In this document: positions 1 through 62,879 of the stretch, one piece after another
Position numbering within the stretch: the stretch's first letter is position 1
Layout of the letters: each line of letters starts with the position of its first letter
Assembly: GCA_001687465.1 (NCBI GenBank)
Contig: LVLI01000152.1
Span: 1 to 62,879, forward strand
Direction of reading: 5' to 3'
Source: Halocafeteria seosinensis
Lineage: Eukaryota > Sar > Bigyra > Bicosoecida
Length of the DNA stretch: 62,879 bases
Position numbers and translations under genes: made by a program
Notes under the pieces: model-generated
Seen by the model: only the letters and a program-made list of their open reading frames with translations
What the model was told of the DNA's origin: nothing
Database searches by the model: none

Positions 1-1148
1 AACAGTTCATATTCTTCATTCTTTAACTCTTCAAAGCGTTCATTGCGGATCTGCTCCGATTGACAAAAGGGGCAAGGTGTATTACCAGTAACCAGACAGA
101 ACAGGGTGCATCCAAGTGACCATATATCCGCTTTTTCGCCCGAGTAATTCCCGTCTGGAATTTCAGGTGCCCTGAATAGGCGAGTTCCACATCTTGTTTG
201 TAGAGCTGACATCCCGAAAGAGGCGAAGCCGAAGTCTGCCAATAACACTGTCGATAAGTCATTTCCGACCAAGATATTATTGGGTTTAATGTCTCTATGG
301 GCAACCCCTTGTTCGTGGCAAAATAGGACGGCCTGGGCTATCTGCTTGAAGAAATACCTCGCAAAGGGCTCGTCAAATGGTCCCGAGTACTGCATAAACT
401 GCAAAATCTCTCCGTATTGCAAAAACTCCATAGGAATAGCTACAACGTTCTGTGTTCGATTCATGAAGGGTGGAACCAAAATAGTCAGCTACTCCCTGAT
501 TTACCATGTTGATATGCGTGTAGGATTTTCCACGTCACTTACATATTTCTCGTTCGGGTTTTTCTTTCTAGGAAATGGCTCGTTGACGAGAGGAATACCC
601 ATTCTCAAGATATAAGGATGATGGGGAAGTTCCCCCGCAATTTTTGCTTCTCGCGTAAGACGCTCGAGCTTCTGCAAACATACAGCATCCAATTTCTCAA
701 TACCGTAGAGTGGCATGGTACCAACCGTACCTGCTGGTTCCCGTCCAGTTTGATGATTTTCATTGCAATCAAGACATTGAGTTTAGAGTCGTACGCCGGA
801 TATACTTTACCTGTATGTCATATCTATCGGCGCGTAGATGGACTCCCGTGCCTTCATTCAGCTGACATACCTTGCCCTCCTCTCCCGATGCGATCCCCAC
901 TGCAGCCACATCCACACACCACACATACCCGAGCTCCATTCTTCCCACTGCGTGCATACACGCAAGACTTACATAGCGTAGCGTCCCGCGGGACCGAATA
1001 CCCTCGAACTGAAGCGGTGCGTAGGGAATACAGGACCTGCCGCTCCTCCTTGTGGCTGTGTATATCCCTCGGGGATACCTCCTGACGGCGTCGATCCGCC
1101 GTAGGGATCCGACGTTCCCGAGCGTGTGGTTTCATGGTACGACGCCAT
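1..1148 (-). CDS. Ser/Thr protein kinase, 5' part (paralogue 1)
   Basis: Partial gene running off the left edge. Exons, read right to left: 973-1148, 871-899, 731-810, 543-671 and 1-449; phases join cleanly. The start MASYHETT matches the MASC start of the neighbouring paralogue. The 29-nt mini-exon carries the glycine loop (RIGRGGQGKVY). The next exon has the ATP-binding lysine (IAMKII). The window-edge exon has the catalytic HRDIKPNN, the DFG motif (LADFGFAS) and RAPEI. The N-terminal 60 residues are Gly/Pro/Ser-rich and look disordered. The missing C-terminal part lies outside the window, so completeness cannot be judged. Substrate is unknown. The last exon is almost identical to that of the next gene, whereas the upstream exons differ strongly. 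Confidence 0.85.
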
Positions 1149-1661
1149 CTCAAAGGCGGCAGTCCCGTATACATCAGGATCTTTTCATTGCGCTGAACAA
1201 CAATAATCAAAAGTGAAGGGGTAGTATGGTAGCATTGAAGTGTCTGGCGAGCAGAAATTTCTCAACTCAAGCTGTGTAGCAGCAGCTAACTCGTGGCTAT
1301 ATTATACATACCCAATACGAGTGGGCATTCGGCGGTGATTTATTCACTACTTCTTTGTGTTGTCATTAAATACGAAGGTGACCGCTGAAGCCTCGTGGTG
1401 CGGGGAACTAGAGTTCCACTGCCAGGATTCCACTCTTTCGAAGTGATTTCGCAAACTGTGGTCACTCACAAACACCAACCGCACAGGCAAGTTTGTTCTA
1501 CGATATACCTTCTAATTATCTTAATTATGGTTTTCGCGAACATTTTGATCTTAAAAGCAACCAACAGCATCCTCATCAATTCCTTCCATGTTTTATGGCC
1601 GGAAGTGAAAGCGGTGCACGCCATCGGAGAGTAGAAGCAGAGATCTGAGCTTTCGTGTGAT
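1149..1661. other. Intergenic, between the kinase paralogues
   Basis: About 510 nt between the start of kinase 1 and the stop of kinase 2, both minus strand. Only short unsupported frames are present; the promoter of kinase 1 should lie here. I see no repeat or RNA gene. Confidence 0.5.
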
Positions 1662-3429
1662 TTATACCTCAATGGGGGGTTCTTTCTTATTCCTCTCATC
1701 GAGGAATTTTTCGAATTTGGCATATAAGTCGTAAAACACCACTGCTTCTCCAGCACCTCTCTCAACTGCTAGCGAGCTGGTGTCCTTATGGACCTTCACT
1801 ATAAACTCGACGTCGCGGATGATCTCTTTGAATTTGACCTGATTACCTTTCACTGTCTTCTTTGGTTCCGTATGCATACTTCGGAACCACTCTAGCACAG
1901 TGGTTTCCACATCTCCTGTCAAATTGGGTTTGCACAACAACGAAGACTTCAAAGGAGCATTCCCCGTCTTGTCCTTGATGTTGACGGCATCGAGTTGATC
2001 AGTAAGCTCCTTATCGTTTGAGCTCGCTGCCAGCAGACCACGGTGTACAGTTTCTGGATGAGCCATTTGTTTAGCTTTTGATTGCGCTCGTTCCTTGACT
2101 TGCACAATACTTTCTAGTCTCCTTGCCATATGCTCTCGGACGTACTCAGGAGTAGGATCTCCGTATGTCGTCAACCATTCACATTCTGCAATTTCTTTCA
2201 TGCTGTAACGCTTTGCCGGATCCACTTTGAGCATATTTTCTATCAAATCCTGGAAGTAGGTCGTCACAGTGGTGTACTGACTGTGCCATTCCCAAAACAG
2301 TTCATATTCTTCATTCTTTAACTCTTCAAAGCGTTCATTGCGGATCTGCTCCGATTGATCAAAGGGGCAAGGTGTATTACCAGTGACCAGAAAGAACAGG
2401 GTGCATCCAAGTGACCATATATCCGCTTTTTCGCCCGAGTAATTCCCGTCTGGAATTTCAGGTGCCCTGAATAGGCGAGTTCCACATCTTGTTTGTAGAG
2501 CTGACATCCCGAAAGAGGCGAAGCCGAAGTCTGCCAATAACACTGTCGATAAGTCATTTCCGACCAAGATATTATTGGGTTTAATGTCTCTATGAGCAAC
2601 CCCTTCCTTGTGGCAAACTATGACCGCTTCAACTAACTGCCTGAAGAAATACCTCGCAAACGGCTCATCAAATGGTCCCGAGTACTGCATGAACTGCAAG
2701 ATCTCTCCGTATTGCAAAAACTCCATAGGAATAGCTACAACGTTCTGCGTTCGATTCATGAAGAGAAGGAGAACAATAGCCAGTCACTTGCTGTTTTTGA
2801 GTGTTGGTGTGGATATATGGTTCTGGTTGCCCACGGCACTCACATAAGTCTCTGTCGGATAGTTCTTCCTAGGAAATGGCACATCGATCAGAGGGGTACC
2901 CATCGACACGATATGGGGGTGATGAGGGATTTTCATTGCAATCATTACTTCTTGTCTGAGATGCTCCATCCTCTGTAAACGCGCAACACTCAATGAAGCA
3001 ATGGTGTACAATATATTACACCCACCGTGGTAGTCTGCAGACACATACCTGGGCCGATCCCTCGATACCATCTACGCGGATAATTTTCATCGCGATGGCC
3101 TCATTTCTTTGGGAATCAGTTGCCGCGTATACTTTGCCTGTGTCATTTCAAAATGTAAGGGGAGTCTTCTCCCCTTTTTTGGATTCCATTCCACATACCC
3201 TGTGCTCCTTGACCAATCCGACGTCCGCTGCACCATTCGCGTCTGGTTGGTGTGCGTATAAGTACGAGCAGAAAGAAAGCCCCACTTACATCTCATATTG
3301 TCGTCCACTGGGACCAATCACCCTCACACCATCTCGCCTTCGCTGCTGAGCAGCGACTTCCACTGGCCTGAAGTCGTCTCCTTGTTCATCTGAGGTCCCC
3401 AAGAGCTCTACATCTCCGCACGACGCCAT
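1662..3429 (-). CDS. Ser/Thr protein kinase (paralogue 2, complete)
   Basis: Five exons: 3290-3429, 3199-3242, 3049-3137, 2844-2972 and 1662-2744, giving 494 residues. Glycine loop RIGQGAQGKVY is split across the 44-nt mini-exon. The VAIK-type lysine is in AIAMKII, the catalytic loop is HRDIKPNN, the metal-binding motif is DFG, and the APE motif is RAPEI. Kinase subdomains fill roughly residues 50-320. The C-terminal 170 residues are charged and end in a segment (about 430-485) resembling the KA1-type regulatory domain of AMPK/CAMK relatives; that is an inference from pattern only. Start at 3429 was chosen because MAS is shared with paralogue 1; an in-frame ATG at 3480 is also possible. Likely a cytosolic regulatory kinase; substrate unknown. 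Confidence 0.88.
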
Positions 3430-4008
3430 TTCACCCTCGCACCGCTGTATAAAACGTTCACTTCCGGCATTGGACAACAATACTCACACGTGGGAAGTGA
3501 AATGAACTAGGTATCGCTGGGCCAAGGGCTTGTGAAGCGCGCCGCACAGCTCGAAGAGAAATTTCTCCAATGGCATCCGACGGTATGGGTGTGTATAGAG
3601 TGCATACATGCATATGCAGTGGTCTTGCATTTATTTCGTTGCATGTCATTAACCAAGAGGGGTTCTAAGAGAGAAACAATGGGCATACATGTATGAACTG
3701 GAATTCCAGCCTCATGGGAAGCCAGGATGAAGAGACTACTACCGTTTTGGTGTCTCACGGTTTAGTGAAGACATACGATGTACAGTTGACGCGTGCTCTC
3801 AAGTATTTACTGAGAAAAAGCCTGCCTACGGAGACCTACGCAAACATCGAACACAGGCATCACCTCCAGAGATACCAACGACAAAACATGGAAGAATGAA
3901 CAATACAAGCAAGATAACTATTGCGGTATGTTAATGCTTGTCCATGATCCAAGAGCGTAGAAAGTGCGGAGTCAATACAGCATCTAGGTAGGAAGACGAA
4001 GCGCAACA
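3430..4008. other. Intergenic
   Basis: About 580 nt between kinase 2 and the stop of the FAM135-like gene. Short frames only; no conserved protein, repeat or RNA gene recognised. Confidence 0.5.
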
Positions 4009-7000
4009 CTATTCATACATCATTTTTCCAATCATGACTGCAAGCCATTGGGCTGCTTTCTCATTTTCGCAGTATTGGAGATGTGCCTCTCGTCCCAACA
4101 CTGAATTCATAGACACACGGTTAGATAATTCAAACGAAGCGACAAATCGGCACACACGACGCATATCTACACCGTGCCAGAAGCCTTCAAGCATACGGGC
4201 AATATTTTCGCATCGACCGGGGCTTCCGATACTAAGCTCGGGAAGGCACGCCAGGCAACTGTAAAACGGTGAATACTTGTCTTGTTCTGAGCCGACGAGC
4301 CATACGTGCTCAAAATGTCGAAGCAGGCAACCCTCAGACCCGTTCCAATACCCTTCTTTCTTAAGGGCTTCCATGCAGTTACTCTCTGCGTCTGGAGTAA
4401 TTACTTTCCTGTCGCCACTATGCAAGTTAAACGGATTCAAGAACGAAGTTTGGTCCTCCTCTAGCGGTGGAGGCGGCGAACCATTAGTCTTTTGACCACT
4501 TGCCGAGATGGACGAAGACGATGACGTCTGGCTCCTCGCTGATGGGGATACAAGTCTCCCAGTGGACTTTCTTATCTTCCACTCTGGTTGAGCTTGAGCC
4601 GGGTAGGAGTTATCCGACACAGAATCATCTATAACTTCTTCCTCCTCTTCGCTACTTTCATCATCACTAAACGCTTCAGGTGCCGTGGACGACAATCGAG
4701 AAAGAACATTCAAATATACGTTATCTACCTGGACTTGACTGTTGCTACTCTTTCCGGGCGGGCGCTGATGCCTCGGTAGCTTCCCTCTCGTTTTGCTTTT
4801 CTTTTTTCTGGCACTTCTTGAGCGAACATACGTGCCGAGAAAGTGTAGTGCATCATCCCACATATGCGGATGTCCTGCAACAGTATTATATTTCAAGTAC
4901 TGGATGCACATGTGGACGACACCTAGCACTAGCTGTTCGTGGTGATCATGGTATACAATGGCTTCCTCGTCGTTGTCTTCACTCAAGCTGTGTTTCGCCC
5001 ACCCTCTTGTTTCTCGTTCTTCTTCCATCATGCGGCTGATTGCATCTTGCATTATGTTGATGTTGTCAGCAACACGCGGAGAAATACTAGCCTTGATTGA
5101 AGAGCTCCAACCGACACACATGGCATAAAGTAATGAGTTGCTTATACGATTATCATCCTGTAAAGACAACTCATCCATGACTTTACTTCTTCCCAGTTTT
5201 CTCATCAAATATACTCCAGTATCGAACAATGCAGATGTATCATGAGTCACACCCAAATGCGGGCTAGCAATAGTGACTAGCGAATGAAAATGAGACACAT
5301 ATTGCATCAACGCTGGATGTCGAAGCCCGAGACGTACAATCAAACCCCTGGATCACAGTAGAAGGAAGCTTCGTAAATAAGATGCTCCAAGCAATACCAT
5401 AAAGCGAACACGTACCCTAAACTAAAACCAACGAAACACAAACGTCTGAGGTTGTATCCTTGATCAACAACGCGTGAGCAGATGAATTCATCTACTTCCT
5501 TTGCAAAGCGCACAGAAGTTGTCAGTAGTGATTCTGATGAAGCATCTCCCTGGTTGCTCTTTGGAGAACAAGTTAGTAGCCGAACGGGTGGAAACTCTGC
5601 TTCCAACGCCGCTTGGTACTCTGAGGGTGAGCGATACTGCCCGACACTAGTGAATCCACCCTGCTCGAATTTTACCCCACTTGCGTGAGTGCCGAAGAAA
5701 GCTCGTGATGAAGTGCCCGCTGGGGCAAAATGTGCACTTTTATGCCCGTACATATAATATGCTTTGATAAACGCTCGCAAAATTCGCAAATCTGTTACGC
5801 TTCCTTGAAGTCCGTGCTGGAATACTATCACGTCCACAAGGTTCTCGGTTCCCTTGTACGAACAGTGCCTTTCGCTTTCAGGTAGGTCGGAATTATAATA
5901 AGGATCCTCGTCTGTCTCGTTCGGGTCTCCTAGAGGGGGCTCTTCGTAATGGTGGAAGTTGCACAACCATTTAGGGGCAATATCCTCCTCGTCCGGTGCT
6001 ACAACGTTGCAATCGATATAGCTTCCTTCTTTCTTAAAATACGGGGAGGTTTGTTCATCATTCTCTAGACATCCCAGATCCCATTCTCGTGCACTATAGC
6101 TTATAGGATTGCGTCTGTCCGCAACCTTACTGGTACTATCAGGCCCCCACAGGGACACACCAAGCGGGACAACATGAGATGGATCAGTCTCAGTTGGGGT
6201 TATTGATGGCAACAGGTAACTTTGCATTTGGAGACCCTCAGTTGCAACTTTCCTCGCATCCGCTCGTCGCATGCGATCAGAGTACCCATTCTGCAGAGAA
6301 TTTCTAACAAGAACTAAAGCAGATCGGCTAAGATTCTTCTGGGACTTGTCAAGTTTGTCAGACTGGTATAAGGCAGCCAACTTGAGAACCGTTTGGAGCA
6401 TATATGCCGCTGCCAACGATGTTTCATGTTGCAGGGGGCCACCAAAAGGGGGATCAAAGCCTTCGCTATATTCGAATTCGCAAAGTAGTGTTCGGGTATC
6501 GCGGTTTTTCTGTGGGGTGCAGCGACAGAGCAGACGCTTCAAGCGTTCGTTGACAACTTCCATGGGAGTCGCTGAATCCCGAAATTCAGTTACGTACACA
6601 CTCGGCGGGGGAACGTGCCCAACCCATTGGTTCGACTTCTTAGCATGGCCACATAATCTCTTCTTCAAAGAGCGCCACCAAATGGACGTTAAAATAGGTA
6701 GAAAGCATCTGCCAACTTTCGGCACCAGCTGAACTAGCTCTATCCACACGTCAAAAATGTGGTTGGCCAAATGGTGAACTTCGGCAGATAGCGCCCGTAG
6801 AATGCTGCGTCGAGTAACTAAAGTGTTTGAGCAACGTCTTGAAAAACTTCGGATTCTACCCGGCGTAGAGGGATACACGCCGAAGCCATCATGAAGGGTA
6901 AGAGGGCTGTGACAACAAGTTGGTTGGAACGCCGGCTGTAGGGCTTCATCCTTCACTTCGTTTCCTGAAGGGCCGTACCAACTTTGAGGGATGCTCTCCA

Positions 7001-8756
7001 TCATGTCCTTGCGAAAGCTAGATGACACATGTGTGAAGTTGGAAAGCGAATTAGCCGGATATCGGTGAAAGAGGTAGTGGATGGCCATCAGGACCTCTTC
7101 CGTTAGGTCCTTTTGATTAGGTTTCCGCATATGCCTCGCCTTGCGGTACATTTCAGCGAGCTTGTGGATCACCTTCAACTCCACTAGTTGATGAAACAAT
7201 GGTCCAACAAACCGGTTGTGTAGATCATTAAGAATGTCCCCATGTTGCTGGGGAAACAGATTGATAGAATCACAAGGATGATCGCCTGACGGCTCCGTTA
7301 AAATGGGACTCTTGATATTTGTCAGCGCCGCATGCGCTACACAGGTGACAGAGCACAAGTAATTCATTCCGAACAGAAGAGGGACCGCTTGATGCCACGA
7401 ACCAGCACCAGACGCCAAACCAGCCACTTGTATGATTCGAGTAGAAACAAGTGAAAACCGGGACTTCCGAATTATCTTAAAGTCGCCGTCTGGATGTAAG
7501 TATTCCTGCCGAACCTCCGATGCGGTTGTTGTTTTCGCCTCGTCTTCTCTCACGTTTTGCGCTTCGGCATCTGCGTATAACAGTCGAAGGACTATTTCGA
7601 CAGGCTGCAACCTCAGTCGCCACAACGGTGCATCCACTCTAAATGTTGCCCCCTCGTTCAATAAGAAGCTTTCATCATTGTACCTGCAGAGGGTAAAAAT
7701 TTATATCGGTCATGTGATAGCTCTTCAAGGCTGCGATCACGACGCTTACCTAATATGTACTATGCGACTTCTGTACCTAGTTCCGTCATTCATGATTCTT
7801 CCATCGGGAGCGATTACATCAGAGTTCGCAATCTGTGACAATTGTACAAGGACCAGGGAGGACATCCAAGCTCAGTATCCGTATAGCAGCATATCAACGC
7901 AACGTACCAGACCACTCCCGGGAGCTACCGACATGCACCTGTGGGGCGCACTGAAACTCGAGTAGCACGTGCCCTCGATAGCCGGAAGACTAGTGTTGCT
8001 CTGTCTAATTTCGGCAGATGGTCCCAGCCCAAGGTAGGGGTAGAACTCGTCGTCGACCCCGATAGCGATGGTCGACCCAAGCTGACTCGCAGCTGCCGGA
8101 AACCGACGGGAGAATACATGCTTATCATCCTCCTTCCCTTTCACCGTCGCATTACTTCTATTTGATGCTGAGTCCTCCACTTTGGCTGGTGGGCTGCGTT
8201 GAGGAGCTTTGTGAGGAGGGTAAGGAGTAATTGAAGGTGGAGTCGCAGGAGCGCGAACTTCAGCGGAGAGCGTTCTCTCTCGTTGACTACCATTCTGTGC
8301 ATCCTTTCTACTGGCGTCTCCGGTGGCAGCGATAGGTTTGAGCGACGACTCGACTCCTTGACTAGCTGTGCTGGAGTTGCGTTCGCCCGACGGAACTGCG
8401 CCAGACCATGCCTGAACGGATCGAGACCTCTGACGGCGGTAGGGGGCCTCCTCTCCTCGAGATGAGTTTGGATCAGCTTGTCCTTCATGCCGAGGCGTAA
8501 AACCTCCTCTTGCCGCGGAAGAGGAGGACTTTGATGATGAAGAGTGCCGAGTTGAGGCTCTTGGAGCTTCACGAAAGTAGTTCGCATTCTGTTCGGCCGT
8601 CCATTGTGGGAGTCTGACAGTCACCTCGACCCGATAGAGACCTTTCTTGAGCAGTTCTAGATTGAAAAACTCATCCAAATGAACTAAAACTTCGGCTGTT
8701 CCCCATGTGCAACCAGTTTCGGCCTCGAATTGTGAAGAAGCCCGGGAAGCAGCCAT
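4009..8756 (-). CDS. FAM135-like putative serine esterase
   Basis: Four exons: 7908-8756, 7750-7832, 5416-7683 and 4009-5347, giving 1512 residues, close to human FAM135A in length. The N-terminus (about 20-50, EVLVHLDEFFNLELLKKG) matches the FAM135/DUF3657 start, followed by a Ser/Arg-rich disordered stretch to about 240. The C-terminal third is an alpha/beta-hydrolase of the DUF676 type: oxyanion-region VFQHGLQGS near 933, nucleophile elbow GFSLGG with Ser near 1065 (the intron falls inside this motif), then IASPHLGV, an acidic/basic disordered insertion, and a late SEQDKYSPFYS that probably supplies the Asp, with a His close to the end (REAHLQ). Expected activity is ester hydrolysis, possibly on lipids; the family's substrate is not established. 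The triad looks intact. Confidence 0.88.
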
Positions 8757-9833
8757 TCCTTTCCTCCTGTTTCGAGCACCTTCACTTGACCATACCTAGT
8801 GATTGGAGTTCGAACAAGTGGTATTTAGTGTATATTTCACAATCCATCCGGTAAATAAGGTTTAGAACCGTGAATAAGCATCATAAAAACTGTTTTCCTT
8901 TTGTTTCTTCAAAAAGTATCAGAAATGATTGTCCGGTTGGAAATCTCCAGATTCTTTACTTGTTCGCAAGTTGCGCAATTGCGAACCTGGCCCCGGAAAT
9001 CACCACATGGAGCGCTGGTAGTTTCATAAAATTAAGACGCAAAAAATCCTAAATAGAGCGGCAGAAATTTTTTATCCCGAGCACGCTTGAATGGATCATC
9101 CCATAAACGGTGATTCCCCAAGCGATTCCTATGTTCAGCGCCAGCTAAGCGAACAGCGAATCCTGTCTGTCTTCCTACTCACAACAGCTACCCATATGGG
9201 AAGAGTAGAAATAGAGGAGATGGGGCTGCGTAGAGTTTTATTGTTCCAATACTTTCGTTCTCTTTGAGCCGACACAAATCTGGTGCGCTATAAACGAGCT
9301 AGTAGTGTATTATTTAACAGTGTGTGCCGCTGATAGGTTTGACCGATCCCCTTATACAATTGCTATCTTTTCTTTGCTCCATGCAACGCACACGTAAATG
9401 CAGCTCCAGAAGTTGCTTAGAAAACTTATGACGACAGATTCGGTCGAAATGCTACAAGCAATAACCCTCATGAAGATTAGACTTCTTCCGTTGGGCGCAA
9501 TAGTAATACAAGTAAACATTGCTGGCCCCTATGGTTCTCTCAACGACTCTTCTTCGAAGCTTTACTCGGGAATAAGCCATTAGTTCGGGTATTCAGTTGG
9601 CTACCTTGCTCATTCAACCGCCGCTTATACGTACGCGTCTCAGAGACTCATACACACGTGCCACACATCTCGTTTCCATAGACTCTTGCACAGCGGTCTC
9701 GACACTGTTCCGAGACATCATGGACTAAGTGGTCTCCAGCTGGTTGGAACAGCAGTAGCTAAGGCATTATATCAATTACCATAGACGTATGGCTTATGGC
9801 CCACCGGCAGATGCTGATTGGTTTCAGCATGTT
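8757..9833. other. Intergenic
   Basis: About 1.08 kb between the start of the FAM135-like gene and the stop of the next minus-strand gene. Frames of about 60 codons exist on the plus strand but have no splice context or recognisable motif. Nothing else seen. Confidence 0.5.
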
Positions 9834-11608
9834 TCAGCGACGTTTCCCTTTCCAATGTTTAATTGATATTAGTGTCTGTTCGTATGAGTTCTTCGGTAAA
9901 GGCGCTCTAGATAGTTTAGACGGAAAAGAGGGCCGATCATTATCCCAATAAGTTAGATACGGAGACTTCACCCTAGAAGAGCTAGTAATCGGAGAAACGC
10001 TGCCGAGGGTTCTTTGGTCATTTTGTTTGTACCTTTCTAACAAAGAATCGGCTACGCTTTTCCCACTCATGTTCGAACTTGCGGAGGAGTCGGCTTCGGG
10101 ATTAAAAGCAGTACTCGGACGTTCTTCGTACTCATCCCTTTCATCTAAATTGGGAACGGGGTACTGTTCATTGAGAACTTGACTAAGACTAGGCCAATGC
10201 TCTTTGCCCTCTCCAATTGGGCTTAATGGGTTGTTGTAGTAGTGCTGGAATTCATAGGATCGCTTGGCCTTGGGCCATTTTTCGGTCCTTTTCACAACAG
10301 ATGGAGCACGCCCAGTTGTTCCGCAAGCGCCCCTCCCATTTCTTATTGGTGTATGATAACGATGTAATTTTGTAGATAAGGTTTCTACATATTCCTCTGA
10401 GCATTCTGGAATACACCGAATACGCGTTCAACTCCATGTAGTCAACGATGATTAAGAAAGTCCCACTTACCAACCGCAGTCGGGCTTCCACTATTGGAAG
10501 CAGAAGCAGTCGGATTATTTGCCCTGGAGTTACCACGACTTCGAAGCATGGTTCGTCGAAGCTCTTTCCTATCATTCATTTTTCTGGAAACGAAATTATC
10601 CATGGCTTTAGCAGCAGACAATACCTTAGGGGCAGTCTGCCTTTGCGCGGTCATTGCTCGGTAGCCGCTAGGATCTATCGGGATATTGCCACTTGTCGAT
10701 GTCGACTGTAACGAAGGAAGCGTTACGCTGGGGCTACAGTTTCCCTCTGCAAAGTGTTCGTGCGAAGCATTTTGAACCATGGTTCTTGACACACTTGGAC
10801 ACTCCTCGGCAGGCCTTGTCGAATGCTGACTCTCACCCTCCAAAGAAAAAGTGACTGACAGGTTCGCTGTCGGCGATCCTCTACCTCTATCTTTGCTCTT
10901 GGATTGAATGCTCTCGGAGTTGACGAAAATAACTGACAGATTTGCTGCAGTAGCGTTACAATGCGAATCGAGAGACGGCTCTTCTTGATCGCTCTCTGTC
11001 TCCGGTGGCTCTTCTGCCTGTTGTTCTGCACGTGGTTCTGATTGATCATTGGTTTCCGATGCGATATTTGCGAAGGGAAAGTTATCTAACCAGGCGGTAT
11101 CCGCACTCTCACTAAACCCACTTTCATTTTGGGTTTTCAAATTAGATCGTTTGTGCTTTCTCCCCGGTACACTGACTTTCTCAGATTCAAACGGTGCTTT
11201 GAACGTGTCGTCCGAATTCATGCACCAGCTCTTTGGGATTCTGTTGTATTCCTTGATCGGTCTGCCTCCTAACCAAAGAGGTAAACCGGGACTTATTTGC
11301 ACTTTTCTGATAACCCTCAGTGTGTCCGATTTCCATTTCTCTGAAGCCTTCATGTAGTCTTCTTTCGAATCAGCGATCAGCTTCTTAATTTGCGCTGCAC
11401 TAAGTGGCCGGCGACGTGATCGTAGCTCTTCTACAACACGGACAGAAACAGTATTGTCGTACACCGCTTGTTTGGATGTATCTCGAATATACTCGGGAGA
11501 CTCCATTTGTGTGGAGAGATTCCACAATGACTGCGTGGCTGCGTAGATGGGGGACTGATTGCGTTTGCTGCTCCGCAAAGGAGAAGCAAAAGAGGCCTGG
11601 TCAGCCAT
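9834..11608 (-). CDS. Unrecognised basic, Ser-rich protein
   Basis: Two exons, 10471-11608 and 9834-10405, joined by a 65-nt GT-AG intron in phase; 569 residues. I do not recognise it. Visible features: no signal peptide or membrane span; a compact N-terminal 150 residues with predicted helices (AAQIKKLIADSKEDYMKAS) and a Trp/Pro-containing segment (LPLWLGGRPIKEYNRIPKSW) that looks like the conserved core; a long Ser/Gln/Glu-rich middle, probably disordered; and a basic C-terminus ending in KGKRR. A nuclear or cytoskeletal scaffold is possible but unsupported. The start ATG at 11608 opens a single long frame with no in-frame upstream alternative. Confidence 0.7.
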
Positions 11609-12358
11609 GGTACCAGTTGAGAGTTCTATAACGACTCTTTCAGGGATAAACTATCCTACTGTTTATGTTCTAATTTCGAGACAAAAGGCATGCCTCATGG
11701 CATCCGCTATCTAGTTTTACCATCAAGGGATTTACCGACTGTCCTACCAGTCTATGGTTGCCTACTCGCTCTCTAGGAAATGGCACCCATACAACCTGCT
11801 AATAATTACAACATGAGTTCGATCCGAGAATACGCTATTCAACACCTTTCTTGTGGAGCATGTGTTCATTGCGTATGGAACTCCGGCAAGACGAAAACTC
11901 CGGTCTCGTCCTGGCTGTGGGCGCCAAGTCGAACAAGGCTGGTTGATATACAGTGCCATGGTTTCTTGCAACTTTCATGTGTGTATTTTACTGTCCTACA
12001 TGGCTATGTGCCTGTACTAGTATATTGTGGTCACTTGCCCACATTTGGTCCAAGGTACCAAGCCAGTCTTTATCCCCCCACTGAGCCGAACGACAGCATC
12101 TTCGTGTCTAACACGTTCCATACGTGCATACATCAGGTGCCATTGATCATTTCTTCACTTCATTCTTCATTGCACTGATATACTACTGACCACATACTGA
12201 CCACAAAAGAAGCTGCGCACATCTGCGGTTATCCAAGTGAAACAATTGTTTGCTGTGTGTTCCCCCCAAGCGCAAGTTCCAGAAGATTTCAAGGGTTGTT
12301 ATACACCGCAACAGGGCACCCCGAGGTAGCAGGTGTAGTAAATTCCTAGAGTATAGAT
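11609..12358. other. Divergent intergenic region
   Basis: About 750 nt between two divergent starts, the Ser-rich protein (minus) and 2-oxoadipate dehydrogenase (plus). It must hold both promoters. No TATA-like motif at a convincing distance, repeat or RNA gene was identified. Confidence 0.45.
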
Positions 12359-15300
12359 ATGCTAGTTACTCGCGCCAGAAACTCAGTAGGCAGCGTGGCT
12401 GCTAGAGCCACAAAACAGCACGGCAAAATGAGGTATCCGCCACTGTTCCAGTCGGGCCGTGTTGGTTCCCATAGAGCCTCTAATACCTTATTTTCCAAGC
12501 CTATGTCCACTGTAGGCAACGATAGAAGTCTAGTTCTAGCTGACCTAGCTCGATACGTCTCCGAGTACCGTCAGCATGGTCATCTAGTAGCTCAAATCGA
12601 CCCATTGGAATTGTATCAACCGAGGTGAGTACCCATTCGGTCGTGGAAAAAGCATTAAACATAGACTTTAAACACTTTCTTAGGGTTCATTTGCTACTGT
12701 TTCTGTGTTTTTGGGTGGCAGTCAAAGTATCCCTCAAGTGTTGGAAGGATTGGACCGGAACCACTTCCCGGTTCTCCATAGAGCCTTGTACCAAGAACAG
12801 CAAGATATTCGACTCACAGGGGAAGAATGTCAAAGTATTGGTATTCCCAAAACAATGCAACCACGCTGTGCTGGAACCGTTTCAGTGTCAGACGTTCTGC
12901 AGCACTTGAAGAACGCATACGGAAGTTCCATGTCGGTGGAATTTAGCCACTGTAAAACACCTGCAGAAAGAGAGTGGTGGGCGTTACATTTGGAGGCCGC
13001 AAACTCTTCAGTATTTGAGCCATTAACTGCGGAAATGGAGGAAAAGACAGCCAGGACATTGAAACAATACGAACCAACGCCAGCGGAGAAAAAGAATTCG
13101 CATACATTGCTGACTATGGCCGAACGTTTTGAATTATTCTTGGCAAGGAAATTCGAAACGCTGAAGAGGTACTCCGGTGAAGGCGCAGAGTCCATGATTC
13201 CGGCCTTAGGTATGTTCCGGCATGGCATTTATGCAGCTCCGGATCACCGATTTAGTTCGCTTAATTTTTGGTTGCAGAAACTATCTTCTCCAGCGCATCG
13301 AAACAAGGCACTACCGACGCCATTATTGGTATGCCACATCGAGGACGACTGGGGTTCCTAGTTTCCCTAATGGAATATCCTGCTCGAAAACTATTTCATA
13401 AGGTACGCTTGTTGCCCCTCGAAGAGACTTACTGCAGTAACTTATTAGCTTATTCTGGGAGTCCAGTTGAAGGGCCGAACCGATGTTCCTGCCAGCGTGC
13501 CTGGGATCGACGACGTCAGTAGTCATGTTGCTTGCACCAATGATAGAAACTACGGGGAAAACAAGTATGTTCACGAAATACTTACACCTTTTGATGGCTC
13601 CTTTCGAGGACATCCGTGCGATACGTTGCAGGATACATTTGTCCTTGCTACATAATCCTTCGCATTTGGAGGCAGTTAATCCCGTTGCAATGGGAAAGAC
13701 GCGTTCCAAACGCGAAGCCGGTATGTGCTATTGACTGGCCTTACGCAGTGATGTCGTCGATACACGCGTGTCTTGACAGGGTCCAATGCAATGTGCGTTT
13801 TAATTCATGGAGACGCTGCCTTTAGCGGCCAGGGAGTGGTGGCGGAGACGTTTAACATGCAAAATCTCCCTGGTTATGATATCGGCGGTACCATTCATCT
13901 CATTGTAAATAACCAACTTGGCTTCACTGCTGGTCATGACAAAGGCCGTAGTGGTACATATTGCTCCGATGTTGCCAAGACTAGTGCGGCGCCTATTCTA
14001 CATGTGAATGGAGAGAACATACGCGATGTCATCCTAGCTTCCAAGCTTGCTGTAGCATATCGACAACGGTAATTAGCAATCAGATTTAGCCGCCTTGCCT
14101 TTTTTCATTCCTGTAAGCGCCATGGTGTTATACACATGCAGGTTCGGCAACGACGTGGTGCTCGATATGGTCTCTTGGAGAAAACATGGGCATAACGAAC
14201 TCGATGAGCCTTCGTTTACGCAACCTGAGATGTACAGAGTATGTCGTCTTACTTGTAACACAAGATTTATAGTATTTATAAAAGCACGTTGTTGATGAGC
14301 TGCAGGCGATAAAATCGAGAAAATCTTACCCACAGCGCCTCACAGACGAGCTTCTCTCACAAGGCCTGTTGAAGGAGAAGAGCCTGGAATCGCTTCACCA
14401 AAAACTTGATTCATATCTGGATAGGGAAATGCATGCAGCTGATAAGTAAGACCGTGAACTTCGTTTCTCCCATGGTTTGGCTACTTTATTTTCCTCCCAC
14501 TATGCTCGCCGCAGTTATGACAATACCACGGGAAGCATGTCGGAACTTGCCTTCCCTGGTGAACCCGCGGAACCGGGAGAGAATAGCCACGGCGAATTTT
14601 CATGCTTTCGCGGGAAGTGGAAAGGGATACGATGGCCAAACCCTGAAGAGCGAAGTGCCGGAGGCGTGTTACCGTTGGCTTATTTATCTGATAAATCAAA
14701 GGCTATCACTTTGCCTAAGGCTTACTCGTCTAACCTGGCACTAGTTGGCGAAGAACAACCCAGCACCGGTGTCGATTTGGAAATATTGAAGGACGTTGGT
14801 AGGGCATCGGTTACCACACCCGAAGGATTTCAGCTTCATCAACGGTTAGAGCGTCAGTGGAAAGCAGACAGGTTGAACCGCCTTCAGCTGGGGGGGTCAG
14901 AGAAAAAACGGAAAGATATTGATTGGGCAACAGGAGAGATTCTTGCCTTTGGTAGTTTGCTAACTGAAGGACGTCATGTGAGACTGAGTGGCCAGGATAG
15001 TGAACGCGGTACTTTCTCACAGAGGCATGCAGTTCTTCACGACCAGGAGCACTCGACTGCTTACGTTCCTTTAAACCATGTCAGAAAAGATGGCGAACAA
15101 GGAAAGCTGCATGCTCACAGTAGTCATTTGTCTGAATTCGCTGTCATGGGTTACGAATACGGGTAAGGCCGCATTGCGTGCTGTAGGTTTCCCACCATTG
15201 GTATCAAGTCTCCAATTTCTTCTCTGCAGCTACTCTATAGATGATCCCAATAGTCTGCCTATTTGGGAAGCCCAATTCGGGGATTTCAGCAATGGTGGCC

Positions 15301-16184
15301 AAATTGCAATTGATCAGTTTATATCCAGTTCAGAAACCAAATGGCTCAGGCAAACTGGGCTTGTCTTGCTGCTGCCTCATGGCTACGATGGTGCCGGTCC
15401 AGAGCATAGTAGCTGCAGGGTCGAACGGTACCTGCAGCTATGCAACTCTCAACAGCTCTCGTACAATAGTTCTTGTTTTGAGTATTATTTATCTCAGGCT
15501 GGTCGAGAAAGCACCTCCCTGTGGGGTGCTGACGGCTCTGGTATTGATAAGTCATTAGTGGAACCGGCAAATCTCCAAGTTGTTATGCCGTCGACGCCAG
15601 CTCAGTATTTTCATCTATTGCGTCGACAAATGGCAAGACCCTTTAGAAAACCACTGGTCGTAGTAGGTCCGAAAACGCTGTTAAGGCATCCTCAGGCAGT
15701 ATCTCCTCTGCAAGAATTCGGTCCTAGTACGCGCTTTTATCCAGTGTTGACAGATACTGAAACCAGCAAAGCACCCGAAAGTGTCGAAAGAATTATTTTT
15801 TGCTCTGGGAAGTTATACTACGACCTGCTGGCCGCCCGAGAAAGTCATGAATCTTCAGAAGGACAATTTAAGACCGCCATTGTCAGGATAGAAGAACTGT
15901 GCCCTTTCCCAGCCCTGGAGGTGATGCGCGAGCTGGAAACTTACAAAAACGGGAAGAAGGCTCCGAAAGTCATATGGGCGCAAGAAGAGCCTGTGAACGC
16001 GGGCGCATGGAACTGGATTCGGCCTCACATGGTCGCGCCAATGATGGCAGCTAAGTATGCGAAATCGATAGGGGCAGCTGAACCTGAAGTGTTTTCTCGT
16101 CCTGCCCTCGCTGCATCGGCCGTGGGCACAGGGACAGCTAACAAGTTACAGAACGACAGCCTCCTGGATGCAATTTTCCATTGA
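12359..16184 (+). CDS. DHTKD1: 2-oxoadipate dehydrogenase E1 (DHTKD1 type)
   Basis: Ten exons: 12359-12624, 12722-13209, 13278-13402, 13467-13564, 13632-13720, 13780-14068, 14142-14238, 14306-14445, 14515-15162 and 15230-16184; 1064 residues. Thiamine-diphosphate-dependent E1 of the 2-oxoglutarate dehydrogenase family. Visible are [31 protein letters not shown], the TPP/Mg2+ region GDAAFSGQG through [16 protein letters not shown], and the pyrimidine-domain block [16 protein letters not shown]. The [16 protein letters not shown] motif is the DHTKD1 version; OGDH has a GMEG-type sequence there. The reaction is therefore probably oxidative decarboxylation of 2-oxoadipate in lysine/tryptophan breakdown. 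The basic, Arg/Ser-rich first 50 residues fit a mitochondrial presequence. An extra stretch of about 20 residues (around 15450-15540) precedes [10 protein letters not shown]. Confidence 0.92.
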
Positions 16185-16308
16185 ACAGTTTGGCGAGAAA
16201 GGGCCATTGAGTAGTAGGAAATAGAAATAGCTGTTATATTGTGTATTTTCGTAAGTAGCTTGGTCCCTCATGTCATGAGTTGAGATTGAACAGGAACCAA
16301 ATCGACGC

Positions 16309-17707
16309 TCAGTATCCGAAAGCGCGCATTCCTGCCCCTACCATACCGCTGAACCAGCCACCGTTTTCACTAGTCTCACCTTCCGCGCCCAGTTGCTCGG
16401 TGGAGTATCTGCTTAATACTCTGAAATTATCTTTGGGATCCACCACAGGTACATTCGAAAGATACATTCGATGCATGCTCACCGCTCCTGAATACACAAA
16501 AGCATCGTTGCTCTGTGAGTACCATATTCGGAGTGGGAGCCCACAACCAACAATACGTACCTATCAGGTGTTCTGGAAGTTCGTCTTCACGTCTAGACTC
16601 GACCAAAAATCCCAGATTAACGACTATGTGTCTGGAAGAACGCAGAGGAATGTCTAGGACAGCTATAGGATCATGACTATTGCGAACCGTACCTCGCATT
16701 GTTATGCACAACTCCCATCAAGTATGTGGCTAATTTGGAAGATGCAACATCGCAATCCACTTCAAGATAATTCATTTTGTCATTCTGCCTCCACGAATGC
16801 GTAAGTTTGTTGGCCAGGAGAGCAGGCTTTTGTCCAATCGTATTGCGGACGGCCCAGTTACCTTCAGGTACCGCTGGAAAACAGGAAAACATGTCTAAGG
16901 CCACACACGCCCCTGGACACCATAAAGACACACTACTTACATGGGATTACTTTCCACCTCGCAGTTTTGTACTCGTCACTTCCATTCAGAAATCTCTTCC
17001 AGCATCGCTCCGCAGCGGCGTAATCCTGCCCTAGAACTTCTTTCGAGAAAGCGTTCTGTCGCATTGCAAAATATAACACAAGATGTGGGGACGGATTTCC
17101 CCCACATTGGAAATTGACGATGATGTAGTATCTTTGATCTCCGCTCTTTCTTCTTTGAGCCAAAAAGCTATCTTCCCGTGCTGCTATATCATTCACAGCA
17201 GGTCCGTTAGTCTTGAATAGCTGGACCGCCTCAAGGTTGCACATGTACTTTGACGGATGCTGCAAGAGGAGAGACAAAACGACAAATAACCAAGTAACGT
17301 CCACAATAGGTTTTCATCGGTAACCACTACAATGTTATGCTTACCTCTACTTTCTTTCTGTCCGTCAAATAGCCCTTTCCTCGAATGGGAAACGAAGTAC
17401 CAGACGGCGAGTTCCAACAGTGCACTGAAGTTTCTTCAGAACCTTCCTCGGTACCCTTCTCTGCTGAAGCAGCGGGAGATGCAGATGACGACGACGCGCC
17501 ACTACCAGTGCTTTGTTGAGCGGCTACATAATCTCGGGGAACCTGTTGTCCCTGGGAGTAATCCACAACGTCGTCGTAGCCGGGAGCCGGGCCGTTTTCA
17601 TATGTAGACGCATCTTTGTGTGGAGGCAGGAACGTCAATGGCGCGCATGCTCCAGATTGATTCGTCCCATCAACTGGGCGAATACTAGAGTCATCCTTGC
17701 TACTCAT
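16309..17707 (-). CDS. EDR2 C-terminal (DUF1336) domain protein
   Basis: Five exons: 17345-17707, 16941-17259, 16693-16873, 16561-16631 and 16309-16487; 370 residues. The first 90 residues are disordered (Pro/Ser/Gly). The rest matches the EDR2_C/DUF1336 domain of plant EDR2 and relatives: CWNSPSGTSFPIRGKGYL, a FLAQR...GDQRYYIIVNFQ segment, LVLYFAM, the RFLNGSDEYKTARWKVIP core, a KLTHSWR...NYLEVDCDV block, and an ELPEHLIG end. Plant EDR2 also has PH and START domains; these are absent, so this is a stand-alone domain protein. In plants the family is linked to lipid binding and defence signalling; the function here is unknown. It converges with the dehydrogenase gene, stop codons 124 nt apart. 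The first ATG in frame (17707) was taken as start. Confidence 0.85.
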
Positions 17708-18000
17708 AATAATGCTTGACTTGTTCCCACTCGGCAAAAACTTCAACGACAATGTCCGCTAGAAAAAGTTGATGCAACTATACACGACGAAAAGACCAAG
17801 AACACAGCGTTGCGCCTTCAGATCTTCTTAAGAATGATTCGGAGTGTTGAGTTCCTCGAAACAGTTAGATCTAGGGTCTGTAGAAGCAGCAATAAAGACC
17901 GTATAAAACACGCAAGTTGAACTTCAACTTCCCAACCAGGAACGAACGACTTTAGCGCGAGAAAGCAAGCATACCCTTCAGGCACCCAGAAGCAGGACTG
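17708..18000. other. Intergenic, upstream of the EDR2_C gene
   Basis: Short gene-free stretch between the EDR2_C start and the decayed element. No motif recognised. Confidence 0.4.
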
Positions 18001-19972
18001 TACTTCGTCTTCAATGCAAAACTACTATGGACCTATCATTCCCGAAGAAACAAAAGCAACACAGTCCGATCTGCCATCAAAAGCCAGAAGACGACAAACA
18101 TTTCGTTCATTTTCCGTTCCCCCAGAAAACGTGGTCGTTTCTCCCCCGTCCTACCAGGTGAACGATGGCCAAGTATATACACCACAGAGAGGGCATTATC
18201 GTCTTTAGGAGCTACACGTGAGCGTCAACTCGGAAAGCAACGCAGGAGCACTCAAAAACAACAGCTGTACTCAGAGCGCCAAAGCCTGTACAGGAGGTTC
18301 CCGAGGTCTCCAGGTTCATACGGACCATTAAATCCGGTTCATCAGTAGATCATAGGCATGCAATAAACGATTTCCCTTGAGGAAATCCAGAAGATTCCTT
18401 GGGAAGGGTGCTACGAAGCGTATAACGGTGCCCGAGACTTACTTCAAACAGGGCTGTTCGGAATCGCCTCCTTTTCTATTTCCTTCCGTCTTTCTACAAA
18501 GAGGGACTATCTTCCTCGATACCGCAAGTAAACTTCTTTCATTTCAAGCAAACAAAGCGGTGGGGTACTTTGATTTAAACTGCGCTATACAAGGCGCGTT
18601 TCGGAGTCACTCTTATCCGGGCTGATTTCCCGGACCTTTACCCAATCACTCTTCGGTGTAACGTCGACCCCTAGGAATTATTCCCCGTCATTTCCTCTTT
18701 TGGCGACTATGGAATTTTGATAGACAATTATGTTTGTTGCAGAGGAATCGAAAGTTCACCACACCGATTCTTGTAACTTGTTTCTTCATCCAATCTGGAC
18801 ACAGCATGCTGACCAGTGACTGAGACTTGTACCCACATCGTTGCTACCACCCATCGTTGCTACGTTATGCAATGATGTTTCCATTTATCAAAGTGGAAAA
18901 GAGCAAAACATTCTCGTGGGTATGAATACACCGTTCGCGGAAGCGAATACAGATTCACCGTGGACTGACAAACGTTTTATGTTCTTGCGGCATGCCGCAA
19001 TTACGGGGTTACCCATGCGTACATGTACATAATCGCTGTAGCTAATCAACCCAGTGCGCCGATGTGCCCCACCGGTACTATGCCATTGAGGATTGGGGGA
19101 AGTAACTCCCAGCCGCAAGCGTCTTTTCCATGCCTACTACCGGAGAGTTACTCGATGAATATGACCCAGACCAATATCTTTCCATTGACGAAAGCAAAAA
19201 GCCTGCGTCTAGCTCTGACGAGAACATCAAAAGTAGGCCACCACAAAAGCGGAGCAAGGATTAAAGGGACAGCCGAGATTGGTCGAATTGCAAGAGACCA
19301 GGCCATAAAGCGGTCAGTTGTCCCGAAGCACCGGTAGACTTGAGAACAGATGTCCCGCACTCGCGCGAGTCAAGGATACCAGCTGTGCCAGCGCGGATTC
19401 TCAGAGCACCGCAGCACCATCAAAAACTGCAGAAGACAGAGCGAAAAAGAAAGTTAAAGACAGGGCGGAAAAGAAATACATTGCACATTCAGCCACCTCC
19501 AACCATGCTCAGGAACCAGAGCTAGTTCGAGTTACTCGAGTATCTCCACAGTCGTAGACCCACGAAACGAAGGAGAGGCAAGGCCAGTCATGAACCTCCT
19601 AGCAAAGGGTACAACGAGCACACTGTACGTCGATATGACAGTGCCAAACCCGCTCACGGGAGACAGACTAGCCAGGACAGCTGAAGGACCCCTCACCATC
19701 GCGGCAGAAGCGGAGAAGATGAAGCGGGGCACCAAAGGGACCACCACACGGAAATTTTCCCGTTCGCGATAGAGGCGACGGGCGGCTTCGGGAAAGACAC
19801 AATCAAGTTCCTCGAGAGAATTGCCAGGAATGCACCGGCCTCCCGCTGGGGACCAAAGGAGATACGGAACTTACGCAAGTTCACGATCGCCAAACTATCA
19901 GTCATGTTGATGCGCCACAACGTGAAGATGCTGGACCGGTTCCGGGTAGGGTTCACCCCTCACACCGCATAG
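18001..19972 (+). mobile_element. Decayed retroelement (gag-like and nuclease-like remnants)
   Basis: About 2 kb of plus-strand sequence with broken frames. Near 19275-19325 a frame reads NCKRPGHKAVSC, like a CCHC zinc knuckle of a Gag protein that has lost its first cysteine (Trp in its place). From about 19590 to the stop at 19972 a frame, interrupted once, gives YVDMTVPNPLTGDRLA, AAEAEKMKR, PFAIEATGGFG and a helical tail. This resembles the C-terminal nuclease-like segment found at the end of many protist reverse-transcriptase polyproteins. No reverse transcriptase core, LTRs or target-site duplication is visible, so the copy is truncated and inactive. A second degenerate copy of the 3' part lies near 60695-60958. 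Confidence 0.55.
19588..19800 (+). repeat. Dispersed repeat R1, copy 1
   Basis: This stretch aligns with 60695-60958 at roughly 80 to 90 percent identity by eye, with a 30-nt block and one further indel present only in the second copy. It is the nuclease-coding 3' part of the decayed retroelement. Confidence 0.75.
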
Positions 19973-21614
19973 CGTAGCCTGTAGCAGACGCGTCTTCCGG
20001 TAGGAGCAATACCAATACACCTTCCTGCTTGTTTTGCGCCCGAAGGCACTCAAACACTAGCTCGGCCATGTGATCTTCGCTATGGTGTCTTATATAAACA
20101 AATTTTTATATTTTGTCCTAGAACCAGTAAGAGTCCTCTAACTGTTGTCCTTTACCAAATGGCGAGCTGCACATCATTACATACACTTCGGATGTGGGCT
20201 GATAGAACCAATTGTAACCGCTTCTATTAAGTCTGAATGGAACATGTATTCAACTCAAACGATATGTCACAAGACAGGTGTATTCAAGGATCCCACTCTG
20301 CAATAACTTGTACAAATAAGCTTGCGTGCGAACACATCAATATATATGATAATATCGGCATAAGAAAGTATGGTAGCCTCTACTGAGTTCATCCAAGGAC
20401 TCCGTTTTCCGTCTCACCTTGTAAAGTTTTTGAATGCTAATTGTCAACTTTAACTTCTGTACACTACAGCTTACATTACAGTTGCTTCCTGACAACCCTC
20501 ATTATTTTATCATTGTCTTCCGTGTAAAATTCTTTAATGCTACTTGTCAACTTTAACTTCGTTGCTTCTTGACAACGCTTACTTTTTAAGTTGGTATCAT
20601 GTCGACTTTATCCCAGTGTTGTGCGCTTGTGTTTGTTTACAACGCATTTCGTTAGGGTGCGCCACCCATAGCCAATGACTCTACTGGGGGTCAGTTGCTC
20701 TCGCCCGCCTACGAGCACCAGCACGTACGCATCTAGATTGCGGTTGTTGGTTCACCGCAAGGTCACCACGCACCGAACGACGTACGTCACCACTCGATCA
20801 TTCCGTGGGTAATGCTCGTCGGCTTGAGCTCTCGTAAGTATTCAGAGACTAAAGCCAAAGCCTCGGGCGGCGGCAATTCTCAGTTCCTCCGTCCAGCTTC
20901 GAGAGGACATTGTTTGAAGTGCTGGACCGGAATCCTCCCTGATCGCTCGGTCAAACTCTGCCGGACGTCTGGTTGTATATAATATTAGGATCGACTAGTA
21001 CTTCAGAATTAGAAGCCTATGTGAACAATTCTCTCACCCTCTTACGAGCACAAATCTCGTAGTAAAGAAAAGCACCAGGCTCTGTGCGAGCAAGCATATC
21101 CAATCGCTTGCTCAGTCTTCATTCGGCCTTGCGAGCTTCTATTGGTGGGTTATTGACATGCATGTACACATTTGCTTTACAGACTACAATTATGTATCGC
21201 TATTTCCTGCCTGTTTGCTTCTAAATTCGATCTTCTGGGTGTGCACCGAAGAACGGGTTAGGTCGCAGACTAGTCTCTCGGCACCCCGCGAGTATTGTTC
21301 CACCTATGAACTTGGTCCGGTCAGAAGGAATACATCCATTGTGCACCGAGAGACTCGTGTGGTTTTGCCTCTTTGGTCTCTCGGTGAAGGACCTCGTGCC
21401 TTGTGGCCTAATGGGGATCAGTTTTTGAAATTCCTGAGTCGTCAATCACCGATCGCGACCACGTCTGGATGTTCTAAAGGGAGGAGAAGAGAACCCATCA
21501 GGAACTCACTTTTACTCACAGCATACCTTAAATGAGCCAAGAATTTTTCGCCATCCCTCACTGTCCTATAATCCTGCTTGTGCAGTTTATTTGAGCGGCG
21601 GCAACACACACACA
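19973..21614. other. Gene-poor region upstream of the tweety-like array
   Basis: About 1.6 kb. 20090-20620 is AT-rich and contains a degenerate direct duplication: the motif TTGTCAACTTTAACTTC occurs near 20440 and again near 20545, each followed by a GTTGCTTC-TGACAAC element. 20640-21130 is GC-rich and shows no gene. The promoter of T1 must lie at the right end. Around 21232-21263 a TTCGATCTTCTG...TTAGGTCGCA string recurs upstream of T2. Confidence 0.45.
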
Positions 21615-23586
21615 ATGGCCACCCACGATCCCTCCCAGCAGGTGACATGGCTTCACGAGCGACCCCGATTTACGGTGTAAGTAACGCTTAAGTACCTTCG
21701 GCCTCGGATGTATACTGACCCGGTATCTCGGTATGCAGATCAGGAGGTGCTGCGACGTCCGAATTTCCAGACAAATTTGGCTCTGATGATTCCCGGCGGT
21801 GGCTCGAGGGATGCGCGGTGTGGGGCGGTGTCTTTGCCATTATCGGGTTTGTGGCCACGTAAGTGATGCTGTGATTGCGCCTGGAGACGATATCCCAATT
21901 TGATTTATATCAATTTATCATTGGTGTACAGCGTGTTTATAGTGCTTGGCTACCTGGCGGCTCTCTGTTGCCCTTGCAAACCCTGCTCAGCAAAACGAAA
22001 AGATAAGGAGAACCGGGACAAGTTGTCTACTTCGCTGAAGCATGGAGAGAAGAACCCGAGAGCGTGGGCGTACAATCGAAAGCTCTATATTGTCACTGTG
22101 GCCAGTGCGTTCATTTTTCTGATACTGGCTTTCACGAGTTTCTATCCGGTGACATCGTTTTTCGATGACGGCGTGAACCGGGGCTTGGACGGGATTGAGA
22201 GTGCCCAGAAGACGTTACAACAACTCATTAATGTGGCCGTGGACCTGAAAAAATATTTGGGCTCAATTCACAGCCAAACACTGGACGCTGCCGATGCTGC
22301 AGGGGACAGTGGGGTCCGTACATCGCTCGAAAATTTTGCCGGAAGAATTAACATAACCATAGACGCTGCCGAAACAGGAATTTCTGCAGCGCGGGACCTT
22401 CACGATTCTTTGGACGATGTAGTCAAGGACGGACGCGATGCCTCCGACGCATACGCTAAGAAGGTGGCCTTCGGTTATGTAGCGGTTCTATGTGCGAGTA
22501 CAGTTATCTTGCTCATCACACTGATTCCAAAGAAGTTTTGTTCTCTCCCCTACAAAATGGTTGGGGTTCCTCTAAATTCGGTATTCTTGTTTTTGCTATG
22601 TAAGTATAGCGCTGATAACAAAACGTCGGTAATGCACCTTCGTGATGAAATTGTACAGGGATCTTTACTGGGATATATCTCGTCATTGGGATGATGAGTG
22701 CGGATTTCTGCATCAGGCCAAATGGGAACACGATAGAACTGTTTGAAGCTTCCGTAGGCCCTCAAAGCAAAAGCACTCAATCAGTAAGGTATTACCTTAG
22801 TTGTGATCCGACTACTCCCGAAGGTAACATTACGCAAAGCGACGGTACGTACCATACACTGTAATTGCTGTGAAGCATGGTGCTAAATCGCTTGAAAAGA
22901 CATTCTTCAGGCCTACGTTACGATGTGCGGGATACCGTGATGCAAACTCGGGATCTCGAATCAAAATACGAAACTACGTTTGACGATATCGAAGGACAAA
23001 ATGCTAACAGTGATGTTCTCACGAAGTTCAGGGAAGTGAATACGACCCTTCACAACGCTTTGGGGACGGTTCAAAGACTGGACGATATCGCAAGCTGCAG
23101 CAGTATACGCAGAACATGGGATACATTTGTTGTAAGAATGCTGACTTTTACGTTCCTGTCCCAATACTGTACACCATATTTTGAATTTCCTCGCAGGACG
23201 CATTCTGTGAGCACTTCATTAGTGATGGAATAATTGTAAGAAAACTATTCACGGCTGGACTGATTCTGCATTCCTAACTATGTCAAGTGAAGCACAGACG
23301 CTGTTCGGGCTTCAAACCTTCATGGCAGTTATGCTGATCATCATTTTGCTTTTTGGGTGGAGCTTTTGCGTGCGTCACCCTTCGAGAACATTCGATAACG
23401 AAGACAAACAGTGCGTCACCCCTTCAGATGTGCAGGTATGTTATTTGGTAGATAGCTGGATGCTCAAGCGGATGGATACAAACGAGTGTTGTGCAATTTC
23501 AGGTCGGCGCCACCGAATGGACCTCGAACCCAGTGCCTGTTGGCACTGAAGCCCCAGAGCAACGGCAAAAGCAAGCCTCAGCATGA
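21615..23586 (+). CDS. Tweety-like membrane protein T1
   Basis: Eight exons: 21615-21676, 21739-21858, 21932-22599, 22659-22844, 22911-23131, 23197-23235, 23298-23435 and 23503-23586; 505 residues. Membrane spans at about 45-75, 112-135, 238-260, 272-296 and 434-458 give the 1-2/3-4/5 pattern of tweety homologues, with two large ectodomains (about 136-237 and 297-433). Family marks are WLHERPRF near the start, a Cys-rich first cytosolic loop (CCPCKPC), DDGVNRGLDGIESAQ after span 2, DGRDASDAYA before span 3, MMSADFC and YYLSCDP at the start of ectodomain 2, DDIASCSSIRRTW and AFCEHFISDGII at its end, then GWSFCVRHPS after span 5. ADFC, YYLxC and the late paired cysteines match the TTYH ectodomain pattern. 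Prominin is the alternative family. The role here is unknown; animal TTYHs are linked to volume-regulated anion currents. Confidence 0.82.
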
Positions 23587-24495
23587 TGTTAAGCGGATAT
23601 CCGTGCGTCGCCCTCCAGGTGCGGTAGACTTTCGTAGACTTTCCTGTATCCTGTATCACAAAACCTCAGTGTATCAATGTGAACATGCCATGTTTGTAAC
23701 CATACCGTAGTAGTTTCAAGTTTTCTCGAGAGAAGTAGCCGAGCGTTACTTATGACTCTGAGAGCTACGCTGTTCCAGCCTACCAGCAAGCAGTTACCGA
23801 CAGGTCGCGATACCTAGGATATCGCATTGAAAGAGTATTTTTTTTTTGGTTCCAGGAGAGCCAAGCATAGCTTGTGATGAGAACGCCTTGGTTGTACAAT
23901 CTTGCGGGTGCACTGTTGGGCCAATTCTTCATGGTCCTGCACTGCAAAATCGGCTCGCTTCAACTACGCGTAAAGAGTCCCCACGACATGGGGTAAAGAA
24001 ACCAGGGGGTAACGGACTGCTGCGAGGTGTGTATGTTTAGATTTGTCACTATCGTTAGCACATGACAGACCTATCATCTCCAGGCAAAGTAAGTAGTGTA
24101 CATGTACGTCGTAGCATTTGCTATGAATCTACGAGTATTCAGGAAGGCTACGTAAGAAGAATACCTAGCGTTGGTCGGGGAATATCCACTTCTTAGTCCG
24201 CCAATTATGAACCCATGACGGGAGTTAAACGTTGCTCACGAACGCGACTACTTAATTAGGTGGTGTTCCTCGTTGACATTGACCGTCGCATTGACCGTCG
24301 CTTCCTTATTCCTTGCCCATGTTCGATCTTCTGCGTTGGGGCTAGGTCGCATGCAAGTGTTGTTCGACGCACTGGAAGCGAGATTCAGATAAGGTGCTAG
24401 CAACCGCCCTTATCCATATGTTTTCCAATGTGGCTGTTTTGACCTTTTCATTTTTAAGCTGGAGTGCAGTCACTGCAGTGTATCCGGCAGCAACG
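23587..24495. other. Intergenic between T1 and T2
   Basis: About 900 nt. There is an oligo-T tract near 23838-23850. Near 24320-24350 a TTCGATCTTCTG...CTAGGTCGCA string resembles the one upstream of T1. In frame with T2 the sequence from 24421 could encode a hydrophobic leader (see T2). No other gene seen. Confidence 0.45.
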
Positions 24496-26480
24496 ATGGC
24501 TACGTACAATCCCTCGCGACAGGTGGAATGGCTGCATCAGAGATCACGATTCACAATGTATGCGCGAAACGTCATCGGGAAAATGTTGAAGTTAATACGG
24601 TTCCTCCTCTGATGGGCATGTGCGCAGATCCGGAGGTGGCGCTACCTCTGAATTTCCGAATAATATTGGTTCATCGGATTCCTTACGATGGGCAGAAGGT
24701 TGCATGGCATGGGGTGGTGTCTTCGCTTTGATAGGTTTGGTGACAAGGTTAGTGTGACTGTCTACAGTGGGCCTTATCCAGGAATCTTGATTTTCTTTCC
24801 TTTGCCTGATCCTCAAACAGTCTGTTTATCTTGCTTGGATATCTTTTTGCCCTTTGTTGCTCTTGCAAGCCATGCTCATCGAAAAAGAAAGATGAAACAA
24901 ACCGGAAAACGTTGTCAAACTCGATAAACCAGAAGAATTCGGAAGCATGGGCGTATAACCGGAAACTGTACCTGATCACCTTAGGAAGCGTTTTCATCTT
25001 CCTTGTACTGACATTCACGACGTTCTACCCCGTAACCTCATTCTTCGATGATGGGATAAACCGGGCATTAGATGGGATTGAGAGTGCCCAACGCACGCTG
25101 CAAAGATTGATCAATGTAGCTACAAGCTTAATTGGAACTTTGACTACCTTAGAGAAAACAACCAGAGATGCGGCTAATGTCGCTGAGAACGAAGATAGCG
25201 GCAATGCCGCGGGGCTGCTCATGCAATTCTCAGGAGACGTTAACGACACCAAGGACATTGCTCAGCAGGGAATATCTGCAGCCCGAGACCTATATGAATC
25301 GCTGGACGATGTCGTGAGCGATGGGCGGGATGCATCGGATGAGTACGCTAAGAAAATAGCTTTCAGCTACGTAGCTATACTATGTGTGAGTACAGTCATC
25401 TTTCTTATCACGCTGATTCCGAAGAAGCTATGCTCATTGCCCTACAAAGTCATCGGTGTCCCCCTAAACACAGTGTTTCTGCTCCTGTTGTGTAAGTTGG
25501 GTTGAGATTATCCTCGAAGTCGTAGGCATTGATTTAGGTCATCTGCAGGGACGTTCACTGGAGTATATCTTGTGGTTGGAATGATGAGTGCGGACTTCTG
25601 CATTAAACCTAATCAGAATACAATAGAGCTATTTGAAGCTTCGGTGGGACCAAACAGTGCGAGTACTCAATCTGTCAGGTATTATCTTAGTTGTGACCCG
25701 ACTTCTCCAGAAGGTAATATAACACAGAGTGATGGTAGGTGTGACGGACCTTGAAAACATGACTGTTCATGCTCACCGGAACACGAGGAATCTGTATCCA
25801 GGTGTACGCTACGATGTCCGGGAAACCGTTACGGAGACCCAGCGACTCGAAACAGCTTATGAGAAGACTATCGAAGACGTTAAGGACGAAATCGAGAATG
25901 ACAATGCACAGAGGGCTGTTCTGACCGTGTTCAGAGAGGTTAACAGCACCCTCCAAGGTGCATTAGACACTGTTCTGGAACTGGACGATATTGCAAGTTG
26001 CAGCAGTATTCGCAGGACATGGGATATTTTTATCGTAAGAGCTAAGGAGCTTCGTATTGTTGAGCACCCGAGCCACCTGATCTTTCCACTTTGCTCCCCT
26101 CGCAGGATGCGCTATGTGAACATTTCATTAGTGACGGTGTAATTGTAGGTTGCCTCCTCGATGTCTGTTCCTCTGTCAAACTGTCTCTTCAAATCCTCTA
26201 AAGTGCAGACGTTGTTCGGCCTTCAAACTTGTATGAGTGTTATGCTCATTTTCATCATGATATTTGGGTGGAGCTTTTGCATTCGCCATCCGTCGAGGAC
26301 CTTCCAGCCAGAAGAAAAACAGCGTCTCATACCTGAAGATGTCCAGGTAAGTGTCCCGAGTGTTAACCGTAGCCGGAAGGCTTTAGAGTGGCATACCGTG
26401 TTAATCTGCAGGAGGATTGGAACAATAACCCTATAAAAGGCCAGACACCACAATCACCAGAGAAGCCAGCAAACGAGTGA
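24496..26480 (+). CDS. Tweety-like membrane protein T2
   Basis: Eight exons: 24496-24557, 24628-24747, 24821-25491, 25549-25734, 25802-26034, 26106-26144, 26209-26346 and 26412-26480; 505 residues, the same length as T1 and with exon sizes matching almost one for one. It keeps every family motif, including MMSADFC, YYLSCDP, DDIASCSSIRRTW and GWSFCIRHPS. N-glycosylation sequons NIT and NST lie in ectodomain 2. The tail is short, acidic and Pro-rich. The frame stays open upstream to an ATG at 24421 that would add a 25-residue leader with a hydrophobic core and an AVTA cleavage-like end; I kept the ATG shared with the paralogues. T1 and T2 are clearly sister copies from a recent tandem duplication. 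Confidence 0.82.
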
Positions 26481-27058
26481 TGTCACTGATGTGTCAATGA
26501 ACCCTAAGTATTGTGTTGGTCTACTTTGCTAACCAGCTCTATAGCACCAAGCAGTCCACTCCTACAGTGTACTATTTTGCTTCTTGCTAATACAATACAA
26601 TACACACCAGTTTGGGAGGAAGTTGCGGTGTTATCCCGTCAGTGATTTCACCAGAAGTTACAAGGAACATTACCATTCATGGTCGGTGGAGAGTCAACCA
26701 GCGGCAACGTACGGGGATTAACCCCGCCTAGATCCCATACACAGCAAATACTTTACCTTTGGTTAAAAGGAAGCTGCGACCTTGTGACCAGTGTGTCAAT
26801 TCAAGATGATCGACTTGTGAAGCTCGCCACGGACCAGCTGATGAGTCATCACACACAGTGACGCAACTATGCCACAGCTGATAGTGTTGTTGTCTCTCAT
26901 TGAATTGCGCACTGCCAAATAGTTTGATTTACTAGCTGAACTTGAACATAGAAATTGCACCTGGCCTTTGCCGTAAAGCACCTTCCTGCAGAAGGTATAC
27001 AGTAGTTCTTCGAACTTCAATGTATGGTCGGTCGTAATACTCATAAAACGACGAGGCG
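26481..27058. other. Intergenic between T2 and T3
   Basis: About 580 nt, no conserved protein or repeat seen. It should hold the T2 terminator and T3 promoter. Confidence 0.45.
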
Positions 27059-29343
27059 ATGGGTAGTGGGGAATCATATGAACCATCATGGAGGGTGAAA
27101 TGGCTTCATATGCGTCCAAGATTCACATTGTAAGTGGTCTCAAAAGATCAAGTCTGACTCACCCTCTGAGGATGACTTCGTTCAAGTTCAAAGTTCTTGC
27201 GGAAGTGTACCCCGGTTCACATACAGTACGTAATACCTGCCGCAGCTCGCTTGAAGCGGCATCTAATGAATTTCCTAACAGCTTCGAAAGCAAAGACGAA
27301 TATCATAATTGGTTCGAGGGTTGCCAAGCCTGGGCTGGAGTCCTTTCTATGGTCGGGCTCATTCTTGGGTATGTGTGCAACTGGATGTTCTCCACGATCA
27401 CTCAATGACTTCTACCAATGTTATGAACAGCGCCGTATTGACGGTGGGATACTTAGGAGCAGCGTTTGGTAGTCGTTCAATTTGCTCAGCAAAGTCGAAA
27501 GATCGGAAGAAACTGAACCAGCTGTATACGTCTCTGGAGCGGGAGGACTTCTCGGAAACGAGTTCGAGTTCTAGAGACCGCTCTTCAACTGTGTCTTCTT
27601 TACCAGGAGCGTCGAGTAGTAAACAACGAGAATGTGCCTATAATAGGCGACTTTATGCAGTTACTATGATACTCCTGTTCGCATTCTTAGTCCTGTCGAT
27701 ATCTACTTTTATCCCTGTTACGGCAGTTTTCGATGATGGGATAAATCGAGGATTGGACGGAATCGAAAGTGCGCAAGGAATTCTTCGACGCCTTGTCGAT
27801 ATTGCACAACAGGTTGTTGGACAGTTGGAGCAGATCGAAGAGCAGTCAAGGGAGTTGGCAGATGAAGCAGAAAGAGCGAGAGCAGATGATGCAGCGCAAA
27901 ATCTAAGAAACTTTGCGGATGCAACGGAGGATCCCCAAGCAAGTGCAAGTCAAGCAATCTCCTCCGCTAAAGATCTGGACCAAAGGTTAAACACAATCGT
28001 AGAAGGAGGGAGGTCTGCATCTGATAAATATGCTTTTAGGATCGCGTACTCCTACGTTGCAATTATGTGCACAACCAACTTAATATTCCTTGGCACATTG
28101 ACGCCCAGGAAAGGGTTCGCTCTACCGTACAAAGGTTTCGGAGTTCCATTGAATATTCTATTTTTTGTGTCGCTATGTACGTGGAGTAGGATGATACTTG
28201 TTCTCTGGTGCGGAATTTTATTTTCTTGACTACTTGTCTCCCAGGGGTTACCACTGGGTTATACCTGATGTTCGGATTAATGGCCGCTGACTACTGCATT
28301 GAGCCGAATCGCAACACAATTGAACTGTTTCAATCGCATGCTGGGCCGAAAAGCTCCAGCGCTCAGACAGTGACCTATTATCTTAGTTGCCAGCCTGGGA
28401 CCACTGAAGATATCTCGGATGACGATGGTACGTTCTTGAGATTCCACAAAAATTCCTTTCTGACAGTTCATTGCACACACTTACTGTTCGTTCGACAAGT
28501 TGCAGGCTTACGATATCAAGTTCGTGCCGCTGAGGAACGAACGGAATTTCTTGCTCGCCGTTTTCAGGAGACCTTCGAAGACCTGAAACAGAACACGGAG
28601 GGGCATGGACATGGGCAAAGAGTAGTCGAAGAGTTCAAGCAATTGAACAGTACCGTCCAAGATACCGTGCAGGCATCGCGAGAACTTGATAACCTTGCGA
28701 GCTGTCATAACATACGCACCACCTGGTATATACTCCTAGTAAGGCAAAATCCAACACCGCTCGATGGAACATGGATTCTATGATTTGTCGAATAATTGCA
28801 GGATGCGGTCTGTGGAAGTTTCATCAGCGACGGCATAATTGTGAGTTTGCTTAAACACCCGTTGCATTACTGCATCACCGTGAGTGATAACCAAATTTTG
28901 ACCTTTTTCAGACTCTATTTTGTATTCAAAATGTGATGCTAACTTTTCTAACATTCATTTTGCTCTTCGGGTGGAGCTTCTGTGTTCGGCACCCCTCTAG
29001 AAAGTTTGATATGGATGTCACTAGGGAATTCCATGCTGATGACAACCTCAAATGTATTACTTTGGAGAACATCCATGCGGTACATGAAGTAAGTGTGCTA
29101 CCACTAACACTCTCAATCGAGGAGTGCCACACAAAAAATGTCATCGCAGGATGAGCGTCAAGACCCGACGGTCGGACCAAAAGCAAGAGAAGCGTAAGTG
29201 CCACTCCTCTCGCTTCAACAACGTGCTTTACCACAAAAAATTTTCTGTTGCACAGCTCTGAAGACCTTCGCATTGTCGTGTCTTCAGACTTCCCTGGAGG
29301 CGAAAACAACCCTGACGAAAGTACCCCTCTCGGTGCTCAGTGA
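27059..29343 (+). CDS. Tweety-like membrane protein T3
   Basis: Nine exons: 27059-27129, 27246-27368, 27431-28176, 28245-28427, 28506-28738, 28802-28840, 28912-29088, 29150-29193 and 29256-29343; 567 residues. The start at 27059 gives MGSGESYEPS followed by KWLHMRPRFT, matching the N-terminus of T6/T7. An ATG at 27088 in another frame is a false lead. The first cytosolic loop is longer than in T1/T2 and holds a Ser-rich stretch before YNRRLY; the usual Cys cluster there is reduced. Ectodomain motifs MAADYC, YYLSC and NLASCHNIRTTW are kept, and the extended cytosolic tail needs an additional intron shared with T4. All five spans look intact. Confidence 0.8.
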
Positions 29344-29376
29344 TCAGCCGGCTAGCAGCCTCATGTTGGCACAACC

Positions 29377-29979
29377 ATGGCATTTGAGGACGTGCTTCTG
29401 TTGACACTTGTGGTAAGCTATGGACTACTGGAAAAAATGACACAAGTTCTCCCGAGGATTCTGGCGAGGAATACCGGTAATTATACCTACGCCTCCAGTG
29501 TTGTAAAGCATGGCAACGCAGGCGGAATTATAGGATATGTAAAGAGTGAACTTTTGGATAATGTCCATGTGTACAATGACAAGAGAATTGTAGGATCGGA
29601 CTCGAGGAATCACCTAACTGGCGGAACCACCTGGAATGCCAACGATCTAGATCACATACGCGGTCAACTGTATCATCTTAATGGTATCCCGGCTTGGGAT
29701 GGTGGGTCCTGGGGTATCTGCGGAAGAAAGAGGAAACTTGTCAGTTCTCACCTTCTAACTACCGTGTCCAAAGCCTACTTCATCACCTGCTGTAAGCACT
29801 GGTACTCCCTCTCCTCTGCCACAAGAACTGCCCTAATATCAAGTGTGAGCACTACTTTGGCAGCGGTGTCCTCCAATGGTTCACCGACTACAAAATCGGA
29901 TGACATCGAAATCCCTCTGCCAGCTCCAACGCGGTCGAGGTGGAGGGACTTCCGCACGAAGAAGAGAAAAACCAAATAA
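29377..29979 (+). CDS. Hypothetical 200-residue open frame
   Basis: An uninterrupted frame of 200 codons starting 33 nt after the T3 stop. It begins with a hydrophobic segment (VLLLTLVVSYGLL) and ends very basic (RTKKRKTK). A second open frame in another phase (about 29940-30090) encodes an acidic Asp/Glu/Ser-rich tail, which could be the true continuation after a frameshift or unseen intron. I recognise no family. It could be a relic gene, a mobile-element fragment or chance. Confidence 0.25.
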   Translation: MAFEDVLLLTLVVSYGLLEKMTQVLPRILARNTGNYTYASSVVKHGNAGGIIGYVKSELLDNVHVYNDKRIVGSDSRNHLTGGTTWNANDLDHIRGQLYHLNGIPAWDGGSWGICGRKRKLVSSHLLTTVSKAYFITCCKHWYSLSSATRTALISSVSTTLAAVSSNGSPTTKSDDIEIPLPAPTRSRWRDFRTKKRKTK

Positions 29980-30579
29980 AAAATGCAGACGATGAAATAG
30001 AGGACCGGGCAGGTACTGGTGATGACGTCAGTAATGACGAACATTCGGCTGAAAGCTCTCCCTCGTCTGGTACGGATACTACTGTTCTCTGACTGTCATA
30101 CTGGTCGCGGCGAGTAATCGGTTTGGTTCTTGGAGACAAGTTGGAGTATGGTACCACGTTAAGGGGTCGCGCTTGTACACATCTCAGACGACAGCGGTAT
30201 GTGATCGAAGCTGAAGCAGACGTAGAGATGCATAATCCCCTCACGTTAGGAAAGAAGAGCAATCCTTCGCCAGAATAATCTTTAGTATCGAACATCCATC
30301 CAAGGATCATCGCTATACAGGTACAACATCATTGGCATTGCGGCATCCTATACTTCTGAGAGTCTGGTACCAACGCAGTCGGTGGAAGCATTAATATATC
30401 TATGCCGAAGAGATTAGGGAACACTGCTGGTTACCATGCGAGTATATTTGCCCTTGCGTATACTAAGCCTCTCACTCGAAACTTCCAGTACGGTACTTTC
30501 TTCTTGAAGTATGCGTGAACCAACTTACGGTATTCTTGAGCACCCTACCAAGCGTTCATGGTTCCATTGAATATTCAAT

Positions 30580-30597
30580 TATTTATTTATTTATTTT
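30580..30597. repeat. ATTT microsatellite
   Basis: Several tandem TTTA units in the T3-T4 spacer. Confidence 0.7.
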
Positions 30598-31274
30598 CCG
30601 CTGCATACGCGGAAAATGATGCATGAATGTTGATATCCCTTGTCTCTCGGGCTGGTTTATGGCTCAAGGGCGGCCGACTAGTATTGCGCTCGAGCTGACT
30701 CGCAAGGCCGGTTGTACCGTACTTGTGTATCGGTAGTGCGTAGCCGGTATACCGAATGAATGTCAGAGGATTGAGACACAGTCCACGGCACGAGACTTTG
30801 ATAACTAGTTCTGTGGAATGTTTTGTATATTACTACCAAGCCACGAGAATACCAATACCGTGCGCCTCTTCACTTTTCGCATCGTAAATTCACAACTCCG
30901 TTCACTTTGTCGTAGGTGGCGGCGAACACGTGTAATTCTACGTGGTAAGGCATTAGCCAGCATTTTCACCACGTATATAGGGTCGTTCCGGAGAATTGCT
31001 GGCTACGTGCGCCATTTAGGACTTGTTCCACCCCGTTGTGGACGGTGGACATCACCAAGGGGGAAGGAAGGCCGTCCTCAAGTGCGTCAGCGGCGCAGCG
31101 CTGTGGGCTGCCTTGTCCCACCGTATTCAGAGCTCCTGTAGCAGAAGGAGCTGGTATATTACTGTTCAGGGACAAATGCTTGCCAGCTTGTCACCCATCA
31201 TTCTTCCTTTCGCACTGCTAGAATTCGCAGAACGCACCGGTTGAAGCGAACTGACGGAAGCTACCGGGTAGACG

Positions 31275-33495
31275 ATGACGGTGACCGAAACATACAAGCC
31301 GTCTGACAAAGTCATATGGCTTCATGGAAGGACGCGTTTTACAGCGTACGGTAAAGACAAGTATAACTCGGGTTGTTCGAAACACTTGGAACTTGTTGCT
31401 TTTGACTGCGTGTGCAGATCATTCGAACCTGCAACCAATGAGTTTCCCAGTTCCTTGAAATGGGACGGTGAGTCTCGTGAGTGGATGGAAGGCTGCGTAA
31501 CATGGGGTGGAGCGTTTGCGCTTCTTGGCTTAGTATTATCGTAAGTTTTTACACGAACTGTAAGCAGCGGCAACTCAGGACGCATAACTCCCAACTCCGT
31601 ACTCATGCAGGGGATTGTTCCTGCTCGGTTACATAATCTCTCTGTGTTGCTGCTTTCGTTATTGCTCAGCGAAGAAGAAAGATGCTGCTAACATGGCGAA
31701 ACTCTCTTGCAAGGGCACTGCTAGCGATAGAGAAAATGCGTCTTTGGCAGGACCGCAACCTATTGCATGGGCGTACAATAGAAAACTTTACTTACTGACT
31801 TTAGGTAGCGGCGTGGTTTTTCTACTCCTCGCGTTAACAACGTTCTATCCAGTTACGGCATTTTTCGACGACGGAGTTAATCGATCTTTAGACGGGATCG
31901 ATAGCGCACGAGCTCTGCTGCAACGTCTGATCGATGTCGCGAACCAAGTAATTGACCTGTTGTCCGGGGTTGAACAGAAAACTAGGGACATTGCTGATGA
32001 CGTACCCCAAAGCAGTGACGTCCACGACTTTCTTATCGACTTTGCTAATGCGGCCGAAGCACCACAGCAGAGTGCTGAGGATGGGATTGTGGCAGCGGAG
32101 GGACTCGAGGACCGGCTAAGGAATGTAGTAAGCGACGGCCGTGATGCCTCGGACACCTACGCGACAAAGATTGCCTTCACTTACGTGGGAATTCTGTGTT
32201 TCTCTATGTTAATTTTTCTCGTGACGCTGATTCCTTGGAAGCTCTTTTCATGTCCTTACAAAGCTGTCGGAGTCCCCCTCAATTTGGTTTTTTTGTTCCT
32301 TCTATGTAAGTCCCAAGACAACCATACTGACATTTCGGCTATTAAATCTATATTCATTTGCTGGTTACAGGGACTTTTACTGGAATCTACCTCGTCATTG
32401 GTTTGATGAGTGCCGATTATTGCATGAGACCGAATGAGAATACTATTGAACTGTTTGAATCGTCCGCGGGACCCAACAGCAAAAGTACCCAATCGGTGAG
32501 ATACTACCTCAGCTGTGACCCGACTTCACCAGAGCGCAATATCACGAAGAATGATGGTATGTGCCATTATTCGGGAGTATAACCTACCCAATTGATTTAT
32601 TTTGCCTTTTACGATGTCTATGCAGGTGTACGCTACGACGTTCGTCAAACCGTAGTGGAAACAGAAAATTTCGCGGTAGACAAGTTCGAAGAAACAGTAC
32701 GAAAAATCGAGGATGAGGCGGACAGCAATGCTGAAGAGAACGCCGTCGAGAGATTTAAAAGGCTCAACAGCACCCTTCAGGATACATTAAATGTAGTTCG
32801 TGAGCTCGACGATATTGCTAGCTGCAGCAGTCTTCGTGCAACCTGGGACATCTTCGTCGTAAGTGCTTGCAGGACTAGCTGAGTAGATTCGCGAACCCTA
32901 TGGTTTCTTGTACTGGTATGAACATACAGGACGCTTTTTGTGACAAATTCATTAATGACGGAATCATCGTGAGTGTCGCCGGCCTGAGACTTATCACCGT
33001 TCTGGGTGCAGCTGTTACAAACCGGTTATCATGCAGACGTTATTCGGCATCCAAACATTTATGGCGGTGACGCTCACGGCTATTATGGGCTTCGGATGGA
33101 GCTTTTGCATCCGCCACCCATCCAGAACTTTTAAGAATCTCAGGAAACAATGGATTACTGCAGAGGAACTTCCCGCAGATCTACGAGTAGATGTGAGTAT
33201 AATGAGATTCGCCACACTATTTGCTGGGCAATTCATGCCCATATCAATATGTTTTAATGCCTGCAGAATCAAAGCGCCGGAGATAACTATTTGGGAGAGT
33301 AAGTGGAGTAAGCAGACAATCTACCATCTCATTTCAAGGTTTGGAGGATTTCTATAATCAACTTTCAGACACGAAGCACAAGGCGCTAGCGTTGTCCCTC
33401 CACGAGCGGACGACGGCTTTGCGTTGGCAGGAGCTGAATCATACACAGAACCCGCACTAGATAATAAAGAAAATAACCGCCATCATTATTGGTAG
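31275..33495 (+). CDS. Tweety-like membrane protein T4
   Basis: Nine exons: 31275-31345, 31418-31540, 31611-32305, 32371-32556, 32626-32858, 32930-32968, 33037-33192, 33267-33298 and 33369-33495; 553 residues. An in-frame TAG two codons before the ATG fixes the start. It has all family motifs: WLHGRTRF, a Cys-rich loop after span 1, DDGVNRSLDGIDSA, DGRDASDTYA, LMSADYC, YYLSCDP, DDIASCSSLRATW, FINDGII and GWSFCIRHPS. The 95-residue tail has an extra intron at the T3 position and is rich in Asn, Glu and His. Its closest relatives are T1 and T2. It converges with T5: the two stop codons are 133 nt apart. Confidence 0.82.
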
Positions 33496-33628
33496 CCGCA
33501 AATTCTGTAGGTCACCGAGCACGCAATTAACATGGAATATTCTTACGCAAGTGTATTTCATCTACCATATGTACCAGTGTTGATATGCGAGAATAGCAGC
33601 TGGAGTGAAAACCGGCACCAGACCGCTC

Positions 33629-35584
33629 TTACCCTGCGGCAGCGATGCGATTCTTGTCAGTTACCCTGTCCCTCGAGGGATGTCGGATACAGAAACTCCA
33701 CCCAAAAGCTAAGATGAAAAACAGCAAGGCACCCATTATGGTCTGCAACGCAAAAAGAACCTGTAGCCGAAGAGAACGATGTAATCAATGATATTTATTC
33801 AATCCAGAGGTTGGGAAAATAGCACTTACTACTACACCATCACTGATTACATCTTCGCACAAGGCTTCCTGCACAACACATACTCATGAAACATTAGGAA
33901 ACGTATCGAGCAGGATTACAATTCCAAATTGTACATACAACAAAAATGAAAAAGATAGGTTGCACATTCCCACAGCGGAAGTCGTCGTCCAACTGTTCCA
34001 GCTCGTCCAGAGCTGGGTTTAACGAGTCATTTCTCAAACCTGAAAAATCCTCGATCATTGCATCAGTACCATGTTCCTCTACTGTATCAAGGGCCTCTTC
34101 ATATCCATTGTTCAGTAAATCCCGCGTGCTGTTAAGAGTGTCAAAGATCTTGAATCGCAAGCCTGATGCATAGCACAATAGCCACACTACACGATGGACA
34201 CGGAAATCTGCTCATGGCTTTGTTAAGTACGACGTACCGTCGTCCGGTTGGGGCTCATAATCTTTGTCAGAAGGGTTGCAGGTTAGGTAAAAACGGATAG
34301 AATCCACTGCATCTCCCGATGATCCTGCAGCGGATTCGAATATGTTCAGCGAGTTCGAAACAGGTTCAACGCAGAAATCAGCAAACGCTATTCCAGTGGA
34401 CAATATCACGCCCGTGAAAATCCCTGCGATCGCACCCCATTAATGAAGTTCCTATAAAACTAGGGGCTCCCGCAGAAATTCCAGTTAAATACTTACAGAG
34501 TATCAAAAAAAAGAGCATGTTGATAGGCACACCAATCCCCTTATATGTGCACGAACATATCCTCATCGGAACCAGCGTCACCACGAATATAACCATAGTA
34601 GCGCACATCGCCCCCGCGTAAGCAAATGATACAGTTCTCGCATACGTATCTGATACATCTCGTCCGTCGCTCACAAGGGTATCAAGGTCTTTTGCAACAG
34701 ATGCGGCAAGATCGTCACTATTCTTAGCAATCTTTATGGTGGCGTTGACGCTGTTTCCAAACTTTTCCATTGCAGTCTCTACTTCATCGTTATTGTTTTG
34801 TCCAGCTTCGATATCTATTTCTGCGCTAACACTCGCAGAGATCGCTAATTTGTCCGAAATCTCTGTCATTGCAGAAGTAACGTCCTTGAATTTGCCTTGT
34901 GCCTGCTCTACACCATCCAAACCCCGGTTGTAGCCATCATCGAAGGATGTGATCGGAGCGAAAGTAGATGCCGCGAAGACAAGAAACACGAGTGAAAGAA
35001 GGAGTGTTATCACATAGTAGCGCTTATTGTAACCTTTAGGGTTTTGAGTGTTCTCGTCAAACTCCTGTCGATCGCGTTTTTCCCGGGAAAGACAGCAACA
35101 AGAAGCGAAGTACCTGGTCCGCAAGTGCAGTCGAGCCACTTCCATACGATGAAGGAAACGAGCTCGTTGCATAAATTCATGTACTTACCCAACCAATATA
35201 ACCACTAAGAGAACCACTCCTATCACCGCAAAAATAAGCGTCCACATCCCTACCCCTTCACCTGCAAGAAAACTACCCAACAAGTCTGTTCGCTAACGCG
35301 CGAGATGACAATCAAGATCAGTTAACTTACCCCATTCTTGTAAGGCCGTCTGGTCGGTCACTGAGGAGGGAAATTCGCTCGGAGCGGATCCAAATGAGCT
35401 GCAAGTGAACACACACTCACAAGGAAGTGAACGTGGCGGTTTTGCTGGCAGCGACCAAACGCTCAGGTCGCAGCAGGGCGAATACGGTGTGACGCAATGC
35501 GCACGGATGACTATAAGCCATGAACACATACAAGCTGTAGCGCGGCCTCTCGTGGAGCCATTCCACTCGCGAAGAAGGTTCCAT
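33629..35584 (-). CDS. Tweety-like membrane protein T5 (inverted copy)
   Basis: Eight exons, right to left: 35532-35584, 35331-35398, 35189-35261, 34497-35113, 34238-34423, 34162-33939, 33868-33830 and 33760-33629; 463 residues, the shortest member. It is the only copy on the minus strand. Motifs: WLHERPRY, a Cys cluster ASCCC after span 1, FDDGYNRGLDGVEQAQ, SDGRDVSDTYA, FADFC, FYLTCNP, FRCGNV, LCEDVISDGVV and GWSFCIRHPS. The cysteines and spans are intact, so it is not a pseudogene. The added intron inside the span-1 region (after EW-G) is shared with T6 and T7 and absent from T1-T4, so it belongs with T6/T7 despite lying next to T4. Its N-terminus is 6 residues shorter than that of T6. Confidence 0.8.
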
Positions 35585-36730
35585 TGTATTCGTGTAGATA
35601 CCTGTTCCAGGTTCTCTGTAACTGTGCCAAAAACGCGCGACGTCGCTAACGCTAGCTAGCTCAAGGAAGGAGTCCTCTTCCCTTCTCTAAGCACAATAGT
35701 ATCACACCGCAAAGAAGTAGAGAGATTACAATAATAATGAATGCAGTAAGTACTCTCGCGTAATCAATCAAACCATCACGATACTAGATCTAGGAACTTC
35801 GAACCGACGGAGCTCAGTCAAACTAGCCAGGTCAAAGCACAGCAACTGTCGTCGGCTTGCTCGTTGCTTCAACCGATGGCCACCAGACACGGTGATACCA
35901 CCAGGGTCCCATCAATGACACTTTGTGATCCACTGATTCCCACTCTGGGCACGCCTCAACGACTTCAGGCCCCAAGAATTTCTTCTTCCGCCAACAAAAA
36001 CTCAAACTCGCCAACCCCCATCGGGATTCCTGGAGCACTCCACCGCTGCGGGGTAGCTGGGACGGATTGTGTGTTGCAGAAATCCAAGACTCAGGTCCAA
36101 AACCCAGAGACCTCGACGCCCATGGGAACGTAAACAGTAAGTGTACAAAATGCAGCGCAAAATGGAAGAACCTAGTCGTGGAGCACTATTTTATGAATGT
36201 TGTCCGCATACATACGCCCAATCGTCTTATTCTGTTCACTCCATACTTGGTCCCAAATCACTGGGAAGATCGGGCCGGAATCTATGCTGCAGTCAAGAAA
36301 TGTAGACTCTACCAAGCCCTGAGAGGCAGAGCGATTATTTAATTACCATTCAATAGTAACACTTGAGAATTTTGGTTTTGGTGTATGTCTCCACAGCAAT
36401 CAGTCGCCAAGAAAAGCGTCTCATCAGCTGCAGCTTATCGCACCCGCGGCTATCTTCCACAAGAGCGGCTACCACTTTGCCATAGAGTTCTCGACTTAAT
36501 CTGTGCTATAAAGGGGATTACTGCTCGAGGATAAGCGCAATCACTGGGGTTGCTCGCGGTAGCTTAACGTGAGGTACCGACATTCCAATGTGTCGCGATC
36601 ATGTCCAAAGGCTTCACTGGCAACGCATTATGCCTTTTCCCCGGCCTATGCTGTACCCGTTGTTGCTCACTCCGTATTCATTTAGTCTCTCGTGGTCTTT
36701 TGTTTGGCAACAGGTAAAGCATTCAAATCC
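35585..36730. other. Intergenic between T5 and ATG12
   Basis: About 1.15 kb. Frames of 60-90 codons overlap one another on both strands around 35830-36340 but none shows splice sites or a recognisable motif. The T5 promoter lies at its left end. Confidence 0.4.
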
Positions 36731-37114
36731 TTAACCCCATGCTTTGGTAATTGCGTAGTTGATCACCAGTTCATCTCTCATTTGGAAGTTCTGCAAATTT
36801 CACAATTAAACCCCACAGGGAAAATCCTTCCAGGATAGTGAGTGATGTAAACTCATTGGGCCTTGGTTACACTGTATACGGCATACCTGGTACAAATCTC
36901 CCAAAAGTTGATCGGGGGCGGGGCTGAAATTCGACTGGCAAAACAAGTACAGGGCGTCATCTTCCGCCAGCTCGTCCTTGAGGGATTTTCGCACGAATTT
37001 GATCACTTGGGCAAAGGGTTCTTGACCACTTATCTTGAATTTATCCTTACGTAAGATAGGAGCTCCTCCCACGGGCCGTAGATGGAGCTTCACGGACGCG
37101 TCGGAAGCCGCCAT
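36731..37114 (-). CDS. ATG12: Autophagy-related ubiquitin-like protein ATG12
   Basis: Two exons, 36887-37114 and 36731-36790, with a 96-nt GT-AG intron; 95 residues. The beta-grasp fold is recognisable by KLHLRPVGGAPIL near the start, the FVRKSL segment, and the signature LFCQSNFSPAPDQLLGDLYQ (about 57-76). The last residues, NYAITKAWG, give the C-terminal glycine that ATG7/ATG10 would activate for conjugation to ATG5. The ATG12-ATG5 conjugate drives lipidation of ATG8 at the phagophore. Unlike the yeast and human proteins there is no long N-terminal extension: it is essentially the bare ubiquitin fold. The ATG at 37114 is the first in frame. Confidence 0.92.
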
Positions 37115-37405
37115 TACACAGCACCAGTACTCTTGTTTGAGAGAAGGAGCACAAACCAAAAGAGAGGGGTCTTCTCTCTGGCTCTGGAGCTCGAACAAGA
37201 CCACATAAAGACAACAATGTGGGGATAAAGAGAAGGACTTCTACTTCAACTTGGGCCTTAAGCCAGTACAGTACTTCAGGGTGAAATTTGACAGTGGCTA
37301 CTGGCCACAGGGGGTGTATTCCTTGTAAGGGGGTGGATTTATCACCGCGGCTAAGAAACAGTTACATGTATACGCATGTCTCGCTGTTGTGTTATACGCT
37401 TCCAT

Positions 37406-39799
37406 TCAAGCGTCTGTCGAAGAACTACCGCGGTTGCCGAGTAATTGGTCTTCGTCTTCGTGGCTGCCCCATTCATCACTAAAGGATGTCGATTCTTCGC
37501 CCTCGCGTTCCCTGAGCACTTCTGCAATCTTGTCATGTCTCTCAGCAAGAAGTTCTTCAAATTCTTTTTTGGGAAGATCAAATGGATGGACTTGACCGAC
37601 TTCCTGCTGCATGATGCGATCCTCTCGCAATTGCTCAATGGCTTGGGCAGCTTTAATCTGTGGACGGGGTTTCTTCCAGTTCACACAGGCAAAGTACACT
37701 ATCGGAGCAAGTGAGGAGAAGCTGATAAAGTAGCCAGCGATGGTGATCCAGGTCAAGCCCTCGCAGTCACCAGTTTGGCGTACCCCAGCCAGGCAACCAA
37801 TGTTTTCATAAGACCCCTTAGGGTATTCCACAAGGATACCCAAGATGATGATCACAAACAGTAGAGGGCAAACTGTAATCCAAGAAATTGTTACCCACTT
37901 TGGAATTTTCTTTCCTGTCATCTGTTCGCATTGAGTCACAAATTTCTTCCTGCCATAAATGCCAAGGACCCCATAGAGCTCTAACAAGACAACAATGACG
38001 AGCGAGACAGCTGCCGCAAAGTTGTCAAAGATATTCACAAGGTAGAATCCGACATCTGTGACGAAAAAGATGCCAAAAACAAACATTACCGCACAAATCA
38101 AGAAAGAAACCTGGGCGGGAGAGAAGCGCTTCGTCAGCCACTCCATCGACTTGGACTGAAGGATTCCGTTTCTGACCGTCATCACCATTGCAGCTTCTGA
38201 GCCAATGCCCAGAGTACCCAACATCAGGAAAAACAAGAATGCAAACAATTGTTCCACCGGGAACTCTACCAGCAATTCAGGCAGAGCTACGAAAGCTAAT
38301 CCGGAACCGGAGGCTGCTACTTCACTGACTTCCTGTCCTTTCTTCTTGGCGATGAATCCTATGGCCGAAAACACAGTTATGCCAGCCAGCAAACTTGTGA
38401 ATGCATTTACGCCGGTAATTACATACGCATCTCGCACAAAATCGTGCTTCCGGTCATTGAAGCTGGAGAACGCCACAAGAGCTCCCCAGCCAATGCCAAG
38501 ACTGTAAAACATTTGCGTTGCCGCAGAGATCCATACACCGAAATCTGCCAATTGGGAGAAATCAGGTGTGAAGAAATGTTTAACACCTTCCGCGGCATTT
38601 TCCAAAGTAGATGCCCGAATGAGCAAAATGAAGAGCACGGTGTACGGGAACAAAGCTGTAAAATAAGATGTCTTGCCGGAACTTTGGGCGCCTCTGAAGA
38701 TAATGATAAATACAAGGACCCATGCCACTATAAGGGTTCCAAACATTGGCCAATTCATAGACTCCATATTGTTGACTGTTTCACTGACGCCGATCGCTTC
38801 CTCGAACCAGTACCTCTCTGTATCTCCATTGTACGGCAAGGAAGAGCGAAAGGACTGGAAGAGATAAAACAATGCCCATCCGACAATCACATTGTAATAC
38901 ACCGAGACGACAGCGGCGACGATGATGGACGCGATACCAATGCCGGCTAACCGCGGAGATATTGTCGCCCAAACTCGGAGTGGACCAAACTGAAAGAGTT
39001 GTCCTACCCCTAGCTCCATCACGAACATTGGCATCCCCAAGAAAAACAAAAAGATGAAGTACGGGATTAGAAATGCCCCTCCACCATTGGCATACGCCAA
39101 GTAGGGAAAACGCCAAACGTTTCCGAGACCGACCGCATAGCTAACTAAAGCAAACACAAATTCGATGGCGTTTCCCCATCTCTGTTCCCGCGAAGGATGC
39201 GCTTCCTGTGTGAATTCCAGGGAGTCATCTTCCGCGGAATGCCGTGAAGCTGGATAGAAGACACTTTAGGGATAGAAGAGACGATAAGCACTATTGTGTA
39301 ACTGCGCAAACTTACGCGGTTTTTCATCAATTGGTTTGCCATCCAGTTGTGGCTTTGCGCTCTCAGTCAACTTCAGCACGGTTTCAACATCCTCCAAAGG
39401 ATCTTCCCGGGCACGCTCAACTAGCAGATTTTCAACAGCATCCTGGGCCTGACTGGCTTCATCTGAGTCGATGCCATACGCTTGTAGTTTCTGCTTGGTG
39501 ATCTGTGGCAGGTCTATTCCACGAAAGCGATGATCTGCCAACTCAGAGGCTACGGTATCTGGGACCGAATTCTGCTCCTCAGCCCATTCAAGGACGTCTC
39601 GGGTATCCCACCGCGATAAAGGCTTTTCTTTGAATGAGCGGCCAATCCAATCATTGCGTTCGTATGGTCCTCTGAGCTTTTTATTCTCCTCGTTTTCTCC
39701 TTCTAAGGGCGTGATTTCAATGCCTTTGGTATCATCCTCATACTCCTCCCTTTCCTTTGCGTAATGCACATTGCGTTTCTTCTTGGTGTTGTGTTGCAT
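37406..39799 (-). CDS. SLC6/SNF-family transporter with N-terminal SAM-like domain
   Basis: Two exons, 39316-39799 and 37406-39249, 775 residues. Residues about 55-135 (from SRWDTRDVLEWAEE to QDAVENLL) have the hydrophobic pattern of a SAM domain, with the Trp, the ITKQKLQAYGI turn and the final helix. Span 1 of the transporter then begins with SYAVGLGNVWRFPYLAY, the signature of Na+-dependent neurotransmitter/amino-acid symporters, followed by MPMFVMELGVGQ. About twelve spans follow, to near residue 690, and then a charged tail containing SSTSFSDEWGSHEDEDQ. Likely a plasma-membrane Na+(/Cl-)-coupled uptake carrier for an amino acid or related solute; the substrate cannot be deduced. The SAM fusion is unusual. 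It lies inside the tweety-like cluster but is unrelated to it by sequence. Confidence 0.9.
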
Positions 39800-40728
39800 C
39801 ACCTAGTAGGTATGGGATGTGCTTACTGCTGTATGGGGACAAGGGTTTGGCGAAGAACAAACTTGAACCCTCCGTGAACAGTCGAATTGTACAACCATGT
39901 CACAAAAACAAAAAACAAAAAAACCTTGTATCCCGTTCGGCAATAGTGGTAGGAAGGATAATTGTAAATAATACAATGCATCCAAACATTACCCTGTATC
40001 AATTACACTCCCACGTCACTTGTTGGTTTTGGAGTTGTAACCGTGAAGGTTGCTGTGACCTGCTTACGATCTTCAACGAAGGGAACCTAAATTTGGATAA
40101 AAAGTTCATTATGGCATGTAATGGTGCACTGACAGTCGTGGAAAGAAGGAAACTAATGGCCCCGACGCTTGGGAGTGACTACAAATAAACTCCGGTCTAC
40201 TCCGGTCCTCGATATTGTACATATGCTTACAATGGACTCACCCCACAAATAACAGACTTGTATTAATGCCAGCAGTTCCCTCATTTTGGATCAGGTGCAA
40301 TAGACTGTTTGCTGTCAGGCGACTTCAGTACGTACACGTAGTTCCTGGATGGCTTCCAGTTCACTCAGGCATTTTCCGCAGGGAAGTGGAAGTGTACTGA
40401 GCAATGCGCAGACAATAACGACAGCTGACAAATCAAGGAAGTAAACTAATTCACCCCCTCTTTTGTCCCATGAGCCTCCCATGTAGCATGTTGAGTGCTT
40501 GCACAAATGTATCAGGGGATCAGATGTACATGTGTCACATGATGTGTGTCATTGCGCAAGCAATGACAGCCCGCCCCTAGCGCGGTGTGGGTGGCTGGTG
40601 AGCGGCTAAATTGATTTTTACCCTTGCCGTGGTATTGTTGACCAGTATGTACATCAACTGCTGCTAGATACTGGATTAGAGCGTAATATAGATCATTGCA
40701 TCACTTGATTCCCTTTTGAGACATTAAC
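39800..40728. other. Divergent intergenic region, SLC6 gene and T6
   Basis: About 930 nt separating two divergent starts, so it should contain both promoters. An A-rich tract lies near 39905-39925. No other gene, repeat or RNA recognised. Confidence 0.45.
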
Positions 40729-42660
40729 ATGGCGGCGACAGAAAGCTATGAACCTTCAACTCAGGTGCAGTGGCTCCATGAACGAACCCGCTATACGACG
40801 TAAGCCCCTCTTAATAGCCCCCATAGTGCAGTGTCTCCCTTTAACTGTGCATGTATAGCTTGCAGGAGTTTCGGAGCGGCTCCCCAGGAATTTCCTGATT
40901 CATTTGGAGGCAGCGATTCGAATGACTGGGGTAAGTTGAAGCTGATCCGGGCACACACTCGTTGGTTTCTCTAACTTTCGGTGCTTTTGTCCGCGTTTCC
41001 TGCGGTGCAGTTATAGGATGTGTGATGTGGACGGGGATATTTGCATTCATTGGTTTGCTCTTCACGTACGTCTCGCTCATGGTGTACACATGACAAACAC
41101 TGTCTTCCATGGGGTTTCACCAAATCTAGCCTTTTTTTATTCACTCTATGCAGCCTTATTTTGATGATTGGATATTGCCTCACTCCGTGCTGCTGTTCCT
41201 CCAAAAAGCGAGACATGACAGAGCTGAAAAATAATCCTTCGAACCCCAAACCGTACAACAAGAGGTTTTTCATTATAACCCTCGGGTTATCAGCACTTTT
41301 CTTCATTTTCGCTTTGGCCACATTTGCTCCCATCTCCTCTTTTGACGATGGATTTAATCGGGCCCTTGATGGAATAGAAAGTGCACAAACAACCCTGCAA
41401 GAAATAACCGACGTGGGTGGTAAACTGGTGGACCTTCTCGGTGGGGCGGCCGATACTACGGACGAACTTGCTGACGATGTCAATAGCAACGGTCCCATGG
41501 AAGACGCATTAAGAGACTTTGCCAGCGCAGTAAGGGATACGCAATCTACTGCTAGTAGTGCCATTGGTACTGCCCAGGATCTTGTTGACAGCATTGGTGA
41601 TGTTGTCCAAGATGGGAGAGACTCTTCAGATAAGTACGGGGAAACAATAGCATTCGCGTATGCCGGCCTGATGTGTTCGAGCGCAATCATTCTGATGATA
41701 ACTCTTATTCCTAAATCTATTTGCACATGCCCTCACAAGTTCATTGGAGTCCCTGTCAATCTCATGTTCTTGCTTCTCCTCTGTAAGTGAAAAGAAAAGC
41801 ATCCCCAGTGGGAGCAATTTGTTCCATTTTGTATTGCATACGCAGGGATGTTCACGGGAATTTGGCTCACGCTGGGCATGATGTCGGCGGATTTCTGCGT
41901 TGCACCGAATCAAAACACGATCGACCTCTTTGGTTCGGGATCCAGTGGGAATAGCGTTCGCTATTACTTAAGTTGTGATCCCGACAAGAAGGAAGTAGTT
42001 ACACCTGATGATGGTAGGTTCGCTGTATCAGCTTTCACATGTTTGAGAAGATGGCAGTGTATTGATGGACTCGATCGTGCAGGATTGAGATACGAAATTC
42101 AGCAAACATTGGAGAAGACTGAAACGTTGATCATAGACACGTACGGGGAGGCAGTACGGGAGGTAGAGGGTCACAACAACGGAAACAATAATCAGGTAGT
42201 TGAAGATTTCAAAAAACTAAATGAGACCTTTTTCCAACCTGCGTTGGTTCAAGTAAGAAAGCTGGATGAAATCGCAAGTTGCAAGAGTATACGTCGGACC
42301 TGGGATATCTTCATCGTAAGTAACAACAGCTTGCCCCTAGCTGTTCCTTCCGATACTAATCTTCTATGTATTTGCAAATGCAGCAAGCCTTCTGTCGGGA
42401 CTTCATCAGCGATGGAATAATCGTGAGTGCTGCTGGCAATGGATATGACATCGTCCAACAAATATATACTCTTTTGCTTGCGCTTCCAGGTTCTTTTTGG
42501 ATTGCAAACCTTCATGGCAGTACTCCTCTTCCTGATAATGTTGTTCAACTGGAGCTTTTGTTTGAGGCACCCAGGAAGGTCTCCAAAACATTTGCAAGAC
42601 ACCAATGATTGGGGCGCAGACAAGATGGCCACTGTGGTGAACCCAACTAGGACAGCGTAA
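40729..42660 (+). CDS. Tweety-like membrane protein T6
   Basis: Eight exons: 40729-40799, 40866-40930, 41011-41065, 41154-41782, 41846-42013, 42083-42315, 42384-42422 and 42490-42660; 476 residues. The N-terminus MAATESYEPSTQVQWLHERTRY is clean. Span 1 is split over two introns, as in T5 and T7. The first cytosolic loop has a CCCSSKKRD cluster and a YNKRFF membrane entry; FDDGFNRALDGIESAQ follows span 2. Ectodomain 1 is Asp/Ser/Thr-rich. Ectodomain 2 has MMSADFC, YYLSCDP, the NET sequon, DEIASCKSIRRTW and AFCRDFISDGII. Span 5 runs into NWSFCLRHPG. T7 is a near-copy: exons 1-5 and 7 have identical lengths in both genes. Confidence 0.84.
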
Positions 42661-43305
42661 CCTGTCTCCCATGAGCATATGCTAACAATATCTACGCAGT
42701 AGTATATGTTTTGTGTTCTACATAGTCATGCCACTAACCACTGTCTCCCAGTGAAGCTCAACTAAAGCCGCGACCATGAGGGGACTTGATCTCTCCCCTA
42801 TGTTATGGTTGCAAATAGCGAGTGTCCTGTGAGGAATCCGGGGTGGGCTATCTGTCACATATATGTGTGTCTGTGGAATCCTTGGTTGTAATTTCTGTTC
42901 GGTTGCATTGTTTGCCAATTCTGCTTCGGCGGATTTTCCGCTCTGCCGCTTAAATCCCAAGTCTATGTGTCACTACTACATATACGAAGGATACCCTCGT
43001 AGTATCAGTCCATCACTCGAGCCATGGAATTGATTTGACATGCTTTGCTACTGAACCGAAAAAACTCGGAGACTCGGCCCGGAGTTGCGGTCGGTTCGGT
43101 AATTACGGGGTCGGTGGAAGACTTGCACTGAAAGTTCGGTCGCACCGAGCCTCCCGCCCGACGGGTACGTGAACCGACGGTCGCTAAGTGTTGCCTAGCT
43201 TGTTTAGCACTGTTCTACCGTATCGACAGTGCCACAACAGTAGCGAAAAGTGTATTATGGATAACTGCATTCATTGAGAGCTGTTGAGTTCAGCATAGAC
43301 ACGAA
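42661..43305. other. Intergenic between T6 and T7
   Basis: About 645 nt. 43050-43190 is conspicuously GC-rich with many short CGG/CCG inverted strings (for example CTCGGCCCGGAG and CGGTCG/CGACGG motifs) and could fold. No gene recognised. Confidence 0.45.
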
Positions 43306-45260
43306 ATGTCCGCGACAGAGAGCTATGAGCCTTCCACGCAGGTGGAGTGGCTCCACGGACGCTCCCGCTATACGTTGTAAGCTGCACTTCCAGAGCCCGA
43401 TAGGTCCATATTCCCACGGTACTTTAAACGCATACATTGCAGGAGTTTTGGACCGGCCCCGCAGGAATTCCCCGATTCATTCGGAGGAAGTGAATCCACT
43501 GATTGGGGTAAGTTTGGCGCGGTTGTTGAACTTACTCGTGTTGGTTACTGCCATTTCCCACTTTCGGCTTTTCTCGCCTGTGTCTCTTCTGCAATACAGT
43601 GATAGGATGTGTTATGTGGACGGGAATATTCGCAGTCATCGGGATCGTATTCACGTAAGTCTAGAGGGGGTTGAAGTTCATTCTCCACGCCGTCCCGGTG
43701 AGGGAACCTTCCAAACGCTCACTACCGATTGCGCGTCATTCTATTTGGCTCAACAGTGTCATATTAATACTGGGGTATTGTTTCACATGGTGCTGCTGCT
43801 CTTCCAAAAAACGAGACGGGGCAGAGCAGAAGAGGAATCCTTCCAACCCAAAGCCGTACAACAAACGATTCTTCATCATCACTCTTCTCCTCTCAGGGGT
43901 CTTCTTCGTCTTCGCTTTGGCTACGTTTGCCCCAATCTCCTCGTTCGACGATGGGTTTAATCGGGCTCTGGATGGAATAGAGAGTGCACAGTCAACTCTT
44001 CAAGACATAACCGAAGTTGGTGGAAAACTCGCCGATCTCCTAGGTGGAGCTGCTAATGCAACGGACGCGCTAGCTGACGACGTCGACGGCAGCCAAGATT
44101 TGGAAGACGAATTGAGGAACTTTGCCGACTCAGTTCGGGATACGCAATCTACTGCTGAGAATGCTGTTAGTACTGCCCGTGACATTGTTGACAGTATTGA
44201 CGGTGTGGTCCAAGATGGAAGGGACTATTCAGATCAGTACGGGCAAACAATAGCTTTCGCATATGCTGGCCTCATGTGTTCGAGTGCAATCATTTTGATG
44301 ATAACGTTAATTCCGAAAGCGATTTGCACTTGTCCTCACAAAGCAATTGGAGTCCCGGTCAACCTCATGTTCTTACTTCTCCTCTGTAAGTCGAGCGGAG
44401 TCTTGCACGGTAGAACATGGATTCCAGGATCAGCTTGTTAGTGCTGTATTGCATGTACAGGGATTTTCACGGGAATTTGGCTCACATTGGGCATGATGTC
44501 GGCTGATTTCTGTGTTGCCCCGAATCAAAACACCATCGACCTCTTCGGTTCCGGCTCAAGTGGGAATAGCGTTCGCTATTACTTAAGCTGCGATCCCAAC
44601 AAAGAGGAAGAAGTCACTCCTGGCGATGGTAGGTTCCCTATTTGCTTGCACATACATGAAGAGGGGACAGTAACCGTGACGGGCTCGCACTTGCAGGCTT
44701 AAGATACGAAATTCAGCAAACAGTGAAGAAGACTGAAACGCTAATCATAGACACGTATGGACAGGCCGTTGAAAAAGTAGAACAGGCCAATGAAGACTCA
44801 GGTGGAAACAACGACGATGTTGTTAACGGTTTTAGGAAACTGAATGAGACCTTTTTTGAACCTGCATTGGTTCAAGTGCGAAGGCTGGATGAAATCGCAA
44901 GTTGCAAGAGTATCCGTCGAACCTGGGATATTTTCGTGGTAAGTCTCAGTAGTCTCGGTCTCTGAGGTCTGAAAGAGCATTTACGGTCTTCTTGCCTCCT
45001 CTACAATGACAGCAAGCATTCTGCCGCGACTTCATCAGCAACGGAATCATTGTAAGTACCGTATCTGCGTGACGTGAGTGTCCAGTGTTGTCAGACGTGC
45101 ATCGGTGCCATTCTTTCAGGTTCTGTTTGGGTTGCAAACATTCATGGGAGTGATGCTCTTTCTCATTATGCTGTTCAACTGGAGCTTTTGTTTGCGACAC
45201 CCTGGAAGGTCACGAAAGCGTGTTCAAGACTTTGAGGGAGCGCAACCGACTGGCTCTTGA
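43306..45260 (+). CDS. Tweety-like membrane protein T7
   Basis: Eight exons: 43306-43376, 43443-43507, 43600-43654, 43757-44385, 44461-44628, 44697-44938, 45013-45051 and 45120-45260; 469 residues. It is a close duplicate of T6 and keeps all its motifs: WLHGRSRY, CCCSSKKRD, FDDGFNRALDGIESAQ, MMSADFC, YYLSCDP, DEIASCKSIRRTW, FCRDFISNGII and NWSFCLRHPG. It differs mainly in ectodomain 1 (NATDALADDVDG, carrying a sequon), a 9-nt longer exon 6, and a shorter basic tail (RSRKRVQDFEG). Intron sequences differ much more than exons, so the pair is recent but not identical. Confidence 0.84.
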
Positions 45261-45840
45261 TGGGTTATGTTTTCACCTTTTGTGCTCTGATGAAATATTA
45301 CTTAATCGCCGAAATATACTGCTGATGCATCGACAGCTCATCTGATACCGCAAGAAGAAATTTGGTTTCGAACAAACTCCTGCTAACGGGACAGTCGTGA
45401 TCAGGTAGAGTTCATCCAGTTGTTTCCCAGCTTGCAGTGGTTATTGAAATCCTTCCTGTGGATATATTTGTAGCCAGTAGCAAATAACCACATGTCTCTC
45501 TACAATTCTGTGGGGGTCGAAATTCGTCCTGATTCCAGTATGCACTTCTCTCCCGACAAGCATTGAAGGGGGACGAAGCAGGCCCCTATCTTCCAGTAAT
45601 CATATTCATCGAAAACACTTCATGCTCCTGTGATCCTTCACCATGTAACCCGTATGAGGCAGCCATTGAGGCTTATCCTCTGAACTTCACAACACCGCCC
45701 TCACAATGCTTCACACGGTGGAGAAAAGGGGATACAGAGGAGGGTGTTGCATAGAGCCCTTTGCCCAGGCCCTCTTGTCGATTCATGGTCCTAAATCAAC
45801 ATTACTGGGCTTTTGTCCTCCTCGTGGAAAGCTACAGAAA
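45261..45840. other. Intergenic between T7 and T8
   Basis: About 580 nt without a recognised gene. An open frame from 45706 runs in phase into T8, but its first 45 residues have no homologue among the paralogues. Confidence 0.45.
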
Positions 45841-48119
45841 ATGAGCAAATTTTCTGTCTCGTCCTCCAGGTCGCCTTTGGTGAGCTTGATGGGGATCCTG
45901 TATATTATAGGACTGCTCCATACAGGGGTTTTAGCAACCCATAACCACACTTCACACAGTGTGCGCGTGCATGCACAGCACAAGGATACGATTACGGAGG
46001 AGTACAGCCCATCACGGGGCGTCAGATGGCTCCATGAACGGGATCGCTGGAGTTTCTGGGGACTGAAACCACGTCCAGATGCTGCGCATTTCCCAACGGA
46101 CCTTAAAGGCAACGAAGAGCAGCGCGATAGATGGCGTACGTTTCTCAGATATTACTCACTTGTGTCCCCTCATGTATGATCTGGATGGTTGTTCCTGCAG
46201 TAATCGGATGCGGTAATTGGGGACTGATCTTCGTAGGTATGTCGCAATCACGATAGTACTTTCGGCACACTCAAGTCAATTGATACTTTAGGGTGTGGAT
46301 GCATCAAGCAGGAATTGGAAGCGTGCTCACAGCTTTCGTTAGTGGCGTGTAAGTAAACTTTATAGAATGCAGCCCCGGCAATTAACCTTAGGAATCTGTT
46401 TTGTGGTTCTTACCCCGTTTTGTCCAGATATATATGCTATCTGATATGTTCGACAAGACCGACACCACAGAAGCGAGCCTGTGTCGATAGTTCGGATTTC
46501 GAGAACAGGTTTTATCCCCCGAAAATCCCTAATCGGAGTAGGAGGAGGTCAGTTTCAACAGACGATGAAGTGGAGGATACTTATCTCGCGTCTCCCGTTC
46601 ATAGCTGTGAGGACGCATTGCATAAAGCGGCTGGTTTCTTTGCATTCTTTTTTTTGGTCTGCATTTTGCTCACTACTGTTCCGATTCACTTTTTTGACAC
46701 TGGGTTCCACGGGGGACTTGATGCCTTGAGAGATGGACGAGACTCCCTCCAAGAGAGCACAAAGCTCGATAACGAGAGCCACGCCCATGTTTCCAACATT
46801 GGCGGAATATCTGCGGTATTGGCAAATCGAATCGCAAACCAAAATCAAACCATTGCAGAGGCGCTGACTAATTTATCCGAGCTGGCTAATTTTACAGCAA
46901 TTGGAGTGGCAGATACGGTTAACTCCTCAGCGGACATCTCTGACCGAGTCAACACTGTGATAATCAATGGGCAAGGCGTGCTAGATCACTACTCCCATAC
47001 TATTACAGGAACATACTGGGCGTTTCTAGGATTAACAATGCTATTTTTCCTTGCTTCTCTTTGCCCAAAACCGTTATGCTCGTGCTGTTTCAAGTTTGTA
47101 TCAGTGCCACTTAACATCTGTCACGGACTGTGCCTATGGTCGCTGACAGGCGCGGTTTTGTTCATCGGAATAATGGCCTCTGACTTTTGTATGAAACCGG
47201 ATCACCACACCCTTGAAGTTTTCCAATCCTTTGCGGGGCAGGGAAAGAACACAACCAATTCGGTGCAGTTTTATTTGTCCTGCAAGAATAACTCGCAAAG
47301 GATATATCCGGATGATGGTAAGTATGATTGGAAACCACATCCTGTATTCCCTTTGAGTTAGCCCGTGTCGCTGCGCAGGTATACTTTACCAGCTGTCACT
47401 GGTAGGAGATCACCTAGGCAGCATTTCCCAAAGGCTTGGACACGTACATGACATGCTTGAGAACTCTACAATAAAAGAGGAAGACTGGAAAGATGAGTTT
47501 AAGAACATGAAGTCCAACGTAACGTCATCACAAAACAATACAGAAAAGGCTGCGAAGCTTCTTAGTTGCGAAAGTATCAACACGCACTGGGGCAAATTTT
47601 CGGTAAGCAGGCTACGTCAGAGCAAATACGAGGTTTTTTTTTTCTTTCTTTTTTTCTTTATTTAGTCCTATGTCGTGTACCTACTGCAGCGCAACGTGTG
47701 CAAGAACTTAATTTCTGATGGCGTAATTCCCGTTTTCGGTTTACAAACCATAATGGGAGTGCTGTGGGTAGGTTGATAGCTTGAAGCAAAATGGTTTGGT
47801 TGGAAGAACCCCCACAATCCTTGATCATACTTCTCAGGTATTTGTTCTGGTGTTAAGTGCCCGCTTTTGTCGACGACATCCGGGCGGAGTAGATCCATGG
47901 AAATCGTTTGAGGACTTCCTGGAAGACTCGTATCATAAGGCCAAGATATGGAGAGACTGGCTAAAAGACAAATACAGGAGCTATGTCAAAAGCGATCAAG
48001 GTTGCTGTGCCTGCTTTAAGGCATCCAGGCGAAAGAGAAACGGGACGATGGAGTGTACCCAAATTTCGTCACAAACACCGCAGAGGGAACCCCTCCTCCC
48101 GGAAGCTGCTCATGATTAA
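45841..48119 (+). CDS. Tweety-like membrane protein T8 (divergent, long)
   Basis: Seven exons: 45841-46135, 46201-46236, 46312-46348, 46428-47317, 47379-47602, 47690-47767 and 47838-48119; 613 residues, the longest member. It begins with a hydrophobic leader (MGILYIIGLLHTGVLA, inner ATG at 45889) that may be a signal peptide, followed by VRWLHERDRW. The introns at the RFT and LLC-W sites of other members are missing; new introns sit within span 1 (36- and 37-nt micro-exons) and within span 5. Ectodomain marks are FFDTGFHGGLDAL, MASDFC, FYLSC, LLSCESINTHW and CKNLISDGVI. After RFCRRHPG comes an 80-residue basic tail with a CCACF cysteine cluster, a possible palmitoylation region. Sequons are numerous (NQT, NLS, NFT, NSS). 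Confidence 0.78.
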
Positions 48120-48491
48120 CTATAGAGAGAAACTTGTCTGTAGGTGAAAAATCCGGTAATTAGTTGTTCAATGTTTGTTGTATAAAAATGAATGTACTTT
48201 GGAGTTTCAAGTTAGCCGTTTCTCTCTCTCTCTCTCTCTCTCTCTTCGACGTTGGGTTGTGGGCGAAGACACTTCCCCAAGAGACTTCTTCACCGCTTGG
48301 CGTTGAAGTTAAAGAAATTGCTTCCCGACATTGCCTGAGGCTCTGGAAGCCATGTATGACACAGCGCATTAGGGTTGTTATGGTTGCTTTTTATTATGGG
48401 ATAGTATGTGCTTTCTGTATTGGGTATTATTGGCGCCACTGGAAAGCAGTGATATCGTAGCTGCGACCTCGGTGGGCGGGTATTATGGGAA
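48120..48491. other. Intergenic between T8 and T9
   Basis: About 370 nt containing a TC microsatellite. No gene recognised. Confidence 0.45.
48221..48244. repeat. TC microsatellite
   Basis: Twelve tandem TC units between T8 and T9. Confidence 0.9.
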
Positions 48492-50233
48492 ATGAGGAAG
48501 ATTACGGAGGACTATACGCCTTCCGGCAAAGTCAATTGGCTGCACAACCGCCACCGGTGGGATTTTCATTTCGATTCTGCGCCGAATTCATTCCCGGCTT
48601 TGTCTGGAGACGATGAAAACAGGAATAAATGGAGTACGTCGAAGTTGTCTCGCTTCCATTTCACCTTGGGATGTCGCTAACACCATATCGTCATTCCTCT
48701 GTGTTACGCAGTCGAAGGATGTATCATGAATGGGCTCATCTACGTCTTCATCGGAGCCGGAATCGTCGCTCTCTTGATGGTTGGATACTGTGCAGCGTGC
48801 TGCTGTTGCAAACCCCGGCGAGCGTCAGGCAGCCCGGAAGACATGGACTGGTTGCTGGTGGGGGAACGCCGTAAAGTGTACAACAAGACAAGGATAATTA
48901 TTCTGGTCTTGCTCTCATTTGGATTCTTTGTGGTTGCGGCATCCACATTTGCGCCTGTTCGAAGCTTTGATACGGCGTTTAACCATGGCCTAGATGCCAT
49001 AGAAACAACCCAAGATCTCTTCAAAAGGGTGGATACTTTACTAGGTAGAACAGCGAATCTCTTAGATGGTCCTATTCAAACCACCGCAAAGGTGAACAAG
49101 GAGATGGATGAAAAACATGGCGCTGTAAAGGATTTGTTAGGGGCACTCAAGACGGCGCAACAAGGAACCAGGAATTCTCAGGATTCAGTCCAAGACCTCG
49201 TTGAGAATACTGGGAATGTCGTCGATGATGGAAGGCATGCCTCAGATACGTATGGAAAGCCTATTGCGTATACCTATGCGACGCTTATGTGTCTGAGTGT
49301 CATAGTCCTCCTCTCGACCATGATTCCGTGGAGGATCTGCTCATGCGCCTACAAATCTATCGGGGTACCCAGTAATCTCCTGTTTCTGCTCGTCCTGTGG
49401 ATTGGAACGGGGCTCATTCTAATAATCGGTTTGATATTCGCCGACTACTGTACAGCACCTAATGGTAACATTTGGAAGAGCGTCGAGGCATCTTCGTTGA
49501 AATCGGAGTCCTCCAATTCGATTTACTACTACCTCAGTTGCAACCCCGATAATCCCAACCAGAATCTAACTGAGAAAGATGGAGTAGTTTACACACTGAA
49601 TCAAACAAAGCAAACTTTGAAAACGAACGTCATAGATAAGTTCAACAACGTCAACCAAGACGTCCAGGATTCAAGTATAAATAAAGAGACCAAGGAAAAT
49701 TTCAATAACAGCAAGAGAGAAATCGATAAGTCGTTCAGCATCCTTAGTGAGGCGTTTTCGCTCGTGAACTGCACAAATGTTCGCAAGCCATGGGGACAAG
49801 TCATAGTAAGTCCAAATCGCCTTGTCGTTTACAGGATGTGTCCACAGCGATTATGCTCCACGGTGAACTTGCACGTGTCGTGTTTGAACAGAATGCAGTA
49901 TGTGGAGATTTCATCAGTAGCGGTGTCATTGTGTAAGTATACACTGTATCTCGGGACTGTTCCATGAATCAGGATCCATACAGTATGTACTTCCGTTCAT
50001 GCAGTTTACTCGGAATTCAGTCAACTATGGGCTTGTGGCTTGCCGTCATTTTGGTGTTTGGCTGGACTGTCTGCGTTCAACACCCAGGGCAAGCAACCTC
50101 GCATTCTTCTGCAACTGAGAAGCCCTTATATTTTGAAGGCGATCATCATCCTGCTCAAGTTGGGGATTATTCTTACCCGCCTAGTAACACACATCCCCAA
50201 TGGAAGGCCATAGAGTTACCCAGTAGTGGTTAA
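48492..50233 (+). CDS. Tweety-like membrane protein T9 (intron-poor)
   Basis: Four exons only: 48492-48633, 48712-49805, 49892-49932 and 50005-50233; 501 residues. The large second exon fuses four exons of the T5-T7 layout, so the introns in span 1, before span 4 and in ectodomain 2 are gone. Sequence marks: VNWLHNRHRW, CCCCKPRR after span 1, FDTAFNHGLDAIE, DDGRHASDTYG, FADYC, YYLSCNP, NCTNVRKPW, VCGDFISSGVI and GWTVCVQHPG. The tail is His/Pro/Tyr-rich and lacks the RHPS ending of T1-T5. Coding potential is intact throughout. It pairs with T10 by the CVQHPG ending and by the CCCCKP loop. Confidence 0.82.
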
Positions 50234-50270
50234 CCCAAAAATACAACTTGGAACTACTGTACATATTCTA

Positions 50271-50296
50271 ACACACACACACACATACACACATAC
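50271..50296. repeat. CA microsatellite
   Basis: An imperfect run of CA/TA dinucleotides just after the T9 stop. Confidence 0.85.
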
Positions 50297-50306
50297 GTAT
50301 GTAAGA

Positions 50307-50353
50307 GATAGCCCACCGGCCGGGGATCCTCTTAACGAGGAGCGGTATGCACC
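50307..50353. repeat. Dispersed repeat R2, copy 1
   Basis: The core GATAGCCCACCGGCCGGG followed by ATCCTCTTAACGAGGAGCGG is shared with 62754-62805. On the minus strand both encode the string GAYRSSLRG, and both adjoin a short CA-rich tract. CCTCTTAACGAGG is itself a perfect inverted repeat around a central base. Confidence 0.75.
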
Positions 50354-50853
50354 CTCTAAGAATCCAGTCAGTGGCCACTGCTGAGTCTGAACTGTGCACG
50401 ATGCGTCGTATGTTGCACCACGTACGATGGCCGGCAAACCACATCCGCGGCTGCCGATACGATGCGCATCGGCCCATTGGTCCACATCCGGACAAGCCAA
50501 CTCCGCTTCCAATTGGGCAAGTTGCTGAACGTTGTCCCGCACAAAATGGCTCCCATTTCAACTTCTTCTCGGGCTCTCGACTTAATCGCAGGCGATTCGC
50601 AGCGAAGCCACGAGTGGTACATCCTGGGATGTCCCCCTCGTCAACACCTTCCGCCCACCGCTGGGCCACCGGAGCCACCGAGGTTCGATTGAGTGTTCAA
50701 AGTTGAAGTTATCTTATATTGCTCGTATTACTGTATAAAGTACCCAAATCTTGGTTTGTCAGCTGAATTGTTCTTTCGGTAGCTATTTGACCGTCATCCT
50801 CACCGCGTGGAGTGCTCATCCATGGCTTGTGTGTAGAGTAATCGGAGATTCCA

Positions 50854-52603
50854 ATGGCCCACCTGGCCGCTTCTAACTCGGCTTTCGAGCCATCCAATGC
50901 TGTTAAATGGTTCCACGACAACAGTCGATGGAACAAGCACTTTCATAGCATCTCCAATGATTTCCCCGACATTTCCAACCATGATGAAACAGAAACTTGG
51001 TGTAAGTACGCTCCCTGCAATGGTCCATGGCCCGGAAAAAAGTACGGCGACGTGTACGTTACATGCAGTTAAGGGCATTGTGTGGCATGCCGCTGCCATT
51101 ATTGGAGTAGGGGCTGGGCTAACGCTCGTGATCTTCATTGGCTACATGGCAGCGTGCTGCTGCTGTAAGCCGGAACCGTCCAGACAGCCGGAATCCGTGG
51201 AGCAATTGCTGGACAATCGACAAAACCAGGTGTCCCACAAGCAACCCCCACCGTACAATCGCAAGCGTCTTATCACTATAGTTGTCCTCAGCTTAGTGTA
51301 CTTGGCCATTGGCTTTAGTGTGTTCAAACCTGTGCGAGTTCTCAGTGTCAAGTATCACGACGGCCTCAAAGCCATTACCTCCACCAAGGACACCCTATCG
51401 GAAGCGAAGACTGATGCTAGCAAAGCAGAAGATCCATTGGAGGAAGCAGTGGATGCCACGGAGAAAATAGTGGATTGCGCCGATGCGGAAGATTTTTACA
51501 ACAATGTGACCTCTGCGTGGGATCATACACAAGGGGCACTGACAGGACTTAAGCAGCTTGTTCACCATCTGGACCCAGTGGTTGATCATGGAGAGGATTC
51601 GAGACATACTGGCAAGGAATTTTCCTACAATGTGGCGGGACTCTTGTGCTTTACTGTTATCGTATTGTTGTTTACCATGATTCCTTGTCGTCCGTGCTCA
51701 ATCGGGTACAAGGGGTGCAGTGTCCCACTGAACCTTCTTTTACTTCTTTTACTATGGGTACGTCTTTCTACTTCCACCGGTTGTGGTTCTGTGTCTATGC
51801 GCAACTGTTTGTGCCATATCGTACAGGTGACAACGGCAATGGTGTTTACTGTGGGGACGATGTTCTCGGACTTTTGTTACAATCCTGATGGGAATGCCAT
51901 CAAATCAATCAAAGGGGCTACTAGTAATTCCTCGTTGTCAGCAAGATCTGTCGAGTTTTATGTTCACTGTAATCCAAGTATGCATTCTGAAGATCGCTAC
52001 GGTGGTAAGTAACACTTGTACGTGCTCCAGTTTACCATCTCACGCTTAACGAACGGCATCACGTTGGGTCTTGGCAGGCATCATCTTTTTCCTCTCGGAG
52101 GCCAGCGACAGAACCTCTGATGCCCTTAACGAATTTGAGCGTGTTAACGAGACTGTTCATGAGCAATGTTCTGGAAATATAACGAATAATTTTGAAAGAG
52201 TCTATGCAGTCCTAAACGAAGCTTCAAGCCATTTGAGAACCACTGAAGACAAGCTAAGTTGTCGTGCAATCCAGGGAAATTGGCACGATTTTAGAGTAGG
52301 TCTACGTAAACACATTGTACAACTTGCACTGTAAACATTTGCACCTGGTATTGTTTGATGCAGGGAACGTTTTGCAACGATGTAATTACTAAGGGAATTG
52401 TGCCTCTGTTAGGTGTACTCACGGCTCTTTCAGTACTTCTGAGTATTATTCTCATGTTTGGCTGGACTGTCTGTGTCCAGCACCCTGGTAAACGCCGTGA
52501 ACACCAATACAACGCAGAAGTCAACGGGACTCAGATCGAAGGCACCGGTTTTTATGATAGAGGGGGCTTCAACGTTCAAGAGTCTTACCCATATCGAGGA
52601 TGA
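50854..52603 (+). CDS. Tweety-like membrane protein T10
   Basis: Five exons: 50854-51001, 51069-51757, 51827-52004, 52078-52295 and 52364-52603; 490 residues. The N-terminus has VKWFHDNSRW, a divergent form of the WLHxRxRF mark. CCCCKPEP follows span 1. Ectodomain 1 is shorter and lacks the DGGxNRxLDG string (LSVKYHDGLKAI instead) but gains a cysteine (KIVDCADAED). Ectodomain 2 starts FSDFC and has FYVHCNP, LSCRAIQGNW and FCNDVITKGIV. The last exon merges the 13-codon micro-exon with span 5, which ends GWTVCVQHPG. The tail contains many Gly/Tyr/Asn residues. All five spans are evident. Confidence 0.8.
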
Positions 52604-52872
52604 ATGATTTCATAGCGACCGACTCACGTGAGTGAAATCTGCCCGGTAAAAGCGCTAAAAATCAGAATACACACATTCATTCTTACTCCATCCGTGTACC
52701 TTTAGTTAACAGATTGCTTTGCCTTGAAGTCCGGAGTCTAGGAGTCAAGCGTGTATTATACACGGTGTATACCCTTCCCGGCGAGGGTAGACACGTCAGT
52801 CGCCACGGTATTGTTGTTGGTTGCACCTAGAATTCCTTTTCCCCGTTTTGATACCAATCGTGGGGTGACGAC

Positions 52873-54701
52873 ATGGGAATGAACATGGGGCAGGAGGATG
52901 CGGTGACGATAGAGAACTACCGTCCATCCAAGGCAGTGGAGTGGTTCAACTCCCGCTCCCGGTGGACTTTTCGATTGGGCAAGGCCCCTTCTGAATTCCC
53001 CGGGCACGATTCCCACAAGCAGGAACAATGGGGTATGTGTGCCGTTCGTCACTCTTCCTCCCACAACGACGAACATGGAGGTTATGGCTGGTCTCTGTCG
53101 TTTGAACTTGCAGTGGAAGGAGGGATTTCGTGGACTTTGGCGTTTGGGGCCCTAGGAGTTTGTCTTATGTTTTTGCTGACTGTAAGTTATTCGATGACTT
53201 TATACGCTCGGAAGTACGCGGATTTTCGAGCCGAGGAACGCGAAGGACTCGTGGGTGAGAAAGTACGCTCCTATAACAGGAGAGCCTTGATAGCCACCCT
53301 GACCTCAGGATCGATCGGGCTGATTCTCATGGGAGGTAGCATGATTTCAGTCAGGTATGTGTACGCGTTGATTCCGACCTAATTTTCAAGTCGGTGACTT
53401 AGGATGTGTGTGCTTGGCAGATTATTGAGCGTCCATTTCGTCGATGCCTTGGATGCAATGAAGAAGACAACAGATGCGTTTCACAGCGGAAGCCAGTTCT
53501 TGAACCAATCGAATGCAATTCTATGCAACGTCACAGGAATAGTAGAGGACATCCAGGCAGGTGGTAATATCAGTGAACAGTTAAATGGTCAGCTCGACGT
53601 ATTTCATTCGTTGCTCCGGAATAGTATTGACCATTCGTACAACGCCAGCGTCGGAGCAACGTTCCTCAGTGGCCGATTGAATGGAATAGTGGGTACGGCG
53701 GACGCGGCAAAGAACACATACGGAGTGAAGATGGCGTACATGTATGCCTCATTTGCCGGTGCCTTTCTGTTTGGGTATCTCCTGAGTTTGATCCCGTCGA
53801 CGGTGGCGGCCTGCTCCTTCAAAGTGCTTGTCCCTTTTAACATAGTAGGGGTAGTTGTTCGTTCGACGGCGACGGGGGCGATTTTTATGATTGCAATACT
53901 TATGGCCGATTACTGCGATAAGCCAAACACCAATGCGCTCAAGATGATCGAACGAACAACGCTAGGGGGACAAGTTGCGTACGACTCTTTCGGGTATTAT
54001 CTGCATTCTCTGTCATCATTGACAGGCCATGATGGTAAGAGTGATATAGGGTCGAGTTTACTGCTTCACCCGTGTTCTTATTGTTGTTGAAGAGAGATGC
54101 ATCATGCAGGTATCCCGTTCTATACCCAGACGGCACAGAGCGAGCTGGGCGATGCAATTGAGATGTTTCCTGAAACTGCAAAACTTGTCCGCAATAGCTC
54201 GATCCCAGCATACCTCCAACATGAGTTTCAAGGGGCTGGCAAAAAGATGAACAAGTCCTGCAAGTCTATAAAGCAGGCACGATCCGACACTACGTGGCAA
54301 GTCTTTCATGGTTCATGGGACCCGTTCGTGGTACGTCACTAGAGTTTCATTTTGGGGCCAAACAATTCCGTGCTATATCGTATTAGGACGGAATGCAGAA
54401 CAACTTGTGTGGCCCCGTGTTTTCCGAGGCGTTGTCCCCATTATTTGCATTGGAACTATGCATGGCAGTACTTGCCGTAAGTTAGATGAAGATATCTGTG
54501 GTCGAGGGGGATACTTGTAGTGGTAGACAATCGGAACTGCAGGTCTTTACATTGTCATTTGGGAGAAGTTTTTGTACGCGGCACCCGGGGACGTGCATTA
54601 ATGATATACCCTTATATCCTGGAGAGGGAGACAATGAAACAACTCACATGTGCAGGCATGCGACATCTTTAAAGAGTTTGAATTACGCTCCTGTGTATTG
54701 A
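52873..54701 (+). CDS. Tweety-like membrane protein T11 (most divergent)
   Basis: Six exons: 52873-53032, 53114-53354, 53421-54034, 54110-54330, 54387-54476 and 54543-54701; 494 residues. Conserved: VEWFNSRSRW, MADYC, YYL at the start of ectodomain 2, the NLC near its end, and SFCTRHPG after span 5. The usual cysteine after YYL is replaced (YYLHSL), and the Cys cluster after span 1 is absent. The intron within span 5 falls at the same place as in T8, so those two share ancestry at that site. An intron at the end of span 2 is unique to T11. The stop lies 43 nt from the stop of the convergent TAF6 gene. Confidence 0.75.
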
Positions 54702-54744
54702 GCTTCCCGGCATTTCCAACCAGCAACAAAGACACTTAAACGCA

Positions 54745-56646
54745 TCAACTGCTAATGGCCGCAGAGGAAGAGGAAGGAGATGCGGTAGTAGATCTCCACA
54801 CTTGATCTATATCTTGCTTGTGCTTTTGAGGTACTTTGCTCATGCTAGCATGTAAGACGGCGAGCACAACGCGACTCTCCGTTTTCCAAAGTTTCCTCGG
54901 AGAGCGACCTTCTGGTTCCGAGAGTGTATCGAGCTTCCTCACGTGCTCCGCCAATTTATGTATTAGGCTACGCAAGGACGGTGCCAATATCATTTCTGCG
55001 CTGTGTCGGCCGAGAAGCTCTACTCCCCGTATTGCACCAAAGAGCGGACGATACCTTAACTGTTTCTTGTATGCGCCCAAGTTATCAGATGAGTCTAAAA
55101 CATCTGCCTGCGGCAAATCTTCAAGACAATCAGTTATGACCTTCTCTAATAGCTTCTCCAGACGTGCGGACAATGAGGGCACCAGTGGACCATACTTTTT
55201 GAAAATGACTGCATAATTTCGGGCTGCGAGATCTCGCACTAACCAATGGTTGATGTCTTCACGTCGTCCCAATGAGTCGCCAAATAAGCATGTCGCAGTA
55301 GCCGGAATCAGTTGACTCAAATACGTCTCTGCTTGAAAATAAGAATTCTTCAGCAGTTGGAATGTCAGAGCCATGGCATTGAGTAGTTTCATAAGTGATC
55401 GATCTTCCTTGTACACAAGATCCTCCACCATTTGAACCAAATACTTGCCGCCACTAGGCAGCTGCTGGTCCTTCCCTAACGTAATTAGAAGGGGCTGTCT
55501 TGCTCCCTTGCGTTTCTGTAGATCGATTTCCATTGCCTTTTGTAGACCTGTAGACATCTTGGGAATATCCTCTATAGAGTGAGTAGCAATTTCAGAAATA
55601 TACGGCTGGAGACTTTCCTGTAGCTTAGAGTAACTAACAATACCATCATCGTCGGACACCACATTCCATATGGAGCGAAGGAAATAACTTTCTTCTTTCG
55701 AAACGGAGAGTCTTTGCGCGAATTCTTCGCAATCTCGGAAAATTCTCGAAAATTCAGCTCCGGAAGAAACGACATTAGCATTCTCAGTGACGTCAGAAAC
55801 ACCATTCTCTTCTACCCCTTGCTGTCCCATTCGGCTTTGTGATTCCATACTCTCGTTATATTCAATAGTAGCGTGAGCAAATGCACTTAAGGACCCGCGA
55901 TTGTCAAACGTCTCTAGTCCTTTGTGTGCATCATACGCTTTTCTGTACTGCGGATCAGCTCGTTTAAACGTATCCAACTGCCGAGCAGCGTATGACAAAA
56001 TCTGATCTTCCGTAGGGTTTTCAGGTATCATCGGCTGTACTCCGTTGATGGCCAACCAATGCATGCGCAGTGTGGGGACCTCTTTGGGATATTTCGGGCC
56101 CAGAGCGTGATGCAAGTGATGATCTTGTTTCGTCGTCGTTGAGGATGCTGTCGTCGTAGAGGAGGCCTTAGGGCCCGTATCTAGGCGTACTAATGGAGAC
56201 TGCAAATACCATGCTGTATCCTGACCACTGCCCCCATGCTCATCCGGAGGTGGTCTCTGGGATTGCGGCTTCGCGAACGAGGCCGTCGAGAGAGGGTCCG
56301 ACACTTTCCCTCCTCCTTCCACCTTCCTCCACACGGGCATACGGCTGGGAAACATCACTCCATAGGGTCTCGGTAGTCCTAAACTATCCATTGCAGCCTG
56401 AATATCCTCCGAAATCAGTCTCATTCTGCCGCTTTTCCTCATGATTAACATGGCCAAGGAGACCACTCTCTGCACGAGGTGGACCCCTTCGGAGTCCAAT
56501 GCCTCTCGGGCATCCTCTGTCCATATCATCCTGTCCTTGGGGCCGAGACTGTCGGTATTTGTCACAGGCATACGGCAGCTTTCACGGAAGGACTCCAGTC
56601 CTTCCTGTTGCCCCTGTCCATAGCTATTGTTGGTATTTTCACTCAT
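54745..56646 (-). CDS. TAF6: Transcription initiation factor TFIID subunit TAF6
   Basis: One uninterrupted exon, 633 residues, in a region where most genes have introns. Residues about 40-100 (WTEDAREALDSEG, then LAMLIMRKSGRMRLISEDIQAAMDSLGL and RPYGV) form the TAF6 histone fold that pairs with TAF9. The C-terminal half matches the TAF6 HEAT-repeat domain: YLSQLIPATATCLFGDSLG, INHWLVRDLAARNYAVIFKKYG, then YRPLFGAIRGVELLG. It acts in the nucleus within TFIID and, in some lineages, SAGA. The Ser/Thr/His-rich linker between the two parts is probably disordered. The start at 56646 (MSENTNNS) was preferred because it leaves a 21-nt gap to the divergent neighbour; an upstream in-frame TTG is not needed. 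Confidence 0.9.
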   Translation of the reverse strand: MSENTNNSYGQGQQEGLESFRESCRMPVTNTDSLGPKDRMIWTEDAREALDSEGVHLVQRVVSLAMLIMRKSGRMRLISEDIQAAMDSLGLPRPYGVMFPSRMPVWRKVEGGGKVSDPLSTASFAKPQSQRPPPDEHGGSGQDTAWYLQSPLVRLDTGPKASSTTTASSTTTKQDHHLHHALGPKYPKEVPTLRMHWLAINGVQPMIPENPTEDQILSYAARQLDTFKRADPQYRKAYDAHKGLETFDNRGSLSAFAHATIEYNESMESQSRMGQQGVEENGVSDVTENANVVSSGAEFSRIFRDCEEFAQRLSVSKEESYFLRSIWNVVSDDDGIVSYSKLQESLQPYISEIATHSIEDIPKMSTGLQKAMEIDLQKRKGARQPLLITLGKDQQLPSGGKYLVQMVEDLVYKEDRSLMKLLNAMALTFQLLKNSYFQAETYLSQLIPATATCLFGDSLGRREDINHWLVRDLAARNYAVIFKKYGPLVPSLSARLEKLLEKVITDCLEDLPQADVLDSSDNLGAYKKQLRYRPLFGAIRGVELLGRHSAEMILAPSLRSLIHKLAEHVRKLDTLSEPEGRSPRKLWKTESRVVLAVLHASMSKVPQKHKQDIDQVWRSTTASPSSSSAAISS

Positions 56647-56667
56647 TTTGATACAAGGAATACTACA
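56647..56667. promoter_or_regulatory. 21-nt gap between divergent start codons
   Basis: Only 21 nt separate the TAF6 ATG (minus) from the TPR-thioesterase ATG (plus). If both starts are right, each promoter or 5' UTR must lie within the neighbour's coding sequence, or transcription starts almost at the ATG. This is sequence position only; no core promoter motif was identified. Confidence 0.5.
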
Positions 56668-58362
56668 ATGACACCACAAGATATTGATATTAAAAAACTC
56701 GCTTCTATACAGGAGCAACAAGTCAATGAAAAAGGCAATGAATTGGAGGAAGTCAGAGCCCTAAAACACGGCGGAAACGCTCTATTTCGAGACCATAACG
56801 ACATCGATGGCGCCATACACGAGTATCAGAAGGCCTTGGGCAGGTTACAAGACAATAGAAGTGAAGGGGAGAACCTGAAGTGGGAAATATTAAACAATAT
56901 AGCAGCTTGTGAACTCCAGCGCCCTGAGCCTCAAAGGACCCCGGACGTGCTACGGCGTGTAGTGGCCTATACAAGGCAGATACTTCGAAAATCAGGACAA
57001 AATAAGGACGAACGCTTAATACAGAAAGCATTCTATCGCTTTTTGAAAGCTGTAAAAGCGCATGATGAACGAGAGAGGGAGGAATTGGTCCCGGAAGCGC
57101 AGCATTATGCCTCCCACATTCATGCAAATGCATTACAAACAGATCCTACAGATGGTGTCCCGCGATGTAATACTACCGTTCAGAATCTGTTCCAATCTGC
57201 GGTGAACCCACAGAAAGATGCGACAGCAAGTCCCCCGGCAACGGACGTGCCGGCTTCGTCTTCCGGGCGAAGCACGAAACGAAGCTATAGACGAAAGTCA
57301 CTTACAGACACTGTGCTACCCTCGTTTTTTCGGGGGTCCTTGTTTCGGCATGCTCCAGATGGTGTGGACGAGAATCTGTTCATACTGATGCATGGACTCG
57401 GGGACACTCCTGAGCCTTTTGTCAAATTTGGGGAAACATTAGCGCTTCCACAAACGGCAGTTCTCGCTCTCAAGGCCCCATACTCCATTCCTTTGATGGA
57501 GGGTGGGTATTCTTGGGTCCATAGTTTCGACCCGTTAACGTTTGAGCCCCTTTCTATTACTAGGGAAAACAGAGCGAGGTCGGAGTCCCTGTTCCAACTG
57601 CGGAAGTCACTGGACCAGCTCGTGGGAGTAATACAAGATGAATGGAACATACCTACAGAGAGGATACATCTGCTTGGGTTTTCTCAAGGTGGAACAGCTG
57701 CGCTCGATTATACCTTATATGCCTCTAATCAATATTCGATAGGAACATGTACCGCTGTCAACGCGGCACTCTATCCTGATCTTTTCACAGCTTATTCTGA
57801 TCACTTTACTTGTGATTCTCAGATCATATTAAGCTATGGTCAACATGATACTATTATCAGTAAAGAGCTCCAAGATGCAGTGGTATGTCTACGGTGCTTT
57901 AACATCCAATGGCTATTTCACCTTGTGATCTTTCTGCTCTGCAGTCAAGGCTGTTCCTGGAATTCTACCACAATGGCTGCCTCACACGGAAACCGGCCAT
58001 AGCGAGTTTCTCTAAGGGCCACCAAATGGTGAATTCGAAGGTATGTCATCGAAGTAGCCCGAGGCTTGCTCTCCACCATGGCATCAATTCACGGAGTGTT
58101 CCTTTCTTTGCTCTCTCTCTCTCAGGAAGAGATTCATTTCATCCTGGAACAGCTTGCTCCTAACTTAAGGCGCCGCATGGTACACCTAGAACAAAAGTGT
58201 GATGAGGATGGGTCGGAAGTTTACTCATATGATACGCACGCGTCTATTGAAGATGCTGCTAATAGAGCGGCAAACTCAAGTGATAATTGGGCGAAAGTCC
58301 ACGTGTCGGCTCAGCAAGCTCAAATCCTCGCTTCTTCGGGAACGAATGACGGCACCTTCTGA
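56668..58362 (+). CDS. TPR plus acyl-protein-thioesterase fusion
   Basis: Three exons: 56668-57882, 57945-58040 and 58126-58362; 515 residues. Residues about 28-150 form helical repeats of TPR type (GGNALFRDHNDIDGAIHEYQKAL). After a Ser/Arg-rich linker, residues about 230-440 form an alpha/beta hydrolase of the Abhydrolase_2 (acyl-protein thioesterase/carboxylesterase) family: MHGLGDTPEPF, LKAPYSIP, nucleophile GFSQGG (Ser339), GQHDTII (Asp394) and KGHQMV (His431), so the triad is complete. The enzyme family removes palmitate from proteins or cleaves short esters; the TPR part suggests docking to a partner such as Hsp90 or Hsp70. The last 70 residues are Ala/Ser-rich. The ATG at 56668 was chosen; a longer upstream frame would overlap TAF6. 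Confidence 0.85.
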
Positions 58363-59906
58363 TATTCTGCTATCTGACGATCCTGATTGTGTTAGTCGCT
58401 TATCTCATCCTACGGTCCGTCATCCCTCTAGAAGGAGGCTCAGGAGACTCTTTGGAATGTTTGCCGACCTTCCGAAATAACTTCCGATGGCAATTCTTAG
58501 CATTCGGCAGGAATATCTTGGGATTCTAAATTTCCTCGTGTTTTCATTTAACGACGTATTTAGGATGCCAGGGAAACGCCAGTGCTTCAACTTCAGCCAT
58601 TCTCTGCGTTGGCCGTCCTTCCTTACCTCGTGCGTACGCACTAAGCTATAAATGCTCAACCAATGACCCTGAATAGACTCGACCAACTCATTCCGACACG
58701 CCCTGGTGGAAGGTGATTCGATTACTCCTACACGAAGCGTCGCACAACCGTAGATCCGTTGTTGTGCACCCCATCAGGCAACCAGCCATGGGCCTGTTTC
58801 GTCTCATGACATTGCGTGTAGAAAAAAGCGAAACCGGCAAACTCGGTAATTCACGCACGTTGCAAATCGAAGGACGCAGATGGTCTCATGGTCAAGATGA
58901 ATTGCTCGAAGCGGGGTCGCTGGTGAGGGTGTTTGTAACCGATGAGCTGCGTACACGTATTTCAAAGAAGTTGTTGGCTATATGATTTACTTTGATGAGG
59001 TGTCATGTTAGTACCGATTTACATGACCAAGCCAAGACTCGGAATAGGTTCGGAAACGAGTTGATCGAGTTTCTGCTTCTGTTACTGGTGGCCACAAAGC
59101 GCACGAAATTCGATGCCTCTGCCAGTTCCCAAGCCTCCATCATCGAGGCTAAAATCGTGAATTTGCAAAGTGGTGTCCAGAATCGTGCCCAGCTTCATTG
59201 AGACAAACTTGCTTCTTCCAACTGCGTTCGATATATAAACGATAGTAATTGCCCAGCCACCAGGGACAATGTTTCCAGGTGTACAGAGCGCTGGAGTATA
59301 TGAGCGATACTGTGAAGGACAGTGAAAAGATGATACTCAAAAGACAGGTATCAAGCGCTCAGTAGAGTTTGAGTAGAGGTAGAAATAGGTGGGTAGTACT
59401 CTATCGTAAGGTGGCAAAGAAGGCGTACAGTAGAGTTCCCGCTTGTTAGTACATCGTCTTACGTCCTCGGTTTTTATGCCAATCGAGCATCGAGAATGTG
59501 TTATGGCATCGACACTCATGTACGGTAATTTAAAACTCCGTCTCCAGTTCCATCCAAAGACTGATGTAAAGCCTAGCGACTAACTCCCCACAGTTCTAAT
59601 GTAGAACTTGTCAGTGCACGCACTATGGTAATACCGCAACGATCCGAGAAGCTGCTGGGAAACAGCAGCCCAAAACTCAATGTGGCATCAGCTGGCAGTC
59701 CACACTTCCATGATCCCTGTCCATAGATAGTAGAAAGAGCTGTGAGCACCATGCTTATGCATGCCGTTGCCTCTACTTTCTCCCTTGGCCAAGAGGGTGT
59801 GAGGATGACGTAATACACCATAACAAGTCCCCCATAGAGAGCCAATAATAGCGATAAGACCCTTTATGTCTTAGTCCACGGTAGAATAACGCTCTAGCGG
59901 TTCGTC
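58363..59906. other. Gene-poor spacer
   Basis: About 1.5 kb. Plus-strand frames at 58713-58985 and 58992-59201 and a minus-strand hydrophobic frame at 59573-59845 (one span-like segment, YGGLVMVYYVI) are open but lack homology and clear splice context. A short or fast-evolving gene cannot be excluded. Confidence 0.4.
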
Positions 59907-60293
59907 CTAGTTCTGCTGCTGTCTGTACGCTTCCGGAACGCGGTACGCCTCCTTCGTTTTCGGCATATGCTTGGCCATGCACTCGTCGTAGACTTTCATT
60001 TCGTCCAGGCAGAAGGAGAGAGCCTTGGCGTTCAACAGAGGGTCGAAATGACGGCCTGTCTGCACATCCCCCGGCATGGGCTCTTCAACCTTCTCTCCCA
60101 CGTTGAACCGACGGCTATACGAGCTGAAGCACGAGAAGAATGTATCCGCCACTTGCTTGCAGGCTTTCACGCGGCGTGGGAAATGGTCCGAAACGCGCAA
60201 CTGGGAAAGCTCCTCGCGGGACATCTTGACCTCTGGAAGCGAGGAAGCGCCAGACGAAGTGTTTGGTGAATTCTGCTCAGACGAAGCCGACAT
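59907..60293 (-). CDS. Twin CX9C (CHCH-type) small protein
   Basis: Single exon, 128 residues. Two CX9C pairs are exact: Cys45-Cys55 (CKQVADTFFSC) and Cys95-Cys105 (CLDEMKVYDEC). These would form the disulphide-linked helical hairpin of proteins imported to the mitochondrial intermembrane space by the Mia40/Erv1 relay. The spacing between the pairs (39 residues) is longer than in the simplest members. The N-terminal 30 residues are Ser/Pro-rich and the C-terminal 20 are charged. I cannot assign it to a named subunit; a respiratory-chain or assembly component is the usual role of this class. The ATG at 60293 is the first in frame. Confidence 0.75.
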   Translation of the reverse strand: MSASSEQNSPNTSSGASSLPEVKMSREELSQLRVSDHFPRRVKACKQVADTFFSCFSSYSRRFNVGEKVEEPMPGDVQTGRHFDPLLNAKALSFCLDEMKVYDECMAKHMPKTKEAYRVPEAYRQQQN

Positions 60294-60694
60294 GATCCTA
60301 AGTTTGCTAGGGGACGAAATAAATACGGACGGAATAAGGTTGTACTATTCAATACTTTGTGGTAAGAGTAGCGCGATTTATCAACCCATATCGTACACCC
60401 CCGACTACAAAACACACACACTCACAAGAACTCCTCGAAAAGTCGTCGACGGGTGGATGGTTCTTCACGGATGCCGGACCTAGCCCATCCAGAAATAGAG
60501 ACACGGGGTACCTACCTTCATGCATACACCTCCTATCGGCAAAGTACACTGTATACCCTGGATACGGCGCCATCCGTGAGCAGGCGCATCAGTAGTGTAT
60601 CGGCCTTGTCGGTTAGTCTTACCGCATGTTACCAAATGCAAATAAAAAAAAAGGTAATCACTCTTCTCCAGCTTTTCGTTCTCTTGTATGGACC
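60294..60694. other. Intergenic upstream of the CX9C gene
   Basis: About 400 nt holding the promoter of the CX9C gene; no further gene or motif recognised. A short A-tract lies near 60645-60655. Confidence 0.4.
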
Positions 60695-60958
60695 TGGTTG
60701 CAAAGGGCCCAACGAGCACACTTTATGTCGATGTGACAGTGCCAAACCTTAGCAATTACTCCTACAGTAACGTCTTACCCGGCTCACGGGAGATAGACTA
60801 GCCGGGGAAGCGGGAGACCCCGCACCATTGCGGTAGAAGCGGAGAAGATGAAGCGGACAAAATACGGGCATCTGAGGGATCACCACACGGAAATTGTCCC
60901 GTTCGCGATAGAGACGCCGGGCGGCTTCGGGGAAAACGCGATCAAATTCCTCAAGAGA
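60695..60958 (+). mobile_element. Retroelement remnant, R1 copy 2
   Basis: Second copy of the nuclease-like 3' part seen at 19588-19800. The plus-strand frames give YVDVTVPN, AAEAEKMKR, then HTEIVPFAIETPGGFGENAIKF, broken by frame changes. A 30-nt block (TTAGCAATTACTCC..., about 60749-60778) sits in the middle of the PNPLTG coding stretch and is absent from copy 1. Similarity to copy 1 stops abruptly at about 60958, immediately next to the ZNFX1-like fragment. Confidence 0.6.
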
Positions 60959-61871
60959 AGATTCAGTTTCTAGTGTGGAGCAGAAGGGAAAAGAGTTCGC
61001 AAACTCTTTGCGACATTGTGGTGCTGAGGACGTGGATGACTGAGATATACTTAGACAACGAAGTTGCCTCCACATCCGATTACAGTAGGGTTTCATCTAA
61101 AGTAAGGCGGCAGTTCCTTCCCGACGTGATGCGAACATTTCCTGGTAGAGCATTTCCTACTTTCCATTGCGCCCGGCTAATGACTTTAGCTTGGCGACAG
61201 TCCTCCTCTCCAAGGTGCTTATTCAATATCTCTGCATTCGAAAGACGCTGCTCCTCCGGTAAGTCTTCTTTCACTGACGCAATCCGATCTTCATGTGCGC
61301 TAATAGCTTGACATTTCGTACGTTCAGTCATGCCATATAAAGTTGCGATGCTAAGGTACTCTCCTCTGCTATTCTCCAAGAAATCAAGAGGCGAAGGCTG
61401 CTTCACCGGTCGGATTAGGGTGTCGGACATCTCGGGTAGCTCGTCTAGGGTTCCCTCCACATTCTTTAGCTGATTTAGCGTGTGGCGGTAGCTTTCAAAG
61501 AAAACAGGACACTCTATAATTGAAAATTCTTCCGCTGCGTCAGGGTACAACGGGAAAAACTCTTCGTTGCTCTTGTATACCTGCGCATGCAACTGGCATT
61601 TCTTAGAAGAGTCCCCAATCCACATTACAATAGCCCAAAAAATGTCTTCATCTCTTTTAAATCTGGACGAATATGACAAGCACAACAAGCTTCCAGTACG
61701 GAACGCTTTTTTACGACTAGAGAATTGGCAGAGTCGTTTAACCAGAGGCTGCTCCCTAGTTGCAAAACACACGCGAATCATCTGAATTGTACTTTCACTC
61801 GACAGCTTGCACTTGCATGAAGGCTTCGATGCGCTCTTGCTAAAACTGCTGCTCTCAGCGGGAAGAATCAA
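60959..61871 (-). pseudogene. ZNFX1-like helicase fragment, truncated
   Basis: A minus-strand open frame (61080-61871) contains the region that precedes the helicase core in ZNFX1/NFX1-type zinc-finger helicases: IRVCFATREQP, RTGSLLCLSYSSRF, then ECPVFFESYRHTLNQL (compare the family's YFEAYRHVL). It reaches LTLDETLL and stops. A GT-AG join (donor after 61082, acceptor CTCAG) could add a few residues reading NVAKSLRTLF, where the family has the Q-motif helix before Walker A. The GPPGTGK motif itself is missing, and retroelement remnant R1 begins at about 60958. The fragment is therefore most likely a gene broken by, or fused to, that element. The family acts in RNA silencing and antiviral RNA recognition in animals and nematodes. 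The upstream exons are uncertain. Confidence 0.5.
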
Positions 61872-62232
61872 ACTGTTCTTGTATGCGCCGTACTTTTTTT
61901 GAACTGGGTGTGTCGTCGTGTCGAAAACTTCGGACTCCTTCGGAGTGCTAAACTACAAAAACGTCTCAAGGGGCATCCCCGGCTGGGCTTCACCTCTCTT
62001 GCTTTCCAGTTTATGGCATCTACAGTATCGGCGTTGTTTGTTTGCTGTTCGATCATGGGCTGTATAGAAGTGCGTATATATAAGTGCGTTAGCTTTCTGT
62101 TTCTGAGAGCTTTTGGCTGTTGTGCGGTATTATAATATACTCTTACCTTGTAAAATAGAGTAGTACAATGTACAATTGGAACTTCTTCTTCCGTTAAGTT
62201 CCCGTCTTGTTTGAGCTTTATAAACAGGAGAA

Positions 62233-62879
62233 TGGCGGACAATTCGGCATCAAGTGAAAATGGTTGGAAAAATACATAAGGAAGAAGGAATTGGCCGTGT
62301 CTGCTAAATGGTATACGAAGATCAAGACAAAAATTCAGAAGCGCAACGACTGCAGCGAATACCCGTTTGATAACAAAGAAGATCTCAAGATTGTGTGCAG
62401 AAACAGAATGAGCAAGAAGCGCCAAACGGGCATCGTAGATGGAAAGGACGTGGTAGACAATGAGATGGTTGTAGATGAAATTGCAGGGGAGATGTACGCG
62501 TGGTTGCAAAAGCAGGGAGTTGGAGCTGGTAAGTGAGAACATCGTAGTTAGATTCTAACTGTTAGAACTTTCAGCCAACGTGAATCATCTCTTCTTCACT
62601 TGCCGTATCCCTGCAGGTAAGTACACATCAACGTCCAGAAGCAGAAATCTCTATAGGAAAACCATGCTGCTCCTATGGGTCTATGCTTTCTTCAACATAT
62701 TGTTGTCTTGTATTTGTCTGCAGCATGCGTTGCTCACACACACAAATGTGACAGATAGCCCACCGGCCGGGAAGTTGACCACATCCTCTTAACGAGGAGC
62801 GGTAAGCGCCCGTGTTAAGCAGCGACGGGCCCGCTGTTCCTGCAGCCTTGCTGACATGCGCCGTGGGGGAACACAGCAC
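62233..62879 (+). CDS. Possible partial gene at the right edge (unrecognised)
   Basis: Low-confidence model. An exon ending at 62531 reads KWYTKIKTKIQKRND, EDLKIVCRNRMSKKR and VVDEIAGEMYAWLQKQG, and is followed by a good donor (GTAAGTGAG). A 42-nt exon at 62576-62617 (NVNHLFFTCRIPA) then joins in phase and has its own donor (GTAAGTAC). The next acceptor, near 62720, leads straight into repeat R2. The 5' end is unclear because a stop lies just upstream. The opposite strand carries an equally long open frame (61868-62542) containing SAILLFIKLKQDGNLTEEEVP, which may instead be an upstream exon of the ZNFX1-like fragment. Only one of the two can be real. Confidence 0.25.
62754..62805. repeat. Dispersed repeat R2, copy 2
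   Basis: Second copy of the GATAGCCCACCGGCCGGG / ATCCTCTTAACGAGGAGCGG element found at 50307-50353, here with about ten extra bases between the two halves and again preceded by a CA-rich tract. Confidence 0.75.

Follow-up and report, generated by a model that had tools for sequence, protein, structure and literature searches.

The role of the Tweety homologues (TTYHs), the closest described relatives of the proteins considered here, is contested between channel activity, lipid transfer and vesicle shedding. TTYH1-3 are described as dimers whose extracellular part contains a hydrophobic cavity open to the membrane's outer leaflet (PMC8361169, PMC12328215). The tip of the TTYH2 extracellular domain is reported to bind APOE particles, and TTYH2 to speed lipid transfer (PMC8361169, PMC12328215). 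TTYH3 gave no acceleration of lipid transfer in the reported APOE assay (PMC12328215), and this action may therefore not be family-wide. The window analysed here, a stretch of 62,879 nucleotides from the free-living protist Halocafeteria seosinensis (contig LVLI01000152.1), carries eleven TTYH-family genes between positions 21,615 and 54,701. An earlier note, made from the DNA letters, had described them as eleven intact paralogues, ten forward and one inverted, and this is confirmed by spliced alignment and hand splicing, with all eleven reading frames open.

A purpose-written spliced aligner took as its template T6, whose exons had been joined by hand on the basis of its splice signals. The aligner recovered the ten other genes with no frameshifts and with scores of 283-1940, against 33-48 in four control stretches. 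Some gene ends and the middles of T3 and T8 were adjusted by hand after alignment. The forward strand holds T1 (21,615-23,549), T2 (24,418-26,436) and T4 (31,275-33,357), each of seven exons and matching the Pfam Tweety profile with E values of 3.1e-14, 3.6e-16 and 3.8e-15, respectively. The start of T2 was set by its transcript, and its N terminus is signal-like. T3 (27,059-29,343, forward; E 7.6e-12) was re-spliced at its 3' end from a transcript, which adds two introns (29,089-29,149 and 29,194-29,255), places the gene end at 29,343 and leaves one residue that differs at a junction. T5 (33,629-35,584; E 6.6e-15), of eight exons, is the one inverted copy. T6 (40,729-42,660; E 3.7e-18) and T7 (43,306-45,260; E 5.1e-17), again of eight exons each, return to the forward strand, as do the remaining four genes. 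T8 (45,841-48,119) is divergent, at E 3.3e-8 and 33.1 bits against a cut-off of 31.8. Its model contained two stops before hand adjustment and none after; translation is taken to begin at the earliest ATG in this frame, and its TM1-TM2 exons are less certain. T9 (48,492-50,233; E 2.8e-15) has four exons, the divergent T10 (50,854-52,603; E 1.7e-17) five, and T11 (52,873-54,701), the most divergent copy, six. Introns listed for the models are 57-133 bases long with GT-AG boundaries. Most neighbours are separated by approximately 270-870 bases, the exceptions being T3/T4 (about 1.9 kb) and T5/T6 (5,145 bases). The latter gap is the site of two reverse-strand genes from outside the family, an ATG12-like gene (36,806-37,240; APG12 E 1.2e-16) and an SNF-type sodium symporter frame (37,406-39,265; SNF E 8.9e-139). 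The array seems complete inside the window because it is flanked by a TAF6-like gene downstream and by a piece of a 2-oxoglutarate dehydrogenase gene about 5 kb upstream.

Profile, fold and own-genome searches support both the assignment of the eleven genes to the TTYH family and an unusually large family in this organism, as the earlier note had proposed. Ten of the eleven copies exceed the curated cut-off of PF04906; T11, searched as its transcript protein P0005, has no Pfam match at E<=0.01. Monomer models of T6 and, with lower confidence, T11 nonetheless both have a predicted TTYH-like fold over their whole length; the other nine copies are placed by alignment. The features that the note attributed to every copy hold to differing degrees. 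By hydropathy, five hydrophobic regions follow a 2-2-1 order in ten copies, but the third span of T3 falls below threshold though aligned; the five-span helices are also present in the T6 predicted model. The WLHxRxRF-type start is exact as WLHxRxR in nine copies, whereas T10 reads WFHDNSR and T11 WFNSRSR. The Cys-rich first loop is absent from T11 and only weakly developed in T3 and T8, and the SCxSIRRTW context is exact in T1, T2, T6 and T7 and inexact elsewhere. Two of the four ectodomain cysteines occur in all eleven copies and two in ten, with S and W in their place in T11. By sequence alignment, these correspond to the cysteines of the disulfides C274-C382 and C300-C367 of TTYH2, with both putative pairs in ten copies and one in T11. 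The Asp of [S/A]D[F/Y]C is present throughout. At T6 positions 136, 413 and 417, candidate counterparts of the Ca2+ site at the TTYH dimer interface in a TTYH2 register set by eye, acidic residues occur in ten, five and eight of the eleven copies, respectively.

Searches of the organism's own genome (30.6 Mb in 605 contigs, the window beginning at base 1 of contig C105) place the family in this array. T6 gave 50 matches that include exons of all eleven copies, 49 of them on the array contig; the sole match elsewhere (C288:38,955-39,161) is weak at E 0.015. All 22 matches to the T11 transcript lie on the array contig. Nothing convincing beyond the array was thus found in the own-genome searches with T6 and the T11 transcript, and the counts are lower bounds because the search tool scores best candidates only. 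A Pfam family search of the genome recovered T9 alone and also matched its E. coli control, and for these reasons was excluded from counting. A profile of 12 or 13 rows, two alignment rows sharing one name, was scanned against the six frames of the window and found nothing at E <0.1 outside the eleven genes. No shared promoter word emerged from the 200-base regions preceding the eleven starts; the best 8-mer occurs in three of the eleven and was equalled in more than a quarter of shuffles.

Protein-database searches assign six EukProt proteins to the array, from T2, T3, T6, T7, T9 and T11. All carry the prefix GECG01, which we take to denote the transcriptome of Halocafeteria seosinensis. The transcripts of T6 (P0001, 476/476), T7 (P0002, 469/469) and T2 (P0003, 512/512) are identical to the models over their aligned length. 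That of T3 (P0004) matches at 523 of 524 aligned residues before the re-spliced tail and that of T11 (P0005) at 486 of 490, and these few mismatches point to a different allele or strain. The spliced protein is encoded by five of the six transcripts. The exception is that of T9 (P0006), which is collinear with the model but reads through the intron at 49,806-49,891, shifting the frame through TM5 before a further difference returns its final residues to the frame of the model. At least one T9 isoform is non-productive. The concern that most copies might be unspliced or disabled is not borne out, given open frames throughout and the one retained intron. T1, T4, T5, T8 and T10 have no transcript in hand, which does not amount to silence because the alignment search also missed the T9 transcript that was later found. 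For relatives in other species, the protein searches, two of which were limited to the 7,996 candidates with the most words in common, returned only GECG01 transcripts.

We favour, with modest confidence, a model in which an old tandem duplication of a TTYH gene gave rise to proteins that share a lipid-handling core and differ in docking or in selective pairing. Each protein would form a dimer at the cell surface or in endosomes, where a hydrophobic pocket above the outer leaflet would take up lipids, drawn either from the membrane or from a carrier in the lumen or outside the cell. The more constant membrane-proximal part (flap, TM4 and TM5) would perform the common lipid-handling action, and variation of the distal helices would allow the copies to dock different partners or to pair selectively. 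A lipid-handling function, also raised in the earlier note, fits what has been described for TTYHs (PMC8361169, PMC12328215). Mean pairwise identity among the eleven copies is lowest in the distal helices (22-23%), intermediate in the N terminus, cytoplasmic loop and TM1-TM3 (32-42%) and highest in the flap, TM4, membrane-proximal stretches and TM5 (43-52%). Among T1-T7 alone, identity is again least in the distal helices and is greatest in TM5. This pattern is as expected for a common lipid core with differing docking tips, and is only suggestive because the surface helices of a bundle evolve quickly even when the partner stays the same. The distal tip, where APOE docks on human TTYH2, is the most divergent region across the copies. 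The membrane core is also not identical to that of TTYH1 and TTYH3, since the Glu in their TM4 is missing from all eleven copies.

A search of the genome for an APOE-like protein found none over the cut-off. Four matches fell below it, the best at 25.3 bits against 90, and these carry little weight because six of 14 prokaryote controls matched too. Vitellogenin_N likewise gave no genome matches, its controls being equally silent. Two ML-domain (PF02221) genes lie in tandem on contig C91, elsewhere in the genome, and it is because of this pair that ML-domain lipid-transfer proteins could be conjectured as partners. Two closely related ML-domain genes of Halocafeteria have been reported to respond to salt in opposite directions (PMC5447177). 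At present this pair is the leading candidate for a partner, a conjectural role. A bolder and rather unlikely extension is that the array is a tool-kit of lipid exchangers for an extreme halophile, with one pocket and eleven docking tips, each suited to a different secreted carrier or salinity. Lipids of the outer leaflet would then be swapped as the brine changes in strength. Were this the case, TTYH lipid exchange would be an ancient eukaryotic trade, older than APOE and nervous systems.

Alternatively, the copies may bend membrane and either release extracellular vesicles or form protrusions, activities reported for TTYH1 and Prominin 1. In a phagotrophic flagellate, individual copies might then be used on different surfaces or at different stages. 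Extracellular vesicles are induced by human TTYH1 (PMC11405016), and four of the 13 rows scanned have weak, sub-cut-off similarity to Prominin at E<=0.1. However, no copy and no genome match exceeds the Prominin cut-off, and we consider a membrane-shaping role unlikely.

Pairwise identities range from 20% (T8/T10) to 81% (T6/T7), neighbouring copies resemble each other more than distant ones, and the tree unites T1-T4 in one group and T6 with T7 in another, the long-branch joins of T8, T10 and T11 being unsure. The array is therefore a tandem expansion that is old and grew somewhat further later on, possibly a lineage-specific one, as the earlier note proposed. Intron positions and phases recur across copies: in T6 numbering, an intron at position 408.0 is found in all eleven copies, 330.1 in ten, and 46.1 and 274.1 in seven each, in a count that leaves out the two 3' introns of T3 and includes the uncertain 5' exons of T8. 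Position 434.0 is common to T8 and T11. Where selection is measurable, in T6/T7, it is strongly purifying; in the six other pairs tried, synonymous change is saturated. The array could instead reflect dosage or drift, having arisen as a side effect of tandem duplication, with the copies hardly specialised and several of them redundant. The tandem layout, the five copies of eleven for which a transcript is lacking, the intron retained in the T9 transcript and the loss from T11 of the cysteines of one disulfide pair are all consistent with this. However, frames have stayed open and intron positions conserved in copies as little as 20% identical, T6/T7 are under purifying selection, and the divergence is probably too deep for unconstrained copies to have remained intact, which makes this explanation quite improbable. 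An anion or volume-regulation role, also suggested in the earlier note, in the form of channels multiplied owing to life in changing brine, is very hard to sustain: Ca2+- and swelling-activated chloride currents were attributed to TTYHs in older physiological work (PMC8361169, PMC8273234) and the host lives in hypersaline water (PMC5447177), but our analysis gives the idea no support, two studies combining cryo-EM and electrophysiology argue against a channel, reporting neither a pore nor supporting currents (PMC8361169, PMC8617170), and it is other chloride channels (CD03685) that the Halocafeteria salinity paper lists as duplicated, the word 'tweety' being absent from its main text (PMC5447177).

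Other observations were made in the same genome. TIM and GAPDH lie on different contigs, leaving TIM unfused; a TIM-GAPDH fusion is usual in stramenopiles, and its absence counts against Halocafeteria as the host, whereas the ML-domain, ectoine-synthase and P2X genes agree with what is published on that species. Ectoine-synthase matches occur at two loci, in pieces as if split by introns; ectoine genes with introns have been reported for Halocafeteria, which is not alone in having such genes, ectC-like sequences being described in other protists (PMC5796728). P2X gave six matches on three contigs, four of them on C103, and 13 P2X genes have been reported for Halocafeteria (PMC5447177).

The array is of interest for what it may tell us about how TTYHs work. 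In this free-living protist, where eleven copies are open and six or more are transcribed, a shared function could be tested, and the copies compared with each other, against a background free of neurons and APOE. Halocafeteria cultures have already been grown at 15% and 30% salt (PMC5447177).

Compared with vertebrate TTYH1-3, the proteins share the predicted whole-length fold (T6 and T11), the 2-2-1 topology, an N-terminal PSxxVxxLH and the four ectodomain cysteines, at approximately 460-610 residues against 450-534 for human TTYHs. They differ in forming one array of eleven copies rather than three genes, in the hydrophobic or aromatic residues that replace the TM4 Glu of TTYH1/3, and in a genome that holds no APOE-like partner over the cut-off. 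Prominin (CD133) likewise has five spans in a 2-2-1 order, and distant homology of TTYH and Prominin has been proposed (PMC11405016). Prominins are reported to have extracellular loops of more than 300 residues (PMC11405016), whereas in ten copies here the loops, measured from one hydrophobic segment to the next, span 89-105 and 112-135 residues, those of T3 not being measurable. Prominin membership is rejected, the best copy, T5, reaching 22.0 bits against the PF05478 cut-off of 34.3, and the whole genome has no Prominin match over cut-off. TTYHs are widespread in eukaryotes but few in most genomes, and other expansions exist. Among the non-animal counts reported, with three genes in Dictyostelium, one in Entamoeba, three to four in Arabidopsis, one in each of two Thalassiosira species and eight in Sphaerobolus, the last is the maximum, and all are below eleven (PMC8273234). 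Titles and abstract beginnings from the literature on tweety with stramenopile, tandem, expansion or gene family yielded no description of a comparable array. The novelty is modest: relative to these systems, the protein kind is already known, and what the Halocafeteria array adds is its copy number of eleven and its setting.

Two members of the tandem array of eleven tweety homologue (TTYH) genes, T1-T11, carry an additional hydrophobic, signal-like stretch at the N terminus, which lies at window 24418-24495 in the T2 transcript and at 45841-45990 in the open frame of T8; no such stretch was seen in the other array gene models. In the database transcript of T9 an 86-base intron (49806-49891) is retained and shifts the reading frame through TM5, the fifth membrane span, reflecting either regulated retention or an unspliced precursor. 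The array also encloses, on the minus strand at window 36806-39802, an SNF-type sodium symporter frame, an ATG12-like gene and a 178-residue frame, which is without a Pfam match and may represent the N-terminal part of the neighbouring symporter. Outside the array, an open frame at window 56449-58002 contains a phospholipase/carboxylesterase (Abhydrolase_2) domain; the long N-terminal region ahead of this domain gave no Pfam hit at E<=1e-4.

Elsewhere in the genome (G000), two tandem ML-domain (PF02221) lipid-transfer genes at C91:59610-61174 are possible partners of the TTYH proteins. As four of the six P2X-receptor matches share contig C103 (92719-97645; the others are C183:12940-13098 and C264:8972-9157), a second local gene cluster is suggested there. 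Fusion of triose-phosphate isomerase with GAPDH is a stramenopile marker. The loci concerned are C93:195416-196150, C478:8979-9452 and C139:5918-6196; the isomerase is a stand-alone frame lacking the GAPDH fusion, which would be unexpected for a stramenopile. Ectoine-synthase matches, in three pieces at each of two loci of this eukaryote genome (C33:55312-55779 and C93:18298-18788), look like the intron-bearing ectoine genes reported for Halocafeteria (PMC5796728).
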